A model generated the notes under the pieces. The model was not told where the DNA came from, did not search any database, and was given only the letters and a program-made list of their open reading frames with translations. Positions 1 through 51,838 of a DNA stretch of 51,838 bases are shown here, in pieces. This stretch comes from Halarchaeum rubridurum (lineage in GTDB: Archaea; Halobacteriota; Halobacteria; Halobacteriales; Halobacteriaceae): contig NZ_BMOO01000008.1 of assembly GCF_014647115.1 (NCBI RefSeq), positions 1 to 51,838 on the forward strand. The letters are read 5' to 3'. The position numbers were made by a program, and so were the translations under genes. Numbering within the stretch: position 1 is the stretch's first letter; every line of letters begins with the position of its first letter.

Positions 1-393
1 CGATTGATCGGGTGCCGTCCCCAACTCGAGGCGTTCACAAAGTTCAGGGTGGCTATCGAGATACTCGAAGAGAGGCGTTTCGTGCGTCCAGCCGTGGAGT
101 TCTTTCAGCACGAACACGCGAAAGAGGGTATCCATCTCGTAGCATGTCGAACTCTCGTAGCAGTCGTGGGCTTCGAAGCGAAAGTAGGCCAGGGGAAGCT
201 CGCAGACAAACTGTTCGAGTGAGTCATGATCAGGGTGCGTAAACCAGACACCCAAGACGACTCGAACGTCCGATTCTAACCCACCGAGTGAGGAGCGATC
301 GTACAGCGGTGTCGAGTCATATTCGGGCCACTCGACGTGCTGGTGTGCGATTCGTCGAAAGACGCTGCGTCGAGACTCACGAGTCGCAGCCAC
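1..393 (-). CDS. Transposase, N-terminal part (runs off the left end)
   Basis: On the minus strand an open frame runs from a GTG codon at 393 to the window edge (131 codons, no stop). An in-frame TGA lies a few codons upstream of the GTG, so the start must be near it. The translated N-terminus has aromatic and acidic patches such as VEWPEYDSTPLYDRSSLGG and DTLFRVFVLKELHGWTHETPL. These are the style of haloarchaeal IS4/IS5-type DDE transposases, whose catalytic acidic residues would lie beyond the edge. I cannot name the IS family. The 148 bp between its start and the lipoprotein gene should hold the IS end, but I could not fix a terminal repeat. Confidence 0.55.
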   Translation of the reverse strand, partial: MAATRESRRSVFRRIAHQHVEWPEYDSTPLYDRSSLGGLESDVRVVLGVWFTHPDHDSLEQFVCELPLAYFRFEAHDCYESSTCYEMDTLFRVFVLKELHGWTHETPLFEYLDSHPELCERLELGTAPDQS

Positions 394-541
394 TGCAAAT
401 GGATAGTAGAGATACGCTCAAGAGTCCGTCCAACCGGCCAGTATCGAGAGAGTTCCGTGCTCTGTCAATCGCGAACAGGAGTGGTGCAACTAATCGTTAG
501 ATGTAGGCCAGCTATTGAACGTTCGATAAGAGGGAATTGAA

Positions 542-862
542 CTACGCCGTGGACACGACTGCTACATATGTGTCATTGTCATATCTCACGTAGCGGTAGT
601 GAGTCCATGGATCAATACTAACATTATTCGGTACGTCAGCAATCCCCTTCTGAAGCGCGTCCTTGAACACCCGCTGTTGAGCAGGAGTTAGCTCATCGAA
701 TTGGATCACATCATCAGCTGAAATGTTTCCGTCTGCTTGCTGGACGTGAAGGTGGTACTGTGAGTTCTGGGTATTCGACGGCGATAGAGGGTTCGTAGCG
801 GCACAACCAGCAAGGACGATTAAGCACCCTGCAACAAGGACGTGGAGATGCACACGGTCCAT
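542..862 (-). CDS. Small secreted lipoprotein, unknown function
   Basis: 106 aa if translation starts at ATG 862. A longer frame to 910 exists, but its extra residues precede the hydrophobic signal and are unlikely. The N-terminus has a hydrophobic stretch ending in a lipobox (LAGC at about residues 18-21), so the mature protein is probably lipid-anchored outside the cell. The rest is hydrophilic, with one helix-like segment (FDELTPAQQRVFKDAL) and a tyrosine-rich tail. No catalytic motif is visible. It resembles small haloarchaeal lipoproteins of unknown role often found on plasmids. It stands alone between a transposase fragment and the divergent regulator gene at 1079. Confidence 0.6.
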   Translation of the reverse strand: MDRVHLHVLVAGCLIVLAGCAATNPLSPSNTQNSQYHLHVQQADGNISADDVIQFDELTPAQQRVFKDALQKGIADVPNNVSIDPWTHYRYVRYDNDTYVAVVSTA

Positions 863-1039
863 ATGATAAGCTAGTAGTACACTGGTAAATACTCTCTGGG
901 AGATTGCCACTTAATCATCAATAAGCGTATCTACTTAATTGACGTTGTGGGCGAGAGTAGTGTGTAATTAAGGCACGTAACAAAGCTATCCTCTGCGATT
1001 GCGCCCGTTTGTAAACGCTACAGCGTCCCGTTTCCGTGG

Positions 1040-1078
1040 CAAACATTTATGGTTTCCAGTTTCGTAACTCTATACAAG
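1040..1078 (+). promoter_or_regulatory. Leaderless promoter of the HTH gene at 1079
   Basis: TTTATGG lies about 30 nt before ATG 1079. That spacing puts transcription start at or next to the ATG, the usual leaderless layout in haloarchaea. It supports choosing ATG 1079 over the in-frame ATG at 1049, which falls inside the TATA-like element. Confidence 0.45.
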
Positions 1079-1702
1079 ATGAGCTACGATACAGAACACG
1101 TGCGAAACGCGGGGGACACTCCGGGAACTATCACTGGAATTCCGACGTTCGCAGAATTACTTGAAAACCCGTCTCTCGCTGACCTCTATACATCGATTAG
1201 ACAGGCAGAAACTGCGACAGGCCCCGAGCTCGTCGAAACAACGACCGTCTCGAAAAAGACGGTGTACGACTACCTCCATAAACTGGAGCAAGCGGGCTTG
1301 ATCAGCAAGGTTGGTGACGACGGCGGGACTGCCGTATACACCGCTCAGGAGTTCGAGCTAACGTTGACAGTCCGTGAGACGGAAGTCTCGATCACTCCCA
1401 AGATCATCGAGGTAATCGCCCAGAAAAACGAGTACCCAGCGATCGAACGAGTCCTCGAAGACTACGGCATCGTCACGCTCGCACTCGCATACGATCTCGT
1501 GAACGCACACAGTGAGGGCGATGTCACGATCCGGCAAATCGCGAGCCTCACAGATCTCTCTCCTGGAACTACGTATGACCTCGTCGAAGCGCTCTATTCG
1601 GTTCTCGATCTCGGTGATGATGAGTCGGCCCCGACGACGTACACACCGGATGAGTTCGATGCGGACGAGGGCGCTCTTCTCGAGGAATTTGCTGACAAGT
1701 AG
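1079..1702 (+). CDS. HTH protein (DUF7437-like), putative antitoxin of a PIN-like pair
   Basis: 207 aa. Residues about 15-95 form a winged helix: ELVETTTVSKKTVYDYLHKL is a recognition-helix pattern and EQAGLISKVGD follows as the wing. A second HTH-like segment lies near residues 135-180 (VTIRQIASLTDLSPGTTYDL). Two HTH units in an acidic protein fit the haloarchaeal DUF7437 type. Its stop (1702) is 5 nt from the GTG of the next gene, which encodes a PIN-like protein, so the two are probably co-transcribed. The order HTH protein then nuclease-like protein is that of an autoregulated toxin-antitoxin operon. The antitoxin role is inferred from context. Confidence 0.65.
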   Translation: MSYDTEHVRNAGDTPGTITGIPTFAELLENPSLADLYTSIRQAETATGPELVETTTVSKKTVYDYLHKLEQAGLISKVGDDGGTAVYTAQEFELTLTVRETEVSITPKIIEVIAQKNEYPAIERVLEDYGIVTLALAYDLVNAHSEGDVTIRQIASLTDLSPGTTYDLVEALYSVLDLGDDESAPTTYTPDEFDADEGALLEEFADK

Positions 1703-1707
1703 ACCGA

Positions 1708-2274
1708 GTGACGAGGATGTATACTGCGAACATTGCGGACACGGTGATGTTTCGGAACTTGGGGAAGCGCCCCAGTCCACACCTACAATCGCTCAAGAGT
1801 GCCGTAGAGGAAGCTGGAACTGAAGTTTGGGTGCCAGCAGCGGTCTACCACGAGTTGGCGGATACCGGGAGTGCCGACTCACCGACGAATCCATACCTCG
1901 ATACGGCTATCGAAGAAGGAAGGCTTCGGGTAGCCCCACCGCTACCAGGTGATCGTACAGAGGGATTCGATAGTAGCGCTGGACCGGTTGAGAAAGCACG
2001 GTTCGTTGCAGATGGGTTTCTCAACCAGCAGAGCAAGTATCCAGAGACTAACAACTGGCAGGATGCGGCGTTGGTCGCGTTGGCAGTTCGATTGTTCGAT
2101 GCGAATGCTCGAATCCGTGTGATCACCCACACAGCGGACGAAAATCTGGCAAAGGCGTGCGCTCGTATCCCTCCCGAATTCGGATACTACGACATCAAGT
2201 CCCGATACTACAACCCACCCCAAACAGCAAAGGTTGAGTTCCCAACCGTTGGCCAGCTCACGTGGAGCGAGTAG
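1708..2274 (+). CDS. PIN-like domain protein, putative RNase toxin
   Basis: 188 aa from GTG 1708 (an ATG at 1717 is the alternative). The pattern is of a PIN-like fold: an N-terminal acidic residue in the first strand (YTANIADTVMFRNLG), a central VWVPAAVYHELADTG with a conserved Glu, then NWQDAALVALAVRL with Asp at the third metal site, and RVITHTADENLAKAC near the end. PIN-like proteins are usually Mg-dependent ribonucleases. The gene follows the HTH gene by 5 nt, supporting a toxin-antitoxin pair. The first metal-binding Asp of classical VapC is not at its usual place, so it may belong to a divergent PIN-like group or be inactive. Confidence 0.6.
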   Translation: MTRMYTANIADTVMFRNLGKRPSPHLQSLKSAVEEAGTEVWVPAAVYHELADTGSADSPTNPYLDTAIEEGRLRVAPPLPGDRTEGFDSSAGPVEKARFVADGFLNQQSKYPETNNWQDAALVALAVRLFDANARIRVITHTADENLAKACARIPPEFGYYDIKSRYYNPPQTAKVEFPTVGQLTWSE

Positions 2275-2766
2275 CGAACATTTTGGCGGCTGGGCCAGTA
2301 TCAGCACGTCCATTCACGACGTTAATGTCAACGTCAGCGCGACGCACTGGCCGCTGTGGAATGAGTAGCCCTCCCAGCTTGTCTGTGGCTAGGAGTGAAA
2401 TCGACGAAAATGTCGAAGGAGCACCTTGTCCATAGCCACAAACCAGCCCGAGAACCATATGCATTGAGAAGGACGGTCTCAACTTCTGATACCCCCAGTC
2501 GCTCCGAATGTGTACGAGAACCCGCGAAATTTGTCCCACGATTCGACGATTCGTGCCTCTGTTACCCCGATTGAGCCCGTTCAGCCTCCGATGAACCGAC
2601 CGGAAAACCGAGTTCGTTGCAAAATCGGTGATTTTCTCGACGAGTCGATAGCGATGCCTCTCGCCACCCGCTCACACCGGCCTCTTCACGAGGTTACAGT
2701 GGCACGAGCAGCGACGAGCGAACGAACTCGAGGAACCGCCTCGCAGTTCGCTCCCGATACGGTCGC
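2275..2766. other. Gap with no convincing gene; one imperfect inverted repeat
   Basis: About 490 bp between the PIN-like gene and the membrane gene. Open frames here are short, lack family features and have no promoter or operon support. A partial inverted repeat is visible: GTCTGTGGCTAG near 2380 and CATAGCCACAAAC near 2430, about 40 bp apart. It could be a transcript-end hairpin or an old IS end. Nothing else is recognised. Confidence 0.4.
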
Positions 2767-4005
2767 TTACAGAGTGTGTTCCGGTAGCGGTTCTGTCGGA
2801 GCAAGCGCAGCCGAGAATCGGACGAGATTGCCGAGTAAGAGTACGATACTGCCGGTGAAGAAGAGGACTCCGAGCGGTGACGCTGTGTCGATGAAGAGCC
2901 AGTAGAACGGCATCGCGGCGCTCGGTCCGAGTGCGACGACAGCGAGCTGGGAGAGGACGGGGCCACAACAACAGCAGGCGTTCGGGGCGGCGATTGCTGC
3001 CGCACCCGTTGCACCGTCGAACCCGACCGTACTCTGACAGCGCCACTGGTAGGCGACGATAGCGCCGTTCAACCCGACGAGGAGCGAGATGATGAGGACG
3101 AGTGTGAGCATCCCGACGGAGAGATAGCCACCGAGCGGTAGCGGTGGGAACCAGAACTCGACCGCCGGCCAGTAGACGAGCGGGTCCTTCACGGGAAGAA
3201 CGTGAACGAATGACTGCGTCCACGTGATTCCGACGCCGCTCGGATCCGGGAGCATGATGAGGATCCCTGCAGAGAACATGAAGAAGACGGCTGTGAGGAC
3301 GCTGACCGCAGCGCCGAAGCGCCGTGTGATCGGGTCCGTGCAGAGCGTTCGAATCGCGTGGCGGCAATCTCGCCATGCGATGTAGCCGACTGAGAAGACG
3401 AGCGTGGCGAAGAGCAGATAGCCGATGGGATTGAACCCGGGCTGGAAATCTCGAAGGAGAATCGGGTAGAGGAACCACCCACCGAAGAGCAGTCCGAGAC
3501 CGGCGTAGCGTGGCTTCATCGGCCAGCGTCGCCGGGCGAGCGTAACGCTTGTGACGAGGACAGTCCCCCCGAGAACGAGCCGGACGAGCGTGAGCGTCCG
3601 CGTCGTGAACGGGCGGGATGTCGTGCTGAACGACGTAATTGGCGAAAGCTGGACGAGCGCGATTGCACCGATAACCGCGAGAACGAGCCCGGAGAAGACG
3701 ACTGTGAGGACGTGTGAGACGCGAGCAGCGGGACGGCGGCGGCGGACGGTGACGGCGCCCGCGACGACGAGTATCCCGAGCAGTAGTGGGATGAGTGCGT
3801 ACCACTGTTCGACGCCGGGGAAGTAGGCCGCGCCGCCGTGTGCCGAAACGACCGGCACACCACAGAGACTCCCGAAAAGCAGTGTAACGCACACGAGCGT
3901 TCGCCGGAGTGTGCTGGCGAGCGACGCGCGATTCGGTGGGTACGTGTTCTCCATCGGTGGTTCGTCCGTCAACTGAGGTTGAGAGGTCGTGATAGACGTG
4001 GACAT
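2767..4005 (-). CDS. Polytopic membrane protein with a CCCC motif, probably metal related
   Basis: 412 aa from ATG 4005; the frame also allows TTG 4011, which is less likely. A signal-like segment (about 36-56, ending VVSAHGG) is followed by roughly eight membrane segments. A striking run of four cysteines (residues 344-347, NACCCCGPVL) sits at the start of a late helix, with more Cys and Met nearby. Four adjacent cysteines at a membrane interface suggest binding of a soft metal such as copper. The family is unknown to me. ATG 4005 lies 2 nt after the stop of the CtaA-type gene, so the two form an operon, which points to copper or heme supply for a terminal oxidase. Function is inferred from motif and neighbours. 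Confidence 0.6.
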   Translation of the reverse strand: MSTSITTSQPQLTDEPPMENTYPPNRASLASTLRRTLVCVTLLFGSLCGVPVVSAHGGAAYFPGVEQWYALIPLLLGILVVAGAVTVRRRRPAARVSHVLTVVFSGLVLAVIGAIALVQLSPITSFSTTSRPFTTRTLTLVRLVLGGTVLVTSVTLARRRWPMKPRYAGLGLLFGGWFLYPILLRDFQPGFNPIGYLLFATLVFSVGYIAWRDCRHAIRTLCTDPITRRFGAAVSVLTAVFFMFSAGILIMLPDPSGVGITWTQSFVHVLPVKDPLVYWPAVEFWFPPLPLGGYLSVGMLTLVLIISLLVGLNGAIVAYQWRCQSTVGFDGATGAAAIAAPNACCCCGPVLSQLAVVALGPSAAMPFYWLFIDTASPLGVLFFTGSIVLLLGNLVRFSAALAPTEPLPEHTL

Positions 4006-4007
4006 AG

Positions 4008-4547
4008 TCAATTAGTAGCCGTGGCGTCAGTTGCTGTGGAAGTATTCCGTGTCGTGTGCCGCCAGAGGATGGCGGTCGCAATGGCCAGCGAGCCGAGGAC
4101 GAACAACGAGATGACGGTATGGAGGGCAACGTAGCCGAATGCGGGATTGGGAACGCCGGTGACGACGCCGAGCCACGCCTCAAACGGAAGGACAGCGGTC
4201 GCGGCTATGACGAGCCGTGTGGTGAGCCAGAACCCCGTGATGCGCCACCAGGCAATCGCGCTCGCTGCAAGCATCAGCAGGCCGGTGAGGAACGCGATAG
4301 CGCGATGCGACCACTCAGCGAGAATTTGCGCGGCGGTGTATTCGGCGGAGAGCGTCTCAACCGGGTGGAAGATCGGTGCCCAAACGCCGGCGCACTTCGG
4401 GAACCCCGCACCACAGGACATCCACCCTTGGAGGGCGACTGAGTAGACGGCCGCGCCCATCAGAAGGATCGTCCCGACAAGCGAGAGCGTCACCAGCCAG
4501 CGGAACGCGCGCGACCACCGTCGGGATCGTTCGGAGTTCTCCGTCAT
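4008..4547 (-). CDS. ctaA: Heme A synthase-like protein (CtaA/COX15), half-size archaeal type
   Basis: 179 aa, about four to five membrane helices. CtaA/COX15 oxidises the C8 methyl of heme O to give heme A for aa3-type oxidases. Seen here: the paired cysteines (C45 and C52 in SCGAGFPKC), the EWSHR heme-ligand motif with H81, AWLGVVTG, and a second histidine in ALHTVIS (H143). Bacterial enzymes are twice this size with two such bundles; a half-size form with one four-helix bundle is known in archaea. It is the first gene of a two-gene operon with the CCCC protein, and divergent from the DyP-like operon starting at 4721. Confidence 0.8.
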   Translation of the reverse strand: MTENSERSRRWSRAFRWLVTLSLVGTILLMGAAVYSVALQGWMSCGAGFPKCAGVWAPIFHPVETLSAEYTAAQILAEWSHRAIAFLTGLLMLAASAIAWWRITGFWLTTRLVIAATAVLPFEAWLGVVTGVPNPAFGYVALHTVISLFVLGSLAIATAILWRHTTRNTSTATDATATN

Positions 4548-4720
4548 CGTACTGTGCGATGGTGTTGCGTTCGATGCCTTCTATGCGTCGGTCGTACGAG
4601 TGCTTTCGACCAGCGTACCAGACGGTTCAGACGCTCACGGCTACGATACGTCATCCCTCCGAACATCGATTCGACGCCCGTACCAGAACCACCATTGACG
4701 GTGGTCGCATCGACGCACCC

Positions 4721-5998
4721 ATGGCTGACCACGGTGGTCGTGGCATCAACCGGCGGGCGTTCGTGAAGTCCGCGCTCGCGATCGGCGGCGTGAGCGCGCT
4801 CTCGGCGTGCCTCGACCGAACGGACGACCCTGACGTCCCACCGGGTACTCCGACGTCGCTTCCTGAGCGCCAGCACGCGTGGAGCGCCTACGTCGAGCGC
4901 GACGACCACGGGAACGCCGTCCCCGTTCCGCACCGCCTGCTCCTCATGCTCGACTACGACGGTGACGGCACCCCCACCGCGGACGAGCGCGACACCGTCA
5001 AGGGCGCGCTGGCAACGCTCGAAGAGGCGTACGCGTGGCGTCACAACGGCCTCCTCTCCACGATGGCGTACTCACCCTCCTACTTCGCGCGCTATGACGC
5101 CTCGCTCCCTGACTCCGTTGACCTCCCCGCTCCCGCCGCGCTCGCCTCCTTCGAGAATCCTGAGCTCGACACCTACGACGCCGCCCTCCATCTCGCAAGC
5201 GACCACGCACACGTCCTCCTCGCCGCCGAACAAGCGCTCAAAGGAAAGAAAGGCACTCTCAACGGCGTCGACGTTTCGGGGACGTTCGACGATGTCCTCA
5301 ACGTCGCCGAGCGTCGCACCGGCTTCACCGGTGACGGCCTTCCCGCCGACCACCAAGATACGAACGGAGTGCCGGACTCTGATCCGGTCCCGGAGGACAC
5401 CCCGCTCTACATGGGCTTCAAGTCCACCTTCAAGAAGACCCAGGCAAGCGAGGACCGCGTCACCATTCGCGAGGGGCCATTTGCGGGCGGTACGACGCAG
5501 CACGCCTCGCATATGCGTCTCAATCTCGAGCAGTGGTACGAGCAGGACGATCGCTATCAGCGCGTCGGAAAGATGTTCTGCCCGTATCACGCCGAGAATG
5601 GCGTCGTCAAGGGCGCTGGCGACAACCTTGGGACGGACGCGAAGATGGATAAGGCCAAACCCGCCGTGAAGGCCGCCAACGAGGACGGGATGGTCGGTCA
5701 CAGTCAGAAGATGCTCGACGTCCGCAAGGACGACCGCCCGATCATTCTCCGGCGGGATTTCGACTCCACCGACGGCGGCCACGCCGGCCTCCACTTCCTC
5801 AGCTATCAACGCGACATCACCGACTTCGTCCAGACTCGCGAGGCGATGACTGGCACCGGCCTCGCCGGAGAGACGCCGGTCGGCCAGCGCAACAACAACG
5901 GTATTCTCCAATACATGACTGTCACCCACAGAGGCAACTACCTCGTCCCGCCACGTTCGAATCGCGCACTGCCGACACCCGAGGGTGCCGATGCGTAG
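4721..5998 (+). CDS. Tat-exported DyP-type peroxidase-like protein (EfeB-like, DUF7405 type)
   Basis: 425 aa from ATG 4721, chosen because the twin-arginine signal follows at once (INRRAFVKSALAIGG, then a lipobox-like SAC). The C-terminal half matches DyP/EfeB patterns. GGTTQHASHMRLNLEQW resembles the EfeB ferredoxin-fold strand. H327 (VGHSQKM) sits 18 residues before R345 (ILRRDFDSTDGGHAGLHF), the same spacing as the heme-ligand His and distal Arg of E. coli EfeB. The usual GxxDG is here GFKST (residues 232-236), so the catalytic Asp is Ser. It may bind heme but lack normal peroxidase chemistry. It overlaps the P19-like gene downstream, implying a joint extracytoplasmic iron, heme or copper role. 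Confidence 0.75.
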   Translation: MADHGGRGINRRAFVKSALAIGGVSALSACLDRTDDPDVPPGTPTSLPERQHAWSAYVERDDHGNAVPVPHRLLLMLDYDGDGTPTADERDTVKGALATLEEAYAWRHNGLLSTMAYSPSYFARYDASLPDSVDLPAPAALASFENPELDTYDAALHLASDHAHVLLAAEQALKGKKGTLNGVDVSGTFDDVLNVAERRTGFTGDGLPADHQDTNGVPDSDPVPEDTPLYMGFKSTFKKTQASEDRVTIREGPFAGGTTQHASHMRLNLEQWYEQDDRYQRVGKMFCPYHAENGVVKGAGDNLGTDAKMDKAKPAVKAANEDGMVGHSQKMLDVRKDDRPIILRRDFDSTDGGHAGLHFLSYQRDITDFVQTREAMTGTGLAGETPVGQRNNNGILQYMTVTHRGNYLVPPRSNRALPTPEGADA

Positions 5999-7034
5999 AC
6001 GACGCGTCCTCTCAACCGCCGGGACGCTCGGCGTGGCCGCACTCGCCGGCTGTACGGACCTATTTAATCTCGAGGAGCGTGCGTTCAGCGCACCGCCGGT
6101 CGTCGAGAATCGGCCGAACGCCGTCTACTACCCCTCACACGTCGAACAGATGCAGATGGTCGGGATGGCGACAGAGGGCGCTTACGCGTGCGCACTTAGC
6201 TACACCTACCCGCATCGCTTCTGGCTCGTCACTGGCACGCACACGAACCGCGTCACTATCGAGTCGGCAGACACGATGCATCTGATGGTGTCGCTCTGGC
6301 ACCGCGACTCGGGGACCGTGATTTCCGACGTCGCGCCGAGCGTCCGCCTTACTGGGCCGAGCGGTGAGACGGTTTCGAACACCCCGTGGTCGATGCTCTC
6401 CCAACCGATGGGCTTCCACTTCGGCGACAACGTCCGGCTCCCTCAGGAGGCGACGTATGACGTCAGTATTGATGTCGGTGCGCCGTCGGCGACGCGGACA
6501 GGCACGCTCGGGGATGCCCCCAATTCGCTCTCCTTCGACTTCACGCTCGACTACGCCCGCTCGACGCTCCGCAACATCGAGTGGCGTCGACTCCCCGAAA
6601 AGCAGGGGACGAGCGGTGCGATTGCTCCGATGGATATGGAGATGCTGCCCGCGGGAACCGTCCCGACGGCCGAGGCCATGCCAGGATCAGTACGTGGGCG
6701 GGGATCGATTGGCGATGCCGACCTCGTCGCGACCAATCTCGATGACGCGACGCGGTTCGGTGGCAGTGAGGGCGACACTTATCTCGCCGTCTCCCCACGC
6801 ACACCCTATAACCGCTTCCCACTCCCGGCAATGGGGGTGACCGCGATAGTTGAGGATACCGAACACGACCTCACGGAGACGCTCGATCCCACACTCGGCC
6901 TCCACTACGGCGTCGTTCTGAATGCGGATCCGACCACCGTCTCGCTCCGCGTCGAGACGCCACCCCATATCGCACGCCACGAAGGGTACGAAACCGCCTT
7001 CCTCGAAACAGGGACCGTCCAACTGGACTCGTGA
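5991..7034 (+). CDS. P19-like iron/copper-binding lipoprotein (DUF7350 type)
   Basis: 347 aa from ATG 5991, overlapping the DyP-like gene by 8 nt (GTG 5985 is an alternative start). The N-terminus has a Tat-like RRRRVLS and a lipobox (ALAGC), so it is likely anchored outside the cell. The body contains a beta-sandwich like that of the Tp34/P19 iron-transport family, with Met/His-rich patches (HVEQMQMVGMATEGAYACALSY in two parts, HLMVSLWHRDS). P19 proteins bind copper and help uptake of ferrous iron. A second beta-rich half (after about residue 200) repeats a similar fold. It overlaps the SafE gene by 4 nt (GTGA). Role in metal capture is inferred from family and operon. Confidence 0.7.
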   Translation: MRRRRVLSTAGTLGVAALAGCTDLFNLEERAFSAPPVVENRPNAVYYPSHVEQMQMVGMATEGAYACALSYTYPHRFWLVTGTHTNRVTIESADTMHLMVSLWHRDSGTVISDVAPSVRLTGPSGETVSNTPWSMLSQPMGFHFGDNVRLPQEATYDVSIDVGAPSATRTGTLGDAPNSLSFDFTLDYARSTLRNIEWRRLPEKQGTSGAIAPMDMEMLPAGTVPTAEAMPGSVRGRGSIGDADLVATNLDDATRFGGSEGDTYLAVSPRTPYNRFPLPAMGVTAIVEDTEHDLTETLDPTLGLHYGVVLNADPTTVSLRVETPPHIARHEGYETAFLETGTVQLDS

Positions 7035-7831
7035 GCGGCGCTCTCAGTGTGCTGGTTCCGCTGCACGCGGGCGGTACCCTCCTCTCGAATCGGCCGGTCG
7101 AGCTCGGTGTCTTCCTCCTCATCGGCCTCTTCGGCGGTGCACACTGCTTGGGGATGTGTGGGCCGCTCGTCACGACGTACGCTGAGGCGTTCGCGAGCGA
7201 TGACCGCGGCCCCACGTGGTTCGAGATCCGCCAGCACGTCCTGTTCAACGCCGGGCGAACCGCGAGCTACGCGCTCATCGGCGGTATCTTCGGCCTGCTT
7301 GGGGCGACATTTTACTCGATCGCTGGCAGCGTCCTTGACGCCGCTGGCTGGCTTCGTGTCGCGTCCGGCCTTCTCGTCGGTGTGTTCGTCCTCACTACCG
7401 GCGTCTCCTACCTGACGGGACGGGGCGATCTCCTCGGGCACGTCTCCACTCCCCTCGATGGCGTGTTCCACACGCTCTCTGCCCGTGTCGGCGACTGGGC
7501 CGACTCCCCACGAATCGTCGGCCTCGGCTTGCTTCACGGCCTCCTGCCCTGCCCCCTCATCTATCCGGCGTTCCTCTACGCATTCGCTCGAGGGAGTGCC
7601 ACTACGGGTGTCCTCTCGCTCGCTGCGCTCGGACTTGGAACGATCCCCGCACTCTTCCTCTACGGAACAGTAGTCGGGACGGTCGACGAGCGAATCCGTA
7701 CGCGTCTGCATCGCGGGCTCGGCGTCACGTTCGTCCTCTTGGGGTGGATGCCGATCGCACACGCGCTCGCGACGCTCGGCGTCCCAGTTCCGCATATCGA
7801 AGTCCCCTACTACCAGCCGTTGACGCCGTAG
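7031..7831 (+). CDS. SafE/UreH-type membrane protein (TauE/SafE superfamily)
   Basis: 266 aa, GTG start overlapping the previous stop (GTGA). About six membrane helices. The family signature GGAHCLGMCGPL is present with C39 and C43. A second cluster, HGLLPCPLIYPAFLYA, has the paired half-site with Pro-Cys. Proteins of this group (DsbD-like transmembrane domain, UreH/SafE, CcoS-neighbour types) move electrons or metals across the membrane, and relatives accompany copper export or cytochrome oxidase assembly. As third gene after the DyP-like and P19-like proteins, it is the likely membrane component of the same system. Confidence 0.75.
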   Translation: MSGALSVLVPLHAGGTLLSNRPVELGVFLLIGLFGGAHCLGMCGPLVTTYAEAFASDDRGPTWFEIRQHVLFNAGRTASYALIGGIFGLLGATFYSIAGSVLDAAGWLRVASGLLVGVFVLTTGVSYLTGRGDLLGHVSTPLDGVFHTLSARVGDWADSPRIVGLGLLHGLLPCPLIYPAFLYAFARGSATTGVLSLAALGLGTIPALFLYGTVVGTVDERIRTRLHRGLGVTFVLLGWMPIAHALATLGVPVPHIEVPYYQPLTP

Positions 7832-8247
7832 CGGGCACGGCCGGCGTCACATAAACAGCGTTCCACGGAGCAATGATCGCCAGGTGATCCGAGAAGTGCA
7901 GCGACGAGTGCGAGCCCGTCGAACGCGAGCGCCCACGTCACGAGCGTCGCGGCGTTCGACGACCGCACTTGTCGACCGACGGTACCCCGATAGAGCAAGA
8001 GAGCGAAGCCGGCGATTGCGAGCACCTGCACGAACGCGACAAGCGCGGTCGTCCCCCGCGTTCGCGACGAGGTGAATGGATGCCACTGCGGTCACGAAGA
8101 CCGTGACAGCCGCCCCCGCGTAGAGATACGTGAGCGGGATTGGTGCGGCAAAACGCGACGCCTGAATCTGGTGAGCGTGCGCCGTCCCGCTGAGAACGGG
8201 GAGGCCGACGAGCGTGACGAGCAGACGGGGGGTGCGTTTCGCGTCAT
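7810..8247 (-). pseudogene. Broken membrane protein gene with two frameshifts and a lost 3' half
   Basis: The start ATG (8247) overlaps the regulator stop as ATGA, so the gene was translated with it. After about six codons a run of six C (minus strand, near 8230) shifts the frame into RLLVTLVGLPVLSGTAHA, a signal peptide, followed by a helix (IPLTYLYAGAAVTVFV). A second shift at five G near 8058 continues as VQVLAIAGFALLLYRG and then VGRQVRSSNAATLVTW, LALVAALLGSP. The arrangement resembles a longer haloarchaeal membrane protein with GLVGRQV and TLSPWRTLY-type motifs, sometimes annotated fenitrothion hydrolase. The usual second half is missing, and the end overlaps the convergent SafE gene by 22 bp. 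Both shifts fall in homopolymers, so sequencing error is possible for them, but the truncation is real. Confidence 0.6.
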
Positions 8248-8756
8248 ACCTCGAAGACGGAATCGACGAGCCGGAGGAAGCGGTCGATGAACCGGTCGCT
8301 GACCGACGGGGCCACGGTTTCGAGGACGCGGACAGTCTCCTCCGGTTGGACGAGAACGAGCGTAACGCGATTCCGACTATCTCGTTCCTTCCGAACGATA
8401 TCGTGCGTCGTGAGGTGGTCGAGATGATGTTCGAGCGTGCTACGCGCGATATCGATCTCGTCGGCGACAGTCGCCGGCGCGCTCGGCCCACTCTCAAGGA
8501 GGACGAGAAGCACGTCGCGGACCGTCTCGCGGCGCGCAAGCGCGAATGCCGCACGATCCCACGAGGGACAGTCAATCGGATAGTAATGCGTGCGGCCGTA
8601 GAACTCCATACGATCGAGATCACCGTCGCGAACGAGCCGGTGGAGGTGATACTGCGTCTGTCCGGTTGCGAGGTCAAGTGCCTCCTGCAGGCCCGAAAAG
8701 TGAACCCCAGGGTGATCTGTGACGTACGACGTGAGACGGGCGCGCTGATCAGTCAC
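8244..8756 (-). CDS. Winged-helix regulator with two HTH domains
   Basis: 170 aa, GTG start. Two ArsR/MarR-like winged helices are visible: residues about 10-60 (VHFSGLQEALDLATGQTQYH, then LVRDGDLDRM and a FYGRTHYYP wing) and about 80-135 (ATVADEIDIARSTLEHHLDH, then HDIVRKERDSRNRVTLVL). This double-wHTH plan is common in haloarchaeal regulators of envelope and metal genes. It lies 28 nt downstream of the DUF7521-like gene and overlaps the broken membrane gene, so the three formed an operon. No Cys or His cluster marks a metal sensor site. Confidence 0.7.
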   Translation of the reverse strand: MTDQRARLTSYVTDHPGVHFSGLQEALDLATGQTQYHLHRLVRDGDLDRMEFYGRTHYYPIDCPSWDRAAFALARRETVRDVLLVLLESGPSAPATVADEIDIARSTLEHHLDHLTTHDIVRKERDSRNRVTLVLVQPEETVRVLETVAPSVSDRFIDRFLRLVDSVFEV

Positions 8757-8784
8757 AGCGAATCACCCGACAGACCCTCCATCA

Positions 8785-9147
8785 CTACTCCTCCCTTCGG
8801 GACTCGGATACTAATGTCGTCTCATCGTCGCCCGCCGCTCGCTCGATCGTGCGCGCATAGTAGACTGCAGCGAGGACGAGTGCCGACTGGACGAGAACGA
8901 GTGCGTGCTCGACGAGATGATGCGTTTGCTCAGTCACCATCCCCAGCACCTGCAGGACCGCAATGAGCGAGTAGCCGAAGAGCGCACCGAACGACGCGAC
9001 GAGCAGGAGTACGGAGCGGGTACGTCGACGGGTGTACGCGGCCAGCGAGAGCACGAAGAGAAGCGTGGCTAGGCCGAGCGAGCCGATGAGCAGGCCGTCA
9101 AGGACTGGTGTCGCAGCAGTCGTGGTTGGGGCGAGGTCAGGATGCAT
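8785..9147 (-). CDS. Small membrane protein (DUF7521-like)
   Basis: 120 aa from ATG 9147; a TTG at 9165 is in frame but less likely. Three to four hydrophobic helices (GLLIGSLGLATLLFVLSLAAY, SVLLLVASFGALFGYSLIAV and a third after LVEHALVL) with a charged cytoplasmic tail. This looks like the DUF7521 family, which in haloarchaea is usually paired with a wHTH regulator exactly as here. The role of the pair is unknown to me; membrane-linked control of the regulator is a reasonable guess only. Confidence 0.6.
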   Translation of the reverse strand: MHPDLAPTTTAATPVLDGLLIGSLGLATLLFVLSLAAYTRRRTRSVLLLVASFGALFGYSLIAVLQVLGMVTEQTHHLVEHALVLVQSALVLAAVYYARTIERAAGDDETTLVSESRREE

Positions 9148-9173
9148 GGTAGGAAAGAGCGACAACGCGTTCG

Positions 9174-10223
9174 TCAGTCGAGTGGGTCTTTGAGGTTACC
9201 CATGACGGTTTCGAGGGCGTCCGTCGCGGTGAGGAGGCCGACGACCTCCCCGTCACGGAGGACGAGTGCAATTTCTTGGTCTTCGGCCTGGAATTGGTCG
9301 AAGGCGTCGCTGACGCTCGTGTCGGCGGCGAGCGTCATGGGTGGTGCCGCAATCTCCTCAAACGACGTCGTCCCCTCCGTGAGCCCTTCGTAGTGTTCGA
9401 TGAGAGACGGCGAGTAGACGATGCCGTGAAAGTCCGTCAGATCCTCGCCGACAAGCGGGAAGCGCGTGTGTGGGCTGTTCCGGATGCGCTCGAGGTTCTC
9501 CTCAACGGACGCCGAGACGGATATTGCGATAATGTCGTCAGCAGGGACCATGATCTCGCTGATCTCGAGTTCGTCCGCGTCGAGTGCGTTCATCACTTCT
9601 TCGCGACGCTCCTCGGGGAGTTCGCCACGGGAGAGGAGGGAGTCGAGACGGTTGCGGAGGTCGGCGCGTGACTCGAGGACGTCCTCCTCGGTCTCCAGCC
9701 ATGCGCCCGTCATCTCGACGCCGAAGAGCTTCAGCGTCCCCTTCGCGACCCCATCGCCGAGCGTGATGAGCGGGGAGATGAGCCAGTTGAACCAGTAGAG
9801 CGGTGCGGCCCCGTATCGACAGACAGTTCGGGAGCGCTCGACGCCGAGATACGTCGGCGTCTGCTCGCCGTGCGTGAGATGCAGGAGGTTGATGAGACCG
9901 AACGCGAGGATCGCACCGGCCCCAATCGAGGCGAGACCCGTCCCGGCAAAGTACGGCTCGAAGAGCGCGGCGAGGGCGGGCTCAGCGACAATCCCGACAG
10001 CGATGCTCGAAGCGGTAATCCCGACCTGGCACGTCGTCAGATAGATCTCGAGGTTGTTCGTCATCTCCCACGCTCGTTCGAGCGCGGGGTTTCCGCCAAT
10101 AAACTCCGCCTTGCTAAACTGACGGGCACGCGTTAACGCGAACTCAATCGCGACGAAGAAGCCATTCGCCAGGATGAGTCCTAATCCCGCGAGTAGCCGA
10201 AGGCTAACCTCCAGCGGTGTCAT
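9174..10223 (-). CDS. CNNM/CorB-type membrane protein with CBS pair (hemolysin-like)
   Basis: 349 aa from ATG 10223 (GTG 10229 possible). The N-terminal DUF21 membrane domain spans about residues 1-180, with the small-residue helix LLAGLGLILANGFFVAIEFAL and LEIYLTTCQVGITASSIAVG. A tandem CBS pair follows (EISEIMVPADDIIAISVSAS to the end, with HTRFPLVGED and DGEVVGLLTATDALETVMG). Members export or regulate Mg2+ or Na+. The usual acidic C-terminal CorC-HlyC domain is absent, and the typical haloarchaeal partner CNNM gene is not adjacent, so this is a short, stand-alone version. It has no clear operon link. Confidence 0.8.
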   Translation of the reverse strand: MTPLEVSLRLLAGLGLILANGFFVAIEFALTRARQFSKAEFIGGNPALERAWEMTNNLEIYLTTCQVGITASSIAVGIVAEPALAALFEPYFAGTGLASIGAGAILAFGLINLLHLTHGEQTPTYLGVERSRTVCRYGAAPLYWFNWLISPLITLGDGVAKGTLKLFGVEMTGAWLETEEDVLESRADLRNRLDSLLSRGELPEERREEVMNALDADELEISEIMVPADDIIAISVSASVEENLERIRNSPHTRFPLVGEDLTDFHGIVYSPSLIEHYEGLTEGTTSFEEIAAPPMTLAADTSVSDAFDQFQAEDQEIALVLRDGEVVGLLTATDALETVMGNLKDPLD

Positions 10224-10510
10224 ATCCACGTTCTACCAAGGGGTGAGGTAAATATCCCGATGGTTGAGGATAATAGATTTGGGGTGGCACGCCTGGCGTA
10301 AACACCGGGGCTTCCCGCACCGCAAGGTTGGGTGGCGGGTTCTGGAAGGTCAGATATTATGTGGGAACAACAGGAGCGGTGTCGGAAGAAGTGGTTGACC
10401 GTATAGCCGATTTACCTATCGTTCAGTGCAGACGAGCTACCCAGTATCCGTTCCACCACTGTCTGTAGCCAATAAATGAACATTTACCAAGGTAACAGAT
10501 GAGTAGGTCT
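10224..10510. repeat. Gap holding an IS200/IS605 right-end remnant
   Basis: Around 10305-10335 the string GGCTTCCCGCACCGCAAGG followed by TTGGG closely matches GGCTTCCCGTACCGCAGG, TTGGG at 14060-14083, the right end of an IS605-type fragment. No transposase frame accompanies it, so this is a scar. The rest of the gap shows no gene. Confidence 0.5.
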
Positions 10511-10513
10511 CAT

Positions 10514-10590
10514 GCACAGATCATCACGTCCGGCGTCGCCCGGCACCAGATGTGAGCCGCCCAGTACTGGACGTTCACCGAGCGGCGACA
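10514..10590 (+). pseudogene. ilvB: ilvB fragment (acetolactate synthase large subunit)
   Basis: A 77-bp stretch translates as AQIITSGVARHQM, stop (TGA), AAQYWTFTERR. It matches the conserved IlvB segment around the ThDP-binding region, normally (A)QIITSGVGQHQMWAAQ, with the Trp codon mutated to TGA. It is fused directly to the ilvN remnant, so a deletion removed the end of ilvB and the start of ilvN. Acetolactate synthase catalyses the first step of branched-chain amino acid synthesis. Non-functional. Confidence 0.6.
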
Positions 10591-11015
10591 TACGGTGCTG
10601 TCGGCGCTCATCGAGGACGACCCCGGTGTGCTCTCACGCAGGGTTGTTCTCCCGCCGGCATTTCAATATCGAGAGCCTTACCGTCGGACCAACGACCGTC
10701 GAGAATCACTCGCGGATCACAATGGTTATCGAGGAGTCCGAACCCAGGATCGACCAAGCGGACAAACAACTCGCCAAGCTCAAGCTGGTAATCGCCGTCG
10801 GTGAACCTGACAACGCCGTGCGGACCGAACTCGCCCTCCTGTAAGTCGAAGGAGACGGCCCCGACAAGGTCCACGCTGTCACCGAGATGTATGACGGACA
10901 GACGCTTGACGCCGACCCGGAGACCATCACAGTTCAGCTCACCGGCGACGAACAGGAGATCGACGACGCGATTGACGGGTTCCACAGTTCGGTATCATCG
11001 AAATCGCGCGGATAG
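10591..11015 (+). pseudogene. ilvN: ilvN remnant (acetolactate synthase regulatory subunit)
   Basis: Recognisable in pieces over three frames: TVLSALIEDDPGVLSR, then after a frame change GLFSRRHFNIESLTVGPTTV, SRITMVIEESEPRIDQADKQ and LAKLKLVIAVGEPDNAVRTE. A TAA follows LALL. VEGDGPDKVHAVTEMYDGQT and PETITVQLTGDEQEIDDAID come next, and IIEIARIG closes. These are the ACT-domain and C-terminal motifs of IlvN in the right order. At least two frameshifts and one stop make it a clear pseudogene. Its neighbours are ilvB and ilvC debris, so an ilvBNC operon decayed here. Confidence 0.8.
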
Positions 11016-11134
11016 GCTACACCGTATTAGCACACGGCGATCAACCGTCCGTCCTGGACGAGAAGCCGGGCACCGCAAACGAACTGTCCCAACCGCCGAA
11101 CGCATCATAATAGACACAGTCTAGCGGACGAAAG

Positions 11135-11335
11135 CCTGAACACGACGGTATACTACGACGACGCGGACCGATCCTACATCGGGATATGACCGTAGCCGTC
11201 TTCGGCTATGGCAGTCAGGGCTACGTCCACTCGCAGAATCTCGACAAATACGGAGCGACGTAATCGTCGGCCTGCGCGAGGTTCGTTCTCCGGCCGGAGA
11301 GACGCTTTTGGCAAGAGCTACAGCTGGATATCTCT
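11135..11335 (+). pseudogene. ilvC: ilvC 5' fragment (ketol-acid reductoisomerase)
   Basis: TVYYDDADRSYI, then after a frame break MTVAVFGYGSQGYVHSQNLD and VIVGLRE match the N-terminus of IlvC, including the Rossmann motif GYGSQGxxHxQNL that binds NADPH. Stops and shifts interrupt it, and homology ends near 11335 where the convergent Lrp gene begins. Over 85 percent of the usual gene is absent. Together with ilvB and ilvN this is the collapsed remains of one operon. Confidence 0.7.
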
Positions 11336-11346
11336 GAATACACCTC

Positions 11347-11801
11347 TTACTCGACGTCGAGCTCGAACTGTTCGTTCTCAGCGGCGGCATTCAGGACGAC
11401 ACTCGTTGAGGATTCCTTAATATCGGCGTCGCCGAGGAGTTCCTTGATGAGGACGTTCATATCGTCGGTATCACGGAATTTGCCGACCGCGATAACGTCG
11501 TAGTCGCCCGTGACCTCGTAGACGGACACCATCTGTTTGTGCGCGCTGAGCCGGTCTGCGAGATCGGGCAATGAGCCGCCTTCGGCCTTGAGCTGGAGGG
11601 TGGTAGTGACATCATAGCCGAGTTTGCCGTAGTCGACGATTGGGGAGTAGCCCGGATGAAACCAGCATCCTCGAGATCATGGAGATGGTTCGAAACCGTC
11701 GTCACAGATACATCGAGTTCTTCGGCGAGGCGCCGCAGACTCGCACGCCCGTCCCCGAGAAGGGCGTTGACCAACTGTGTATCGAAGTTCTCGTAGGCCA
11801 T
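11347..11801 (-). pseudogene. Lrp/AsnC-family regulator, one frameshift
   Basis: The N-terminal HTH is intact ([40 protein letters not shown]). The frame shifts at a CGGG run near 11656, where one G would restore [20 protein letters not shown]. The RAM/ligand domain then continues in the other frame ([36 protein letters not shown]) to the normal end. Full length would be about 151 aa, the family norm. A single-base loss near the middle could be a true mutation or a sequencing error. The ATG overlaps the stop of the ParA-partner gene by one base (TGATG), so it is translated from the partition operon. Confidence 0.75.
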
Positions 11802-12373
11802 CAGTATCGCTCCTCCATAGCCTCGACGTAGTCATCAAGGTCGTCTTGGTCGAGGCCAGCGCGAAGAACGGCCTCAAGGAAGTGTTTGTGCTTCTCAATC
11901 TCGGGTTCGTCGTCCATGATCCGCTGTGCGTTCATCCGCTTATAGCGCTGGTTCAACTCCTCTTGGAACTCGTCGGTGAGATAGATTGGATACTTCGTCC
12001 GCGTACTGCGCGTGCTCGTCGGGTCAGGGTCTGGACCGGGGGTACTTGTCTCACTCGTGGCTCCCATACTCTCCGTACTACCCGTGTCGCCCGTATTGTC
12101 TGCACTACCCGTGTCACCCGCGTTATCGGTACTACCCGTAGTGTCCGAGTCGTTCGAAGGCTCAGAAGCGCTTGAGTCATCTAAAGGACCAGTATCACCT
12201 GCATCACCCGTAGAACCCGTATCACCCGAGTTATTTGAGTCACTTGTGTCGCCTGTACTCTCCGTATCAGACGAGTTGTCTACCGATTCGTCGGGGCGTT
12301 TCCCGACACGGCCGCTAAGCGCGTTGCCGAGTTGGTCGTTGAACGCGTCGTCGTTCGAGTCGTCGTCAGTCAT
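11801..12373 (-). CDS. ParA partner, DNA-binding with long disordered linker
   Basis: 190 aa, ATG overlapping the parA stop (ATGA), so it is translationally coupled to parA. The N-terminus (1-25) and C-terminus (about 115-190) flank a low-complexity linker of Gly, Asp, Thr, Ser and Asn in which GDTGS-type units recur about eight times. The C-terminal block ([20 protein letters not shown], then [20 protein letters not shown]) looks like a short ribbon-helix or HTH-like DNA-binding domain. Position after parA suggests the centromere-binding adaptor (ParB-like role), although it lacks a canonical ParB fold. The repeats are at protein level; codon use varies. Confidence 0.6.
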
Positions 12374-13161
12374 GCGAAGTATTCCTCCATGGTGCTGGCG
12401 AGCCGGTCATATATCTCACACACTTCAGCTGTTTTCTGCTCACGATGGCGGTTCTCCGGTTCATAGGTGTAAAGGCTCCCCTCCTGTTCGAATGCACCCC
12501 CAATCGCGACAGTCTCAGGGACAACAAACGTGTTCTCCTCACCGAGATACTGGTGGAACCACTCAAGGCGGTCCTCGCTGATGTTGTTCCGGCTCACCGC
12601 GTTGACGACTGCACCAAGAATACCGATCGAGGTCTGGAATTCGCGTTCGAGTTGATCGATTTCCTGGGTAAGGAGATTCATCGAGAACGTCGCAATCGGG
12701 TCGGCACGTGAGACGAAGAGGACGTTCTGCGCAGCCAAGAGGGCACCGTCCGCGAGCGGCCCCATGTTCGGCGGAGAGTCAATCAAGAGGTAGTCATAGT
12801 CGTGGGCGATACGGTCCAGGATCATGTCGAGGCGTTCTTGGGTACGGCTGAGCGACCAGAGTTCGCGTTCAAGCTGGAAGTTACTCCCGTGTGCTGGGAG
12901 GACGTCGAACTCGTCGTGAGAGACGATGAGGTCGTTCACTTCGTCGAACCGATCGATGTCGGTCATGACGTCGTAGAGCGACCGGTCTTCACTCACGTAG
13001 TACTCGCGGAGGCCAAGAGATATCGTGATGAACCCCTGCGGGTCGGCGTCGACGACGAGGACGTCGTGGCCAGCGTCCGCGAGTGCGCCACCCAGATTGA
13101 TTGTGGTGGTGCTCTTCCCGACGCCACCCTTCTGCATTGAGACGGAGAGCCGATTGGTCAT
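12370..13161 (-). CDS. parA: ParA-family partition ATPase
   Basis: 263 aa from ATG 13161. Deviant Walker A KGGVGKSTTT (residues 11-20), switch I-like DADPQG, Walker B YLLIDSPPNMG, and the NAVSRNN region are all present. This is the MipZ/ParA Walker-type ATPase that positions plasmid copies on the nucleoid. Length matches type Ib/haloarchaeal plasmid ParAs without an N-terminal HTH. Upstream starts in the same frame (to 13692) run through the repeat region and are rejected. It is followed by an overlapping partner gene and then an Lrp gene. The repeats at 13181-13400 are the likely parS and autoregulatory sites. Confidence 0.85.
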   Translation of the reverse strand: MTNRLSVSMQKGGVGKSTTTINLGGALADAGHDVLVVDADPQGFITISLGLREYYVSEDRSLYDVMTDIDRFDEVNDLIVSHDEFDVLPAHGSNFQLERELWSLSRTQERLDMILDRIAHDYDYLLIDSPPNMGPLADGALLAAQNVLFVSRADPIATFSMNLLTQEIDQLEREFQTSIGILGAVVNAVSRNNISEDRLEWFHQYLGEENTFVVPETVAIGGAFEQEGSLYTYEPENRHREQKTAEVCEIYDRLASTMEEYFA

Positions 13162-13180
13162 ACGTCCTCCCTCCAGAGCG

Positions 13181-13400
13181 CGTATCGTACGCATCGTACA
13201 GGTTCGATAGGTGATGAGCGCATACCGGGATATTGCGTGGAACTCGTATAAATCTATGTCTCTCGTAGAACTCGTGTGATACAGGATACGCGTAGAGTAT
13301 CTGTTAGAGAGTCCGTATCGAGAGGTTTTAGGAAAGGTAGTGTATTTCTCAGAACCCGTATCGTACGAGTGGTTCGGTCGTACGATGTGTACGATACGGG
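13181..13400. promoter_or_regulatory. Centromere-like (parS) repeat region upstream of parA
   Basis: The decamer CGTATCGTAC occurs at 13181-13190 and 13357-13366, and its reverse complement GTACGATACG at 13389-13398. The last two are arms of a perfect 12-bp inverted repeat (CCCGTATCGTAC 13355-13366 and GTACGATACGGG 13389-13400). A further TCGTACGATG lies between the arms near 13379. Spaced palindromic copies directly before parA are typical of a partition site that also represses parA. Confidence 0.55.
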
Positions 13401-13439
13401 TGACTCGTGATACACATACGAGGATTGGAAGACAGGGTG

Positions 13440-13478
13440 TTAACCAACAAACAAAGAGGTGGAGAAAGTGTTGGTTAA
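13440..13478. promoter_or_regulatory. TTAACCAACA inverted repeat, copy 1
   Basis: Perfect 10-bp arms TTAACCAACA (13440-13449) and TGTTGGTTAA (13469-13478) with a 19-nt spacer. It lies between parA (279 nt upstream of its ATG) and the MNT gene (112 nt upstream of its ATG), and may control either. Same element as at 21298, 23691, 25064 and 42083. Confidence 0.6.
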
Positions 13479-13589
13479 TATTTCGCGGAACGAGGCAGAG
13501 GTTGACGGTAGCAGTCGACGAGAAACTACCGACATCACGACTACTCGTTAGGGCAAGATGCAAGTGAAAATCAACCATCTGGTTGGAAA

Positions 13590-14030
13590 ATGGCGCATCA
13601 AAGTGAGCCGGCTGTCGAAGGCGTGGATCTTGCGGGGATGCGGAAGTACCTCGCCGAGACAGACGTTGATTTTGCGATTCTGTTCGGCTCACACGCCCGA
13701 GGGACGGCAGACGAATCCTCGGATGTCGACATTGCGCTCCGGTTTCCAGAAGACCTGAACGAGCACGATCGGTTCCACCTTCGAAATCGAATCGACGCCG
13801 AGCGCCAAGAGTATGCCGCGAAGTTCGTCGACGTGAGCGATATCGAATCGCTCCCGAATCACGTCGCGTATGCGGCGCTCCGAGACGGGATACTCCTCGC
13901 TGGAGACGAAGACACTCTCGAGACGTACAAAGAGGGAGAGTTAAAGCCGAGTACGAGGCAGGAACCGATGAGCGTGGGCGTGAGCGTCAAGAGTTCATTA
14001 ACTGACTCGCTCAGGGAAACGTCTAGGTGA
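13590..14030 (+). pseudogene. Minimal nucleotidyltransferase (MNT), C-terminus frameshifted
   Basis: The catalytic domain is intact: FAILFGSHARGTADESSDVD carries the GSxARG and DxD motifs of the polymerase-beta-like MNT family, and ALRFPEDLNEHDRFHLR follows. After residue about 113 the frame shifts. In the +2 frame AEYEAGTDERGRERQEFIN, stop, LAQGNV reads as the normal charged MNT tail, while the frame in use gives an unrelated tail. MNT proteins usually act with a HEPN partner as a toxin-antitoxin pair (MntA transfers nucleotides to HepT). No HEPN gene follows; an IS605 fragment sits directly downstream instead. The partner may have been lost on IS insertion. The protein may still fold, as only the tail is affected. 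Confidence 0.65.
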
Positions 14031-14089
14031 CATCCTCCTCGCCGTTCACGGCGAGGCTTCCCGTACCGCAGGTTGGGATATTTGCCGGT

Positions 14090-14519
14090 CTACGACACGA
14101 CCTGTTCTCTCGTTCGAAACGTCCCGCTCTCGCGGTCGAACAGGTATGTCGATGGCTGTGTCGTTCGAAAGGCGCTCCGCGCCTTTCGTGATGTCGTCAG
14201 AACGCGAAGCGTTCTGGCTGCTAACCAGAAGTCTTCGACTTCTGGTGATGACGAGAGACCTCTGGTCTCTCGAACCACCACACAGCCGTTACTCCTATCC
14301 TCACCGTGAGAACTCGGAGTTATCTTCTGGCGCATGTTCTCCGCCCCGTTGCAATCCGCGTTCCCGACTAACCCACACGACGAACACACGTACAAGCCAC
14401 GGTGCTTGCGGTTCGATTTCGTGTCGTCGCCACACTTCGAGCAGGTCTTCGAGGTATCCCACTCGTTCTCCTTCAGCACCTCAACGCCACGTATCTCACC
14501 TTTGTAGTCGAGGTACTGG
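14090..14519 (-). pseudogene. tnpB: TnpB C-terminal fragment (zinc ribbon and tail)
   Basis: About 143 codons. YLDYKGEIRGVEVLKENEWD and TSKTCSKCGDDTKSNRKHRG lead into VCSSCGLVGNADCNGAENM, the four-cysteine zinc ribbon plus the third RuvC-type Asp region of TnpB. The N-terminal two thirds with the first two catalytic acids is gone, so no nuclease activity is expected. The last 60 codons (14160-14275) are made of consecutive DNA palindromes, annotated separately. Confidence 0.7.
14166..14271 (-). ncRNA. Tandem hairpin array at the tnpB 3' end (omega-RNA-like candidate)
   Basis: Four perfect hairpins in 106 bp: 14166-14188 (CGAAAGGCG arm), 14199-14217 (CAGAACGC arm), 14224-14246 (ACCAGAAGT arm) and 14253-14271 (GAGAGACC arm), each with a 3-nt loop. 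The 3' part of IS1341-type tnpB genes in haloarchaea produces sense overlapping RNAs, and TnpB uses a 3'-derived guide RNA. The fragment keeps this RNA region while losing most of the protein. Confidence 0.45.
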
Positions 14520-14739
14520 GGCGACGTACACGGACGCCGAGTTGGAGCGCTCCGTCCTCGAACGCTTCCGCGCCCACGACGCCGTCCAGCGCGGCGAGAT
14601 GCACGGCTCGTGGGTCGTCCGCTACGACGGGAGGGTCTACTGGGCCGACCTCCACTACGGGCAGTTCGTAGAGGAAACCTATGTATCGGGTCCGGACCGT
14701 CGAAATCCGATCGATACGACGCCGTACCGACCCGAGTGA
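14520..14739 (+). pseudogene. 3' end of an unidentified gene cut by the IS605 fragment
   Basis: About 72 codons in frame to a TGA at 14737-14739: YTDAELERSVLERFRAHDAV, GEMHGSWVVRYDGRVYWADL, HYGQFVEETYVSG. Composition and codon use are those of a real haloarchaeal gene (GC at third positions), and the acidic amphipathic start is typical. The N-terminus is missing, replaced by the IS605 fragment. I do not recognise the family. It sits just before the mptG-type operon (convergent). Confidence 0.5.
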
Positions 14740-14799
14740 CCGGTCGAGCGGTGGCGACACCGCGTCGGGAAAAGCGACAAGGCGGCGGCCAACGAGCCC

Positions 14800-15780
14800 T
14801 CACCCGAGGGAGCCGCAGTTCTGCGGAGCGACGATTCGGACATCGCCGGCGACACCGGCACGTTCGAGCGCGCGCTCGCCGGCCGCGCGGGCTGCGGCCC
14901 GCTCGTCGGTAGTCGTGACGCCGTACGCGACCGGCCCCCAGGAGGACTGGCCGGCCCCGGTGATCGCGTCGTCCGCCAGCAGGGTGTCGACGAGCGTCGC
15001 AACAGGTGCACGGTAGACGCCGTCCTGTTCGTCGGCGTACCACGTCCCGTTGAGTCGCCCGATCTCCGTCACGGCGTCGCCGAACGCCGCCGCGTCGCCC
15101 GCTTCGATCGCCGGGAGGACACGACGCGTGACGAGGCCGGCGATCCGATCCGAGACGTCCGGGTCGGCGTCGCCGATCGCCGCGCGCATACTCTTTTGCT
15201 CCGCGTCGCCACAGCGACCGGGGTCGGCCGCCGGAACGACGAGCACGAACCGCCACGCCGGCGGGATGGTGTGGCGGGCGACGACTGGCGGGACCGTCCA
15301 CGTCCCGTCCTCCCCGTCCGTCGCCGTCCCCGTGGGTGTGCCGCAGGCCGGCGTCGGGCGGCCGGCGTCGAGGACGAAGCCACCGTTCTCGATAGCCGCG
15401 ACGCCGATGCCGCTCCGGCGACCGCGGCCGAGGGCGGGCGCACACTCCCGGATGCACGGTTGCGCGTCGTACGTGCGGGCGATGGCCGCGGTCATCGCGA
15501 GTACGGTCGCGGTTCCGCTCCCGAGACCGACGTGCCGGGGGAGCGACTCGTTCAGCTCGACGCGCGCGCCGGGGACGCCGAGGTGGTCGACGATCCGCCG
15601 CACGTCTTCCTCGAACGCGCGCGGACAGTCGATCGTCTCCGCCGCCGTCGCCGTAACCGACACGCGGGGCTTGGCGAGCGCGACGCCGAGACTCCCGTAC
15701 AGCCGTTCGTGCTCGGGCGAGAGGTTCAGGAACCCCATGTGGAGTCGCGCGCCCGTGGAGACGGAGACGCTCTCACCCAT
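14800..15780 (-). CDS. mptG: Beta-ribofuranosylaminobenzene 5'-phosphate synthase (MptG)
   Basis: 326 aa. Beta-RFAP synthase joins PRPP and p-aminobenzoate derivatives with CO2 release, the committing step of tetrahydromethanopterin (H4MPT) synthesis. The sequence shows the GHMP-kinase-like architecture of the family: N-terminal STGARLHMGFLNLSPEHERL, the glycine-rich PRHVGLGSGTATVLAMTAAI, RRSGIGVAAIENGGFVLDAG, and late GAGQSSWGPVAYGV. Length is the family norm. ATG 15780 overlaps the DUF447 stop by 8 nt, so it is the last gene of a four-gene operon. Base composition is clearly above the plasmid average, as for the whole operon. Haloarchaea generally use folate, so a pterin of this type on a plasmid is notable. 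Confidence 0.85.
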   Translation of the reverse strand: MGESVSVSTGARLHMGFLNLSPEHERLYGSLGVALAKPRVSVTATAAETIDCPRAFEEDVRRIVDHLGVPGARVELNESLPRHVGLGSGTATVLAMTAAIARTYDAQPCIRECAPALGRGRRSGIGVAAIENGGFVLDAGRPTPACGTPTGTATDGEDGTWTVPPVVARHTIPPAWRFVLVVPAADPGRCGDAEQKSMRAAIGDADPDVSDRIAGLVTRRVLPAIEAGDAAAFGDAVTEIGRLNGTWYADEQDGVYRAPVATLVDTLLADDAITGAGQSSWGPVAYGVTTTDERAAARAAGERALERAGVAGDVRIVAPQNCGSLG

Positions 15781-16351
15781 CGGACTGTGCCTCCTCGACG
15801 TGCTCGTGCACGCGATCGATGGCGTCGTGCTCCGCCGGGCCGCCACACCGGCGCGCGACCGCAGTCGCGTGGTCCAAGCGACGCCGGAGGACGTCGTCGT
15901 CGTAGGCCTCGACGCCGAGCCGTGACGCCGCGACCGTCGCCTCGACGACGGCCGCGAACCCGCGGTTCGTGAGCGGGACGCGCTCCTCGCCGACCGCGAC
16001 GGCCGTAGGGTGGAGTGCCCACGACGCCCACGGCGTCCCGTCGCGCTTCCCCGCCTCGCGGCGCTCCACGTCGACGCGAACTCGTGCATCGGCGCTCGGG
16101 AGCGCCGACTCGTCGGTTTCGTGCACGCCGAGTGCGGCCTCGACGAAGAGGCGCGCGTCCCGGGTGAAGTGGACGTAGCCGACGCCCGTCCGCTCGAAAT
16201 TGCGGCGCGTCCGCGTGTGGCCCCAGGTCTCCGCGGTGACGACGTCGCCCGCGTGAAGCCCGAGCGCCGCCGCGTTCCACCGCCCGTTCGGGCCCTCCGT
16301 GGTGATGATGCTCTCCGTCACGCCACGCAGCGGAACCGGCCAATCGGTCAT
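15773..16351 (-). CDS. DUF447-family protein, linked to methanopterin-type C1 metabolism
   Basis: 192 aa. VTESIITTEGPNGRWNAAAL and AETWGHTRTRRNFERTGVGY, with VHFTRDARLFVEAALG, match the split-barrel DUF447 family, which has a flavin-reductase-like fold. From memory, members occur in archaea and in the methanopterin gene islands of methylotrophic bacteria; the reaction is unknown. The start (16351) overlaps the CitG-like stop by 4 nt and the end overlaps mptG, so translation is coupled. A role in making or using the pterin cofactor is inferred from that conserved company. Confidence 0.75.
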   Translation of the reverse strand: MTDWPVPLRGVTESIITTEGPNGRWNAAALGLHAGDVVTAETWGHTRTRRNFERTGVGYVHFTRDARLFVEAALGVHETDESALPSADARVRVDVERREAGKRDGTPWASWALHPTAVAVGEERVPLTNRGFAAVVEATVAASRLGVEAYDDDVLRRRLDHATAVARRCGGPAEHDAIDRVHEHVEEAQSDG

Positions 16352-17190
16352 ACGCGGACCCCGCGGGAGAGTGCAACGAACACCGCCGCGGTGGTGATGT
16401 CGGCGGTCGTTCCCGGATTGATCCCCCGATCAACGAGCTCGTCGGCCCACGCGTCGATCGTCGCGCGGTCCGCGTCTTCGAGTGCCGCAGCGCGCTCGCG
16501 CACGCGCTCGGCGACGGCGCTCCCATGTCGGGCGGCGACGTGTCCGTCGGGAGCCTCCGCGAGCAGGCCGAGGAAGGTTCGGGCGATTCGCTCGGGGAGC
16601 GCCGCCGTTCCCGCACACAGCGAGGCCGCGGCGTCGAACGTCCGCTCGAACCCGCTGGCCCACTCGTCGGCGACGCCGTCGGTCGGCGCGCCGGCCGTCA
16701 CGACCGCCGAGAGGGTGAGCCCCCGTGATCGGACGGCCGGGATCGCGTCGGCACCCCGCCGAACGTCGAGGTCGGCGAGCTCCGCCGGGGGGTCGGCGAC
16801 GCCGACGTCGGTGTGGTCGAACGCCCGGTAGAACTGGACGGCGTCGTCCACGGTCGTCGCCTCGGTGACGTCCGTGGCGGCCGCACGCGTCACCTCGTCG
16901 GCGCTCGCGGCCGCGCGGATGAGCGGCGTGAGGAGGAGGAGCGCGCCGAACTGGGTGTTGTCCCGCGCCCGCTCGGCCATGCCGGCGACGGCGGTCTCGA
17001 ACGCCTCACCGACCGGCGCGCCCGCGGCGGCAGCGTCGAGGCCGGGACGGGCACCGACGGCACCGGCGAGGAACTGCTCGAAGCGGAGGTCGTGGTGGTC
17101 GCGCTCGCGATCGACGTTCCCCGGCTTCGGGGCGGCGGCCACATCGAGGAGGAGCGCGAGCTGGGCGTCCCCGGCGACGCCGCGCGTCAC
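16348..17190 (-). CDS. CitG-like triphosphoribosyl-dephospho-CoA synthase family protein
   Basis: 280 aa from GTG 17190, whose start overlaps the Mer-like stop as GTGA. Family motifs: ALLLDVAAAPKPGNVDRERD, FEQFLAGAVGARPG, NTQFGALLLLTPL, and GINPGTTADITTAAVFVAL at the end, all typical of the CitG superfamily. In citrate lyase systems CitG makes the prosthetic group from dephospho-CoA and ATP. In archaea and in methylotroph C1 islands a paralogous form, with no citrate lyase nearby, is thought to work in methanopterin cofactor synthesis. Here the neighbours are Mer-like, DUF447 and MptG, which supports the second role. Confidence 0.75.
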   Translation of the reverse strand: MTRGVAGDAQLALLLDVAAAPKPGNVDRERDHHDLRFEQFLAGAVGARPGLDAAAAGAPVGEAFETAVAGMAERARDNTQFGALLLLTPLIRAAASADEVTRAAATDVTEATTVDDAVQFYRAFDHTDVGVADPPAELADLDVRRGADAIPAVRSRGLTLSAVVTAGAPTDGVADEWASGFERTFDAAASLCAGTAALPERIARTFLGLLAEAPDGHVAARHGSAVAERVRERAAALEDADRATIDAWADELVDRGINPGTTADITTAAVFVALSRGVRV

Positions 17191-18185
17191 GGCGCACGCA
17201 CCCGCTCGAACACGTCGCCCAGGTGGTCGATGGCGCTCGCCCGGTCCGGTCCGAGTGGTGCGGCGGCGACGACGCCATCGACGTATTCGAGGATGTTGCG
17301 GAGTCGGGTTTCGACGTCCGCCGGATCGCCGGCGATGCAAAAGGCGTCGATCATCGCCGGCGACACGGTCTCGAATGCGTCATCGAACGCGCCGCGACCG
17401 AGTGCGTCGCCGATGGCGGCCGCCCTGTCGGGGTCGATCCCGTGGCGATCGAGGATGGCACGCGGCGCGCCGGCGGTGACGAACGCGACGGGCGGGCGGG
17501 CGGCGCGGCGTGCCTCGGCAGCGTCGTCGGCGATGCTGACGCTCGCGAACGCGACGGTGTCGAAGGACCCGCGCTCCGGAGACCGGTCGGCGAGACCGAG
17601 GTCGATCCGGTCCACCGCGGCCGCGAGGTCGTCTGGATGCGCGGCGTTCACGAGCACGCCGTCGGCGTACGTCGCGGCCATACGGAGCATATCGGGTCCC
17701 TGTGCACCGACGTAGATCGGCGTCGAGCCGGCGTCGTAGTCGAGAGTCGCGTCGACCGCCCGAAACGTGCCGTCGTGATCGACGCGCTCGCCGTCCCAGA
17801 GCGCCCGTGCGACGCGTATGGTCTCTAGGACGCGGCGAAGGGGTCGGTCGTGCTTGATCCCGAGATCGGCGAGCGTCGAAGCGTCGCCGGCACCGAGACC
17901 GAAGAGCGTACGGCCGCCGCTCCGTTCCGCGAGAGTCGCTATCCGTGAAGCTAGGGCCACTGGATGCGTCTCGTACGGGTTGACGATTCCGGGACCGAGG
18001 CGGATTGACTCCGTCGCGGCCGCCACCCGCGAGAGCGCCACGAAGGGGTCGCGGTTGTTGTAGTGCGCGGAGACGAAGACGCGGTCGAACCCGGATCGCT
18101 CCGCCGTGGCCGCGAGCGAACCGACGGAGTCGGCCGGGACGTCCGGTGTGAGCTCCACCCCGGCCGTTCGGAGCGAGCGGCTCAT
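17187..18185 (-). CDS. mer: F420-dependent methylene-H4MPT reductase-like (Mer, LLM class)
   Basis: 332 aa. Luciferase-like monooxygenase TIM-barrel: AGVELTPDVPADSVGSLAAT, VFVSAHYNNRDPFVALSRVA, GIVNPYETHPVALASRIATL, GGRTLFGLGAGDASTLADLG and YVGAQGPDMLRMAATYADGV. These are patterns shared with Mer, which reduces methylene-H4MPT to methyl-H4MPT with F420H2. Other LLM flavoproteins look similar, so the substrate is inferred from three H4MPT-linked genes in the same overlapping operon. It is the first gene. It faces the methionine synthase pair across 172 bp, which would consume the methyl group. ATG 18185 is the only start consistent with the N-terminal strand. Confidence 0.8.
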   Translation of the reverse strand: MSRSLRTAGVELTPDVPADSVGSLAATAERSGFDRVFVSAHYNNRDPFVALSRVAAATESIRLGPGIVNPYETHPVALASRIATLAERSGGRTLFGLGAGDASTLADLGIKHDRPLRRVLETIRVARALWDGERVDHDGTFRAVDATLDYDAGSTPIYVGAQGPDMLRMAATYADGVLVNAAHPDDLAAAVDRIDLGLADRSPERGSFDTVAFASVSIADDAAEARRAARPPVAFVTAGAPRAILDRHGIDPDRAAAIGDALGRGAFDDAFETVSPAMIDAFCIAGDPADVETRLRNILEYVDGVVAAAPLGPDRASAIDHLGDVFERVRAP

Positions 18186-18357
18186 TTGCGCGCCCCCGCC
18201 TGCGTCCGTGGTTCGGTGATCCCGGAGACCGTTTTTGCGTCCCCGCGCGTCCCGTGTCGGTTCATACCCTTCGGTAACCCGGCCGAGACACAAATAACTA
18301 GTGGGAATAGGCAACGGCAGTATTATTATCAAACAGCATCGCATCGGTGGCGGATGT
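18186..18357. promoter_or_regulatory. Divergent promoter between the pterin operon and metE pair
   Basis: 172 bp, the only AT-rich stretch of the island. TATTATTATCA (18320-18330) lies about 30 nt before ATG 18358, as for a leaderless or near-leaderless transcript rightward. AAATAACTAG (18291-18300) may serve the leftward operon. Shared control of both transcripts is likely but no operator could be named. Confidence 0.4.
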
Positions 18358-19341
18358 ATGGAGCAATTCGCGACGACGGTCGGTCTGTTCCCGCTTCCCG
18401 ACGGGCAACGGGAGCGACTCGCCGAGCTGAAGGGCCACCAGAAATCAGACCTCATCGACGGCGACGAGAAGCCGGCGGTACGGGAGGCGTACTCGGCGAC
18501 CCAGGGTCACTACATCGACCGCCAGCGCGAGGCCGGTCTCAACCGGATCGTCGAAGGCCAGGGGCGATGGGACGACCTGCTCGCCCATCCGCTCTGCGTC
18601 CACGATAACGTCCGGACGGGTGGGATCGTCCGCTACTACGACAACAACAACTTCTATCGGGAGCCGATCGTGACCGGCGAGCTGACGCCGAACGGGGACG
18701 TGCCGGCCGAGCTGGCGGCCGCGTCGGAGCGCTGTGACGACCTCCATGCGGTGCTTCCGGGGCCGTATTCGCTCGCCGGCCTCGCAAGCGACGAGCATTA
18801 CGGCTCGTTCGCGGCATTGCTTGATGGGGTCGCGGGCTTCCTCGCGGGCGAGGTCGCCGCGTTCCCCGACGCCGTCGAGACGCTCACCCTCCTCGAACCC
18901 GGGTTCACCACGGACCCCCCGGACGCAGCGACGCACGACCGGATCAGCAAAGCTATCGACACCATCGCGGCCGCGAGCGATGCGGAGGTGATCGTCCACA
19001 CGTACTGGGGAATGGCTGGCGAGGACCTGTATCGACACCTCCTCGACACCGGCGCGGATGGGCTCGGCTACGACCTCGTCGCGGCCCCGGACGCCGCGGG
19101 CGACCTCGTTGCGGAGTACGGCGCACCACCGCGTGTCCTCCTCGGTGTCGTCGACGGCCAGAACACGCTCATTGAAGGGCGTGAGACAATCCGCGAACGG
19201 GTACGGCGATTCGAGGAGCGTGCCGCGACCGATGTCAAGGCCGCGTATCTGACGCCGAACACGGGGCTGTTCCATCTGCCGGTGAGCAAGTTCGAAGCGA
19301 AACTGGATGCGCTCGCCGCGGCCGCGGGGGGTGCACAATGA
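18358..19341 (+). CDS. Methionine synthase II, N-terminal-domain-type partner (MetE-N)
   Basis: 327 aa. TTVGLFPLPDGQRERLAELK opens a MetE-type barrel. VREAYSATQGHYIDRQREAG, LDLHAVLPGPYSLAGLA-like text and a late PNTGLFHLPVSKFEAKLDAL match archaeal split methionine synthase proteins. The protein lacks the zinc-binding HxC and C sites, which are on the next gene. In full-length MetE the N-terminal barrel binds the methyl-pterin, so this subunit probably presents the methyl donor. Stop and start of the pair overlap as ATGA at 19338, indicating a fixed complex. Confidence 0.75.
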   Translation: MEQFATTVGLFPLPDGQRERLAELKGHQKSDLIDGDEKPAVREAYSATQGHYIDRQREAGLNRIVEGQGRWDDLLAHPLCVHDNVRTGGIVRYYDNNNFYREPIVTGELTPNGDVPAELAAASERCDDLHAVLPGPYSLAGLASDEHYGSFAALLDGVAGFLAGEVAAFPDAVETLTLLEPGFTTDPPDAATHDRISKAIDTIAAASDAEVIVHTYWGMAGEDLYRHLLDTGADGLGYDLVAAPDAAGDLVAEYGAPPRVLLGVVDGQNTLIEGRETIRERVRRFEERAATDVKAAYLTPNTGLFHLPVSKFEAKLDALAAAAGGAQ

Positions 19342-20393
19342 CGGGTCGCGAGCGCTTCCGGCCCGCCGACCACTCAAACGACCACTTCCTCCTCACCACC
19401 GTCGTCGGCTCGTATCCGAAGCCGACGTGGCTGAATCGGGCGCGCGACCTGCGCGACGACGACGACTCCTCCGACTTCGACGCCGACGCGTGGGACGAAG
19501 CCGTTCGCGACGCGAGTCGCGCTATCACGCACGAGCACGAACACACCGGCCTCGACGTCGTCTGCGACGGCGAGATGCGCCGCGAGGAGATGGTGGAGTT
19601 CTTCGCCGAGCGTATCGAGGGGTACGAGTTCAACGGCCCGGTGAAGGTCTGGGGACACAACTACTTCGACAAACCGAGCGTCGTCTCCGAGGTCGCTTAC
19701 GACGAACCGTGGCTCCTCGATGAGTACGAGTTCAGTACCGATGTCGCACAGCGCCCGGTCAAGGTGCCGATCACCGGCCCCTACACCCTTGCGTCGTGGA
19801 GCTTCGACGAGGAATACGGAAGCGAGGAGACGCTCGCCTACGAGCTCGCCGACCTCGTCAACGAGGAGCTCTCGCGCCTCGTCGCGGCCGGCGCTCGCTA
19901 CATCCAGATCGACGAGCCCGCGCTCGCGACGACGCCCGACGACCACGCCATCGTCGGCGAGTGCCTCGAACGGATCGTCGCTGATCTCCCCGACGACGTT
20001 CGTGTCGGCCTCCACGTCTGCTACGGCGACTACTCGCGGATCTATCCCGAGATCAACGACTACCCGATTGACGAGTTCGACGTCGAACTCGCCAACGGGG
20101 ACTACGAGCAGATCGACGTCTTCGCCGACGGCGACTTCGAGCCCGATCTCGCGCTCGGCGTCGTCGACGTCCACACGACCGACGTTGAATCCGTTGAACA
20201 GATCGAGGCGAACATCTGCGAGGGATTGACAGTCGTCCCGCCGGAGCGACTCACGATCAGCCCCGATTGTGGCGTCAAACTCCTGCCGCGCAACGTTGCC
20301 CGCGAGAAGATCGAAAACATGGTTCGCGCCGCCCGGAACGTCGAGGCGGCGCTCGACGCCGGCGAGATCGACCTCGACTGTCGGACGGTGTGA
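19338..20393 (+). CDS. metE: Cobalamin-independent methionine synthase, catalytic half (MetE-C)
   Basis: 351 aa. Catalytic barrel of MetE, transferring a methyl group to homocysteine. The zinc site is visible: H226 and C228 (GLHVCYGDYSR) and C311 (SPDCGVKLLPR). VVGSYPKPTWL, VCDGEMRREEMVEFFAERI, PITGPYTLASWSFDEEYGS and YIQIDEPALATTP are conserved. The ATG overlaps the N-type gene by 4 nt. Core MetE proteins without a folate-binding N domain use other methyl donors; here a separate N-type subunit and a divergent methanopterin operon suggest a methyl-H4MPT-like donor. Its gene is as GC-rich as the operon opposite. Confidence 0.85.
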   Translation: MTGRERFRPADHSNDHFLLTTVVGSYPKPTWLNRARDLRDDDDSSDFDADAWDEAVRDASRAITHEHEHTGLDVVCDGEMRREEMVEFFAERIEGYEFNGPVKVWGHNYFDKPSVVSEVAYDEPWLLDEYEFSTDVAQRPVKVPITGPYTLASWSFDEEYGSEETLAYELADLVNEELSRLVAAGARYIQIDEPALATTPDDHAIVGECLERIVADLPDDVRVGLHVCYGDYSRIYPEINDYPIDEFDVELANGDYEQIDVFADGDFEPDLALGVVDVHTTDVESVEQIEANICEGLTVVPPERLTISPDCGVKLLPRNVAREKIENMVRAARNVEAALDAGEIDLDCRTV

Positions 20394-20487
20394 CGCGGAT
20401 GTCGCGTCCCCGCATGCGACTTCGCCCATAGCGGGCGATCCGTCACGCCGGGGCAGTCGCGTTCCTGCGCACGCGTTGACGTCCGCT

Positions 20488-21003
20488 ATGGCGGCGAACT
20501 TCCAGCAGGTCGCCCCACTACAGACACTCTACGATTATCCAGCCAATCGGTTCGTCACCGAATTCATCGGTGAACCTGCGATGAACGTCCTCTCGGTGGG
20601 CGTCCACGAGCACGACGGCCGCGTCGTCGCCGTACATGACGGAGTCACCCTCACGCTCCCTGACGGAAGCGGCCTCGACGCCGCCACGGGGACGGACTGG
20701 GCGTTCGGTGTCTGCCCCGAGGATGTCTCGATCGCCGGCGCGCTCCCGGGGGATGTCGAGACGTTCACCGCGACGGTCACCGTCCGCGAACCACTCGGCG
20801 AACAGCTCCTGATACACTGCCAGGTCGGCGGCGAGGAACTCCGCGTGAAAGTCCCCCCACGAAGCGAGGTCGCCGTCGGCGAGTCAGTCGAACTTAGTGT
20901 CGACACCGCACGCCTCCATCTCTTCGACGGAATGAGCGGGGACGGATTCTATCACTCGACACCGCACGATGACCCGACCGTCAAGCACGTCGCCGCCGAC
21001 TAA
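20488..21003 (+). pseudogene. ABC transporter ATPase, C-terminal fragment only
   Basis: The open frame begins MAANFQQVAPLQTLYDYPAN, matching the region just after the D-loop and H-loop of sugar-type (MalK/UgpC) ATPases, whose usual form is LQQVAPPQTLYDYPANRFVA. EFIGEPAMNVL and the OB-fold TOBE domain follow to the end. Walker A, signature and Walker B are all missing: the first 200 or so residues are gone. The upstream 90 bp has no in-frame continuation. It is the scar of a sugar transporter operon joined to the end of metE. Confidence 0.7.
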
Positions 21004-21285
21004 TGCGCACCCCATTCCCTCGCCACTGCCAGTAGTAGTAGCGGTTGTCGTTGATTTCTTTGGTGGTGAGCGTCGCTCGCGTCGGAACGTCGTCCGGCAG
21101 CTCGTCGAGACGGCCCCTACTTCATCCTGATCTTCCTCTCCAAGTCGAGCCTCGCGCTCACGGTACTCGGCAAGCGCGTCGGCATAGCGCTCAGCCGCTC
21201 GGAGTTCCTCCGCCGAACAGCCCTCCAGCGATTCGACGAGGTCACGTGAGAGTTCCTGTGGTGGTGTCGGTGGCGAATCGGGCAT
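21004..21285 (-). pseudogene. DUF6788-like gene, frameshifted and truncated copy
   Basis: Paralogue of the gene at 23740. The N-terminal half reads SPPTPPQELSRDLVESLEGC and AAERYADALAEYREREARLG. After DQDE the frame shifts. DELPDDVPTRATLTTKEIND and NRYYYWQWR then continue in another frame, and the last residues (usual KIKSQYKGPV) are lost near 21018. One shift plus loss of the conserved end make it non-functional. Its start lies 13 nt from a TTAACCAACA repeat, as does that of the intact copy. Confidence 0.65.
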
Positions 21286-21297
21286 CGTGTGGTTGTC

Positions 21298-21337
21298 TTA
21301 ACCAACAATTCAGGGGTTGCTTAGGTGTGTTAGTTAA
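21298..21337. promoter_or_regulatory. TTAACCAACA inverted repeat, copy 2 (one mismatch)
   Basis: TTAACCAACA (21298-21307) and TGTTAGTTAA (21328-21337), spacer 20 nt. Placed 13 nt before the broken DUF6788-like start on the minus strand. Confidence 0.55.
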
Positions 21338-21485
21338 AGCGCTGGGCAGCCATCAAACCACGAACAGACATCCTGCAGAGCCGGCTCGGGTCTCAGTTTG
21401 CACCGGTCTTCTTGTTAGCTGATACACTCCGATTCCCCCCGTCATCCCTTGCTTATAAGGGGTAGACAGGTGAGGTTGATACTGT

Positions 21486-21653
21486 ATGTCGGAATTTGTC
21501 GTTAAGGCTGCGGTTAAGGACGCACTGTCGGAGAAGAATGTCGCTGGGGATTTCTACGAGGCGCTGGACGAGGAAGTCGAAGAGCTCCTGGAAGAAGCAG
21601 CTGCACGCGCCGAGGCAAATGGACGCAAGACCGTCCAACCGCGCGACCTCTAA
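21486..21653 (+). CDS. Small histone-fold-like protein (DUF1931 type)
   Basis: 55 aa, below the size most gene callers accept, but clearly coding. It reads MSEFVVKAAVKDALSEKNVA, with an acidic central helix (FYEALDEEVEELLEEAAARA) and the end EANGRKTVQPRDL. Helix-loop-long helix-strand-loop with the final RKTVQPRDL (the Arg-Thr pair) is the core of the archaeal histone-fold family and matches small haloarchaeal DUF1931-like proteins. It probably dimerises and may bind DNA. It lies between the DUF6788-like copies and 220 bp from orc1, so a role in the replication region is possible. Confidence 0.8.
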   Translation: MSEFVVKAAVKDALSEKNVAGDFYEALDEEVEELLEEAAARAEANGRKTVQPRDL

Positions 21654-21744
21654 ACCTCACCCCGCTCTGTCGAATCCACAACAGTAGTGGTTCACAGGGT
21701 TTGAGCGCAAGGCACTCGCCTCGCTCATCTGTAGAACCGGGGTC

Positions 21745-21820
21745 TCCTAACAGACTCTGGGGGAGTGACACATAGTGGGCGGAAGCCACCCCTGAAGAGG
21801 TGGGAGGATGTCAATCAGAG
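21745..21820 (-). repeat. IS200/IS605 right-end remnant
   Basis: On the minus strand TGACATCCTCCCACCTCTTC, followed by AGGGGTGGCTTCC, matches the start of the right end at 14031-14062 (TGACATCCTCCTCGCCGTTC...GGCTTCC). The stem CCACCTCTTCAGGGGTGG is the subterminal hairpin. No transposase frame is attached. Confidence 0.5.
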
Positions 21821-21842
21821 TATCCTGCAGTTTGCTCAGAGG

Positions 21843-21862
21843 AGAGGGGGTATCGGAGTGTA
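21843..21862 (+). promoter_or_regulatory. Origin recognition box-like site 1
   Basis: GAGGGGGTATCGGAGTGTAA, 10 nt after the orc1 stop on the minus strand. The same box recurs at 23219, 23324 and, inverted, at 23652, 24125 and 24173. Confidence 0.55.
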
Positions 21863-21872
21863 ACGACTCAAG

Positions 21873-23126
21873 CTACTCGAGTCGGGTAGTTATCTTACTT
21901 AGCCGGTCGTCATCACCGACCTTATCGATGACTAGGTCTGGGTCAACCGAGAGACTGTACATGTTCGTCATACCACGTCCACGACCTCGGCCACGACGGT
22001 CGCCTTCGAGGATGTTTCCGTGGACAAGGTCGTTGAGTTTCTCCCGGAAGGTCCCTTGTTGATACGTATCCGCACCGATCTGTTTCGTGAAGCGCTTATA
22101 TCGACGATAGAGTTCTGTAGTTCCTTCGGGGGCGTCCCCGGCGCGCTCTGCTTCGAGAACAGTAAGAAGAGCGATCTTCCGCTGCGTCGTCTCACCGCGG
22201 ATGCCTTTCCCGATGGTTTCTTCTTGGATTTCTTCGCGGGCCTCACGGACGTGGGACTCCTCAACAGTGTCACTGCCGTTGTCCAGAGCGAGATCACATG
22301 CGGTCGATAGGAGGTGAATTGCTTGGCGGGCGTCACCGGTGTCTTGCCCAGCAAGCGCAGCACAAAGTGGTATTGCGTCGTCTGAGATTACGTCGCTACG
22401 GAGATGCTCGGAGTCTCTGATACCGTCCTCGAAGTTCGTATCGCGAAGTGCGCGGCATGCGCGTCGGGCAAGGATATCGCGAAGCTGGTTCGCGTTATAT
22501 GGGCTGAAGACGACTTCACGACTCCCTAGCGACGACCGGATGTCCGCGTCGAGATTCTCGTGGAACTGATAGTCGTTCGTAATGCCGATCACACCGATCG
22601 AGACACCGTCGATCGACGCGCGAGGGAGTTCGTAGAGGACGTAGTTGTCCTCTTGGATACCGTCGATCTCGTCGAGGACGATAATAACCATTCCGCCGAT
22701 CGCCCGAAGGTCGTCCGAGAGCATCTCGAACAACTCGACTTTCGTCGGGCCGCGCGGTTTCTCGACCGTCTTGTCGTAGCGGGCTTCGCGAGCCTGCTTG
22801 ACGAGGTCCGCGAGGACGTTCCACGATTTTCCCGCGCCCTTGCAGCTGACCCGAAGGACGGTGAGAGTGACGTCACCCTCCGTATCGGCCCACTCCTGAA
22901 GTTGTTCCGTCTTCAGATTGACCCCGACCGTCTTCCCTTGTCCCGTCGGGCCGTAGACGAGGATATTCCGTGGCGATCCACCGAGGGTAATCGGCCGGAG
23001 AGCAGAGTGAATGCGGGAGAGTTCGTCCTCTCGCTCCGGAAGCTCGGTCGGTTTGTACGTATCCGGCTCCGGGTCGAGGACGTCGACGTCTTCGTAAATC
23101 CCCTGTTCGGCACCGAACGGTTCCAT
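21873..23126 (-). CDS. orc1: Orc1/Cdc6-family replication initiator
   Basis: 417 aa from ATG 23126 (an upstream in-frame start at 23144 is less likely). AAA+ ATPase: Walker A NILVYGPTGQGKTVGVN (about 55-70), Walker B VIIVLDEIDGIQ, sensor-1 GVIGITNDYQF, arginine-finger region SSLGSREVVFSPYNANQLRD, sensor-2 GDARQAIHLLSTA, and a C-terminal winged helix with YRRYKRFTKQIGADTYQQGT that binds origin boxes. It assembles at its own origin and loads MCM. The repeat boxes on both sides of the gene are its probable targets. The GRGRGRGM run just before the end is unusual. Confidence 0.9.
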   Translation of the reverse strand: MEPFGAEQGIYEDVDVLDPEPDTYKPTELPEREDELSRIHSALRPITLGGSPRNILVYGPTGQGKTVGVNLKTEQLQEWADTEGDVTLTVLRVSCKGAGKSWNVLADLVKQAREARYDKTVEKPRGPTKVELFEMLSDDLRAIGGMVIIVLDEIDGIQEDNYVLYELPRASIDGVSIGVIGITNDYQFHENLDADIRSSLGSREVVFSPYNANQLRDILARRACRALRDTNFEDGIRDSEHLRSDVISDDAIPLCAALAGQDTGDARQAIHLLSTACDLALDNGSDTVEESHVREAREEIQEETIGKGIRGETTQRKIALLTVLEAERAGDAPEGTTELYRRYKRFTKQIGADTYQQGTFREKLNDLVHGNILEGDRRGRGRGRGMTNMYSLSVDPDLVIDKVGDDDRLSKITTRLE

Positions 23127-23163
23127 GGTACCGACCCAATACACTACGTCGCTATAAATCCAT

Positions 23164-23219
23164 GGGAGTGAACAGAGTGACGAGAGTGAACAGAGTGACG
23201 AGAGTGGACGGAGTGATGG
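23164..23219 (+). repeat. 18-bp tandem repeat next to the orc1 start
   Basis: Three head-to-tail units, GAGTGAACAGAGTGACGA twice and GAGTGGACGGAGTGATGG once, lying 40-95 bp upstream of orc1 ATG. Could be iterons or an autoregulatory site. Confidence 0.6.
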
Positions 23220-23690
23220 AGGGGGTATCGGAGTGTATCGACGGCCAAATCAATGCAAGATGGAGAGCAAGCAGAACAAAGCCTGCTAGCAGAGATGGAG
23301 GATGAGAAGTACCCCGGAGGGGGAGGGGGTATCGGAGTGTAATTCTCACAAAGGTCTCCCCCAGTAAGGACGAAAGAGCAAGTACAGCAGAAGCCGTAGA
23401 GTAGCACGAAACAGCCTTTCAGGCACGATATAGCCGCTTCTCTATGTCTGATAGCATCAGCACGGTAATATTATTATAACGTTTTCTATTAACGTTAAGT
23501 AAGTAAGTAACAGTATAACAGGGATACAGTCCCCAGTAGACCAATTCCATCCATTATTGGCGTTCGTATATTCCCTCTTTCTCTGCCCTGCTTCTACCGG
23601 TCTTTATACCTATCCGACTACTCGGTTCGGACCCCACCACACTCGCACAGGTTTACACTCCGATGCCCCCTCCCCCCGCCACCAGGCTGA

Positions 23691-23730
23691 TTAACCAACA
23701 GGACTTTCTCCTTGCGATTCTGTTGGTTAA
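23691..23730. promoter_or_regulatory. TTAACCAACA inverted repeat, copy 3
   Basis: Perfect arms TTAACCAACA (23691-23700) and TGTTGGTTAA (23721-23730), spacer 20 nt, ending 9 nt before the ATG of the DUF6788-like gene. A repressor bound here would cover its start. Confidence 0.6.
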
Positions 23731-23739
23731 TCCTAGGCT

Positions 23740-24063
23740 ATGTCGTATTCAGAGCCGACGCCGCCCCAATCTCTCCCGAGCGAACTGGCCGAAACTCTTG
23801 AGGACTGTTCGACCAACGAGCTTCGAGCGGTCGAACGATACGCGGAGGCTCTCGCCGACTATCGCGAGCGGGAAGAACATCTCGCCCAGGAGGACAAGGA
23901 CTCAGTTCAGGAGCGTCCCGAAGAGATGCCCGCGGATGTCCCAACGCGAGCGACGCTCACAATCAAGGAAATAAACGACAACCGCTACTACTACTGGCAG
24001 TGGCGGGAGGGTGACAAAATCAAATCTCAATATAAGGGACCGGTCGATGCCGACGACTCGTGA
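23740..24063 (+). CDS. DUF6788-like small protein
   Basis: 107 aa. The N-terminal half is acidic and helical (LPSELAETLEDCSTNELRAV, YAEALADYREREEHLAQEDK). The end is the family mark NRYYYWQWREGDKIKSQYKG, a beta-hairpin with aromatic residues, common in plasmid and phage small proteins. Function unknown. The gene starts 9 nt after a perfect TTAACCAACA repeat, and a second, broken copy with the same repeat lies on the other side of orc1, in the opposite direction. Origin boxes follow at 24125. Confidence 0.7.
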   Translation: MSYSEPTPPQSLPSELAETLEDCSTNELRAVERYAEALADYREREEHLAQEDKDSVQERPEEMPADVPTRATLTIKEINDNRYYYWQWREGDKIKSQYKGPVDADDS

Positions 24064-24204
24064 CCTCTGTGCGCCGGTCTAGTTGATCGGCTCTTCGACT
24101 GACCGGCCATTGATCCTGTTGGGATTTACACTCTGATCCCCCCCCCCTCCCTACGTCAGTTTCACTCCGTAGTTTACACTCCGATACCCCCTCCCCACCA
24201 CGGT
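24064..24204. promoter_or_regulatory. Outer inverted origin boxes
   Basis: Two boxes in the orientation opposite to those at 23221 and 23326: TTTACACTCTGATCCCCCC (from 24125, followed by a long C run) and TTTACACTCCGATACCCCC (from 24173). They lie downstream of the DUF6788-like gene, bounding the origin on its right. Confidence 0.6.
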
Positions 24205-25011
24205 TCACTCTCGATTTTGAGGCAGTCGGCCATCCGGCCGCGGGACTTGTCCGTGCTTAATCTCGTAGTCGACGCGGCGGAGGTGCTTGCACCCACCATC
24301 GGGTTCTCGCTTCTGGTAGTCCGGACAGGTACACGTCTTGGCGATCACGTCGACGTCGTAGACGCGTCCGGACTGCGAGCAAACTTCGTACTGGCCCCCC
24401 TTCGCGAGGAGTGAGATGGCCATCTCTTCGTCGAGTGCGCGTTGTGTCCGTGCTTCGAGGCCTCCCGTCTGCGCTGGGTCGCTCACGGCTTCGCGAGCTC
24501 GGACGTCGCCCGCACAGCCACCGTTGGGTGCGACCGCTTGTGTGTCTCGTTCGAGGCGCTCGTTGAGTCGGTCCTCGACGGGGTGGCCGAGTGGCCAGCA
24601 GTAGTGGACTTCGCGACGGCTCTGATACTCGTAGGCGCCGACGTCGACGGCGTCGCCCGACCAGACGCGCCACGCGCCGAGCGCACCCATCACGTCGCCG
24701 ACCGCGCGCGGGACGTGTGCGACGTCGTCGGGGTAGAAGACGCGGAATCGCGTGCAGTCCTCTCGGACGGGCATTTCGTCCCACCAAGAGACCGTTGAGC
24801 GCCAGGTGTCCGTCATCGCCGCGTCCCTCCCGTACCCGACAGTTACGTCGACTGCCGGTGAGCGCGGGCCGGCGTCGCCTTCGAGGAGACGAAGGACGGC
24901 ATACCGCAGGTATTCGTGGAGCGAGTTAGCGACGCCGTTCGCGACCGCCGGGTAGTTGTTCGCGACGTGCATCGCTTCCTCTAGGAGCGTCTCGAGATTG
25001 TGTTCGGGCAT
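24205..25011 (-). CDS. SWIM zinc-finger protein
   Basis: 268 aa from ATG 25011. The C-terminus holds a SWIM motif, CTCPDYQKREPDGGCKH (CxCx with a spaced CxH), which binds zinc and often DNA or protein. The N-terminal half contains VEDR-type acidic text and aromatic patches (TVSWWDEMPV, RFRVFYPDDV, VHYCWPLGHP) with no catalytic motif known to me. SWIM proteins on haloarchaeal plasmids commonly lie near orc genes, as here. Upstream sit the shared leader hairpin (25038-25058) and a TTAACCAACA repeat (25064-25105), so it belongs to the same regulated set as the parA region, DUF6788-like and DUF6166-like genes. Confidence 0.75.
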   Translation of the reverse strand: MPEHNLETLLEEAMHVANNYPAVANGVANSLHEYLRYAVLRLLEGDAGPRSPAVDVTVGYGRDAAMTDTWRSTVSWWDEMPVREDCTRFRVFYPDDVAHVPRAVGDVMGALGAWRVWSGDAVDVGAYEYQSRREVHYCWPLGHPVEDRLNERLERDTQAVAPNGGCAGDVRAREAVSDPAQTGGLEARTQRALDEEMAISLLAKGGQYEVCSQSGRVYDVDVIAKTCTCPDYQKREPDGGCKHLRRVDYEIKHGQVPRPDGRLPQNRE

Positions 25012-25060
25012 TGTTCGAAAGCGGGGGTCTGTGCGCCCCGCTCCTCGCGGGCGCCAACAA
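25012..25060 (-). promoter_or_regulatory. GC-rich hairpin leader of the SWIM gene
   Basis: On the minus strand CTTGTTGGCGCCCGCGAGGA followed by GCGGGGCGC precedes ATG 25011: stem GCGCCCGC with GCGGGGCGC around a short loop. The form resembles the leaders at 33112, 42000, 50867 and 38435 (TTTGTCGCCCC-type start, small loop, G run). Confidence 0.45.
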
Positions 25061-25063
25061 GCT

Positions 25064-25105
25064 TTAACCAACACTCGCGTCGAAATCGCGCAGACTGTTG
25101 GTTAA
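25064..25105. promoter_or_regulatory. TTAACCAACA inverted repeat, copy 4
   Basis: Perfect arms TTAACCAACA (25064-25073) and TGTTGGTTAA (25096-25105), spacer 22 nt, upstream of the SWIM gene leader (53 nt before its ATG). Confidence 0.6.
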
Positions 25106-25185
25106 CGATGACTTCTTTCTGTACTCTATTTGCAGAATCGGAGATTCGGTTTTAATGAGTAGGCCTGTAAGTCGGACACTACCAA

Positions 25186-25365
25186 CTAGCGACGAGACTG
25201 ATAGAGTCCCCAGCTTGAGACGAAAATCACGAGCAACCAAGCACCAGATGCAATCATTCCAAGCGTTCCAGATTTACCACTAACTACTCTATAGGTCTGT
25301 ATTGACCCTGCTATACACGCCGCGATAACGATGAGCTACCACCGACGTTGAGTGATTTCACTCAT
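25186..25365 (-). pseudogene. Small two-helix membrane protein with an internal amber stop
   Basis: Starting at ATG 25365 the minus strand reads MSEITQRRW, TAG, then LIVIAACIAGSIQTYRVVSG, KSGTLGMIASGAWLLVIFVS and SWGLYQSRR with a stop at 25186. Apart from the TAG (10th codon) it is a normal 59-residue protein with two hydrophobic helices. Without a pyrrolysine system nearby, the TAG is best read as a nonsense mutation or sequencing error. A start after the TAG is not obvious. Confidence 0.4.
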
Positions 25366-25454
25366 CTTGTTATATATCCTACAGAGTATAGGGGTGGCTA
25401 CAATCCGACGGTGGATGTACTCTTGAAAGGCATACCGCTAGTTTCCTAGTGTTG

Positions 25455-26282
25455 TCACGAGTCGGGGAAGACGCTGTTGGGGTCGCGAGTGGCGAACGGG
25501 CCGACGCGGCGGCCGTCGGTCGCGTATTCGTAGAGGGCGGTGCGTGCGACCATACCGAGGACCTGCCCCGCAACGATCGCAGCGACGACGACGAGAAGGC
25601 CGAGTCCCCCGAGGACCCACGCAGCAGCGCCGTGGAGGCTGAGGTAGGCAGCCCCAAGCAGGACGATGCCGACGACTGCAATCGGGAGGACGACGAGTGA
25701 GACGCCGAGTGAGGCGCTGACGCTCTCACCCCACGTCTCTTTGAATGCGTGTCCGCTCTCGCGGAGGATGGTGCGGAGGTCGGCGGTGTCCTCGACGGCG
25801 ATAACGGGGATGACGAAGAAGGTGAGGAGGCCCCACGCGAGGTCGAAGACGAGGCGGGCGGCGCTCCCGAGGAACCCGAATTTGTCGTCGAGGATGTAGA
25901 GGACGGTCCCGAGGGTGGCGGACGTGAGTGCCCAGATGGCGATAGCGCGACGCGAACGCCACGCGGACTGCAGGCCGCCGCGGACAGTCGGGTTCTCGCC
26001 GTCGAAGTATTGGAACGCACAGTGTGCGACCGCGACGTTGAAGAACGCACCCAGACTCGACGTGAGCGCAAGTCCAACGAAGATCGCGGTGTACTTGATG
26101 AGATCGTTCGTGAAGAGCGATTCGACGAGGCCGTAGTGGAGGGCGATCCCGGCCGCGACTGCAAACCCACTTCCGACGAACAGGAGACTGCACAGCGGGA
26201 GGACTGCCAGGCGGGGATTCGCCCGGAACACGTCGAGACTCCCGTCAACGACGTCGAGTCCACGACTGAAACGTCCGGACAT
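25455..26282 (-). CDS. DUF6159-like polytopic membrane protein
   Basis: 275 aa, about six membrane helices. LDVVDGSLDVFRANPRLAVL opens the domain, followed by LCSLLFVGSGFAVAAGIAL, KYTAIFVGLALTSSLGAFFN, WGLLTFFVIPVIAVED, and SVSASLGVSLVVLPIAVVGI. These are patterns of the DUF6159 family. The conserved early Arg-Asn-Pro after a helix and the VIPVIAVED turn are typical. Role unknown. It is the most distal of three minus-strand membrane genes, although gaps of 48-96 nt separate them and each may have its own promoter. Confidence 0.7.
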   Translation of the reverse strand: MSGRFSRGLDVVDGSLDVFRANPRLAVLPLCSLLFVGSGFAVAAGIALHYGLVESLFTNDLIKYTAIFVGLALTSSLGAFFNVAVAHCAFQYFDGENPTVRGGLQSAWRSRRAIAIWALTSATLGTVLYILDDKFGFLGSAARLVFDLAWGLLTFFVIPVIAVEDTADLRTILRESGHAFKETWGESVSASLGVSLVVLPIAVVGIVLLGAAYLSLHGAAAWVLGGLGLLVVVAAIVAGQVLGMVARTALYEYATDGRRVGPFATRDPNSVFPDS

Positions 26283-26378
26283 ACACTCACGTCGTTATTC
26301 AGGGATGATAAGTCTTCATCCGCGAGACACACGAAGATCCAGTCTGTTGTCGGCACAGTACGGACTATGACGGGGGTC

Positions 26379-27176
26379 TTACCGCGTGAGAGCGCGGTAG
26401 AACGCCACCGAGTAGACCGAGAAGAACCCACCGAGTAGCACAGTGAGACCGAGGACGACGAACCCACCGAGAACAGCGATGGGGAGCGCTAGCTCGGGCA
26501 GGTGGAAAACCGATGCTGTGCGTGGGGAGAGCAGGAGTGAACCAAGAGCAGCGATTCCACCGAGGAGGCCGCCCAGAATTCCGCCGATGATGGCGTAGCC
26601 GAGTGTGCTCACGAGATGGTGGCGTACCACGGAGGCACTATGTTTGAGGCCGTCAATCGCGTCGTAATCGTCGAGAACGATTGCCTGCCCGTAGAACTGG
26701 ACGAAGAAGATGAAGAGGACGTACAGCAGGATCACGATTCCGACGACCGCCGCGATGGCGCCGAGAGCGAGCAGATTCATCGACTCAAACCCGCCGCTGG
26801 CCAGGACTAATACGCCGCCAAAGAGACCGACGAAGAACGCGATAATTCCGAGGACGAAGCTGACCGCTACGAGGAGGAGGTAGGCGACGAGAATCTGGAC
26901 GTAGTTCGCCTTTCCTTCCGTGATGAACGTCTGGAGGGAGGTCCGGCCATCGAGGGATTCGTTAGCCATCGCAATCGTGCCACCTTGGAAGAAGGGAATC
27001 ACCACGATGAAGACGAGTGACATCGCGAATGAGACGACGCTACTCAGCAGTGGATTGATCGATTGGAGGGCGAGCTGTGGTACCTGGACGAGGGCCAGGG
27101 CGAGGATGGGGACGAACAGGACCGGATTCCGAGCGAGCGCGCTTGGCGTCCGGCGGAGGGCATTCAGGACTGCCAT
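26379..27176 (-). CDS. DUF7847-like polytopic membrane protein
   Basis: 265 aa, six membrane helices. ALARNPVLFVPILALALVQV, VSFAMSLVFIVVIPFFQGGT, ILVAYLLLVAVSFVLGIIAF and GGFVVLGLTVLLGGFFSVYS are all hydrophobic. DDYDAIDGLKHSASVVRHHL, between helices four and five, is the common soluble turn of this group. The plan (Asn-Pro after the first amphipathic segment, six helices) resembles the DUF6159-like neighbour, so the two may be distant paralogues. Function unknown. Confidence 0.65.
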   Translation of the reverse strand: MAVLNALRRTPSALARNPVLFVPILALALVQVPQLALQSINPLLSSVVSFAMSLVFIVVIPFFQGGTIAMANESLDGRTSLQTFITEGKANYVQILVAYLLLVAVSFVLGIIAFFVGLFGGVLVLASGGFESMNLLALGAIAAVVGIVILLYVLFIFFVQFYGQAIVLDDYDAIDGLKHSASVVRHHLVSTLGYAIIGGILGGLLGGIAALGSLLLSPRTASVFHLPELALPIAVLGGFVVLGLTVLLGGFFSVYSVAFYRALTR

Positions 27177-27224
27177 AGTCGGCGTATCGTCGAATAGCGT
27201 GAAAAGAATTATCGAGCTGATTCG

Positions 27225-27974
27225 TTAGATGACGAGGAGGGCGAGGCCGAGGAGGAGTCCGAAGCCGCCGATGGCGAGACCGACGAGGGAGGTTTTCGCC
27301 ATTCGGAGTACAGTCGTTGCGGGTGATCGATCGGAGACGACGAGCGGGTCGATGCTGTCGCCGTCCTCGGTGACGTTCCCGACGACGGTCACCTCGCCAT
27401 CGGGCATCGCTTTTTCCTCAGTATAGCGGCGCGTCCCGAGTGAGAGGAAGCGCCGGATCGGCTCGAGAACCGACGGTGGGGTTCGCCAGATCGTCGTCGA
27501 GGGGAGCGCGGACGTCTGCTGGTCGAAGCGTTCGATACGCTCCGGTGGCCTCTCGTCTGGAGTGACCGTCGCGACAGTCTGCCGCTCAAGGGTGACGGTT
27601 CGCGCCGGTGCGACGACGTCGATTCTGCCTTCAGGTGTGTGGACGCGGAACGGCGTCGAGCGCGCACGCTCGTAGACCGTCACGAACCACGGCAAGAGGA
27701 GGGGACTTAGGCGGCGTTCCTCGACGGCATAGCGGAGCGCGAAGCAGTGCTCGCCACTGAAGGGCGCGAGGAGTGCGTCTCCGGGTCCACGCTGTGCTGT
27801 GCCAGCGACTCGCACGAGCATCCCCGCCGCGGCGCCGTCGAGTGACGCGACGTCGATGGCTCTGTAGATGCTCGTGGCACGCCATACGTATCGCGCGCTG
27901 AACGCGAGGACGACGACGCCGACGAGGACCATAACGCCGCCGAACAACTGGCTGCCGGAAAGTGGGAGGGCCAT
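27225..27974 (-). CDS. Membrane-anchored protein with a GIDE-like domain
   Basis: 249 aa with one hydrophobic helix at each end (FGGVMVLVGVVVLAFSARYV, TSLVGLAIGGFGLLLGLALL). The middle reads VRVAGTAQRGPGDALLAPFS, GEHCFALRYAVEERR and TPEGRIDVVAPARTVTLERQ. The pattern of a short beta domain with a conserved SGEHC and a later charged strand resembles the GIDE (BAM) domain found between two membrane helices in mitochondrial E3 ligases and many prokaryotic membrane proteins. No RING or protease motif is present. Function unknown. Confidence 0.5.
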   Translation of the reverse strand: MALPLSGSQLFGGVMVLVGVVVLAFSARYVWRATSIYRAIDVASLDGAAAGMLVRVAGTAQRGPGDALLAPFSGEHCFALRYAVEERRLSPLLLPWFVTVYERARSTPFRVHTPEGRIDVVAPARTVTLERQTVATVTPDERPPERIERFDQQTSALPSTTIWRTPPSVLEPIRRFLSLGTRRYTEEKAMPDGEVTVVGNVTEDGDSIDPLVVSDRSPATTVLRMAKTSLVGLAIGGFGLLLGLALLVI

Positions 27975-28062
27975 AGCGACTGACGCGCCGCCAACCGTAT
28001 CGGTCTATCGCTCACCAACGAAATGCCCCCTCAGGCACTCTAGCAGCGTCTCTCAGAAATGA

Positions 28063-28127
28063 GACTCTATCGAAATCCTATCCGTCTAACACCATCGCCG
28101 CTGAAACAACCGTTAGGTAGGTGTGCG
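28063..28127 (+). repeat. 65-bp dispersed repeat, copy A
   Basis: CTCTATCGAAATCCTATCC ... GCTGAAACAACCGTTAGGTA, GGTGTGCG. Same element as at 30940, 34843 and 42292. Looks like an IS end without a transposase. Confidence 0.5.
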
Positions 28128-28200
28128 AACCGAACAGTCAGTTCAGCTCACGCAACGCTGCCCCAGTTGTTTTTGCCTCTCGAAGACATGTCCGATACAG

Positions 28201-28413
28201 ATGTCTGAGGAGTCCGACGGCACTGACGGAGAACGGATCGTCTTCGCAATGCTGATTGGAGTGACGTTCGGAGCGGCACTCGGAACGACAGTTCTCCAAG
28301 ATATCACACAGGGTATTGTTGGTGGTGTCGTCGTTGGAACCCTCGCTGCGCTCGTCTTCCCAGAGCGGACAGACCGGCTCTTCGAGACGGTCACAGACAA
28401 ACTCGAAGAATAA
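28201..28413 (+). CDS. Small glycine-zipper membrane protein
   Basis: 70 aa, from ATG 28201 after an acidic N-terminus (MSEESDGTDGER). One or two short helices rich in small residues (FAMLIGVTFGAALGTTVLQD, GIVGGVVVGTLAALVF) with GxxxG spacing, then a charged tail. It may insert as a hairpin. No family name. It is followed 15 nt later by another small membrane protein, so the two may form an operon. Confidence 0.6.
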   Translation: MSEESDGTDGERIVFAMLIGVTFGAALGTTVLQDITQGIVGGVVVGTLAALVFPERTDRLFETVTDKLEE

Positions 28414-28428
28414 ATCTGCTGTACAAAT

Positions 28429-28683
28429 ATGTTGCAAACGGCGCTAGTCTATCTTGGATTCGTCCTGACGCCGCTCCCGGGGCTCCTCGCGCTCCGCCTG
28501 TTGTTGCGCTCTGGTCTCGTCACTGAGGGTACCGAGGAACGTGACGTATGGTTCGCCGACGAGTCACAGTCGCTTCACTCCTATCGGTCATGGTCCCACA
28601 AGGGACTGACCTGGGCCACGTTCTTCGGCGTCTGGTGCCTCACACTGGTGCTCTACGTCTCCCTCGTCGATCCGCCCGTCTGA
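28429..28683 (+). CDS. Small two-helix membrane protein
   Basis: 84 aa. Two hydrophobic helices (ALVYLGFVLTPLPGLLALRL and WATFFGVWCLTLVLYVSLVD) joined by a soluble loop with ADESQSLHSYRSWSH. Unknown family. It starts 15 nt after the glycine-zipper gene. The 210 bp that follow have no gene. Confidence 0.55.
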   Translation: MLQTALVYLGFVLTPLPGLLALRLLLRSGLVTEGTEERDVWFADESQSLHSYRSWSHKGLTWATFFGVWCLTLVLYVSLVDPPV

Positions 28684-28894
28684 ACGCCGGCCCACAACCC
28701 TTGCTGTGAGCGAGGAGCGATGAGACAAGGGCGGGGCCGCGTCCAGCCGCCGTGGTCCCGAAGAGAGGTAGTCGCAGACAAAGCCCGGCACGCGACGCCG
28801 ATCACGCGACCTCACTCAGTTGGCCGGTAGCGTCCAGTTATCGCCGGAAACGGATGATTCGGGGCTAGATTCAACAGGGCTGCTCTTCTTGGCG

Positions 28895-29221
28895 TCACGC
28901 GAACACCGGCAGATGGCGGAGGAGTAATACGACCCCGATTCCCGCGAGCATCGCGTAGAGGATATTTCCAGAGCGCCACGCGACGACGAGTGCGGCGAGT
29001 GCGGCACCCCATTTGGCGGGACCACCTTTTGCGAGTTCGGGCACGATGAGCGACACCAAGATGGCACCTGGGACGTAGCTCAACCACGCTTGGAACCGAG
29101 GGGTCAGCTCAAACCGGCTTACTAACCAATACCCTCCGACCCGGGTGAGATATGTTCCGACTGCCATCCCAACGATAGCGATGAGTGTGACTGTATTCAT
29201 CTGTATCTTAGACATATTCAT
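28895..29221 (-). CDS. azlD: AzlD-family branched-chain amino acid exporter subunit
   Basis: 108 aa, four short helices. VTLIAIVGMAVGTYLTRVGG, FQAWLSYVPGAILVSLIVPE and SGNILYAMLAGIGVVLLLRH carry the family pattern (Arg-x-x-Gly in helix one; the YVPGA motif). AzlD pairs with AzlC in export of branched-chain amino acids or analogues. ATG 29221 overlaps azlC by 14 nt (ATG 29215 is the alternative), so the two are translated together. With ilvBNC lost on this plasmid, no synthesis gene for the substrate is adjacent. Confidence 0.8.
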   Translation of the reverse strand: MNMSKIQMNTVTLIAIVGMAVGTYLTRVGGYWLVSRFELTPRFQAWLSYVPGAILVSLIVPELAKGGPAKWGAALAALVVAWRSGNILYAMLAGIGVVLLLRHLPVFA

Positions 29222-29918
29222 CCCGGACGACGCCAGCGATACTTCCCGTTAGTCCGCCGACGATGATGTACCAGTTCCCCGAAACCACGACAGACGAAAC
29301 GAGAGCGACCAACGCCGCGATACCGACAGGAACAGCATCTTCACGTCCATCCCACACACCTGCCAAGAGGGCGATGCAGACCGCGATAAACGCCATGTCC
29401 AGTCCGTATCTGGCGGGGTTCTGGATGAGGCCGCCGATAGAAACACCGAGGGCAGTCGAACTGATCCATGCAATGAACACGATGAGGCCGCTTCCGAGAA
29501 GGAACGCGGCGTCGTTCTCGCCGTTTGATCGGGCACGCATCGTCAGTCCCCACGACTCGTCGTTCAGGAAATAGAGCATCCCGTAGGTTTTGCGGGGAGT
29601 AAGCCGCTTGAGCCATGGCTGAATCGACGCACCCATCAAAAGATGGCGAAGATTCACGGCGACAGTTGTGACTACGATAGCGATAACTGGAAGCGGTGAC
29701 TTCCAGAGATCGAGCACGACGAACTGCGCGGACGCAGCGAAGACTGAGGCGCTCATCAACACCGCTTCGCTGAGTCCAAGTGACGACTGCCGTGCGAGAA
29801 CCCCGAAGACGATACCGTAGGTGAATACACCGAGCGCGATCGGGGTACTTTGTCGGACCCCCGCGCCCAGCCCCTTTCGACTAAACTCCGCTCTCTCTGA
29901 CTCGTTGTCCTCTACCAT
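29208..29918 (-). CDS. azlC: AzlC-family branched-chain amino acid exporter, large subunit
   Basis: 236 aa, about seven to eight helices. GVRQSTPIALGVFTYGIVFG, SEAVLMSASVFAASAQFVVL, VAVNLRHLLMGASIQPWLKR and YFLNDESWGLTMR are AzlC motifs. Full length for the family. ATG 29918 is unambiguous. A HTH_10 regulator is encoded 160 bp upstream on the same strand, and a 13-bp element lies in that gap, so control by the regulator is likely. Confidence 0.85.
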   Translation of the reverse strand: MVEDNESERAEFSRKGLGAGVRQSTPIALGVFTYGIVFGVLARQSSLGLSEAVLMSASVFAASAQFVVLDLWKSPLPVIAIVVTTVAVNLRHLLMGASIQPWLKRLTPRKTYGMLYFLNDESWGLTMRARSNGENDAAFLLGSGLIVFIAWISSTALGVSIGGLIQNPARYGLDMAFIAVCIALLAGVWDGREDAVPVGIAALVALVSSVVVSGNWYIIVGGLTGSIAGVVRDEYV

Positions 29919-30048
29919 AGTTCACCCAGTCCACTGCTTCTCGGCGTCTTCTATCATGGATGAGGTCTCGGTCTGTGGTTAGCTCAGTGAGCGAAATGCT
30001 CCAGACCTTAGTAGCAGACAAAGGAAGAACCGAGAAGAGATTCACCCT

Positions 30049-30061
30049 ACTATACTCGGGT
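30049..30061. promoter_or_regulatory. 13-bp element ACTATACTCGGGT upstream of azlC
   Basis: Exact inverted partner ACCCGAGTATAGT at 30847-30859 upstream of the regulator start. The local sequence CACCC...GGGTG is itself a short palindrome. Candidate operator (or terminal repeat) shared by azlCD and the regulator. Confidence 0.5.
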
Positions 30062-30077
30062 GAGGTGCCTACCTGGA

Positions 30078-30830
30078 CTAGTCTTGCGCTTTAGGCGGGT
30101 CAAGGAGGTGGTTCTCAGCCGAGCGGAGATGTTCGAGGAATGTCGTTTTCGAGACCCCAAGGTCGTCAGCAAGGGCCTGCACGCTCGTTTCTCGTGGCCA
30201 TTCGTAGTAACCGTTCTGCCGTGCCAGCTTGTAGGCTTGGCGCTGACGTGGCGTAAGCTCATCCAGTCGGTCTTGAAAGGACGACTGGGACCGATCTTGG
30301 TCAGCCGGTGTAACTTGTTCCAGAGTGATGTCCGCATCGTACTCCTTCTCGATCTCATCTATTCGACGACCGAGACTAGATCGATCCATTTGCACCAAGA
30401 GCGGCCAAAGCTCCCGTCCGTCTTCCATCTGCGACGCTCCATTGAGTACGAATCCCCGGGAGAAGAAGGCCGGACCGATACCCTCGGTAAACTCGTATTC
30501 GATAAATACATCCTGTGAAACTGTTCCAATAGCGGACTCTGGAGCGATGCTCTCCGTTGGCGTTGACTGCACTTCCCGAACATGGCTTATCCGGGTGGAT
30601 TCTTTCGCAGTCTGGACAGCGTCACCCACCTGGTCTGGCGTCTCTCCATAGATAGCGCACCGCTCGTACGCCCGCCGACCGTCGATCACGCTCCCATATC
30701 CAAGAACGCCGGCACCCGTCTCCTCCATGACCTCGGCAGACCAACAATCTGGATGCCACAGCTCCAATTTCACGCTAAGAAGCTCGCGTCTCGGTGATGG
30801 CACTACATTAACACTATTGCGGTTATCCAA
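30078..30830 (-). CDS. HTH_10 (Bat-like) transcription regulator
   Basis: 250 aa from TTG 30830; a GTG a few codons later is possible. The first two thirds is a sensor-like domain (VKLELWHPDCWSAEVMEETG, VLGYGSVIDGRRAYE, FFSRGFVLNGASQMEDGREL). The C-terminus is the HTH_10 domain: LDELTPRQRQAYKLARQNGY, YEWPRETSVQALADDLGVSK, TTFLEHLRSAENHLL. This is the bacterio-opsin activator-type helix-turn-helix of haloarchaea. It lies upstream of azlCD and is flanked on both sides by the 13-bp element, so autoregulation and control of azlCD are likely. Confidence 0.75.
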   Translation of the reverse strand: MDNRNSVNVVPSPRRELLSVKLELWHPDCWSAEVMEETGAGVLGYGSVIDGRRAYERCAIYGETPDQVGDAVQTAKESTRISHVREVQSTPTESIAPESAIGTVSQDVFIEYEFTEGIGPAFFSRGFVLNGASQMEDGRELWPLLVQMDRSSLGRRIDEIEKEYDADITLEQVTPADQDRSQSSFQDRLDELTPRQRQAYKLARQNGYYEWPRETSVQALADDLGVSKTTFLEHLRSAENHLLDPPKAQD

Positions 30831-31098
30831 AAAGCATCTGTTTTGAACCCGAGTATAGTCGGATAAGATTAGTCCCCTCTCTGCTTAGAAGACGCGAACG
30901 CACCCACTACGTCGTATAACCAAGCGGGTAGGACTCAATGGCTCTGCTGAAATCCAATTGTTCCGGTACTTTCCCGATGAACTAGCCGTTAGGTAGGTAC
31001 GCGAGTCAATCAGCGACAGGACGGTAGCTATCAAGTCTCCACGCGCACGATACTGGTATGAGGAAGATACTTGTCAACCGCACGTATTTTCTTAATTA
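30831..31098. repeat. Gap with 13-bp element and 65-bp repeat copy B
   Basis: ACCCGAGTATAGT at 30847-30859. From 30940 GGCTCTGCTGAAATCC ... GCCGTTAGGTAGGTACGCG to 31003 is copy B of the dispersed repeat. TAATTAATGG at 31093-31102 overlaps the next start. No gene seen. Confidence 0.5.
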
Positions 31099-31647
31099 AT
31101 GGCCCCTCCAGTATCCCGCCGTACGGTGCTTTCCGTTGGTTCCATTGCTGGTCTTAGCTTTCTTGCCGGCTGTCAAGGGTGGGCGAATTCTGCGAGTCCG
31201 AGTAGTTCGGATGAAGCCGAAATCAACCAGGGCGACGACTCCCTTGGACTCGCTTACTCAAAGAGTCATACATCGTTCCCAAGCGAGGAGGAGGCTCACA
31301 GCGGATGGGTCCACATCGTGAGCGACGGTGACTCAGCAGATTTAACGTTTGACGTGCGTCTCTGTGACGAGTTAGGGGAGGTTGAACCAAAGCTGACCCA
31401 TTCCATTGGGAATGAGTTCGTCTTGAGATTCAACGTCACGTCTGGATTCAGTAGCGGAACGTCGTCCAGTAGAACGACCAAGGAATCGCAATGCAGTTCC
31501 GTAACTCACCTTGTCGGTGGAGCAAATGTGCCGAGTGACTGGGAAACGCTCACCGTCGCGGTGAACAACGTCGAAATCCAAACGATCGAGCGGTCAGGAA
31601 CGATGCCAGAACTTCGGCCACTTCCAGACCCAGTACGCCCTCGATAG
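31099..31647 (+). CDS. Tat-exported lipoprotein, unknown function
   Basis: 182 aa. Signal SRRTVLSVGSIAGLSFLAGC has twin arginines and a lipobox, so the mature protein is probably membrane-anchored outside the cell. The rest is beta-rich with a Ser/Glu/Asp-rich linker (SPSSSDEAEINQGDDS) and strand patterns (SGWVHIVSDGDSADLTFDVR, LTVAVNNVEIQTIERS). One Cys pair (C in VRLCDE and SQCSS) could form a disulfide. No family recognised. Confidence 0.6.
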   Translation: MAPPVSRRTVLSVGSIAGLSFLAGCQGWANSASPSSSDEAEINQGDDSLGLAYSKSHTSFPSEEEAHSGWVHIVSDGDSADLTFDVRLCDELGEVEPKLTHSIGNEFVLRFNVTSGFSSGTSSSRTTKESQCSSVTHLVGGANVPSDWETLTVAVNNVEIQTIERSGTMPELRPLPDPVRPR

Positions 31648-31753
31648 ACCCCACCTGTACTGAGTGGTAAGTCCCTCACCTATACCTAACGATGAGCCAG
31701 ACCAGTTCGATTAGTGGCTGAGGCGCTCAAAGCTGACAAACGTTGGATCAGTC

Positions 31754-32038
31754 CTACAGGTCGACGTACTGGTTCTCCCACTCGCGGCGGGCTTCAAGTT
31801 CGCGGCGGCCGCGTCGCGTGAGCGCGTAGGAGTTGGTTCGCTTGTCGATTTCGCCTTTGTCAACGAGCCCTTTCTCAACGAGGGTGTCGAGGTTCGGATA
31901 GAGACGGCCGTGATGGACTTCGGTCTCGTAGTACTCCTCAAGCTCCTCCTTGATCGCGAGCCCGTGCGGATCGTCGAGGCTGGCGATGACGTAGAGCAGG
32001 TCACGCTGGAAGCCAGTGAGATCGTTCACTATATCCAT
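31754..32038 (-). CDS. PadR-family transcription regulator
   Basis: 94 aa. LTGFQRDLLYVIASLDDPHG, AIKEELEEYYETEVHHGRLY, PNLDTLVEKGLVDKGEIDKR and YALTRRGRRELEAR form the compact PadR winged helix. The Gly-Arg-Leu-Tyr-Pro and TNSYALTxxGR motifs are typical of haloarchaeal members. No C-terminal dimerisation helix beyond residue 90, as usual for this small group. It may repress a neighbouring gene; the nearest candidates are the lipoprotein (31099) and the ArdC-like gene (32176), both on separate transcripts. Confidence 0.8.
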   Translation of the reverse strand: MDIVNDLTGFQRDLLYVIASLDDPHGLAIKEELEEYYETEVHHGRLYPNLDTLVEKGLVDKGEIDKRTNSYALTRRGRRELEARREWENQYVDL

Positions 32039-32175
32039 TTAGAATTGTCTACATATTAGCGTATCGGATACAGCCGCGCCGAGTAGGAAAATTGCCACCA
32101 CACCGGCTTTTCCATTCACTAATATTGGATAGTTGACTGAAAAGAGGTGCCTCCTAGTGTGAGGAGTTTGGGTCG

Positions 32176-33111
32176 CTATGCGGTCTTTGAATCGACGACG
32201 TCGATGAGCTGTTGGGCTGTCCGGCTAATGCGGCCGAGTCGCTCCCGGATTGCCTCAGGATCGTCGCCGGCCCAGGCGGCGAGGTAGAACGACGAATTAC
32301 TCGTGTCGAGCCCATAGTGGCGGCCGACGATGTACGCGACGGCTTCCGCTTCGAGTTCCTGCTCGGAGCGCGCCAGTGGGTCGCTGATGGCGCCATGGAG
32401 GAGGGCGTGTGCGAGTTCGTGGACGAGCGTCACCGCGAGGTCTGCCTCGTTCGCACGATCACGAACCTCAACGAGTGGTGGTTCATCCGACTGACGCGGC
32501 TTGCAGATACCCTCTACCTGCCCATGGATCCACTCGTCGGCGTTGACGAGCCGCACCTCGACGTCGAGTTCGGCGGCTGCGTCTTCGAGGACGGTGACGA
32601 GGTCGCCGGCGTCACCCGTCGCCGCCGTCTCAAGTTCGGGCAGTGGCTCGCCCTCGGTCTGCGAGACGTCGAAGACCGATGCCGGCCGAAAGCCGACGAG
32701 TCCCTCTGACCACTCTTCGGGTGGCGTCTCGTCGTACTCACAATCATTCCGTTCGTGGTAATTCGGCGAGTTCTCGCACTCCGGGCATTGCTTCGTAATG
32801 ATGGGTGCCCAGATCCAGATGGCGCTCTCGCCCTCCTGGACGTGTCGGTCGAACTCCTCTTGCCACGCTCGGTAGCCCGCGACCTTCGTCGCCTCCGGAC
32901 ACTGGAGGGTGATCAGGAGGGTGTTCCGGTAGGAGTAATCGTGGAATCGACTCTGGACATCCAGCCACTCTTGGAACGCTTCGCTTCCGCGTGCCTCCTC
33001 GACGTGCGTGATGAGATCCTCGACCCACACCTCGATTGTTTCGGTCATCGATTCGCTTCGCGAGCTTGAGTCCTCGAACGCGACCGCTGACTCCGATTGT
33101 GCGTCACTCAT
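32176..33111 (-). CDS. ArdC-like antirestriction protein with zinc peptidase domain
   Basis: 311 aa. The N-terminal half is the ArdC-type ssDNA-binding domain (FQEWLDVQSRFHDYSYRNTL, VAGYRAWQEEFDRHVQEGES, AIWIWAPI). It carries a Cys-rich insert (CPEC at 109-112 and C124) and the VGFRPASVFDVSQTEGEPLP turn. The C-terminal half is an IrrE/ImmA-type zincin with VHELAHALLH (H231, H235) and EAEAVAYIVGRHYG supplying the third ligand. ArdC blocks host restriction of incoming plasmid DNA, so this gene fits a mobile or conjugative lifestyle. It has the shared hairpin leader upstream. Peptidase activity is inferred. Confidence 0.75.
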   Translation of the reverse strand: MSDAQSESAVAFEDSSSRSESMTETIEVWVEDLITHVEEARGSEAFQEWLDVQSRFHDYSYRNTLLITLQCPEATKVAGYRAWQEEFDRHVQEGESAIWIWAPIITKQCPECENSPNYHERNDCEYDETPPEEWSEGLVGFRPASVFDVSQTEGEPLPELETAATGDAGDLVTVLEDAAAELDVEVRLVNADEWIHGQVEGICKPRQSDEPPLVEVRDRANEADLAVTLVHELAHALLHGAISDPLARSEQELEAEAVAYIVGRHYGLDTSNSSFYLAAWAGDDPEAIRERLGRISRTAQQLIDVVDSKTA

Positions 33112-33442
33112 GGATTTGTTCGCGACGACGCGCCTCGTGGGCGCGCCCGCATCCCTCTCCGGGGCCAACAAACCCGATCCGCGAGCCGACCCCTCTCTTG
33201 GGGGTGGCTGATGCTCATCGAACCCTCCTCGTGCTTCTGTCAGCCGGACTGGTAAGGAGGATCGAATCAACTCGTTCGCTGTCCTTAGTCAGACTGTCTG
33301 TCGGAATACGGCAACCCACCGGTGAAGGAGTGTTGTGAGACCGCTTACTGTTGATCAATCCTACGTCGAGCAAGGTGCTGGAGACGCCACTGTCCCATGA
33401 CTTACCCGTGTGGCAGTTGAATACAACCCTACACACCTCAGT
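33112..33442. promoter_or_regulatory. GC-rich hairpin leader (minus strand) and gap
   Basis: On the minus strand GGGTTTGTTGGCCCCGGAGA, then GGGATGCGGGCGCGCC, precedes ATG 33111: stem CCCCGGAGAGGGA plus a second GC stem. Left of 33190 a similar palindrome (ACCCCTCTCTTGGGGGT) repeats. The remainder up to the next plus-strand start (33443) has no gene; AATACAA about 24 nt before ATG 33443 may be its promoter. Confidence 0.45.
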
Positions 33443-33865
33443 ATGCCTCCTGGAGATTCCTCCGAGCAGCAGACGGATGACGTCCACAGTCATCCGCCGA
33501 TTCAGTGTGACGCGTGCGAGTCTGCGCTCCACTCAAACAGCAGTCACACGGTGTCCTTCCTGCTCCTGGATCAGCTTACGCTCCCGCTCGTTGGCTGTGA
33601 TGCCCACCGTGAGCAGTTCACCTCTATCTGTGAATTTACTACCGAGAACACAGCTGAACTCCTAGATTATCGGCCGGCCAGCGGTCTCAATTGTCCCAGC
33701 TGCCATCTCGCACCCCATTCTCCAAACCAATCCGTGGTCCCGGTCCAGGACGGCGCCGTTGGCATCCTTGCTTGTCCAGAACATCAAGCAGAAATCATTG
33801 ATCGGTTCCACACAGGCCTTGCCACGCAACAACAGCTAACGGAATCCCTCAATCCGACACAATAG
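33443..33865 (+). CDS. Small Cys-rich (zinc ribbon-like) protein
   Basis: 140 aa from ATG 33443. IQCDACESALHSNSSHTVSF and LNCPSCHLAPHSPN each hold a CxxC pair, and GCDAHREQF and ACPEHQAEI add further Cys and His, enough for one or two zinc sites. Hydrophobic strands (VSFLLLDQLTLPLV) lie between. No family known to me; similar haloarchaeal proteins with paired CxxC are called hypothetical. Codon use and leaderless-type promoter spacing support it as real. Confidence 0.55.
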   Translation: MPPGDSSEQQTDDVHSHPPIQCDACESALHSNSSHTVSFLLLDQLTLPLVGCDAHREQFTSICEFTTENTAELLDYRPASGLNCPSCHLAPHSPNQSVVPVQDGAVGILACPEHQAEIIDRFHTGLATQQQLTESLNPTQ

Positions 33866-33947
33866 GTCTCTCAGACCCGAATAGACAGACTCCATAGGTG
33901 GAGCAGGCCCAATGCCCCAGGGCTTAGCCCCGAGGCGGCTCACACGT

Positions 33948-34610
33948 TCATGCCCTGTTTTTCTCACACCACGATTCGAACGCATTCTCAAATTCACTGA
34001 ACAAGTTTCGGTGAAAGTCCCCAATATACGGAAGTGGATACCGTTGATCTCCGTCTGGTGCATGCGCTAAATAGTCACCAGCGCTATCAAGATCGCCTTT
34101 CGGAGTTACCTCGAAATCCCGCTTCTGAAAATATAACTGGTAGCAATCATTTCCATTCTGTGTCCCTTGGTGCTCAACTTTCAGACACCAATAATCTCCA
34201 TGCTGGAAGTCGTTCCGCAGACCCCAGAGAAACGTCCCTCGGCGCACGTACTCGGGTGCCGCTTTGTCATCACGTGATGGGAGAAAATAGCCCTTCCCGA
34301 TCTGCTGGCTCAACCGCTTGTTCAGAATAGAGCGAATCTGCTCATTATACGAATACAATGATGAGACGTAATTGTGTACTCGACGGTAGACTTCGTTCTC
34401 CACATCTGTGTCTGTGGCTCCTTTTTCGACGACGATCAGCCCCATCGTCGAGATATCATCGCACATCTGCGCCAGTTCGTGAAAATTCCCGTGGACGATA
34501 TAGGCGGAGGACCGCGCTCGCGTAAGGTCGCGGTTAGTAATCGGGTCTTCCGGACCGTTCGTATGGTCGAGTAACTGGTCAACAGTATTCAGTGACTCAG
34601 GCTCGCCCAT
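33948..34610 (-). CDS. HEPN-like protein, candidate toxin or RNase
   Basis: 220 aa, mostly helical in the first two thirds (NFHELAQMCDDISTMGLIVV, YRRVHNYVSSLYSYNEQIRS). RNDFQH (R132 to H137) is the R-x4-H signature of HEPN ribonucleases and sits after a helix, as in the family; GDYWCLKVEHQ follows. HEPN proteins are RNases in toxin-antitoxin and abortive-infection systems. A 40-aa gene ends 12 nt upstream and could encode its antitoxin. I cannot place it in a named HEPN family, and the fold is not proved. Confidence 0.5.
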   Translation of the reverse strand: MGEPESLNTVDQLLDHTNGPEDPITNRDLTRARSSAYIVHGNFHELAQMCDDISTMGLIVVEKGATDTDVENEVYRRVHNYVSSLYSYNEQIRSILNKRLSQQIGKGYFLPSRDDKAAPEYVRRGTFLWGLRNDFQHGDYWCLKVEHQGTQNGNDCYQLYFQKRDFEVTPKGDLDSAGDYLAHAPDGDQRYPLPYIGDFHRNLFSEFENAFESWCEKNRA

Positions 34611-34622
34611 CAGAAAGTACCG

Positions 34623-34745
34623 CTATTCAGCGTCCGAGTCGCTTGACATCTTCCCTGCAGCCACGCGGTCCTTTCGGAGTTGCTCCACAGATTGCCCTGT
34701 TGTCTCGGCCAGCTCGTCTACCGTGGGGATATCCTTCAGGGCCAT
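34623..34745 (-). CDS. 40-aa acidic protein upstream of the HEPN-like gene, possible antitoxin
   Basis: MALKDIPTVDELAETTGQSV, EQLRKDRVAAGKMSSDSDAE, stop at 34623. It has a helix-turn-helix-like first half and an acidic tail. A TATA-like GGTATAATTGG lies about 30-40 nt upstream (34776-34786), consistent with a near-leaderless start at ATG 34745, and the next gene begins 12 nt after its stop. Short length and compactness fit an antitoxin or regulator; nothing is proved by homology. Confidence 0.5.
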   Translation of the reverse strand: MALKDIPTVDELAETTGQSVEQLRKDRVAAGKMSSDSDAE

Positions 34746-34842
34746 TCGTTCATCACTAGGTTCGTCGCTTTCCCAATTATACCTTTCGCACCTACCGATC
34801 GATCTGGTTGATATAATGTTGAATACAGGGGGTTTCAGCAGA

Positions 34843-34907
34843 GGGCTCTGTTGAAATCCTATTGGTCAGCCACTATCTGCTGTGAAACAGCCGATAAGTG
34901 GGGTTGC
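34843..34907 (+). repeat. 65-bp dispersed repeat, copy C
   Basis: GGGCTCTGTTGAAATCCTAT ... GAAACAGCCGATAAGTGGGG, TTGCG. Best-preserved start of the family; GGCTCTGTTGAAA resembles the ends of IS6-type elements. Confidence 0.5.
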
Positions 34908-35015
34908 GTACTTAACGAATAGAGGGGCGAATATTTGGTATGAGAACCATTGTATGACCCCCTTAGCCGCTAATATAGTAAACTGGAGATAGATTTATGG
35001 CAGTCCTTCTATAAA

Positions 35016-35198
35016 TTACTGATCATTGAACGTGCGGTCACAATCCTTACACAGATACCGCTGAAATACCCGATAGCTGCCGTGCCGAATCCGTGATTCG
35101 GCACGGCAGCGTGGGCAATAGACGCCGTCACGCCAGCGAATCTGTGCTAGCAGATTCGCGGCCTGACGCTCCGAGACGAACGTCTTGATTGGCATCAT
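35016..35198 (-). pseudogene. IS1595-type (ISXO2-like) transposase, N-terminal zinc ribbon only
   Basis: About 60 codons: FVSERQAANLLAQIRWRDGV, then YCPRCRAESRIRHGSYRVFQ and YLCKDCDRTFNDQ, stop. CPxC and CKxC are the zinc ribbon that opens IS1595-family transposases. The DDE/DDN catalytic domain is missing, so this is a remnant. It lies next to copy C of the 65-bp repeat. Confidence 0.65.
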
Positions 35199-35637
35199 CG
35201 TTCGTCGGGTGACGCGGCGCGTCACCCTTGCCCGCTGTGACTTCTAGCTACTGCTCAGAACTGACCAACAATCCTCTACTCAAGAGCGATCCACTATGAC
35301 CACCTCAGCGCTACCTCAGCAGGGCCACCGGGATGGTCTCCGCTAGTGATCAACGAAACTTCTGGGTGAACTGGGATGAGGACTCAGTCGAAGAACGGAT
35401 CTCTACCTTATCTCTGGCACGTGGAGTACCCAAAACTTCTGTGAACTACTATCGGAGACCATCCCTGGAGAAGCTCAGTTAGCCCTTGCTGAGGGTACAT
35501 ATCCGCTCGATCGGTCGCCTGCTACGAGACAGTGGCGAAATTCGTCGGGGCTAAACACGTACGACTCAGCAATATCAACGCTCCCCTACGCAAGAGCGCA
35601 ACACAACAATTACTTACCTCTGATTCGATGAAACAAT
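35199..35637. mobile_element. Gap containing a 136-bp MITE-like element
   Basis: A perfect 13-bp inverted repeat, GGGATGGTCTCCG (35330-35342) and CGGAGACCATCCC (35453-35465), bounds 136 bp. Similarity between ends continues inward for about 25 bp (CTAGTGATCAAC against ATAGTAGTTCAC). No transposase frame inside. No clear target duplication was seen. The rest of this gap is without a gene. Confidence 0.5.
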
Positions 35638-35796
35638 ATGAGTGAAATATCGTCAAGAGACCGATTAGACGTTGTCCTTGTTCTCTCTATTGCTAACTTT
35701 CTTCTTCTCCTTAGGCATACAATTCCCGATAATATTAGATCGGCAATAATAACATTTTTAGTTCTATCTGTATGTCTTTATATATTGTATTATTAG
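35638..35796 (+). CDS. AT-rich two-helix membrane protein (may be frameshifted into the next frame)
   Basis: 52 aa: DVVLVLSIANFLLLLRH and SAIITFLVLSVCLYILYY are hydrophobic helices around RHTIPDNIRSA. The stretch 35638-36098 is clearly poorer in GC than its neighbours, suggesting recent gain. Its end overlaps the start of the next frame (35772), whose first residues (SLYIVLLEII) continue a membrane helix. One gene with a single frameshift near 35775 is as likely as two. Confidence 0.4.
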   Translation: MSEISSRDRLDVVLVLSIANFLLLLRHTIPDNIRSAIITFLVLSVCLYILYY

Positions 35797-36098
35797 AGAT
35801 TATTGAACATAATGGTAGTCAATATATGTCTTCTTTCGTCGGCAATTCAAGCGATTTAGAAGGACAAGCACGTTATTATCAGGCCGCACTATCCCCAGAT
35901 TCGCATGATGGAGTTGTTTTACGGGCTTATCAGGATGTTGCTCGTGCCGCTGACAAATTAGCTGAGCAGATCTGTGACGAGCACATTATATCAGATACAG
36001 TTTGTGTCTACCGTTTTGAGATTGATGATGAAGAGATGGTTAATCAAGGAGACAATCTGGAGTACCGAGTGTATCTCAATGAGACAAAACTTCTATAA
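35772..36098 (+). CDS. AT-rich soluble protein or C-terminal part of a frameshifted gene
   Basis: 108 codons: after SLYIVLLEII come GSQYMSSFVGNSSDLEGQAR, LRAYQDVARAADKLAEQICD and VCVYRFEIDDEEMVNQGDNL. A long amphipathic helix is followed by strands. No family recognised. AT-rich codons and the lack of GC at third positions separate it from neighbours. Confidence 0.4.
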   Translation: MSLYIVLLEIIEHNGSQYMSSFVGNSSDLEGQARYYQAALSPDSHDGVVLRAYQDVARAADKLAEQICDEHIISDTVCVYRFEIDDEEMVNQGDNLEYRVYLNETKLL

Positions 36099-36294
36099 CG
36101 TCGTTCTAAAGTAACTCGGACACGGTGTTCGGTAGTTATTGTCCTAAAGAAGGTGCCAAAACCGGTGAGTCAGCATGCTGTGCTACACTTAATGAACACC
36201 CAACCTTGGCTTTGAGGCTGGATCTGGACAGGGGAACTACGCTTCCAACTCTGTTACGCCTAGCCGGGGTATCGGTTGGAATCCCGCTTCAGGA

Positions 36295-36562
36295 CTAGTC
36301 GTCGAAGAGGCAGCGTATTGCGGCGTTTTCGCCGGTGAGTGTCTGCTGGTCTTCGGGGGTATCGGGGAAGAGCGCGGCCTGCTCGTCATCCTCACTTGAG
36401 TCCTGTACTTCGGGGCGGTCGTCGACGCCGAACTCACTGGCCTCAGGTCGGTCGCGTCGTGACTCGCGGTCGCGATGGTCGACGTCGGCGCCGAAATCCT
36501 CGAGGGATGTCTCGACGCTCGACTCCTGGACTTCAAGTTCGCCGCCGTCACTAAACGCTGCT
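36295..36562 (-). pseudogene. 3' part of a gene split by the IS605 element, also frameshifted
   Basis: The minus strand reads LYQAAFSDGGELEVQESSVE, TSLEDFGADVDHRDRESRRD, then a one-base shift near 36447, then EASEFGVDDRPEVQDSSEDD, EQAALFPDTPEDQQTLTGEN and AAIRCLFDD, stop. It is an acidic tail of a plasmid protein, and the N-terminal codons (MSDTPNPEVH) lie across the IS at 38404-38434. Joined, they give about 100 aa of an unnamed acidic protein. The split is by IS insertion and the second defect is the shift. Confidence 0.55.
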
Positions 36563-36709
36563 TGATATAGACCGAGAGCGCATACCTCCGTCTTCAGGCG
36601 GAGGTCAAGCGATAGGCATAGTGCGTCAATCCACGAGTCCCGCCAGTACTGGATTTCTCACGCTACACCGAGGGTATTAAGATGCTATCGAACTATAGTG
36701 TACATACGG

Positions 36710-37099
36710 ATGAAGAGCACACGGCACGCGACCTACAGCCTCAACTACCACATAGTGTGGGTGTCGAAGTACCGCAACTCGGTACTCGTCAATGGGGTCG
36801 CCGACCGTGTACGAGACATCCTCCACGAAATTGCTGACAACAAGGGCTTAGAGATAATCGACCTGACCGTTCAGCCCGACCACGTTCACCTGTTCGTCAG
36901 TAGTCCACCGAAACACGCCCCATCACTGCTCGCTAACTGGTTCAAGGGTATCAGTTCGCGGAAATACAACCACCGACACGCCGACCATGACGGCGAGAAA
37001 ATCAAGTGGGCACGCGGCTACTACGCAGGAACAGCAGGCCACGTTTCGAGTGAGACTGTCGAAAAGTACATTCAGCGACACGAGGAGGACGAACAGTGA
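36710..37099 (+). CDS. tnpA: TnpA, Y1 HUH transposase of IS200/IS605
   Basis: 129 aa from ATG 36710. HUH motif PDHVHLFVSS (H58 and H60), preceding helices RVRDILHEIADNK, and the catalytic Tyr in SETVEKYIQRHEE (Y120). SLNYHIVWVSKYR at the N-terminus is the family hallmark. It cuts and joins single-stranded DNA ends with subterminal hairpins. The stop overlaps tnpB by 4 nt (GTGA). Confidence 0.9.
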   Translation: MKSTRHATYSLNYHIVWVSKYRNSVLVNGVADRVRDILHEIADNKGLEIIDLTVQPDHVHLFVSSPPKHAPSLLANWFKGISSRKYNHRHADHDGEKIKWARGYYAGTAGHVSSETVEKYIQRHEEDEQ

Positions 37100-38331
37100 C
37101 CGAACTCACCGAGACGTTGGAACTGAAGCTCGTGGAACCGAACGCCCACAAGCATCGGAAACTCTGTGAGACGAAACGAGCGTATCAAGACGCGCTCGAA
37201 GCCGCGTTCACCGCAAACTGCACTACACAGTCGGCGGCAAACGACGTAGTAGTTAACTACGATCTGAGCGGGTACGCGAAGAACGCGCTCAAAAAGTACG
37301 TCCCGCAACTCTGTGGCGGAAGCTACGACGCAAAAGAGCTCCACGATGACCATCCCGTTCGGTTCACGAACGAAGGCCCGAAGCTCGACCACAAGCCACA
37401 GAACGCCATCGAGTGGTACGTCAAGATTCCGCACCACGACGACTACGACCTCTGGTTGCCCGCACAACCGAACCCGGAACAGCGAGAGTGGTTGGAAGCA
37501 TTGCACGCGGGAGACGCGACGATGGGTGAATGTCGGCTGTTCGACCGTGACGGCGAGTGGTACTTCCACATCACGGCGACACGGGACGTGGCGGAACGAG
37601 AAACCAGTTCGGCGGAAACGCCGATTGGGGTAGACATCGGGGAAGCCTCTCTAATAACGGTGTGTCACCGTAATGAGCGCGGCTCCCCGACTGCACCCAA
37701 CCTCTGGAACGACGAAGGCAAGACGGTTCGACAACTCCGTGAGACGTACTTCACGGCGACTCGACGCCTTCAGAAACGCGGAAGCGAACGTATCGCAGAG
37801 TCCTACGGCGACGAGCTGTGGCGACACATCGACCACATCCTTCACACGGTCACGTCGGAGGTCGTCACCTACGCTGACCAATTCGAGAACCCCGTCCTGG
37901 TTCTGGAAGACTTGACGCACATCCGTGAGAACATGGACTACGGCGCGTTCATGAACCGCCGTCTTCACGGGTGGGGGTTTGCGAAGATGCACGCTCAGGT
38001 CTGCTACAAAGCGGCTGAGAAGGGCATTCGCGTTGAAACAGTGAACCCTGCGTACACCTCGAAGACGTGCCACTGTTGCGGAGAACAGGGCTCCCGTCCG
38101 ACGCAGGCGACGTTCAACTGTTCCAACTCGGAGTGTTGGGTTTCGGAGTACCACGCAGACGTGAACGCCGCGCTCAATATTGCAGACCGCTACCTCAGCG
38201 GAGAGAGTCACTCAAGAGAAGACACGAGTGGCGATGACTCGGCTGAGGAAGGGGGACGTTTGACCGTCCCACAAGACGGCCACGCCGATGCTGACACCCA
38301 GCAAGCGACGCGTGGACCGTATGCGTCTTGA
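37096..38331 (+). CDS. tnpB: TnpB, RNA-guided nuclease of IS605, catalytic residues intact
   Basis: 411 aa. RuvC triad present: D180 (GVDIGEAS), E271 (VLVLEDLTHI) and D355 (EYHADVNAALNIA), with the zinc ribbon between the last two (CHCCGEQG and NCSNSEC). Length is typical. TnpB with an RNA from its own 3' end cleaves DNA beside a transposon-adjacent motif and favours element retention. The 3' end of this gene holds hairpins (for example GGGACGTTTGACCGTCCC near 38252), as in the truncated copy at 14166. Confidence 0.9.
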   Translation: MTELTETLELKLVEPNAHKHRKLCETKRAYQDALEAAFTANCTTQSAANDVVVNYDLSGYAKNALKKYVPQLCGGSYDAKELHDDHPVRFTNEGPKLDHKPQNAIEWYVKIPHHDDYDLWLPAQPNPEQREWLEALHAGDATMGECRLFDRDGEWYFHITATRDVAERETSSAETPIGVDIGEASLITVCHRNERGSPTAPNLWNDEGKTVRQLRETYFTATRRLQKRGSERIAESYGDELWRHIDHILHTVTSEVVTYADQFENPVLVLEDLTHIRENMDYGAFMNRRLHGWGFAKMHAQVCYKAAEKGIRVETVNPAYTSKTCHCCGEQGSRPTQATFNCSNSECWVSEYHADVNAALNIADRYLSGESHSREDTSGDDSAEEGGRLTVPQDGHADADTQQATRGPYAS

Positions 38332-38400
38332 AACCTTAGGGCCGCGCTCGGCCTGAAATCCCATGGTGGGATTCCCGCGTCTTCAGGCGCGGGAGGAGGT
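38252..38400 (+). ncRNA. Candidate omega-RNA region (tnpB 3' end plus right end)
   Basis: Hairpins at 38252-38269 (GGGACG arm), 38358-38376 (AATCCC arm with CATGG loop) and 38377-38397 (CCCGCG arm) follow in series to the element end. In IS605 systems the guide RNA begins here and reads through the right end into flanking DNA. Confidence 0.45.
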
Positions 38401-38403
38401 CAA

Positions 38404-38434
38404 GGTGGACCTCTGGGTTTGGTGTGTCGCTCAT
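38404..38434 (-). pseudogene. 5' codons of the gene split by IS605
   Basis: Minus strand ATG 38434: MSDTPNPEVH, then the IS right end. The upstream leader CGAGGTTTGTCGAGCCGCCG, GAGCGAGCGG matches the shared GTTTGTC hairpin leader, which supports this as a true start. Continues at 36562. Confidence 0.5.
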
Positions 38435-38568
38435 CAGTGAGAGCTTCCGCTCGCTCCGGCGGCTCGACAAACCTCACGCCGAAGTGAGCTACACCCAGCG
38501 TCCACAACGCAGACGATATATGCCGACTGAACCAAACATATATCTTCTAATGGCTACTACGGGTGTGT

Positions 38569-39123
38569 ATGAGCGAGGAGTCCCCGACGCCCGGCCCGTC
38601 ATCCGACGCGGATAGTGATGCACGAAGCCGGTGGACGGCTGAGCGAACCACCTTCCAGCGCGTCTACGACGTCGTCACGACGCTCTCGTCCTATGAGACT
38701 GTGAGCGAGATCGCCGAGCAGGCAGCGTGTTCGACGGACGGGGCGCGCGACGCACTCACGCAGCTCGTCGAGATGGACATCGTCGAGACACGTGGCAGTC
38801 GCCCGGCCGAATATCGGCGTAACGAGGCGTACTTCCGCTGGAAACGCATCGAAGACCTCGCCCGCGACCACACCCCGAGTGAACTCCGCACCCAGATTGA
38901 CGAGCTCATCGAGGAGGACGAAACACTCCAGGAGCGCTTCGACGCGCCCAGCCCTGCTGCTGTCTCACCCTCCGAGTTCGAGGACGTCGACCACGAGGCG
39001 ATTCACGACCGCTGGGACGCGCTGAATCGCTGGCGGAGCATCCGCCACGATATCGAGGTTCTCCAGCAGGCCGCCCATCGCGCTGAACAGCGCCGAGACA
39101 CCAGCGACACCGCCTCCGCCTGA
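38569..39123 (+). CDS. DUF7342-like winged-helix protein, putative antitoxin (copy 1)
   Basis: 184 aa from ATG 38569 (GTG 38563 in frame). Winged helix at about 30-85: TFQRVYDVVTTLSSYETVSE, IAEQAACSTDGARDALTQLV, EMDIVETRGSRPAEYRRNEA, YFRWKRIEDL. The C-terminal half is helical with acidic residues (SELRTQIDELIEEDETLQER). It precedes by 14 nt a His-rich protein, and the same pair recurs at 50952-51838. Paired small proteins with a wHTH first fit a toxin-antitoxin module. Confidence 0.7.
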   Translation: MSEESPTPGPSSDADSDARSRWTAERTTFQRVYDVVTTLSSYETVSEIAEQAACSTDGARDALTQLVEMDIVETRGSRPAEYRRNEAYFRWKRIEDLARDHTPSELRTQIDELIEEDETLQERFDAPSPAAVSPSEFEDVDHEAIHDRWDALNRWRSIRHDIEVLQQAAHRAEQRRDTSDTASA

Positions 39124-39137
39124 CCCCGCTCTTCTCG

Positions 39138-39575
39138 ATGTCGCCACCGACTCCCGATGACTCGGTCCCGCAGGGCCGTCTCGACACGACGACACTCCGC
39201 ACACTCGGCCGTCGCGCAGCGACGCATCCACTCGTCACCGCGTGGTCCTTCGAACCGACCAGCGCCTCACCTCGCTCTCTCGAGATCACCCTCGACGCGG
39301 ACGCCTACCCAGTGGACGTTGATAGTGTCCGGCTCGAAGTCCACTGGTTCGACACCGACGACTACTACGTCCACTACATCGAGACGCGCGATACCGAGTA
39401 CTACCAGTGTCGGTGGGACCGCCATCCGAAGACGGACGCGCCCCGCAGCCATTTCCACCCGCCGCCGGATGCTGGGACTGCCGTCGAGTCACCACTTGGG
39501 ACGGACGCGCTCGACGTCCTCTTCACCATCCTCGACTGGGTGCGCGAGCGCGTCGAAACGCTGCATGCAGCGTGA
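39138..39575 (+). CDS. TumE-like (DUF6516-like) small protein, putative toxin (copy 1)
   Basis: 145 aa. Strands with VRLEVHWFDTDDYYVHYIET, YYQCRWDRHPKTDAPRSHFH, PPPDAG. The Arg-Trp-Asp with paired His (RWDRHP ... HFHPPPDA) resembles the TumE/DUF6516 toxin pattern, and the copy at 50952 keeps it (RWDRHPSTHNALDHIHP). It follows the DUF7342-like gene by 14 nt. Toxin function is inferred from the pattern and from recurrence of the pair. Confidence 0.5.
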   Translation: MSPPTPDDSVPQGRLDTTTLRTLGRRAATHPLVTAWSFEPTSASPRSLEITLDADAYPVDVDSVRLEVHWFDTDDYYVHYIETRDTEYYQCRWDRHPKTDAPRSHFHPPPDAGTAVESPLGTDALDVLFTILDWVRERVETLHAA

Positions 39576-39660
39576 ACAGACAGCCACTCGCTGATTGACG
39601 CACGTTCTCCAGAGGCGGGGGTGACTCGCACCTCAAAACCGTTCGACGCTACCCAGCTAG

Positions 39661-39924
39661 CTACTCACTCCCAGCCGTGTCGTCGCCCTTCACGGCTGTG
39701 ATGTCCGCCGCGACGTCCCTGACGTGCTGCTGGTGCTGCGCCGATGTCCCGACGTGCTGGGCCGCTTCAAGTTGGTCGTCGACGACCGCGTTCTGCTGGG
39801 GTCCCCAGACCTCTGGTGGCTCAGATTTGATGTACGCCACCCAGCGCTTGACGGCCTTGATGCGTTGCTCACGGTTCCGCTCGTGTTTCTCGTTGAGGGC
39901 CTCTCGCACGTTTGCGTCGCTCAT
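39661..39924 (-). CDS. Small helical hypothetical protein
   Basis: 87 aa from ATG 39924. MSDANVREALNEKHERNREQ, RIKAVKRWVAYIKSEPPEVW, GPQQNAVVDDQLEAAQHVGT. Charged helical N-terminus, then a Gln-rich amphipathic helix. No family known. It has acidic haloarchaeal character and a clear ATG, but the divergent MarR-like gene lies 170 bp away. Confidence 0.5.
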   Translation of the reverse strand: MSDANVREALNEKHERNREQRIKAVKRWVAYIKSEPPEVWGPQQNAVVDDQLEAAQHVGTSAQHQQHVRDVAADITAVKGDDTAGSE

Positions 39925-40095
39925 ATTCGTCCTCCACGTCCAGTTGCGACATCTACTCTTCGAGTCCCTCAAACTAAGACTTTCCTCGAAGCGTGTCGAG
40001 GTGGTTCTCCAGATACTCGACAGTTTGAACGAGCCGAGAGGGGAGCACACCCATTCACCCGCACACTTATCCACCAGCACACCGTACTAGGCGGT

Positions 40096-40518
40096 ATGCC
40101 GATCGATATCGAGGAGTTTGAAGACGGCGAGGAAGCGGAGCGGACGACCGCTGAACTCATCATCGAGTTTCTCCTTGAGAACCGCGATACCGCGTTCACT
40201 CGGAGTGAAATCGCAACCGCGATCGACCGCAATCCGAACACGGTTGGGTCGAACCTCTCACGGCTCAAGGAGAGAGGGCTCGTTCGGCACCGCAAGCACC
40301 ATTGGGCGCTCACCCGTGACCTAAGTCGAGTCGCGGAGGCGATTCGGTTCTCCGATCTCCTCTCGACGCTCACACTTGAGCATGAGCCTCTCATCACGAG
40401 TGAGGAGGAGGCAGAGGCGTGGGCAGACGCCCAACCGACTCAGCCCCATCCCTCGGGGACAGACGATGAGGAACAATCCAGTGGGGGCCGCGCCGCCCAG
40501 CAGTCCTCGGACCACTGA
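40096..40518 (+). CDS. MarR-like winged-helix antitoxin (orphaned)
   Basis: 140 aa. AELIIEFLLENRDTAFTRSE, IATAIDRNPNTVGSNLSRLK, ERGLVRHRKHHWALT is a clear winged helix; the acidic tail (SEEEAEAWADAQPTQ) may bind a toxin. The stop overlaps the ATG of a MazF-like start (TGATG at 40516), the usual antitoxin-toxin arrangement, but that toxin is cut after about 25 codons. Likely an antitoxin left without its partner. Confidence 0.7.
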   Translation: MPIDIEEFEDGEEAERTTAELIIEFLLENRDTAFTRSEIATAIDRNPNTVGSNLSRLKERGLVRHRKHHWALTRDLSRVAEAIRFSDLLSTLTLEHEPLITSEEEAEAWADAQPTQPHPSGTDDEEQSSGGRAAQQSSDH

Positions 40519-40590
40519 TGCAGGCAGCTGGCCGTGACTACCAGCCGGGAGACGTCGTCTGGACGGTCGACCCGTGGCAAGGCCGGCTTA
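40518..40590 (+). pseudogene. MazF/PemK-like toxin, N-terminal stub
   Basis: MQAAGRDYQPGDVVWTVDPW, QGR, then unrelated sequence. DYQPGDVVW and DPWQG match the opening strands of MazF-family mRNA interferases in haloarchaea (GDVVWxPDP-type). Beyond about 40590 the strand is antisense to a PIN gene. The toxin core, including catalytic loops, is missing. Confidence 0.6.
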
Positions 40591-40597
40591 CACCTAG

Positions 40598-40669
40598 TCA
40601 ACTACTCGATCTCGACCGCTGGATTTTCGCAAGCGAGCTTAAGATATTGTTGTCGACGAGCACACTCAC
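40598..40669 (-). pseudogene. PIN-domain toxin (VapC/DUF3368-like), N-terminal stub
   Basis: From GTG 40669: VSVLVDNNILSSLAKIQRSR, SSS, stop. LVDNNILSSLAKI is the first strand and helix of PIN toxins, with the first metal-binding Asp. The start is 7 nt after the UPF0175 stop, the normal place for the toxin of that antitoxin. Only about 23 codons remain, the rest removed where the MazF stub begins. Confidence 0.6.
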
Positions 40670-40675
40670 TCCCCG

Positions 40676-40966
40676 CTATAGGTTTTCGAGGCGCTCGGAC
40701 CGCTCCTCGTCGGTAAGAATAGCGACATCGCGGCTAACGCCGCGGTCGCGGAGAATCTCTTTGAATTCTGCGGGACTGTAGCCGGCGAGTTCGGCAGCAC
40801 GGTTGAGCGAGACGCTTCCGGTCTTGTATTGCTCGACGGCGAGATCGACGCGTAGCTCGGGGCGCTTCTCCAGAAGGGCACGGAATGCTTCCTCGAGGAA
40901 CTCTTCCTCGGAGGCAAACCGTCCTGACTGCTGGAGGAGTTCGATGTTGTCTTCAACGTCGATCAT
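40676..40966 (-). CDS. UPF0175-family antitoxin (orphaned)
   Basis: 96 aa from ATG 40966. SGRFASEEEFLEEAFRALLE, KRPELRVDLAVEQYKTGSVS, LNRAAELAGYSPAEFKEILR, DRGV match UPF0175, the HTH-type partner of PIN toxins. An in-frame ATG at 41002 exists, but TTTATA at about 41007-41012 places transcription start near 40985, favouring 40966. Its toxin (40669) is only a stub. AGTATACGGAGTATTC upstream may be the operator. Confidence 0.7.
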   Translation of the reverse strand: MIDVEDNIELLQQSGRFASEEEFLEEAFRALLEKRPELRVDLAVEQYKTGSVSLNRAAELAGYSPAEFKEILRDRGVSRDVAILTDEERSERLENL

Positions 40967-41063
40967 AGTCTGAATACTCCGTATACTCTCTTGGTGAGCC
41001 ATCCGTATAAAGCCGGAGGTGAACCCCCTGCTTCCGACGGATGCATCCGCCGACGACGGACAT

Positions 41064-41273
41064 TCACTTTGCCCGAAGTTCCGCTGCCTGCTGTGCGAGC
41101 CAGCGGAGGATGGGCTCGCGATTCTGGTGTGCGTTCTCGTAGGCGACGCACGCTTGGACGGTCTGGACGTTGGGAATCGTCACGATGCACGCACGGAGGA
41201 GGTCGAGGTTCTCCGGCGCGAGTCGCTGTTCGGGCGTGAGTGTGTTCGCGTCGTCGCTCTCTGGGTTGGACAT
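41064..41273 (-). CDS. Small hypothetical protein, last gene of a three-gene cluster
   Basis: 69 aa from ATG 41273. PEQRLAPENLDLLRACIVTI, PNVQTVQACVAYENAHQNRE, PILRWLAQQAAELRAK. Helical with one Cys in each of two helices. Unknown family. The GC-rich stem just upstream (CGCCGCGGGCGGGCG, minus strand) resembles but is weaker than the shared leader. Confidence 0.5.
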   Translation of the reverse strand: MSNPESDDANTLTPEQRLAPENLDLLRACIVTIPNVQTVQACVAYENAHQNREPILRWLAQQAAELRAK

Positions 41274-41334
41274 GATGGACGCCTCGCCCGCCCGCGGCGA
41301 CGACAAACGCGACCAGAGGCTTCGATGCTCTCTT

Positions 41335-41598
41335 TTACTCGTCCTCAACCTCGGGTTGGATCTGTCGCACATCGTCGGCGAGCCGGTGCAGATACTCCCG
41401 AAGGATGTCCATGTCCTCACGGGCGTCGGCGAGCGTCTCGGCCTTCACTTTGCCCTTGATTTTGTCTTCGTCGCGCGTTCCGGAACCGCGTTTGAGTTGG
41501 ACGGTGATCGAGACGCCGACGTCGGTACGTTCGACGTGCTGGGTTTCGGTCGGCTGGTCGGCGGTCGCATCGCTCGAAGAATGAGTCGTATCGGACAT
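41335..41598 (-). CDS. DUF7389-like small protein
   Basis: 87 aa. Ser/Thr-rich start, then VGVSITVQLKRGSGTRDEDK and IKGKVKAETLADAREDMDIL, ending REYLHRLADDVRQIQPEVED. This fits the DUF7389 pattern (GTGTRDEDK, VKAET) known from haloarchaeal plasmids and viruses. Function unknown. It lies between the DUF6166-like gene (18 nt) and the 69-aa gene. Confidence 0.65.
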   Translation of the reverse strand: MSDTTHSSSDATADQPTETQHVERTDVGVSITVQLKRGSGTRDEDKIKGKVKAETLADAREDMDILREYLHRLADDVRQIQPEVEDE

Positions 41599-41615
41599 CG
41601 TTGGTGTGAGGTTGG

Positions 41616-41999
41616 CTAGGCAGTCGGTGCGACGTCGTCGGGGAGGACGTGCTCGATATCGGCGTCGGTGAGCATCCAGGTGCCGTCGGCGCCGTACTCG
41701 AGTTGGCCGATGACGTCATCTTTGAACGTCTGATAGTGTTCACGGGCGAGCGCCGCGTTATCCGTGTAGTCGAGGAGGACAGCGAGTGCGAGCTGTGCCG
41801 GGCCACTCCCGCGATAGCCGACGGCGAAGCCGCTCGGACTATGCCGGGCAATTCGGAGGCTACGCTCCGGCGTGAGGCGCTCCCCACCAGGGTGCGTCGT
41901 CACGACCGTCTCGCCCTGCTCCCGGGAGCCGACGTAGCGAGTCTCGCCCTCTTGGTGTGTAGTCTGTGCCGTCGCGTGGTCGTTGAAGGTGCCACTCAT
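41616..41999 (-). CDS. DUF6166-like small protein
   Basis: 127 aa from ATG 41999. RYVGSREQGETVVTTHPGGE, RLTPERSLRIARHSPSGFAV, GYRGSGPAQLALAVLLDYTD, REHYQTFKDDVIGQLEYGAD match the DUF6166 pattern (GYxGxGPxQLALALL). Common in plasmid regions; function unknown. The shared hairpin leader (42036-42060) and a perfect TTAACCAACA repeat (42083-42124) lie upstream, so it is part of the regulated set. Confidence 0.75.
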   Translation of the reverse strand: MSGTFNDHATAQTTHQEGETRYVGSREQGETVVTTHPGGERLTPERSLRIARHSPSGFAVGYRGSGPAQLALAVLLDYTDNAALAREHYQTFKDDVIGQLEYGADGTWMLTDADIEHVLPDDVAPTA

Positions 42000-42062
42000 C
42001 GTTCGGTGCGAGAGCACCACTCAGGCACTCCCGCACCCCTCTCGGGGGCGACAAACACGACG
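42000..42062 (-). promoter_or_regulatory. GC-rich hairpin leader of the DUF6166-like gene
   Basis: Minus strand TCGTGTTTGTCGCCCCCGAG, AGGGGTGCGGGAG: CCCC-GAGA-GGGG stem then TGCGGGAG ... CTCTCGCA as a second stem, ending 4 nt before ATG 41999. The best-formed example of the shared leader. Confidence 0.5.
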
Positions 42063-42082
42063 GTGGTCGCGACCTATCCAGT

Positions 42083-42124
42083 TTAACCAACACAGTTCTG
42101 GTTCTACTCCTCATTGTTGGTTAA
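42083..42124. promoter_or_regulatory. TTAACCAACA inverted repeat, copy 5
   Basis: Perfect arms TTAACCAACA (42083-42092) and TGTTGGTTAA (42115-42124), spacer 22 nt, 84 nt upstream of the DUF6166-like ATG. Confidence 0.6.
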
Positions 42125-42436
42125 CGCGCTATCAGACAAATATCCAAATGTGTCTAATAGAGTCTGAAACGCCACTAAAGTGGATATTTACACTTTGCAC
42201 ACGCGGTGTCTGCTCATCGAGCCGTGTGATTGCATCCACCAGAAGCTGTCGTGTCCGCTGATACTCAAACAGCAACGGAGAGCTCGGTGTCCCTCTATTA
42301 ATACCGATCAGTCAGACCAGATTCTCGTTGAAACAGCTGCTAGGTAGGTATGCGGCGCCACTAAGAGAATTGTTGAAATCTAATCGACCTGTTACATAGT
42401 GGCGCAGTTTTATGGTTTCATCTCAAGAGGGAGATA
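42125..42436. repeat. Gap with a gene remnant and 65-bp repeat copy D
   Basis: On the minus strand an open stretch from about 42290 to a TGA at 42132 reads PSSPLLFEYQRTRQLLVDAI, TRLDEQTPRVQSVNIHFSGV, without a start codon, so it looks like a fragment of an unknown gene. Copy D of the dispersed repeat (42292-42354) ends GAAACAGCTGCTAGGTAGGT, ATGCG. TTTTATG at about 42408 is the promoter of the kinase at 42437. Confidence 0.4.
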
Positions 42437-43813
42437 ATGATGGAACAGTCCGAGGCGGAGTTCGCCCCTGAGATGGCGCGCCACGCGACTGCCGCAGACC
42501 TCCGTGCCGAACTCGGGTCGCATGATCTGTCACGACATCTCGCACTCTTCTACCGGTCGAACGAATCCCAGTTGGCTGCCGTCACAGCCTTCCTCGTTAA
42601 GGGGCTCCAGTCAGGGCACCGCTGTGTCTACCTACTCGACGTCAACACCGCTACGGACATCAAATCGGCACTCCGAAGAGCTAATGTCGACGTCGAGCAA
42701 CGCATCAACGCTGGAGACTTCGTCATTCGAGACGCCGAAGAGGTCTACCTCGAATCTGGTTTTAACCCCACCGAAATGGTCTCGACGCTCGAAACCGAAG
42801 CGAATGCCAGCGTTGCCGACGGCTACAATGGATTGTGGATCGCCGGCGAGAACTCGTGGTGTTTCCACACCGACCAGTCGTTTGACCACATCGTTGACTT
42901 TGAGGCGGACTTCGATGCTGCCTGCCCAGAGCTCCCAGTTACCGCACTCTGCCAGTATGACCTTGATCGCTTCAACGGAACATCGGCTGCCAAGGCTCTC
43001 CGGACACACGCACAGATCATCTACCGCACTCAGCTCTGCAAGAACCCCTTCTACATCTCACCTGCAGACTATCGTTCGACTGATAACTCAGAGCTGAATG
43101 CGCAGCTGATGCTGGAGCAAGCGTACTCGCTGACGAACGCCCGCCGCGACATCTCCGACCGCGAACAACGCCTAGATATCGTCAACCGTGTGCTCCGGCA
43201 TAACATCCGCAACGACCTGAACCTCGTGCAAGGGATCCTTGAGATGGTCAACGAGACGGAGTCGCTATCCGCCGAGAGCCACCAGCGGCTGGCAATCGCT
43301 ATTGAGCATGCAGAGTCGGTCGTCGAGATGGCGGACAAAGCCCGCTACATCCAACAAACGACCGGCAATACGACGGTCGAACCCCAGCGGCTTGACTCCC
43401 TCATCAAGACCGCTATCGAAGAAGTGACAGCCGACTACCCGGCCGCTGATGTTCAGCGTTCTGGGGCGACCGGTGTGACCGTGCTTGCGGATACGAATCT
43501 CGACGTTGCGTTACGCGAAGCCATTGAGAATGGGATTATCCACCAAGACACGGATTCTCCAACTGTCGTCGTCTCCGTCTTGACGGCGAGAGAAGACATG
43601 GCCCAGATAGAGATTCGGAATGAAGGCTCCATTCCGAATGTGGAACGGTATACACTGGAGGAGGGAGCGGAGACCCCGTTAGAGCATTCGAGTGGGCTTG
43701 GCCTCTGGCTCATTAAGTGGATCGTTGAGAACGCCCATGGATCAATCCGATTCCCAGACTCAAACGCAGGTGAGGCATGCCTCCAGATCGAATTATATCT
43801 GGTTCCTTCATAG
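42437..43813 (+). CDS. Histidine kinase with MEDS sensor domain
   Basis: 458 aa from ATG 42437 (42440 equally possible); TTTTATG about 27 nt before it supports a leaderless start. Residues about 30-200 look like a MEDS domain (HLALFYRSNESQLAAVTAFL, CVYLLDVNTATDIKSALRRA, GDFVIRDAEEVYL, ALCQYDLDRFNG). MEDS is a sensor for hydrocarbon or redox signals in methanogens and haloarchaea. Then HisKA with RVLRHNIRNDLNLVQGILEM (phospho-acceptor His) and HATPase with LREAIENGIIHQD (N box) and SSGLGLWLIKWIVE (G box). No membrane helix, so it senses a cytoplasmic signal. Confidence 0.8.
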   Translation: MMEQSEAEFAPEMARHATAADLRAELGSHDLSRHLALFYRSNESQLAAVTAFLVKGLQSGHRCVYLLDVNTATDIKSALRRANVDVEQRINAGDFVIRDAEEVYLESGFNPTEMVSTLETEANASVADGYNGLWIAGENSWCFHTDQSFDHIVDFEADFDAACPELPVTALCQYDLDRFNGTSAAKALRTHAQIIYRTQLCKNPFYISPADYRSTDNSELNAQLMLEQAYSLTNARRDISDREQRLDIVNRVLRHNIRNDLNLVQGILEMVNETESLSAESHQRLAIAIEHAESVVEMADKARYIQQTTGNTTVEPQRLDSLIKTAIEEVTADYPAADVQRSGATGVTVLADTNLDVALREAIENGIIHQDTDSPTVVVSVLTAREDMAQIEIRNEGSIPNVERYTLEEGAETPLEHSSGLGLWLIKWIVENAHGSIRFPDSNAGEACLQIELYLVPS

Positions 43814-43966
43814 CAGAAGCCACCGGTAGAATCCAAGTTAGCGTATCCTCAAGAGCGTCGAATACTCCGCTGCCCGTTCCGATAGTGGTCCTAACTAACC
43901 CTGTCTCGATGCATTGTCGCCGAGGGCGACCGAAACATTTGACGCACCTCAGGTCATTCTCTGTTC

Positions 43967-45859
43967 ATGGATCGGAGCCGCTGGAAACGAGTGTTGAGCG
44001 GCGGTGCAATTCTACTACTGGGCCTCGTTTTTCTCACACTCACCCTCTATGATATCCCGGCAGACGTCCTCCACCAAGGTATCCCTCTCCATCTAACCCT
44101 TCTTGAGAATTCGCTCCCAATCCTTCTCAATCTCTTGCTTGTCGGGTCAGGGATTCTCCTTCTCGCGTATGGGCCAATTTCACCGCAGACGGCGTATCTC
44201 ATCGCGCGGTGGAGTATTCTGAGTGCGGTTACCGTCTGCCTGCTCCTCGGCTGGGTATACGCCCTTCAGCTCATTGAAGGTGTATTTAAGCCGTATCTGC
44301 TGTTCACGCATACGATTACCGTCGCTACTCTCACTGGGCTAGGTGTCGGGGTCTATGATAGTCGGCGTCGCCGCCACCGGCGGCAACTCCAAGACGAGAA
44401 TACCAAAATCACTGCTCTCTTCGAGAATAGCTCTGACTGCATCGCTGAGATCGAGTTCGTCGACCAGGCCCCACTTATTCAGGCCGTTAACCCAGCGTTT
44501 GAACGGACGTTTGGATTTGAGGAAGCAGACATCCAAGGGAGGTCGATTGATGAGCTGATCACTCCATCTGCTGTGCAAGACAGTGCGTCCGCAATTAGCC
44601 AGCGCGCATACGCTTACGAGCAGTTTGAGGAGTCGGAGATCTGTCGCCAGACCGCCTCCGGTGAACTGCGAATGTTTCACCTTCAGGTGATCCCTCTTCG
44701 GACGAATTCCACCGACACGGATGGATATGCCGTCTACACCGATATCACGGATGAATATCGGTATAATGAGCAGCTTACTGCCCTCCACGAAACGACACGA
44801 GATCTGCTCCGGACGGACTCAACGACAACAGTTGTTGAAGATGCCGTCGACGCGACGACCGATCTCTTCCGGTTCGATCTCGCGGCGATCTACCAGTATG
44901 ATACGGAGGCCGATGAACTCGTTCCGGAAGCATATACGACCGCCGATGGCTTGTTCTCTGATCCGCCGAGTTTCCCTCGTGGGGAGGCAATCGCGTGGAC
45001 GGTCTTCGAAACCGGGGAATCGCAATGCATCCAGAACGTGGCGGAGCATCCGGACGCCTATAATCCAGCGTCGCCGGTCGCGAGTGAGTTGATTCTTCCG
45101 CTCGGCGACTGGGGAGTGATGATGATTGGGTCAGAGACTCGTGATGCATTTGATGAGACGGACTATTCGTTGGCGAAGATTCTCGCTGCGAATATTACGA
45201 CCGCGTTAGAACGGGCGGAGCGGGAAGCACGACTTAGGGAGCAGAATGAGCGGTTGGAGCGGTTTGCGAGTGTTATTTCACATGACATTCGAAACCCGTT
45301 AACGGTCGCGCAGGGATATCTTGATCTGGGACGTGCTGGCGACGAGGCCGCATTTGATCGGGTTGAGAGTGCGCTTGAACGAATGGAGCAACTGGTGGAT
45401 GAGCTATCGACGCTTGCGCAGCAAGGTGAGGAGATTAGCTCCCGCTCACCAGTCAACCTTGCAACGACTGCGAGAGCCGCGTGGGAGCAGGTCGCAACTG
45501 CTGACGCCGATTTGCGCGTTGAGAGTTCCCGTGAGATTCAAGCAGACCGGAACCGATTCCAGCAGCTCTTGGAGAATCTCTTTATGAACGCGATCACACA
45601 CGGAGGAGACGATATCACCGTGTTCGTTGAAGCGACGGGAGATGGCTTTGCGGTGGAGGACACTGGAACCGGTATTGAGCCGGCGGAGCGCGAGCAGATT
45701 TTCGAGTCAGGCTATACCACTGACGCGGATGGAACCGGACTGGGGCTCACAATCGTGCAGGAGATTGTGGATGCGCATAACTGGTCCATCTCTATTACTG
45801 AGGGAAGAGAGGGTGGCGCACGGTTCGAAGTTGAAGTTGATACCCGTACGCACGAGTGA
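43967..45859 (+). CDS. Membrane histidine kinase with PAS and GAF domains
   Basis: 630 aa. Four hydrophobic segments at the N-terminus (about 10-115: SGGAILLLGLVFLTLTLYDI, PILLNLLLVGSGILLLAYGP, ILSAVTVCLLLGWVYALQLI). Then PAS (about 140-250, CIAEIEFVDQAPLIQAVNPA), GAF (about 270-410, FDLAAIYQYDTEADELVPEA), HisKA (FASVISHDIRNPLTVAQGYL) and HATPase (LENLFMNAITHGGDD, ADGTGLGLTIVQEIVDAHNW). It is the second of two kinases in the same direction, facing the receiver-PAS gene. Confidence 0.85.
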   Translation: MDRSRWKRVLSGGAILLLGLVFLTLTLYDIPADVLHQGIPLHLTLLENSLPILLNLLLVGSGILLLAYGPISPQTAYLIARWSILSAVTVCLLLGWVYALQLIEGVFKPYLLFTHTITVATLTGLGVGVYDSRRRRHRRQLQDENTKITALFENSSDCIAEIEFVDQAPLIQAVNPAFERTFGFEEADIQGRSIDELITPSAVQDSASAISQRAYAYEQFEESEICRQTASGELRMFHLQVIPLRTNSTDTDGYAVYTDITDEYRYNEQLTALHETTRDLLRTDSTTTVVEDAVDATTDLFRFDLAAIYQYDTEADELVPEAYTTADGLFSDPPSFPRGEAIAWTVFETGESQCIQNVAEHPDAYNPASPVASELILPLGDWGVMMIGSETRDAFDETDYSLAKILAANITTALERAEREARLREQNERLERFASVISHDIRNPLTVAQGYLDLGRAGDEAAFDRVESALERMEQLVDELSTLAQQGEEISSRSPVNLATTARAAWEQVATADADLRVESSREIQADRNRFQQLLENLFMNAITHGGDDITVFVEATGDGFAVEDTGTGIEPAEREQIFESGYTTDADGTGLGLTIVQEIVDAHNWSISITEGREGGARFEVEVDTRTHE

Positions 45860-45935
45860 GCTCCCGGTCCCACTCTCGTTGTCCTGTTTGAGGATGGTGG
45901 CTCCTCGCGACGACTCATCTGAAGCGCCGTTCGTG

Positions 45936-47078
45936 TTACCGGTCTTCCTCTCGTTGCTTGTGTGTCGTGATATCATCAATTACTCCTTCAAGCACTTCGG
46001 GTTGATCGCCCGGAGTCGAAACGCATTGTCCACGTTCCCAGACCCATTTAACCGACTCATCTGCAGTAATGATTCGATATGAGAGTTCAAAGGAATCTGA
46101 TGTTGCAAGTGTGTCGTCAACCGTCTCCCAGACTTCTGCCTGATCCTCTGGATGAATAACGTCGTCCCCCCAGGAGAAGGTATCCGCCTCAAAGTCTGCG
46201 GCCGTGTAGCCCGTAATCGTCTCGATGTCTCCGCGAATATCGATCATTGGCCATTGGGGCGTATACCGACAACGATAGACGATTCCCGGAAGGTTCCGCA
46301 CAAGCGTTTCAAACCGTCGTTTGCGCTCTTTTTCGTCCGTAATTTCGCGTGTGATACCTGTCTGTAGCGGTTCTGTGCTCTCTTCTTGGAGTGTGCGGCC
46401 CGACATTTCACCCCAGCAGAGAGCGTTGTTCCTCTGGAAGCGAAACTGGACTGTATATGTGTCTCCTGAGCGCGCTGCAGCACGGATTTCCTGCTCGGTG
46501 GCCTCGCGATCTGCGGGATGGACTTCAGCGAGGAAATCTTGAAGCGAGGTAATCTGAACCCCGAACACGGGGCAGACGGTTGGATAGATCTCCATCGTAT
46601 CTGTTGTAATGTCGCGTGTCCAGACCGCTGCAGTCATTGATTTTAGCGCGAATTCCATTCGAGAGCGTTCGCGTTCAAGCTCGGACTGGGAGTGATATCG
46701 CTCAACGACGTTTCGGATTCGATTTGCGAGAAGCGTATATTGGTCCGCTCCGGACTGTTTTTGGAGATAATCGGTCGCACCGGCAGAGATCGCGTCACTG
46801 GCGACTTCCTCACTTCCCTTGCCAGTGTAGAGAATGAAGGGGAGTTCTGGATAGGTGGCGCGGACCTGCTTAAGAAAGTCCAGGCCATTCTGCTGGAGCA
46901 TTTCGTAGTCGCTTACGATACAGTCTAGTCGCTCATTGGTGAGAACCTCAATGCCCTCTCTGACGCTTGTTTCTGTGGTTACAGTAAACGCATCATCCTC
47001 GCGTTCAAGGAAGGTGGCCACTAGCTCTCCAAATCTGGGGTCATCGTCGACATGGAGAACGTGAATGGCCTGGGACAT
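45936..47078 (-). CDS. Receiver-PAS-PAS protein without a kinase domain
   Basis: 380 aa. Receiver domain at 1-120: VLHVDDDPRFGELVATFLER with the acidic pocket at 11-13, phospho-acceptor D57 (CIVSDYEMLQQNG) and the late Lys in ATDYLQKQSG. Two PAS/PAC domains follow (VWTRDITTDTMEIYPTVCPV and GIVYRCRYTPQWPMIDIRGD). The sequence ends at ITTHKQREEDR, exactly where haloarchaeal relatives pass into HisKA-HATPase. It may be a true short form or a gene that lost its kinase. It converges on the two kinases. Confidence 0.75.
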   Translation of the reverse strand: MSQAIHVLHVDDDPRFGELVATFLEREDDAFTVTTETSVREGIEVLTNERLDCIVSDYEMLQQNGLDFLKQVRATYPELPFILYTGKGSEEVASDAISAGATDYLQKQSGADQYTLLANRIRNVVERYHSQSELERERSRMEFALKSMTAAVWTRDITTDTMEIYPTVCPVFGVQITSLQDFLAEVHPADREATEQEIRAAARSGDTYTVQFRFQRNNALCWGEMSGRTLQEESTEPLQTGITREITDEKERKRRFETLVRNLPGIVYRCRYTPQWPMIDIRGDIETITGYTAADFEADTFSWGDDVIHPEDQAEVWETVDDTLATSDSFELSYRIITADESVKWVWERGQCVSTPGDQPEVLEGVIDDITTHKQREEDR

Positions 47079-47506
47079 ACTAACTAGTTAGCCCTACCAC
47101 TTATTAAATTCCTGTGCCAATATTGTATAAATCATTTTCTTGTAGAATGAGAACAGAGCCATGGGGTGAGGGTGGCTGGCGATCTTTGAGATTGGACGCG
47201 ACGATTAGCTCCCCGTCAATAAGTTCGGCGTATCATCGTTCCAAGCCTGGACAGATGCAGTCTGTCTTTGATGAGTAGGCCGTAAGCCCAATATGTCTCA
47301 CAGAGCAATAGGAAGCTGCCTACGGCTGGAGGCGTTGAGCACTGGACCTTCCCGCGCGGGGAGACTGCCCAGTGGTCGGAAATCCGGCCACGATGGTCAA
47401 CTCTGGGGGGAGTTGACAGCCCATCGGAACCCACCGGTCGCGACCGGTGAACCGGAGTCCTCTCTCCGGTTCATCAGCAGTACTGTACGGACATAGTAAA
47501 GCACAT
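47079..47506. ncRNA. Gap with a tandem hairpin cluster (possible IS605 3' remnant)
   Basis: Four palindromes in series: 47372-47391 (GTGGTCGG arm), 47396-47417 (GTCAACTC arm), 47432-47449 (CACCGGTCG palindrome) and 47451-47470 (ACCGGAG arm). Layout and spacing resemble the hairpins at 14166-14271 in a tnpB 3' end, though no tnpB is recognised. Promoter elements of the receiver gene lie near 47085-47130, which is AT-rich. Confidence 0.4.
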
Positions 47507-47686
47507 CTATGCCGGTTCTTCTTCCGTGAGTTCGTTCTCGAAGTAGCAGTCGGCACAGCGCTGATCGCCACGTGCGGCGTAGACCGGGTCCGCCGGGACC
47601 TCCCGACAGCTCGTACAGTAGCCGAAGGCGGTTTTCGGGACCGGCCTCTGCCACGGCGGCCGTCGACGAGTCGTGTGACCCGCCAT
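47507..47686 (-). CDS. Small zinc-ribbon protein
   Basis: 59 aa, ATG 47686. KTAFGYCTSCREVPADPVYA, ARGDQRCADCYFENELTEEE: two CxxC pairs (YCTSC and RCADC) 17 residues apart make a zinc ribbon. The ATG is 2 nt after the stop of the upstream gene (47689), so the pair is an operon. No family recognised. Confidence 0.65.
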   Translation of the reverse strand: MAGHTTRRRPPWQRPVPKTAFGYCTSCREVPADPVYAARGDQRCADCYFENELTEEEPA

Positions 47687-47688
47687 CG

Positions 47689-48180
47689 TTAGTAGTGGAC
47701 GTCAGTGGGGACGATCCAGCACGACTCGGCGCTGTTGCGGACCCGCTCAAGGCGGTCTCGGTCGCGAATCCCCTGTCCGTGTTCGTCGTAGAGGACGACT
47801 GACGGCCCACGATAGGCACCGAGGTTGTGGCAGGCGTGCCGGACGAGGTCCTCGTCACGCATGATCGCCTCGTCGTCGAGTTCGTCCAAGCCCTCGCGAA
47901 CAGCCACGAGGTTCTGTTCGAACGCCTCGATGGTCGCCTCCCAGCCGGCCTCCAAGAGGTCTTCGCCGGCGCCCGACTCAACCGGCGCCGCGGCCGGCCG
48001 CTCACCCCACCACCCCTCGCCCACCCCGGTGACGTCCGTCTCGTCGAACGTCACGTAGGAGTCGAACACGCTGTCGGCGTCTGGGGCGACGCCAACCAGT
48101 CGGTCGAACGCAGATGAGCCTGCCGCCGGTGCTTCGTCGCGTATCGATGCCTCCACTAATGCGTAGATGAGCATGTGCAT
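47689..48180 (-). CDS. Hypothetical acidic protein (DUF7995-like)
   Basis: 163 aa from ATG 48180 (48183 and 48174 also in frame). MHMLIYALVEASIRDEAPAA, FDSYVTFDETDVTGVGEGWW, GWEATIEAFEQNLVAVREGL, EDLVRHACHNLGAYRGPSVV, YDEHGQGIRDRDRLERVRNS. A beta-alpha protein; late SCWIVPTDVHY is distinctive. It resembles a haloarchaeal family of plasmid proteins of unknown function. Followed at 2 nt by the zinc-ribbon gene, with which it may act. Confidence 0.6.
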   Translation of the reverse strand: MHMLIYALVEASIRDEAPAAGSSAFDRLVGVAPDADSVFDSYVTFDETDVTGVGEGWWGERPAAAPVESGAGEDLLEAGWEATIEAFEQNLVAVREGLDELDDEAIMRDEDLVRHACHNLGAYRGPSVVLYDEHGQGIRDRDRLERVRNSAESCWIVPTDVHY

Positions 48181-48371
48181 CATCGAGTCCGACGCACACT
48201 GTTTAGGCGCGCGTCGCCACTCTCCGCGCGAAAAACCCCTCAGAGACTACCGCAGGAGACAGGCTATCTCCCTCGTGATGGGGGCGATTTACACTCGACA
48301 TCTGGAGTGTCTTGCTGTCGTCGTCGTACTCCTGCTGGTGCGACATTGAGCGTTAGATAGAGAGGTCTAAC

Positions 48372-48593
48372 TTAACGGCCGTAGAGTAAGTACGAGAATA
48401 GAGAAAATGCCAGTATTGCACTAATAAAGAAGACGATTGATCCGAGAAATCCAGACCACATCGTCCCCACAACAGCGCCGAAAACAAATCCGACAATAGC
48501 CGAGCCGAGTAGAAGGATAGCTCCCATCTGCCACTCTGCAAGAAATGCCACAACCTTTTCTCTCATACCATCACTTACCTTCTTCTCTCCCAT
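48372..48593 (-). CDS. Small two-helix membrane protein
   Basis: 73 aa. Basic start (MGEKKVSDGMREKVVAFLAE), then helices LLLGSAIVGFVFGAVVGTMW and FLGSIVFFISAILAFSLFSY with small-residue spacing. No family known. Plain ATG, and AT-rich promoter-like sequence upstream (TTATTATATACC near 48605). Confidence 0.6.
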   Translation of the reverse strand: MGEKKVSDGMREKVVAFLAEWQMGAILLLGSAIVGFVFGAVVGTMWSGFLGSIVFFISAILAFSLFSYLLYGR

Positions 48594-49013
48594 ACTGGTA
48601 CCTTTATTATATACCCGAATAGTCTTTTCGACAGTAGATATACAGTCTGGTTCGGCCTCGTCGCGCTGGAATTATCTACACTCCCGATTCGGTTAATACA
48701 GGCGACTAATCTCTCGGTTTGTCAGGCGGCTGCTGGAATGTTCGGAGCGATAGCGCTCGCAATGAATAAATCTGCGATAAAAAGAAGAAATGCAAATCCG
48801 CCGCTGAACTCGTGGGTATCAGTAGTGAGTGATGCATGAACGTACGCAGCCAGACATATCACTATAATTCAAGAACTTGAATGTAAGTCAATAAGTCCAC
48901 TGGAACCGCATGTTCAGTAGACCCTGCGTCCCGATACAATCGCAGACCCACCTAATGGTTGTTTCATCTAATATATCGCAGCAGGAAAGATAACGGTCTA
49001 TCTGCGCTCCGGG
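48594..49013. other. AT-rich gap; one weak small ORF candidate
   Basis: From GTG 48862 to a TGA at 48722 the minus strand reads 46 codons: LAAYVHASLTTDTHEFSGGF, AFLLFIADLFIASAIAPNIP, AAA. One hydrophobic helix and no strong start signal make it uncertain. Otherwise no gene, repeat or hairpin stands out. Confidence 0.3.
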
Positions 49014-49940
49014 TTACGATGGATTCGGGCCGTAGCGTGATGCCCCACAGACTCGACAGTCCCAGATTGGCTGCCCGGCCCACTGGTCGGCGGGACTGGC
49101 TTCGGCGCCGCGGAATTGATGAGTGGTTTCACGCTCACAGTGCCGACACATGAGTGTCTGCCGTGTCGGCGTCGCGGACGACCGCTGTCCTGTGTCGTCG
49201 GGACGCGACGGCTGTTGGAGTGCGAGCGCGGGGACGAGCCAGAGCGCGTCCGCTGCTTGCTTACGCACTGCGGTGAGTCGCTGCTGCGAGTCAATCGTGG
49301 TCCCGGCATGGTCGTAGAGGTAGGTCGCGTGTCCGCCCGAGTCCGCGTCGTCCTCCCACTGTGTGCGGCTACATGCTTGGTGAAGCAGGCGTTCGCCGAC
49401 GTCGCTCTGCATCTGGACGACGTCGGGAAGGCTGCCCCAGTGGTTGGTGAGCGTTCGCGACGGCGAGCCATCACCATCGGCGACGAGTTCGCACTCGTCG
49501 ATCGCGGTGTCGCCCTTCGTAACGAGGAGTGAGTGTGCGGCGGTCCCCTTCGCGAGCGCCGCCGTCTCTGTGCGTGCCGCGACGAGCGTGAAGACGAGAT
49601 GGAGGAACCCCACCTCCGCCTCTCCGTCGTCCTCGTTCGCCTCCGATTGTGTAGCGCGCTCGTGGCGACACGACCGACACCTCTCACGCGCTAGCGGGAC
49701 GGACTGGCCGCAGTCGGGGCACGTCGACGGCGACTCCTGTGTCTCGGGATAGTCCGTCCCCGCTAATCGATCGCGTGGGTCGCCGTTTTGTTCGAGGACG
49801 TGGTCCGGCTCTCGGGTCGTTTCGCCGTGGGGCTGAAACGCCTCGTCGTCGCGACGACGGTCCGGGTGTCGCGTCACACTCCCTTTGCCCTCGTCTTCCA
49901 GTATAAACCTGAGCGGGGCTCCGCTCAATTTCCGCGCCAT
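49014..49940 (-). CDS. Two-zinc-ribbon protein encoded next to TFB
   Basis: 308 aa from ATG 49940. N-terminal zinc ribbon STCPDCGQSVPLARERCRSC (four Cys) and C-terminal ribbon TLMCRHCERETTHQFRG, IWDCRVCGASRYGPNPS. Between them lies an alpha-beta domain with FLHLVFTLVAARTETAALAK and LLHQACSRTQWEDDADSG. Starts 4 nt after the end of the TFB frame, so it is in its operon. The family is unnamed to me; ribbons and company suggest nucleic-acid work. Confidence 0.6.
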   Translation of the reverse strand: MARKLSGAPLRFILEDEGKGSVTRHPDRRRDDEAFQPHGETTREPDHVLEQNGDPRDRLAGTDYPETQESPSTCPDCGQSVPLARERCRSCRHERATQSEANEDDGEAEVGFLHLVFTLVAARTETAALAKGTAAHSLLVTKGDTAIDECELVADGDGSPSRTLTNHWGSLPDVVQMQSDVGERLLHQACSRTQWEDDADSGGHATYLYDHAGTTIDSQQRLTAVRKQAADALWLVPALALQQPSRPDDTGQRSSATPTRQTLMCRHCERETTHQFRGAEASPADQWAGQPIWDCRVCGASRYGPNPS

Positions 49941-49944
49941 CAAG

Positions 49945-50866
49945 CTACTCGAGTTCATTACGGAGTGTGTCGCGATGCCCGCGGACTGTGTTGGCCGCGA
50001 CACCGGCGACGTCGGCGACCGCGGCCTGCGTGATTCGATAGTCAGCCCGCTGTGCAGCCTGATAGAGGCAAGCTGCAGCGAATCCCGGCGGTGACGCACC
50101 GTGGACGATTTGTGTCTCTTCAGCCCGCTCTGCGAGCGTCCGCGCCTGTCGCCGAACCCCGTCCGGAACGTCGAGGTCGGAGGCGAGACGTGGAAGATAC
50201 GCATGAGGCTGCATCGGCTGGGCCGGCAGTCCGAGTTCCTGGTTCAGCGTCGCGTAGGCGTTGGTCACGCGATTCTCGCCGACGTGTGCGGCCTCGACGA
50301 CGTCCGCGAGTGGGAGTGAGCGGCCATTGCACCGGCAGGCAGCGTAGACGCTCGCTGCCGCCACCGCCTCGATGGATCGTCCATGGAAGGAGGTCCTCGG
50401 AGTGGGCGCTCTGGAAGAGCTGGCACGCCTGCTCCTGGAGCGGGTCGTCGACGTCGAGGACGCTCGCGACCCGCTGCACTTCCCCGAGGCCGTGGCTCAG
50501 GTTTCGCTCCTGTTTGGAACGGAACCGCCCACGCTTCTGCTCGCGACGTAGTCGACCGAGCTGCCGGCGCTTCTTCGCCGAGAGCGTATTCCCCTTCGCG
50601 TCGCGTTTCCGGCCAATCGTCGTCGAGAGTCCACGGTCGTGGCGCGACGCCGTGAGTGGCGCGCCTGTTCGCTCGGTTTCGTCGTCGTACACCGGTTCGC
50701 CGCTATGCTCAATCGCGTGTTCTGCTAGGACGAGTCCGCACGCCTCGCAGACAGTCTCCACCGTGTTCGTCTCCACTCGTCCATCGCACTCCGGGCAGCC
50801 ATTCGTCTGGTCATCAGTCTGAACATCCTCGTCGAAACCGTTTGCGTAGATCTCTCTCGAAGCCAT
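49945..50866 (-). pseudogene. tfb: Transcription factor B (TFB) gene with one frameshift
   Basis: ATG 50866. Zinc ribbon GCPECDGRVETNTVETVCEA, CGLVLAEH; B-finger-like linker; first cyclin repeat start with SKQERNLSHGLGEVQRVASV, LDVDDPLQEQACQLF. Near 50385 a single-base shift breaks DLLPGRSIEAVAAASVYAAC; the remainder (RCNGRSLPLADVVEAAHVGE, second cyclin repeat AACLYQAAQRADYRITQAAV, DVAGVAANTVRGH) continues in the other frame to the normal end. Repaired, it is a full 306-aa TFB. TFB recruits RNA polymerase; haloarchaea have several, some on plasmids. Whether the shift is biological or an assembly error cannot be told here. Confidence 0.75.
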
Positions 50867-50951
50867 CCCGATCACGAGGCATCCGGGGAACGCGTCGGTC
50901 CGCCGAACCCCTCACCCCTCTCTGGGGGTGACAAGCAGACTGTGGAGTCAG
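50867..50951 (-). promoter_or_regulatory. GC-rich hairpin leader upstream of TFB
   Basis: Minus strand GTCTGCTTGTCACCCCCAGA, GAGGGGTGAGGGG: CACCCC-CAGAGA-GGGGTG stem, about 45 nt before ATG 50866. Same form as at 42000 and 33112. Confidence 0.5.
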
Positions 50952-51398
50952 CTAGTCGGTCCAGAAGCCACGCTGGCGGTCCTCAACTTCGCTTAAGACT
51001 GCTGCAAGAACGTCCCGCCAGTCAGCGGGATGGCTGGTATCCTCCCCGGGCGTCGGTGCGTCCGGCCCTGGGTGAATGTGATCTAACGCGTTGTGCGTCG
51101 AGGGATGCCGGTCCCACCGATGGTCGAACTCGCTCTCGGCATGGCTTTCGTGGTAGTGAATGGAGAACGTTCCATTCTCAAACCAGACGATGTCGAGACG
51201 TGCCTCGTCAACCTGTACTGGGTAGAGCGCGGAATCGAAGACACAGACGAGCCGCTCTGGTGCGGTCGGCGGCGACTCCTCAATTCGAGCGAAGCGAGCA
51301 TCGTTTCCGAGACGCTCAGCGATGATCGAGAGCCGTTCGAAATCGACCGGTGCACCATCACCGACGTCGAGCTCGGGCGTCTCGCCACCGTCGCTCAT
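50952..51398 (-). CDS. TumE-like (DUF6516-like) small protein, putative toxin (copy 2)
   Basis: 148 aa from ATG 51398, overlapping the DUF7342-like stop by 4 nt (ATGA). LVCVFDSALYPVQVDEARLD, FSIHYHESHAESEFDHRWDR, HPSTHNALDHIHPGPDA. The RWDRHP ... HIHPGPDA pattern matches copy 1 at 39138, though most other residues differ, so the two modules diverged long ago. Confidence 0.5.
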   Translation of the reverse strand: MSDGGETPELDVGDGAPVDFERLSIIAERLGNDARFARIEESPPTAPERLVCVFDSALYPVQVDEARLDIVWFENGTFSIHYHESHAESEFDHRWDRHPSTHNALDHIHPGPDAPTPGEDTSHPADWRDVLAAVLSEVEDRQRGFWTD

Positions 51399-51838
51399 GC
51401 CGGCGACTGCTGGCCAGCGGCACCGTCGTCCACACCAGTGAGCGCGCGTTCGAGGAGTGCGATCCGCCGTCGCGTCGTCATCCACAGCGAGACGTCCTCC
51501 CAGACGTCCTCCACTCGCTGGTCGTGTTCCCGTGCGTACGCCGTGATCGAGACGTCCTCGGGTGCGTCGACGTCGAACTCGGTCGCGTACGATTCATCGC
51601 GGTCCGTCGCAGCCTGGAGGAACTCGAGCAGTTCGTCCTGCGAGTACTCCTCTTGGAGGTGCTGTATGCGCCGCCACTGGAGATATGCCTCGTTGCGCTC
51701 GTACGTCGCCGGCGACTCCGTCACCCGCGTGACGACGCCCATGCGCTCGAACCACTCCAAGTACTCACGGGCGGCATCCACACCATGCTCGGCACGCTCC
51801 GCGACCTCCTCGACAGTCGTTGGGCTATCGAGAGTCAG
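51395..51838 (-). CDS. DUF7342-like winged-helix protein (copy 2), runs off the right end
   Basis: 148 codons visible, N-terminus beyond the edge. Winged helix (VEEVAERAEHGVDAAREYLE, WFERMGVVTRVTESPATYER, NEAYLQWRRIQHLQEEYSQD) and the acidic helical half (TDRDESYATEFDVDAPEDVS, VWEDVSLWMTTRRRIALLER) line up with copy 1 at 38569. Overlaps the TumE-like gene by 4 nt. Confidence 0.7.
   Translation of the reverse strand: MTLDSPTTVEEVAERAEHGVDAAREYLEWFERMGVVTRVTESPATYERNEAYLQWRRIQHLQEEYSQDELLEFLQAATDRDESYATEFDVDAPEDVSITAYAREHDQRVEDVWEDVSLWMTTRRRIALLERALTGVDDGAAGQQSPA

Follow-up and report, generated by a model that had tools for sequence, protein, structure and literature searches.

The half-site spelling of a paired DNA signal in haloarchaeal plasmids and viruses follows the version of a small protein, which suggests that this protein reads the signal

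What recognizes a DNA signal that recurs, with the same arms, beside unrelated genes of one haloarchaeal contig? The stretch of DNA analyzed here (the window; 51,838 nucleotides of Halarchaeum rubridurum) contains five copies of an inverted repeat, which a sequence-only reading had attributed to a plasmid-wide regulon bound by a single dimeric or tetrameric protein. That reading overlooked a DUF6788-like gene as the probable regulator, as well as the other half-site spellings described below. Comparison of these spellings with the proteins encoded beside them suggests that the spelling of the signal follows the version of a small protein and that this protein reads it.

Inverted repeats and neighboring genes in the window

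The repeat at 13440-13478 consists of the perfect arms TTAACCAACA and TGTTGGTTAA separated by 19 nt. It lies in the divergent gap between genes for a ParA-type ATPase (12370-13137, negative strand; PF13614, E = 1.9e-34) and an MNT-type nucleotidyltransferase (13590-14030, positive strand; PF18765 and PF01909), whose starts are 302 nt and 111 nt away, respectively. Two repeats have 20-nt spacers. The one at 23691-23730 is perfect, ends 9 nt from the ATG of an intact gene for a 107-aa protein (23740-24063, positive strand), and is the proposed operator of that gene. We refer to this protein, a divergent relative of DUF6788 and the proposed binder and autoregulator, and to its relatives as PSP. 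The other, at 21298-21337, contains the only mismatch among the five pairs and lies 12 nt 5' of a second PSP gene (20884-21285, negative strand). The remaining two repeats are perfect and have 22-nt spacers: 25064-25105 is 52 nt upstream of a gene for a SWIM-type protein (24205-25011, negative strand; a C-terminal CxCx(n)CxH found by regular expression, with no Pfam match at 0.001), and 42083-42124 is 83 nt upstream of a DUF6166 gene (41616-41999, negative strand; PF19663, E = 3.5e-25). Positions, spacers, and the parA/nucleotidyltransferase, SWIM, and DUF6166 neighbors were thus as the sequence-only reading had described them. Its statement that repeats precede two DUF6788-like genes held for the distances, but the second gene is a frameshifted remnant, with an N-terminal half that belongs to the family and a remainder out of frame.

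The repeats occur far above chance, as a comparison with 100 shuffled sequences revealed. Arm matches with at most one mismatch numbered 10 in the window, whereas the shuffles averaged 0.59 and never exceeded 3; perfect pairs numbered 4 versus 0. The genome as a whole contains 19 perfect pairs distributed over five contigs, 4 of them inside the window; the reversed control pattern gave none.

The DUF6788 label applies to the window protein through intermediate relatives. The protein itself, which lacks the Cys/HGPY motif, did not match the Pfam model (PF20586), and its sole Pfam match was Terminase_4 (E = 0.037). The HGPY subfamily does match that model and is recovered by a PSP-grown profile: after two rounds started from A1, the profile reached the L186 protein (5.3e-10) and an open reading frame of phiCh1 (4.8e-7). 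The L186 protein exceeds the DUF6788 cutoff (37.7 versus 27.2 bits, E = 2.4e-9), and the phiH1 protein falls under it (E = 3.7e-5). Two predicted structures (mean pLDDT of 78 and 66) matched no known fold, with best Foldseek E values of 0.72 and 0.90.

The intact PSP gene lies inside the likely origin region of a Cdc6/Orc1 gene (21873-23126, negative strand; Cdc6_lid and Cdc6_C matches). Repeats that resemble origin recognition boxes (ORBs) are present at 21846, 23325, 23652, 24125, and 24173; their sequence is unlike that of the arms.

Distribution of the repeat and of PSP genes

Perfect pairs of the form TTAACCAACA-N(15-26)-TGTTGGTTAA were found well beyond the window: a sample of 391 genomes from the class had them in 259, representing 67 of 86 genera, and the family had them in 20 of its 26 genomes examined. 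The reversed pattern was found nowhere. At least 117 stretches of named genome contigs carry the motif with spacers of 18-24 nt, and 50 stretches of viral contigs carry it. Among the 80 genome-contig loci listed, 77 bear haloarchaeal names, one belongs to the uncultured archaeon A07HR67, and two (L140 and L177) come from bacterial metagenome-assembled genomes; we estimate that the latter two are about what chance gives in 257 Gb. L177 contains two pairs 78 bp apart. The spacer measured 21 or 22 nt in 206 of 252 distinct sites, placing the arm centers 31-32 bp apart. This near-constant helical spacing, which the sequence-only reading had inferred from five copies, fits a single binder that is dimeric or tetrameric.

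In the open-access literature searched, we found no paper that pairs either arm with the word haloarchaea and none that mentions DUF6788, though subscription papers on phiH and phiCh1 may mention the repeats. The phiH1 and ChaoS9 genome papers contain the locus tags of the viral homologues, and a passage of the former describes the phiH1 gene as uncharacterized. Two repeats described elsewhere are different elements, as far as the accessible portions of the reports go: the intergenic repeats of HF2 have other sequences (PMC8707807), and the G-rich repeat of Haloarcula hispanica oriC1 is another element (PMC3936714).

A tblastn search detected PSP in 210 plasmid records, whose ten most frequent named genera are all haloarchaeal, and PSP was present in 293 of the 391 sampled genomes; DUF6788 relatives were present in 43 plasmid records. 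When a close PSP was defined by an E value of 1e-30 or better, a perfect site was present in 206 of 208 genomes with a close PSP as opposed to 53 of 183 others, and the former contained 1,685 of the 1,800 sites. One of the two exceptions carries a PSP gene minus its start codon and one arm base; in the other, one arm end of the site is altered. The 53 genomes that carry sites without a close PSP count against PSP as the sole reader. In viral contigs, the window protein as a query found no PSP relative, the A1 query found that of ChaoS9, and the A2 query found two. Neither a PSP nor a DUF6788 query matched 40 of 42 site-bearing viral contigs, many of which are fragments.

The association extends to the position directly upstream of the gene. 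Within 130 nt upstream of 70 distinct PSP genes, a set that includes loci picked by their site, 63 had a perfect repeat and 3 more had a repeat with one mismatch. When loci were picked by protein, the upstream repeat scored above all 40 shuffles in 56 of 80 distinct genes with a placeable start (the same restriction applied to the table of PSP-profile relatives), although some genomes in this set had been picked for C-type sites. Nine of the other 24 genes form a subfamily whose C terminus is different and shorter, and have no repeat; several of these are on the first contig of their genome and are probably chromosomal. Seven others have a recognizable weaker copy, reached by one or two of 40 shuffles, two have lost an arm or been cut off from the repeat, two are decayed, one has the repeat before the next gene upstream, and three have none.

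We placed sites relative to genes with a simple gene caller that overlooks some small genes, so that the following figures are rough. Of the 230 sites with determined neighbors, 216 were intergenic, compared to 27.6% of positions drawn at random from these loci. Convergent gaps harbored 43 of the intergenic sites (19.9%), and were therefore not depleted relative to random intergenic positions (19.2%). A start codon was found within 120 nt downstream of 107 of the 216 sites versus 33.5% of random positions. Without the 39 PSP starts, this number drops to approximately 68 of 177 (38%, by arithmetic that assumes all 39 to be among the 216), which is near the random value. The largest family adjacent to sites is PSP itself, with 43 genes; for 40 of them the start lies downstream of the site, usually at a distance of 9-20 nt. 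Of 15 MarR-type genes adjacent to a site, 13 have their start 82-83 nt away from it, and for 7 of the 8 SWIM genes located downstream of a site the distance is 49-52 nt. Since the promoter excess derives mostly from PSP and convergent gaps are not depleted, a pure regulon is not established. What stands of the original proposal is the single motif found across the class; the expected proximity to gene starts holds for PSP genes and not clearly for the rest.

Operators, promoters, and half-site spellings

The repeats in front of W-type PSP genes contain a candidate promoter element. Their spacers mostly begin with AAACTATGG or a similar sequence, and [CT]TA[AT][GTA] occurs in the first 11 spacer nucleotides of 54 of 76 such operators as opposed to 5 (one strand) and 4 (opposite strand) of the 214 other sites. 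In phiH1, the mapped transcription start T8 (31672) falls within the right arm of the 31630-31679 repeat, with the AT-rich GATTTAATAG located in the spacer 20-29 nt upstream of T8; one other gene lies between this start and the DUF6788 gene downstream. The operator appears from these positions to overlap the regulator gene's core promoter. A start inside the right arm also argues for a DNA element rather than an RNA hairpin. The second phiH1 repeat is located about 50 nt upstream of T7, the mapped parA start; the third sits where the ends of repH and imm face each other, off any mapped promoter of either.

Diverged subfamilies of PSP/DUF6788 have repeats of similar geometry with other half-sites, mostly of the form TTANNNNACA. 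Arms of the CTAACCAACA type precede 13 genes, and all 13 of the encoded proteins end in Y[VI][AG]PV; four more genes of this kind (L406, L411, L412, and L434) had no repeat in the stretches inspected. In another subfamily, two genes are preceded by TTACCCCACA arms, which in one case have an altered end. The HGPY-type DUF6788 genes have TTATGTAACA, TTGTGTAACA, TTACCAAACA, TTACCTAACA, TTATCAAACA, or close variants. Among the 14 HGPY-type genes with a scored repeat, 11 beat all 100 shuffles; for L477, L478, and L482, respectively, 6, 4, and 1 of 100 shuffles scored as high as the upstream repeat. An upstream repeat is also present at the L186 gene. Scans of viral contigs returned 20 stretches with TTATCNAACA, 6 with CTAACCAACA, and 1 with TTACCCCACA, chance matches likely included.

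Across 53 nonredundant genes out of 103 (two frameshifted genes excluded), protein distance correlated with half-site distance, with rho of 0.81 for the whole protein, 0.84 for its C-terminal part, and 0.65 for its N-terminal part; none of 2,000 permutations reached any of these values. Operator specificity thus seems to covary with the regulator, although part of this signal reflects shared descent because the operator and the gene are linked. For the same reason, sites elsewhere on the replicon carry particular weight.

The CTAACCAACA spelling (with A or G as the last arm base) was found in 31 of 391 genomes, in up to 15 copies each, and its reversed control was found in none. We counted sites per replicon allowing up to 2 mismatches, with seven spellings tried and the replicon's own operator included. 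All 10 sites detected on Haloquadratum PL100 match its own DUF6788 gene in spelling, and shuffled records had none. The three sites detected in phiCh1 (50 of 58.5 kb covered) and the three in phiH1 (18 of 58 kb covered) are all of the TTATCAAACA type, which is their own spelling, while all three sites of the related ChaoS9, which encodes a W-type PSP, are TTAACCAACA. In pJCM16430-01, picked after the rule had been formed, five of six sites have the own spelling, three of them with a base changed, and one is TTAACCAACA. Two own-spelling sites and one foreign site, TTAACCAACA, were found in pKBTZ03_58 (50 of 58.6 kb covered). A Halocatena plasmid contains its own operator only, and pHSR-CO contains its own operator and one site with 2 mismatches.

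The rule was weak, and not statistically significant, in multiplasmid genomes. In ten contigs of six multireplicon genomes, a count that set aside G119, which is a single large contig, and another contig whose PSP is of a third type, remote sites matched the local PSP type in 24 of 38 cases (12:7 versus 7:12, P = 0.19). The trend is perhaps weak because the two spellings differ by one base and several PSPs share a cell. In Haloarcula marismortui, the contig that matches pNG600 has 8 T-type sites and no C-type ones, and C-type sites are found on other contigs.

Candidate readers of the repeat and known systems

We estimate a probability of about 73% that PSP binds these repeats and regulates its own gene, with further sites dispersed over the replicon. 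PSP would bind the two half-sites as a dimer or a dimer of dimers, on one face of the DNA about three helical turns apart. Bound at its own gene, it would cover the TATA region and the start site and so limit its own synthesis; at remote sites, it may modulate some nearby promoters and probably also organizes or silences the replicon or helps to maintain it. Coresident replicons would be kept apart by their different spellings. A broader version, which we offer tentatively and with some doubt, is that the PSP/DUF6788 family carries a replicon-identity code: a protein with a new DNA-binding fold would recognize a TTA....ACA frame that is nearly constant except for its middle letters, and the scattered sites would mark each replicon for maintenance, segregation, or silencing and determine which replicons are incompatible in one cell.

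PSP could instead be mainly a partition or DNA-folding protein of the ParB/parS kind, with dispersed centromere-like or organizing sites and an operator that provides feedback. The intergenic placement without depletion of convergent gaps agrees with this possibility, as do the frequently replicon-specific half-sites and the repeat triplets of phiCh1 and phiH1, in each of which one repeat precedes parA and another lies in a convergent gap. Five of six named plasmids have an orc/cdc6 gene no more than 6 kb from PSP, but only two of the six have parA at such a distance. The sites are also single and scattered, and the fixed distances to the MarR-type and SWIM genes count against this reading as well, although common descent could explain them. 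We regard a primary role in partition as a serious possibility that falls short of probable. The fixed MarR-type distance could also be taken to indicate that a non-PSP factor, such as a host regulator or a divergent MarR-type protein, binds a plasmid-wide regulon; sites on viral contigs where PSP was not found and the recurrence of the exact arms in most genera point the same way. A single host factor, however, leaves unexplained why half-site spellings follow PSP subfamilies. In addition, the MarR-type gene has its own TATA-like element some 50 nt past the site, and none of the DUF6788 genes inspected has an annotated divergent MarR-type gene as its immediate upstream neighbor. We consider such a factor unlikely.

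Binding by SWIM-motif proteins is very improbable. Apart from the constant distance of the repeat to the plasmid SWIM gene, it is favored by the SWIM-type motifs encoded in 10 of 13 site-bearing viral elements (regular-expression matches, read by eye), but Humcor1, which encodes a SWIM-type protein, lacks a site even when up to 5 mismatches are allowed. More generally, the 13 viral and 4 plasmid site-bearing elements compared have no universal protein family in common, the widest being present in 10 of the 17.

If PSP is indeed the reader, a function and a target sequence could be assigned to the uncharacterized PSP/DUF6788 proteins of plasmids and of phiH1, phiCh1, and ChaoS9. The control, stability, and incompatibility of haloarchaeal megaplasmids would become directly testable, and the natural set of protein and half-site pairs could be used to read out a recognition code.

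Like the ORBs of Orc1/Cdc6, the repeats are repeated intergenic elements near cdc6. We rejected this identity for the arms, which are also found away from cdc6 and differ in sequence from the ORB-like repeats of the window. The arms are presumably not recombination or integron-type sites either, given a spacer of about 21 nt and the absence of the core consensus. In ParB/parS and in the RepB/parS system of repABC replicons, an autoregulated small DNA-binding protein encoded in the replication region recognizes replicon-specific palindromic sites. PSP sites are likewise often replicon specific and have additional copies elsewhere on the replicon, but PSP is archaeal and has no detected ParB or helix-turn-helix (HTH) domain, its half-sites are about three helical turns apart, and it has no fixed ParA neighbor. 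Phage repressors of the phiH RepR type resemble PSP in their location in the lysogeny/replication region and in an operator that covers their own promoter. RepR is encoded by a gene separate from that of PSP (PMC6210493, PMC6471424), and PSP lacks a recognized HTH. PSP sites differ further from those of a phage repressor in that they occur also on large plasmids and in convergent gaps.

Candidate replication origin around cdc6

Five copies of TTTACACTCYGATNCCCCC, which from their resemblance we take to be ORB-like repeats, surround the cdc6 gene of the window (21873-23126, minus strand) at positions 21846, 23325, 23652, 24125 and 24173. This region is likely a replication origin. The gene for PSP, the small DUF6788-related protein proposed to bind the paired inverted repeats (23740-24063, plus strand), is situated amid the five ORB-like repeats.

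Surroundings of the paired sites

A short DUF1931/histone-fold gene adjoins a site both in the window (21486-21653) and on plasmid pJCM16430-01 (24695-24862). In the leaders of several site-linked genes, a run of Ts precedes GC-rich sequence that resembles a hairpin (e.g. CCCCTGA..GGGTGCGGGG); these genes encode SWIM proteins at loci L017 and L118, a 333-aa protein at L029 and, at L024, a presumably TFB-like protein. On one viral contig (L098), three GTTACCCCAC-type repeats lie within 2.4 kb, alongside one TTAACCAACA site.

Proposed PSP operators on named plasmids and an inverted repeat in phiCh1

The PSP operator of pNRC200 lacks its left arm. On pHLAC01, a perfect repeat persists about 1.1 kb upstream of PSP, from which it is separated by an ISHla12 transposase gene. 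In phiCh1 (NC_004084), an inverted repeat with arms of 13-14 bp immediately precedes a DUF6788-type open reading frame (33244-33582, minus strand), which is unannotated in that record and annotated as uncharacterized in MK450543 and NC_054954.

Follow-up and report, generated by a model that had tools for sequence, protein, structure and literature searches.

Price et al. 2021 (PMC7857596) reported the split MetE of archaea, for which they predicted methyl-tetrahydrofolate or another methyl pterin as donor, to be the only methionine synthase in 73 Halobacteria. In Haloferax volcanii, published curation lists HVO_1937 as mer and HVO_2628 as homologous to the enzyme of the first committed step towards methanopterin (Pfeiffer and Dyall-Smith 2021, PMC8305020). 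The same source holds that haloarchaea use tetrahydrofolate (citing White 1988) and that HVO_2628 is probably no producer of RFAP. The literature counts the identity of the haloarchaeal one-carbon carrier, and the role of the methanopterin-type genes, among the open problems of annotation.

Here we analyse a locus of Halarchaeum rubridurum in which such genes lie beside a split methionine synthase, within a stretch of 51,838 nucleotides (the window). We estimate a probability of roughly 0.6 that this block is a complete module leading from methyl-pterin to methionine, with a methanopterin-like carrier feeding MetE.

A six-gene block on plasmid and chromosome

The block consists of six intact genes in two divergent arms (14800-20393; Table 1). 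Adjoining genes in each arm overlap by 4-8 bp, and the start codons of Mer and MetE-N are exactly 172 bp apart, confirming the gene positions and divergent layout given in a preliminary description made from the sequence alone. Conserved blocks were found in the 172-bp region in an alignment of the window, the host's own chromosomal copy (C2), H. nitratireducens and G191, a genome of another family. The window contig, on which ParA and Orc1/Cdc6 genes and IS200/605 pieces are present, fits a plasmid.

Table 1 Features of the six-gene block and its edges, in window coordinates
Feature	Position	Strand	Evidence
Remnant, 83.6% match to stretch past chromosomal mptG	14510..14668	.	
MptG-like protein, 326 aa, beta-RFAP synthase family, GHMP superfamily	14800..15780	-	TIGR00144, nearest structures, residues
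DUF447 protein, 192 aa, predicted FMN-binding split barrel	15773..16351	-	PF04289/PF20766 over cut-off, structure model
CitG-like protein, 280 aa, triphosphoribosyl-dephospho-CoA synthase superfamily	16348..17190	-	PF01874 4e-62
Mer, 332 aa, predicted F420-dependent methylene-tetrahydropterin reductase	17187..18185	-	NF002619, PDB matches, residues
Divergent intergenic region, 172 bp	18186..18357	.	Blocks kept in four cluster copies
MetE-N, 327 aa, non-catalytic N half of split methionine synthase	18358..19341	+	PF08267 > PF01717
MetE-C, 351 aa, catalytic half	19338..20393	+	NF003317, Zn/homocysteine residues
MalK/UgpC-type ABC ATPase, C-terminal fragment (TOBE/OB), right edge of block	20475..21003	+	Domain profiles

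The block is richer in GC than the rest of the contig (70.2% vs 58.4%), as had been noted. Its value is the ordinary one of the host chromosome (70.5%, two stretches), so composition marks a chromosomal origin rather than something exotic, and a foreign, non-haloarchaeal source inferred from GC is ruled out. The host's own chromosome carries the same six genes in the same order (G000:C2:3120-8752) at 82% DNA identity to the window block, and a third metE pair lies elsewhere in the genome (C3:124472-126525). H. nitratireducens also has the block, likewise at 82% DNA identity to that of the window. The window block is thus a second copy of a chromosomal one, which rules out a plasmid-specific novelty; the special plasmid island of the preliminary description becomes an extra copy of a gene set found across the class. 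In the MetE-N tree, the window copy falls outside the grouping of the C2 copy with H. nitratireducens (98/84), a placement that disfavours recent duplication inside this genome.

Between plasmid and chromosomal copies dN/dS was 0.19-0.42, and all six frames are open, so the plasmid copy has been maintained; by this measure the second copy has diverged while under purifying selection. Its source was probably the chromosome of a relative similar to Halarchaeum, and it would probably serve as extra dosage or back-up. We nevertheless consider it fairly probable that the plasmid copy, taken by itself, is ordinary redundant cargo, a chromosomal fragment taken up by an IS-rich plasmid and without a distinct role. 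The 82% identity to both chromosomal blocks and the chromosome-like composition suit this reading, as do the tnpB remnant and truncated ABC ATPase at the block's edges and the histidine-kinase gene that follows mptG in both chromosomes and recurs on this plasmid (43967-45859). The open frames and dN/dS values argue against it, although simple dosage would still be compatible with them, and so do the conserved blocks in the promoter region.

Mer and the split methionine synthase

Mer scored 433.9 bits against NF002619 (cut-off 276) and 308.9 against TIGR03555, under the cut-off of 348.7. Its best six PDB matches were all Mer (including 8qpl and 1z69; E 8e-72 to 4e-59), with the next LLM enzyme at 3e-18. 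We took the reductase residues from PMC11094777, which gives Gln178 where the deposited chain has Asn at 178. E11, D101, F235, N180 and I67 of the window protein correspond to Glu6 (the proton donor), Asp96, Phe233, the carboxamide at 178 and Val/Ile62; across eight haloarchaeal Mer sequences, four of the five are invariant and position 67 is V or I. Mer thus keeps the residues of a methylene-pterin reductase, including the catalytic Glu, and a reductase role is predicted. Profile, PDB matches and active-site residues together rule out a non-C1 LLM enzyme, a possibility that the preliminary description had raised against its own proposal. Haloarchaeal Mer has T and P where the phenyl pocket of jMer has V8 and V230, and its carrier may therefore be other than H4MPT.

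MetE-N, with PF08267 as the higher-scoring of its two domain profiles, weakly matched the N domain of full MetE in the PDB. MetE-C scored 518 bits against NF003317 (cut-off 406) and has the zinc ligands H226, C228, E250 and C311. Across 39 haloarchaeal MetE-C sequences, the zinc and homocysteine residues and Trp154 are kept, with Ala at the Ser25 position in one. The pair has the layout of a split MetE: an N half (Meth_synt_1 best) adjacent to a C half (Meth_synt_2 best), 327 and 351 aa long and hence both under 400 aa, with a 4 bp overlap. A core methionine synthase of the MesA-D kind is ruled out, as MetE-N lies directly upstream of MetE-C. An earlier argument that core MetE enzymes need a donor other than folate does not apply here, because this MetE is split and has its N half; the accompanying proposal that MetE-N is the pterin-binding subunit agrees with the published prediction for split MetE (PMC7857596).

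MptG, CitG-like and DUF447 proteins

MptG scored 131.1 bits against the TIGR00144 subfamily (cut-off 113.5) and 140.6 against the NF040726 equivalog (cut-off 328), and its nearest solved structures are C-riboside synthases of the ForT/RFAP-synthase type. Taking the PRPP-binding residues of ForT as the reference set (PMC8183095), we found H99, T106, R135 and S139 invariant in 35 haloarchaeal MptG sequences and G134 in 33 of them, with S142 replaced by Gly. Judged by these residues, MptG keeps the PRPP-binding residues of C-riboside synthases, which are of the RFAP-synthase type.

The CitG-like protein reached 22-29 bits against CitG/MdcB equivalog cut-offs of 272-282, placing it at the superfamily level (PF01874) only, and 3h9p is its sole PDB relative. 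Equating it with orf5 of methylotrophs proved wrong, orf5 being a methylofuran glutamate ligase (PMC8141765). DUF447 was modelled with pLDDT 89.6 from an alignment that left out rows from plasmid records. The model matched 2nr4 (Z 22.0, rmsd 2.4, 177 aligned) and 2iml (Z 21.8, rmsd 2.3, 178 aligned), both FMN-bound DUF447 structures from methanopterin-using archaea. DUF447 is accordingly modelled as the split barrel of these proteins, and FMN binding is predicted. The literature searched yielded no paper linking DUF447 with methanopterin.

Distribution across Halobacteria and the link to MetE

A search of haloarchaeal genomes for co-occurrence, proposed in the preliminary description, found MptG, CitG-like, DUF447 and Mer (E<=1e-40) each in 113 of 116 Halobacteria genomes; the same three genomes, from two lineages, lack all four. 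The six genes are near-universal in Halobacteria and normally scattered. The order MetE<->Mer-CitG-DUF447-MptG occurs in Halarchaeum and G191, and a Halobellus limi plasmid carries the different order npdG<->mer-DUF447-mptG-metEN-metEC, with metE as the last part of the operon. The Halobellus limi cluster lies near genes for glycine cleavage and Rieske genes. Among 80 named mptG loci, a further block gene lay within 8 kb in a single case (H. nitratireducens), which makes such clustering rare.

Mch, another methanopterin-type enzyme, was present in 116/116 genomes, those lacking MptG included; it is therefore not tied to the set, and this distribution rules it out as a member of the unit. Nor does replacement of Mer by MTHFR alone give a general rule: MTHFR occurs in 26/116 genomes, most of which retain the MptG set.

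In three MptG-less lineages the split methionine synthase has been lost or replaced. MetE-C is lost and a decaying MetE-N retained in G018; G001 and G007 have no MetE-N and a diverged MetE-C only; the core MetE of G352 carries Phe in place of the pterin-stacking Trp154 and is encoded within an MttB/corrinoid/RACo/MTHFR/FTHFS/FolD cluster. Of the MptG-less genomes, 5/10 lacked MetE-C or had a diverged one, compared with 5/381 of those with MptG (p=8e-7, Fisher test without correction for phylogeny). Five MptG-less genomes (G121, G217, G252, G287 and G342) retain a normal-scoring MetE-C, so the rule joining MptG to MetE is not strict. The co-absence, the two clusterings and the loss or replacement of MetE support the view that the split methionine synthase forms one functional unit with the methanopterin-type genes. 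Of the earlier interpretation, this unit and the role of MetE-N are supported and an H4MPT-like pterin is a candidate carrier, while the plasmid island finds no support and the core MetE argument does not hold for a split enzyme.

A proposed route from methyl-pterin to methionine

In the module that we propose, MptG would join PRPP to an aminobenzoate via a C-riboside bond, and the product would be turned into a methanopterin-like tetrahydropterin by the CitG-like protein together with DUF447, the predicted FMN protein. Mer would then use F420H2 to reduce the carrier's methylene to methyl. In the split MetE, the N half would bind the methyl-pterin, the C half would hold zinc and homocysteine, and the methyl group would pass to homocysteine. 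We infer that the carrier is other than folate, and likewise which reactions CitG-like and DUF447 each perform.

Mer and split MetE might instead act on methylene- and methyl-tetrahydrofolate, with MptG, CitG-like and DUF447 altering folate slightly or making something else and the set kept for methionine via a folate. Such an account would accord with the published view and the detection of folate (PMC8305020, citing White 1988), with the MptG score below the NF040726 equivalog cut-off, with the changed phenyl-pocket residues of haloarchaeal Mer and with the presence of Mch irrespective of MptG. We regard it as doubtful, however: it offers no reason why a PRPP-binding C-riboside synthase whose catalytic residues are conserved and a CitG-like protein should always be kept or lost with Mer, and the whole set is missing from lineages that have a plain folate set of MTHFR, FolD and FTHFS. 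A role of the four methanopterin-type genes in formaldehyde or C1 oxidation or detoxification, with metE an incidental neighbour or side outlet, would draw on the reversibility of Mer in methanogens and on the glycine cleavage and Rieske genes near the Halobellus limi cluster, but is improbable given the MetE loss or replacement in three MptG-less lineages and the terminal metE of that operon.

A wider reading is that haloarchaea would have two C1 carriers: folate would serve general needs, and a methanopterin-like C-riboside pterin (MptG, CitG-like, DUF447) would be reserved for Mer, split MetE and methionine. In this reading, lineages gaining a corrinoid-fed core methionine synthase would drop the second carrier whole; we give this even odds. 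Comparison across hundreds of genomes suggests joint use of these genes for methionine alone in nearly all haloarchaea, a group usually described as depending on folate only. From the co-absence and clusters follows a specific testable claim, that mptG, citG-like, DUF447 and mer should all prove to be methionine genes in Haloferax volcanii, a species whose genes are routinely knocked out. For DUF447 and the archaeal CitG-like proteins, families of unknown function or wrongly named, a function is thereby proposed as steps of methanopterin-type synthesis.

Comparison with known systems

The curation of PMC8305020 assumes folate and doubts RFAP synthesis, and its main text is without a CitG/DUF447 link or the Mer/MetE co-absence. 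ForT, a C-nucleoside synthase (PMC8183095), has PRPP-binding residues in common with MptG, but makes a formycin precursor from a pyrazole in an unrelated pathway. MesA-MesD share the MetE catalytic domain with the window enzyme; they have no partner for pterin binding and take the methyl group from corrinoid or other donors, whereas the window enzyme has MetE-N and a pterin-stacking Trp. The core enzyme of G352, in its corrinoid/folate methylotrophy cluster, resembles MesA-MesD.

Methanogens, Archaeoglobus and methylotrophic bacteria, in their H4MPT biosynthesis and Mer, have MptG- and Mer-family enzymes in common with the block, and H4MPT users are the source of the solved CitG-like and DUF447 relatives 3h9p, 2iml, 2nr4 and 2ptf. 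In contrast to these systems, the haloarchaeal set occurs without methanogenesis, its use appears tied to methionine and its MptG is divergent. The archaeal split MetE of PMC7857596 likewise consists of two adjacent genes, for an N half and a zinc-bearing C half; the window pair differs in being joined to genes for a predicted methanopterin-like carrier and reductase, and the Halarchaeum rubridurum genome in holding two complete copies of the block and a third metE pair.

Occurrence across Halobacteria

We scored MptG, the CitG-like protein, DUF447 and Mer (counted at E≤1e-40) in a main sample of 116 genomes of Halobacteria with a completeness of 90% or higher. Each was present in 113, and the same three genomes lacked all four: G001 and G007, of one genus, and G018, giving two independent lineages of absence. 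The four genes are spread throughout the class and are kept or lost together. Outside rare blocks, the genes of the six-gene block are scattered; another block gene lay within 1.5 kb of mptG at none of the 29 mptG loci fetched, and within 8 kb at one of 80 named mptG loci, that of Halarchaeum nitratireducens. CitG-like and DUF447 genes were together in each of the 29 CitG loci retrieved from other genomes. Unlike the MptG set, Mch was found in every one of the 116 genomes, so folate, or both carriers together, may serve other C1 steps.

Methionine synthase in genomes lacking MptG

G018 has only MetE-N, one half of the split methionine synthase, as a fast-evolving gene (fetched locus L129:8034-8981) located among hemK-like, ksgA-like and ndk-like genes (assigned by visual inspection of the ORFs), and no MetE-C, the other half; judged from sequence, it is likely a methionine auxotroph with a decaying MetE-N gene. 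MetE-N is missing from G001 and G007, whose only MetE-C is diverged (E about 1e-95, where most genomes score about 1e-150 to 1e-200); these genomes also carry two MTHFR genes and a cassette of FolD, DAO-GcvT and RACo. When the sample was widened to 391 genomes, with the five best candidates per genome scored, MptG was absent from ten. MetE-C was absent or diverged in 5/10 MptG-less versus 5/381 MptG-bearing genomes (Fisher p=8e-7, uncorrected for shared ancestry). Two MptG-less genomes of this sample, G313 and G352, carry diverged MetE-C only; G121, G217, G252, G287 and G342 are MptG-less, yet their MetE-C scores are normal.

The diverged MetE-C of G352 is a core MetE of 342 aa in which the zinc and homocysteine residues are retained but Phe replaces the pterin-stacking Trp. 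It lies less than 20 kb from MttB, corrinoid protein, RACo, MTHFR, FTHFS and FolD genes. The 2.0 of 3.3 Mb examined in this genome contained neither MptG, CitG-like, DUF447 or MetE-N genes nor a close relative of Mer. This is most simply explained if the MptG-CitG-DUF447-Mer-MetE-N set becomes dispensable once a corrinoid- or folate-fed core enzyme makes methionine.

Composition, copies and origin of the block

The window is an entire contig (C8, 51,838 bases); the Halarchaeum genome to which it belongs totals 2.81 Mb over 25 contigs, and the nearest plasmid outside that genome is from Halarchaeum sp. CBA1220. GC of the block (14800-20393) is 70.2%, against 58.4% in the rest of the contig and 70.5% in two host-chromosome stretches. 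The Mer and MetE-N start codons are separated by 172 bp, as the preliminary description stated, and two conserved short blocks in this gap are possibly a shared promoter or regulator site.

Features of the window and of related loci
Feature	Position	Strand or location	Remarks
Mer, CitG-like, DUF447, MptG	14800-18185	-	intact
MetE-N, MetE-C	18358-20393	+	intact
Conserved short blocks ATAAATAACTA, ATTATTATCA	18287-18335	between Mer and MetE-N	kept in Halarchaeum copies, partly in G191 (another family)
3' remnant of IS200/605 tnpB	14300-14510	left edge of block	Cas12f1-like TNB domain
Second tnpB with adjoining upstream ORF	36698-38331
DUF7405, DUF7350, DsbD_2 genes, consecutive	4376-7831		GC ~64%
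MEDS-domain protein	42437-43813	adjoins histidine kinase	methanogen/methylotroph DcmR sensory
PAS-GAF histidine kinase	43967-45859	window plasmid
npdG divergent from mer-DUF447-mptG-metEN-metEC	L138:10182-15818	Halobellus limi plasmid NZ_CP031312.1
MttB-type methyltransferase, corrinoid protein, RACo activase, DAO-GcvT fusion, MTHFR, FTHFS, FolD, core-type MetE	G352:C1:459319-479071 (L244:19319 to L245:19071)

The window block is a duplicate: its genome also has these six genes, arranged alike, on the chromosome (C2:3120-8752), with proteins 75–85% identical to those of the window and 82% DNA identity across 5,646 bp, as well as a third metE pair on contig C3. The block also occurs in H. nitratireducens (82% DNA identity to the window copy) and in G191. 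Halarchaeum-type copies cluster with G191 in both trees, the quick MptG one (SH-aLRT 96) and that of MetE-N (98/86), and in G236, another Halarchaeum species, mptG and metE sit at separate sites and MptG falls elsewhere in the tree. These patterns make transfer of the block between haloarchaea probable. Since the window MetE-N branches outside the pair formed by its own chromosomal copy and H. nitratireducens (98/84), a third, related lineage is the probable source of the window copy. Plasmid versus own chromosomal genes gave dN/dS of 0.19–0.42, indicating that the plasmid copy is maintained.

The edges of the block look like those of a transposed chromosomal fragment: besides the tnpB remnant, the left edge bears a remnant of the sequence that lies past mptG on the chromosome, and the right edge a truncated MalK/UgpC-type gene. 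The window's histidine kinase has a relative 1.5 kb beyond mptG on its own chromosome and another near mptG in H. nitratireducens.

The Halobellus limi cluster, which adjoins Rieske and glycine-cleavage genes, differs from the window block in gene order, lack of CitG and addition of npdG. Because of the different order and missing CitG, the same functions appear to have been brought together here independently, with NpdG as the F420 reductase that would supply Mer.

Conserved residues and proposed chemistry

In MptG, the ForT PRPP-binding residues H99, T106, R135 and S139 are kept in 35/35 sequences and G134 in 33/35 (residues per PMC8183095). The invariant Arg26 may be the counterpart of the Arg26 that binds p-aminobenzoate in the Methanothermobacter enzyme (PMC6787355). 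Conserved in Mer are the proton-donor Glu, the Asp that contacts the pterin, the Phe, the carboxamide and the back-stop residue for F420 (residues per PMC11094777). DUF447 is confidently predicted (pLDDT 89.6) to fold like the DUF447 proteins of Methanosarcina mazei and Archaeoglobus fulgidus that were solved with FMN bound, and would reduce the ribose ring or the pterin. The CitG-like protein is assignable to its superfamily only, 3h9p being the sole solved relative. The bond that CitG forms to a ribose is alpha-ribosidic, and tetrahydromethanopterin has an alpha-linked ribose phosphate on ribitol, which is why we propose that the CitG-like protein would add the alpha-linked ribose.

Relation to known systems

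A methanopterin-like carrier serving methionine now appears likelier than before, with a probability that we put, on genomic comparisons, at roughly 0.6. Price et al. (PMC7857596) had proposed split MetE as the methionine synthase of Halobacteria, with methyl pterin its likely donor, and reported no other kind there save MetE in Haloquadratum walsbyi. Pfeiffer and Dyall-Smith named haloarchaeal Mer, Mch and an MptG homologue, assuming folate as carrier, and thought that this homologue does not make RFAP, the product of MptG-type synthases (PMC8305020). New here are the co-absence of MptG, CitG-like, DUF447 and Mer, the recurrent physical joining of MptG-set genes to metE, and, where lineages lack the four genes, the replacement of MetE.
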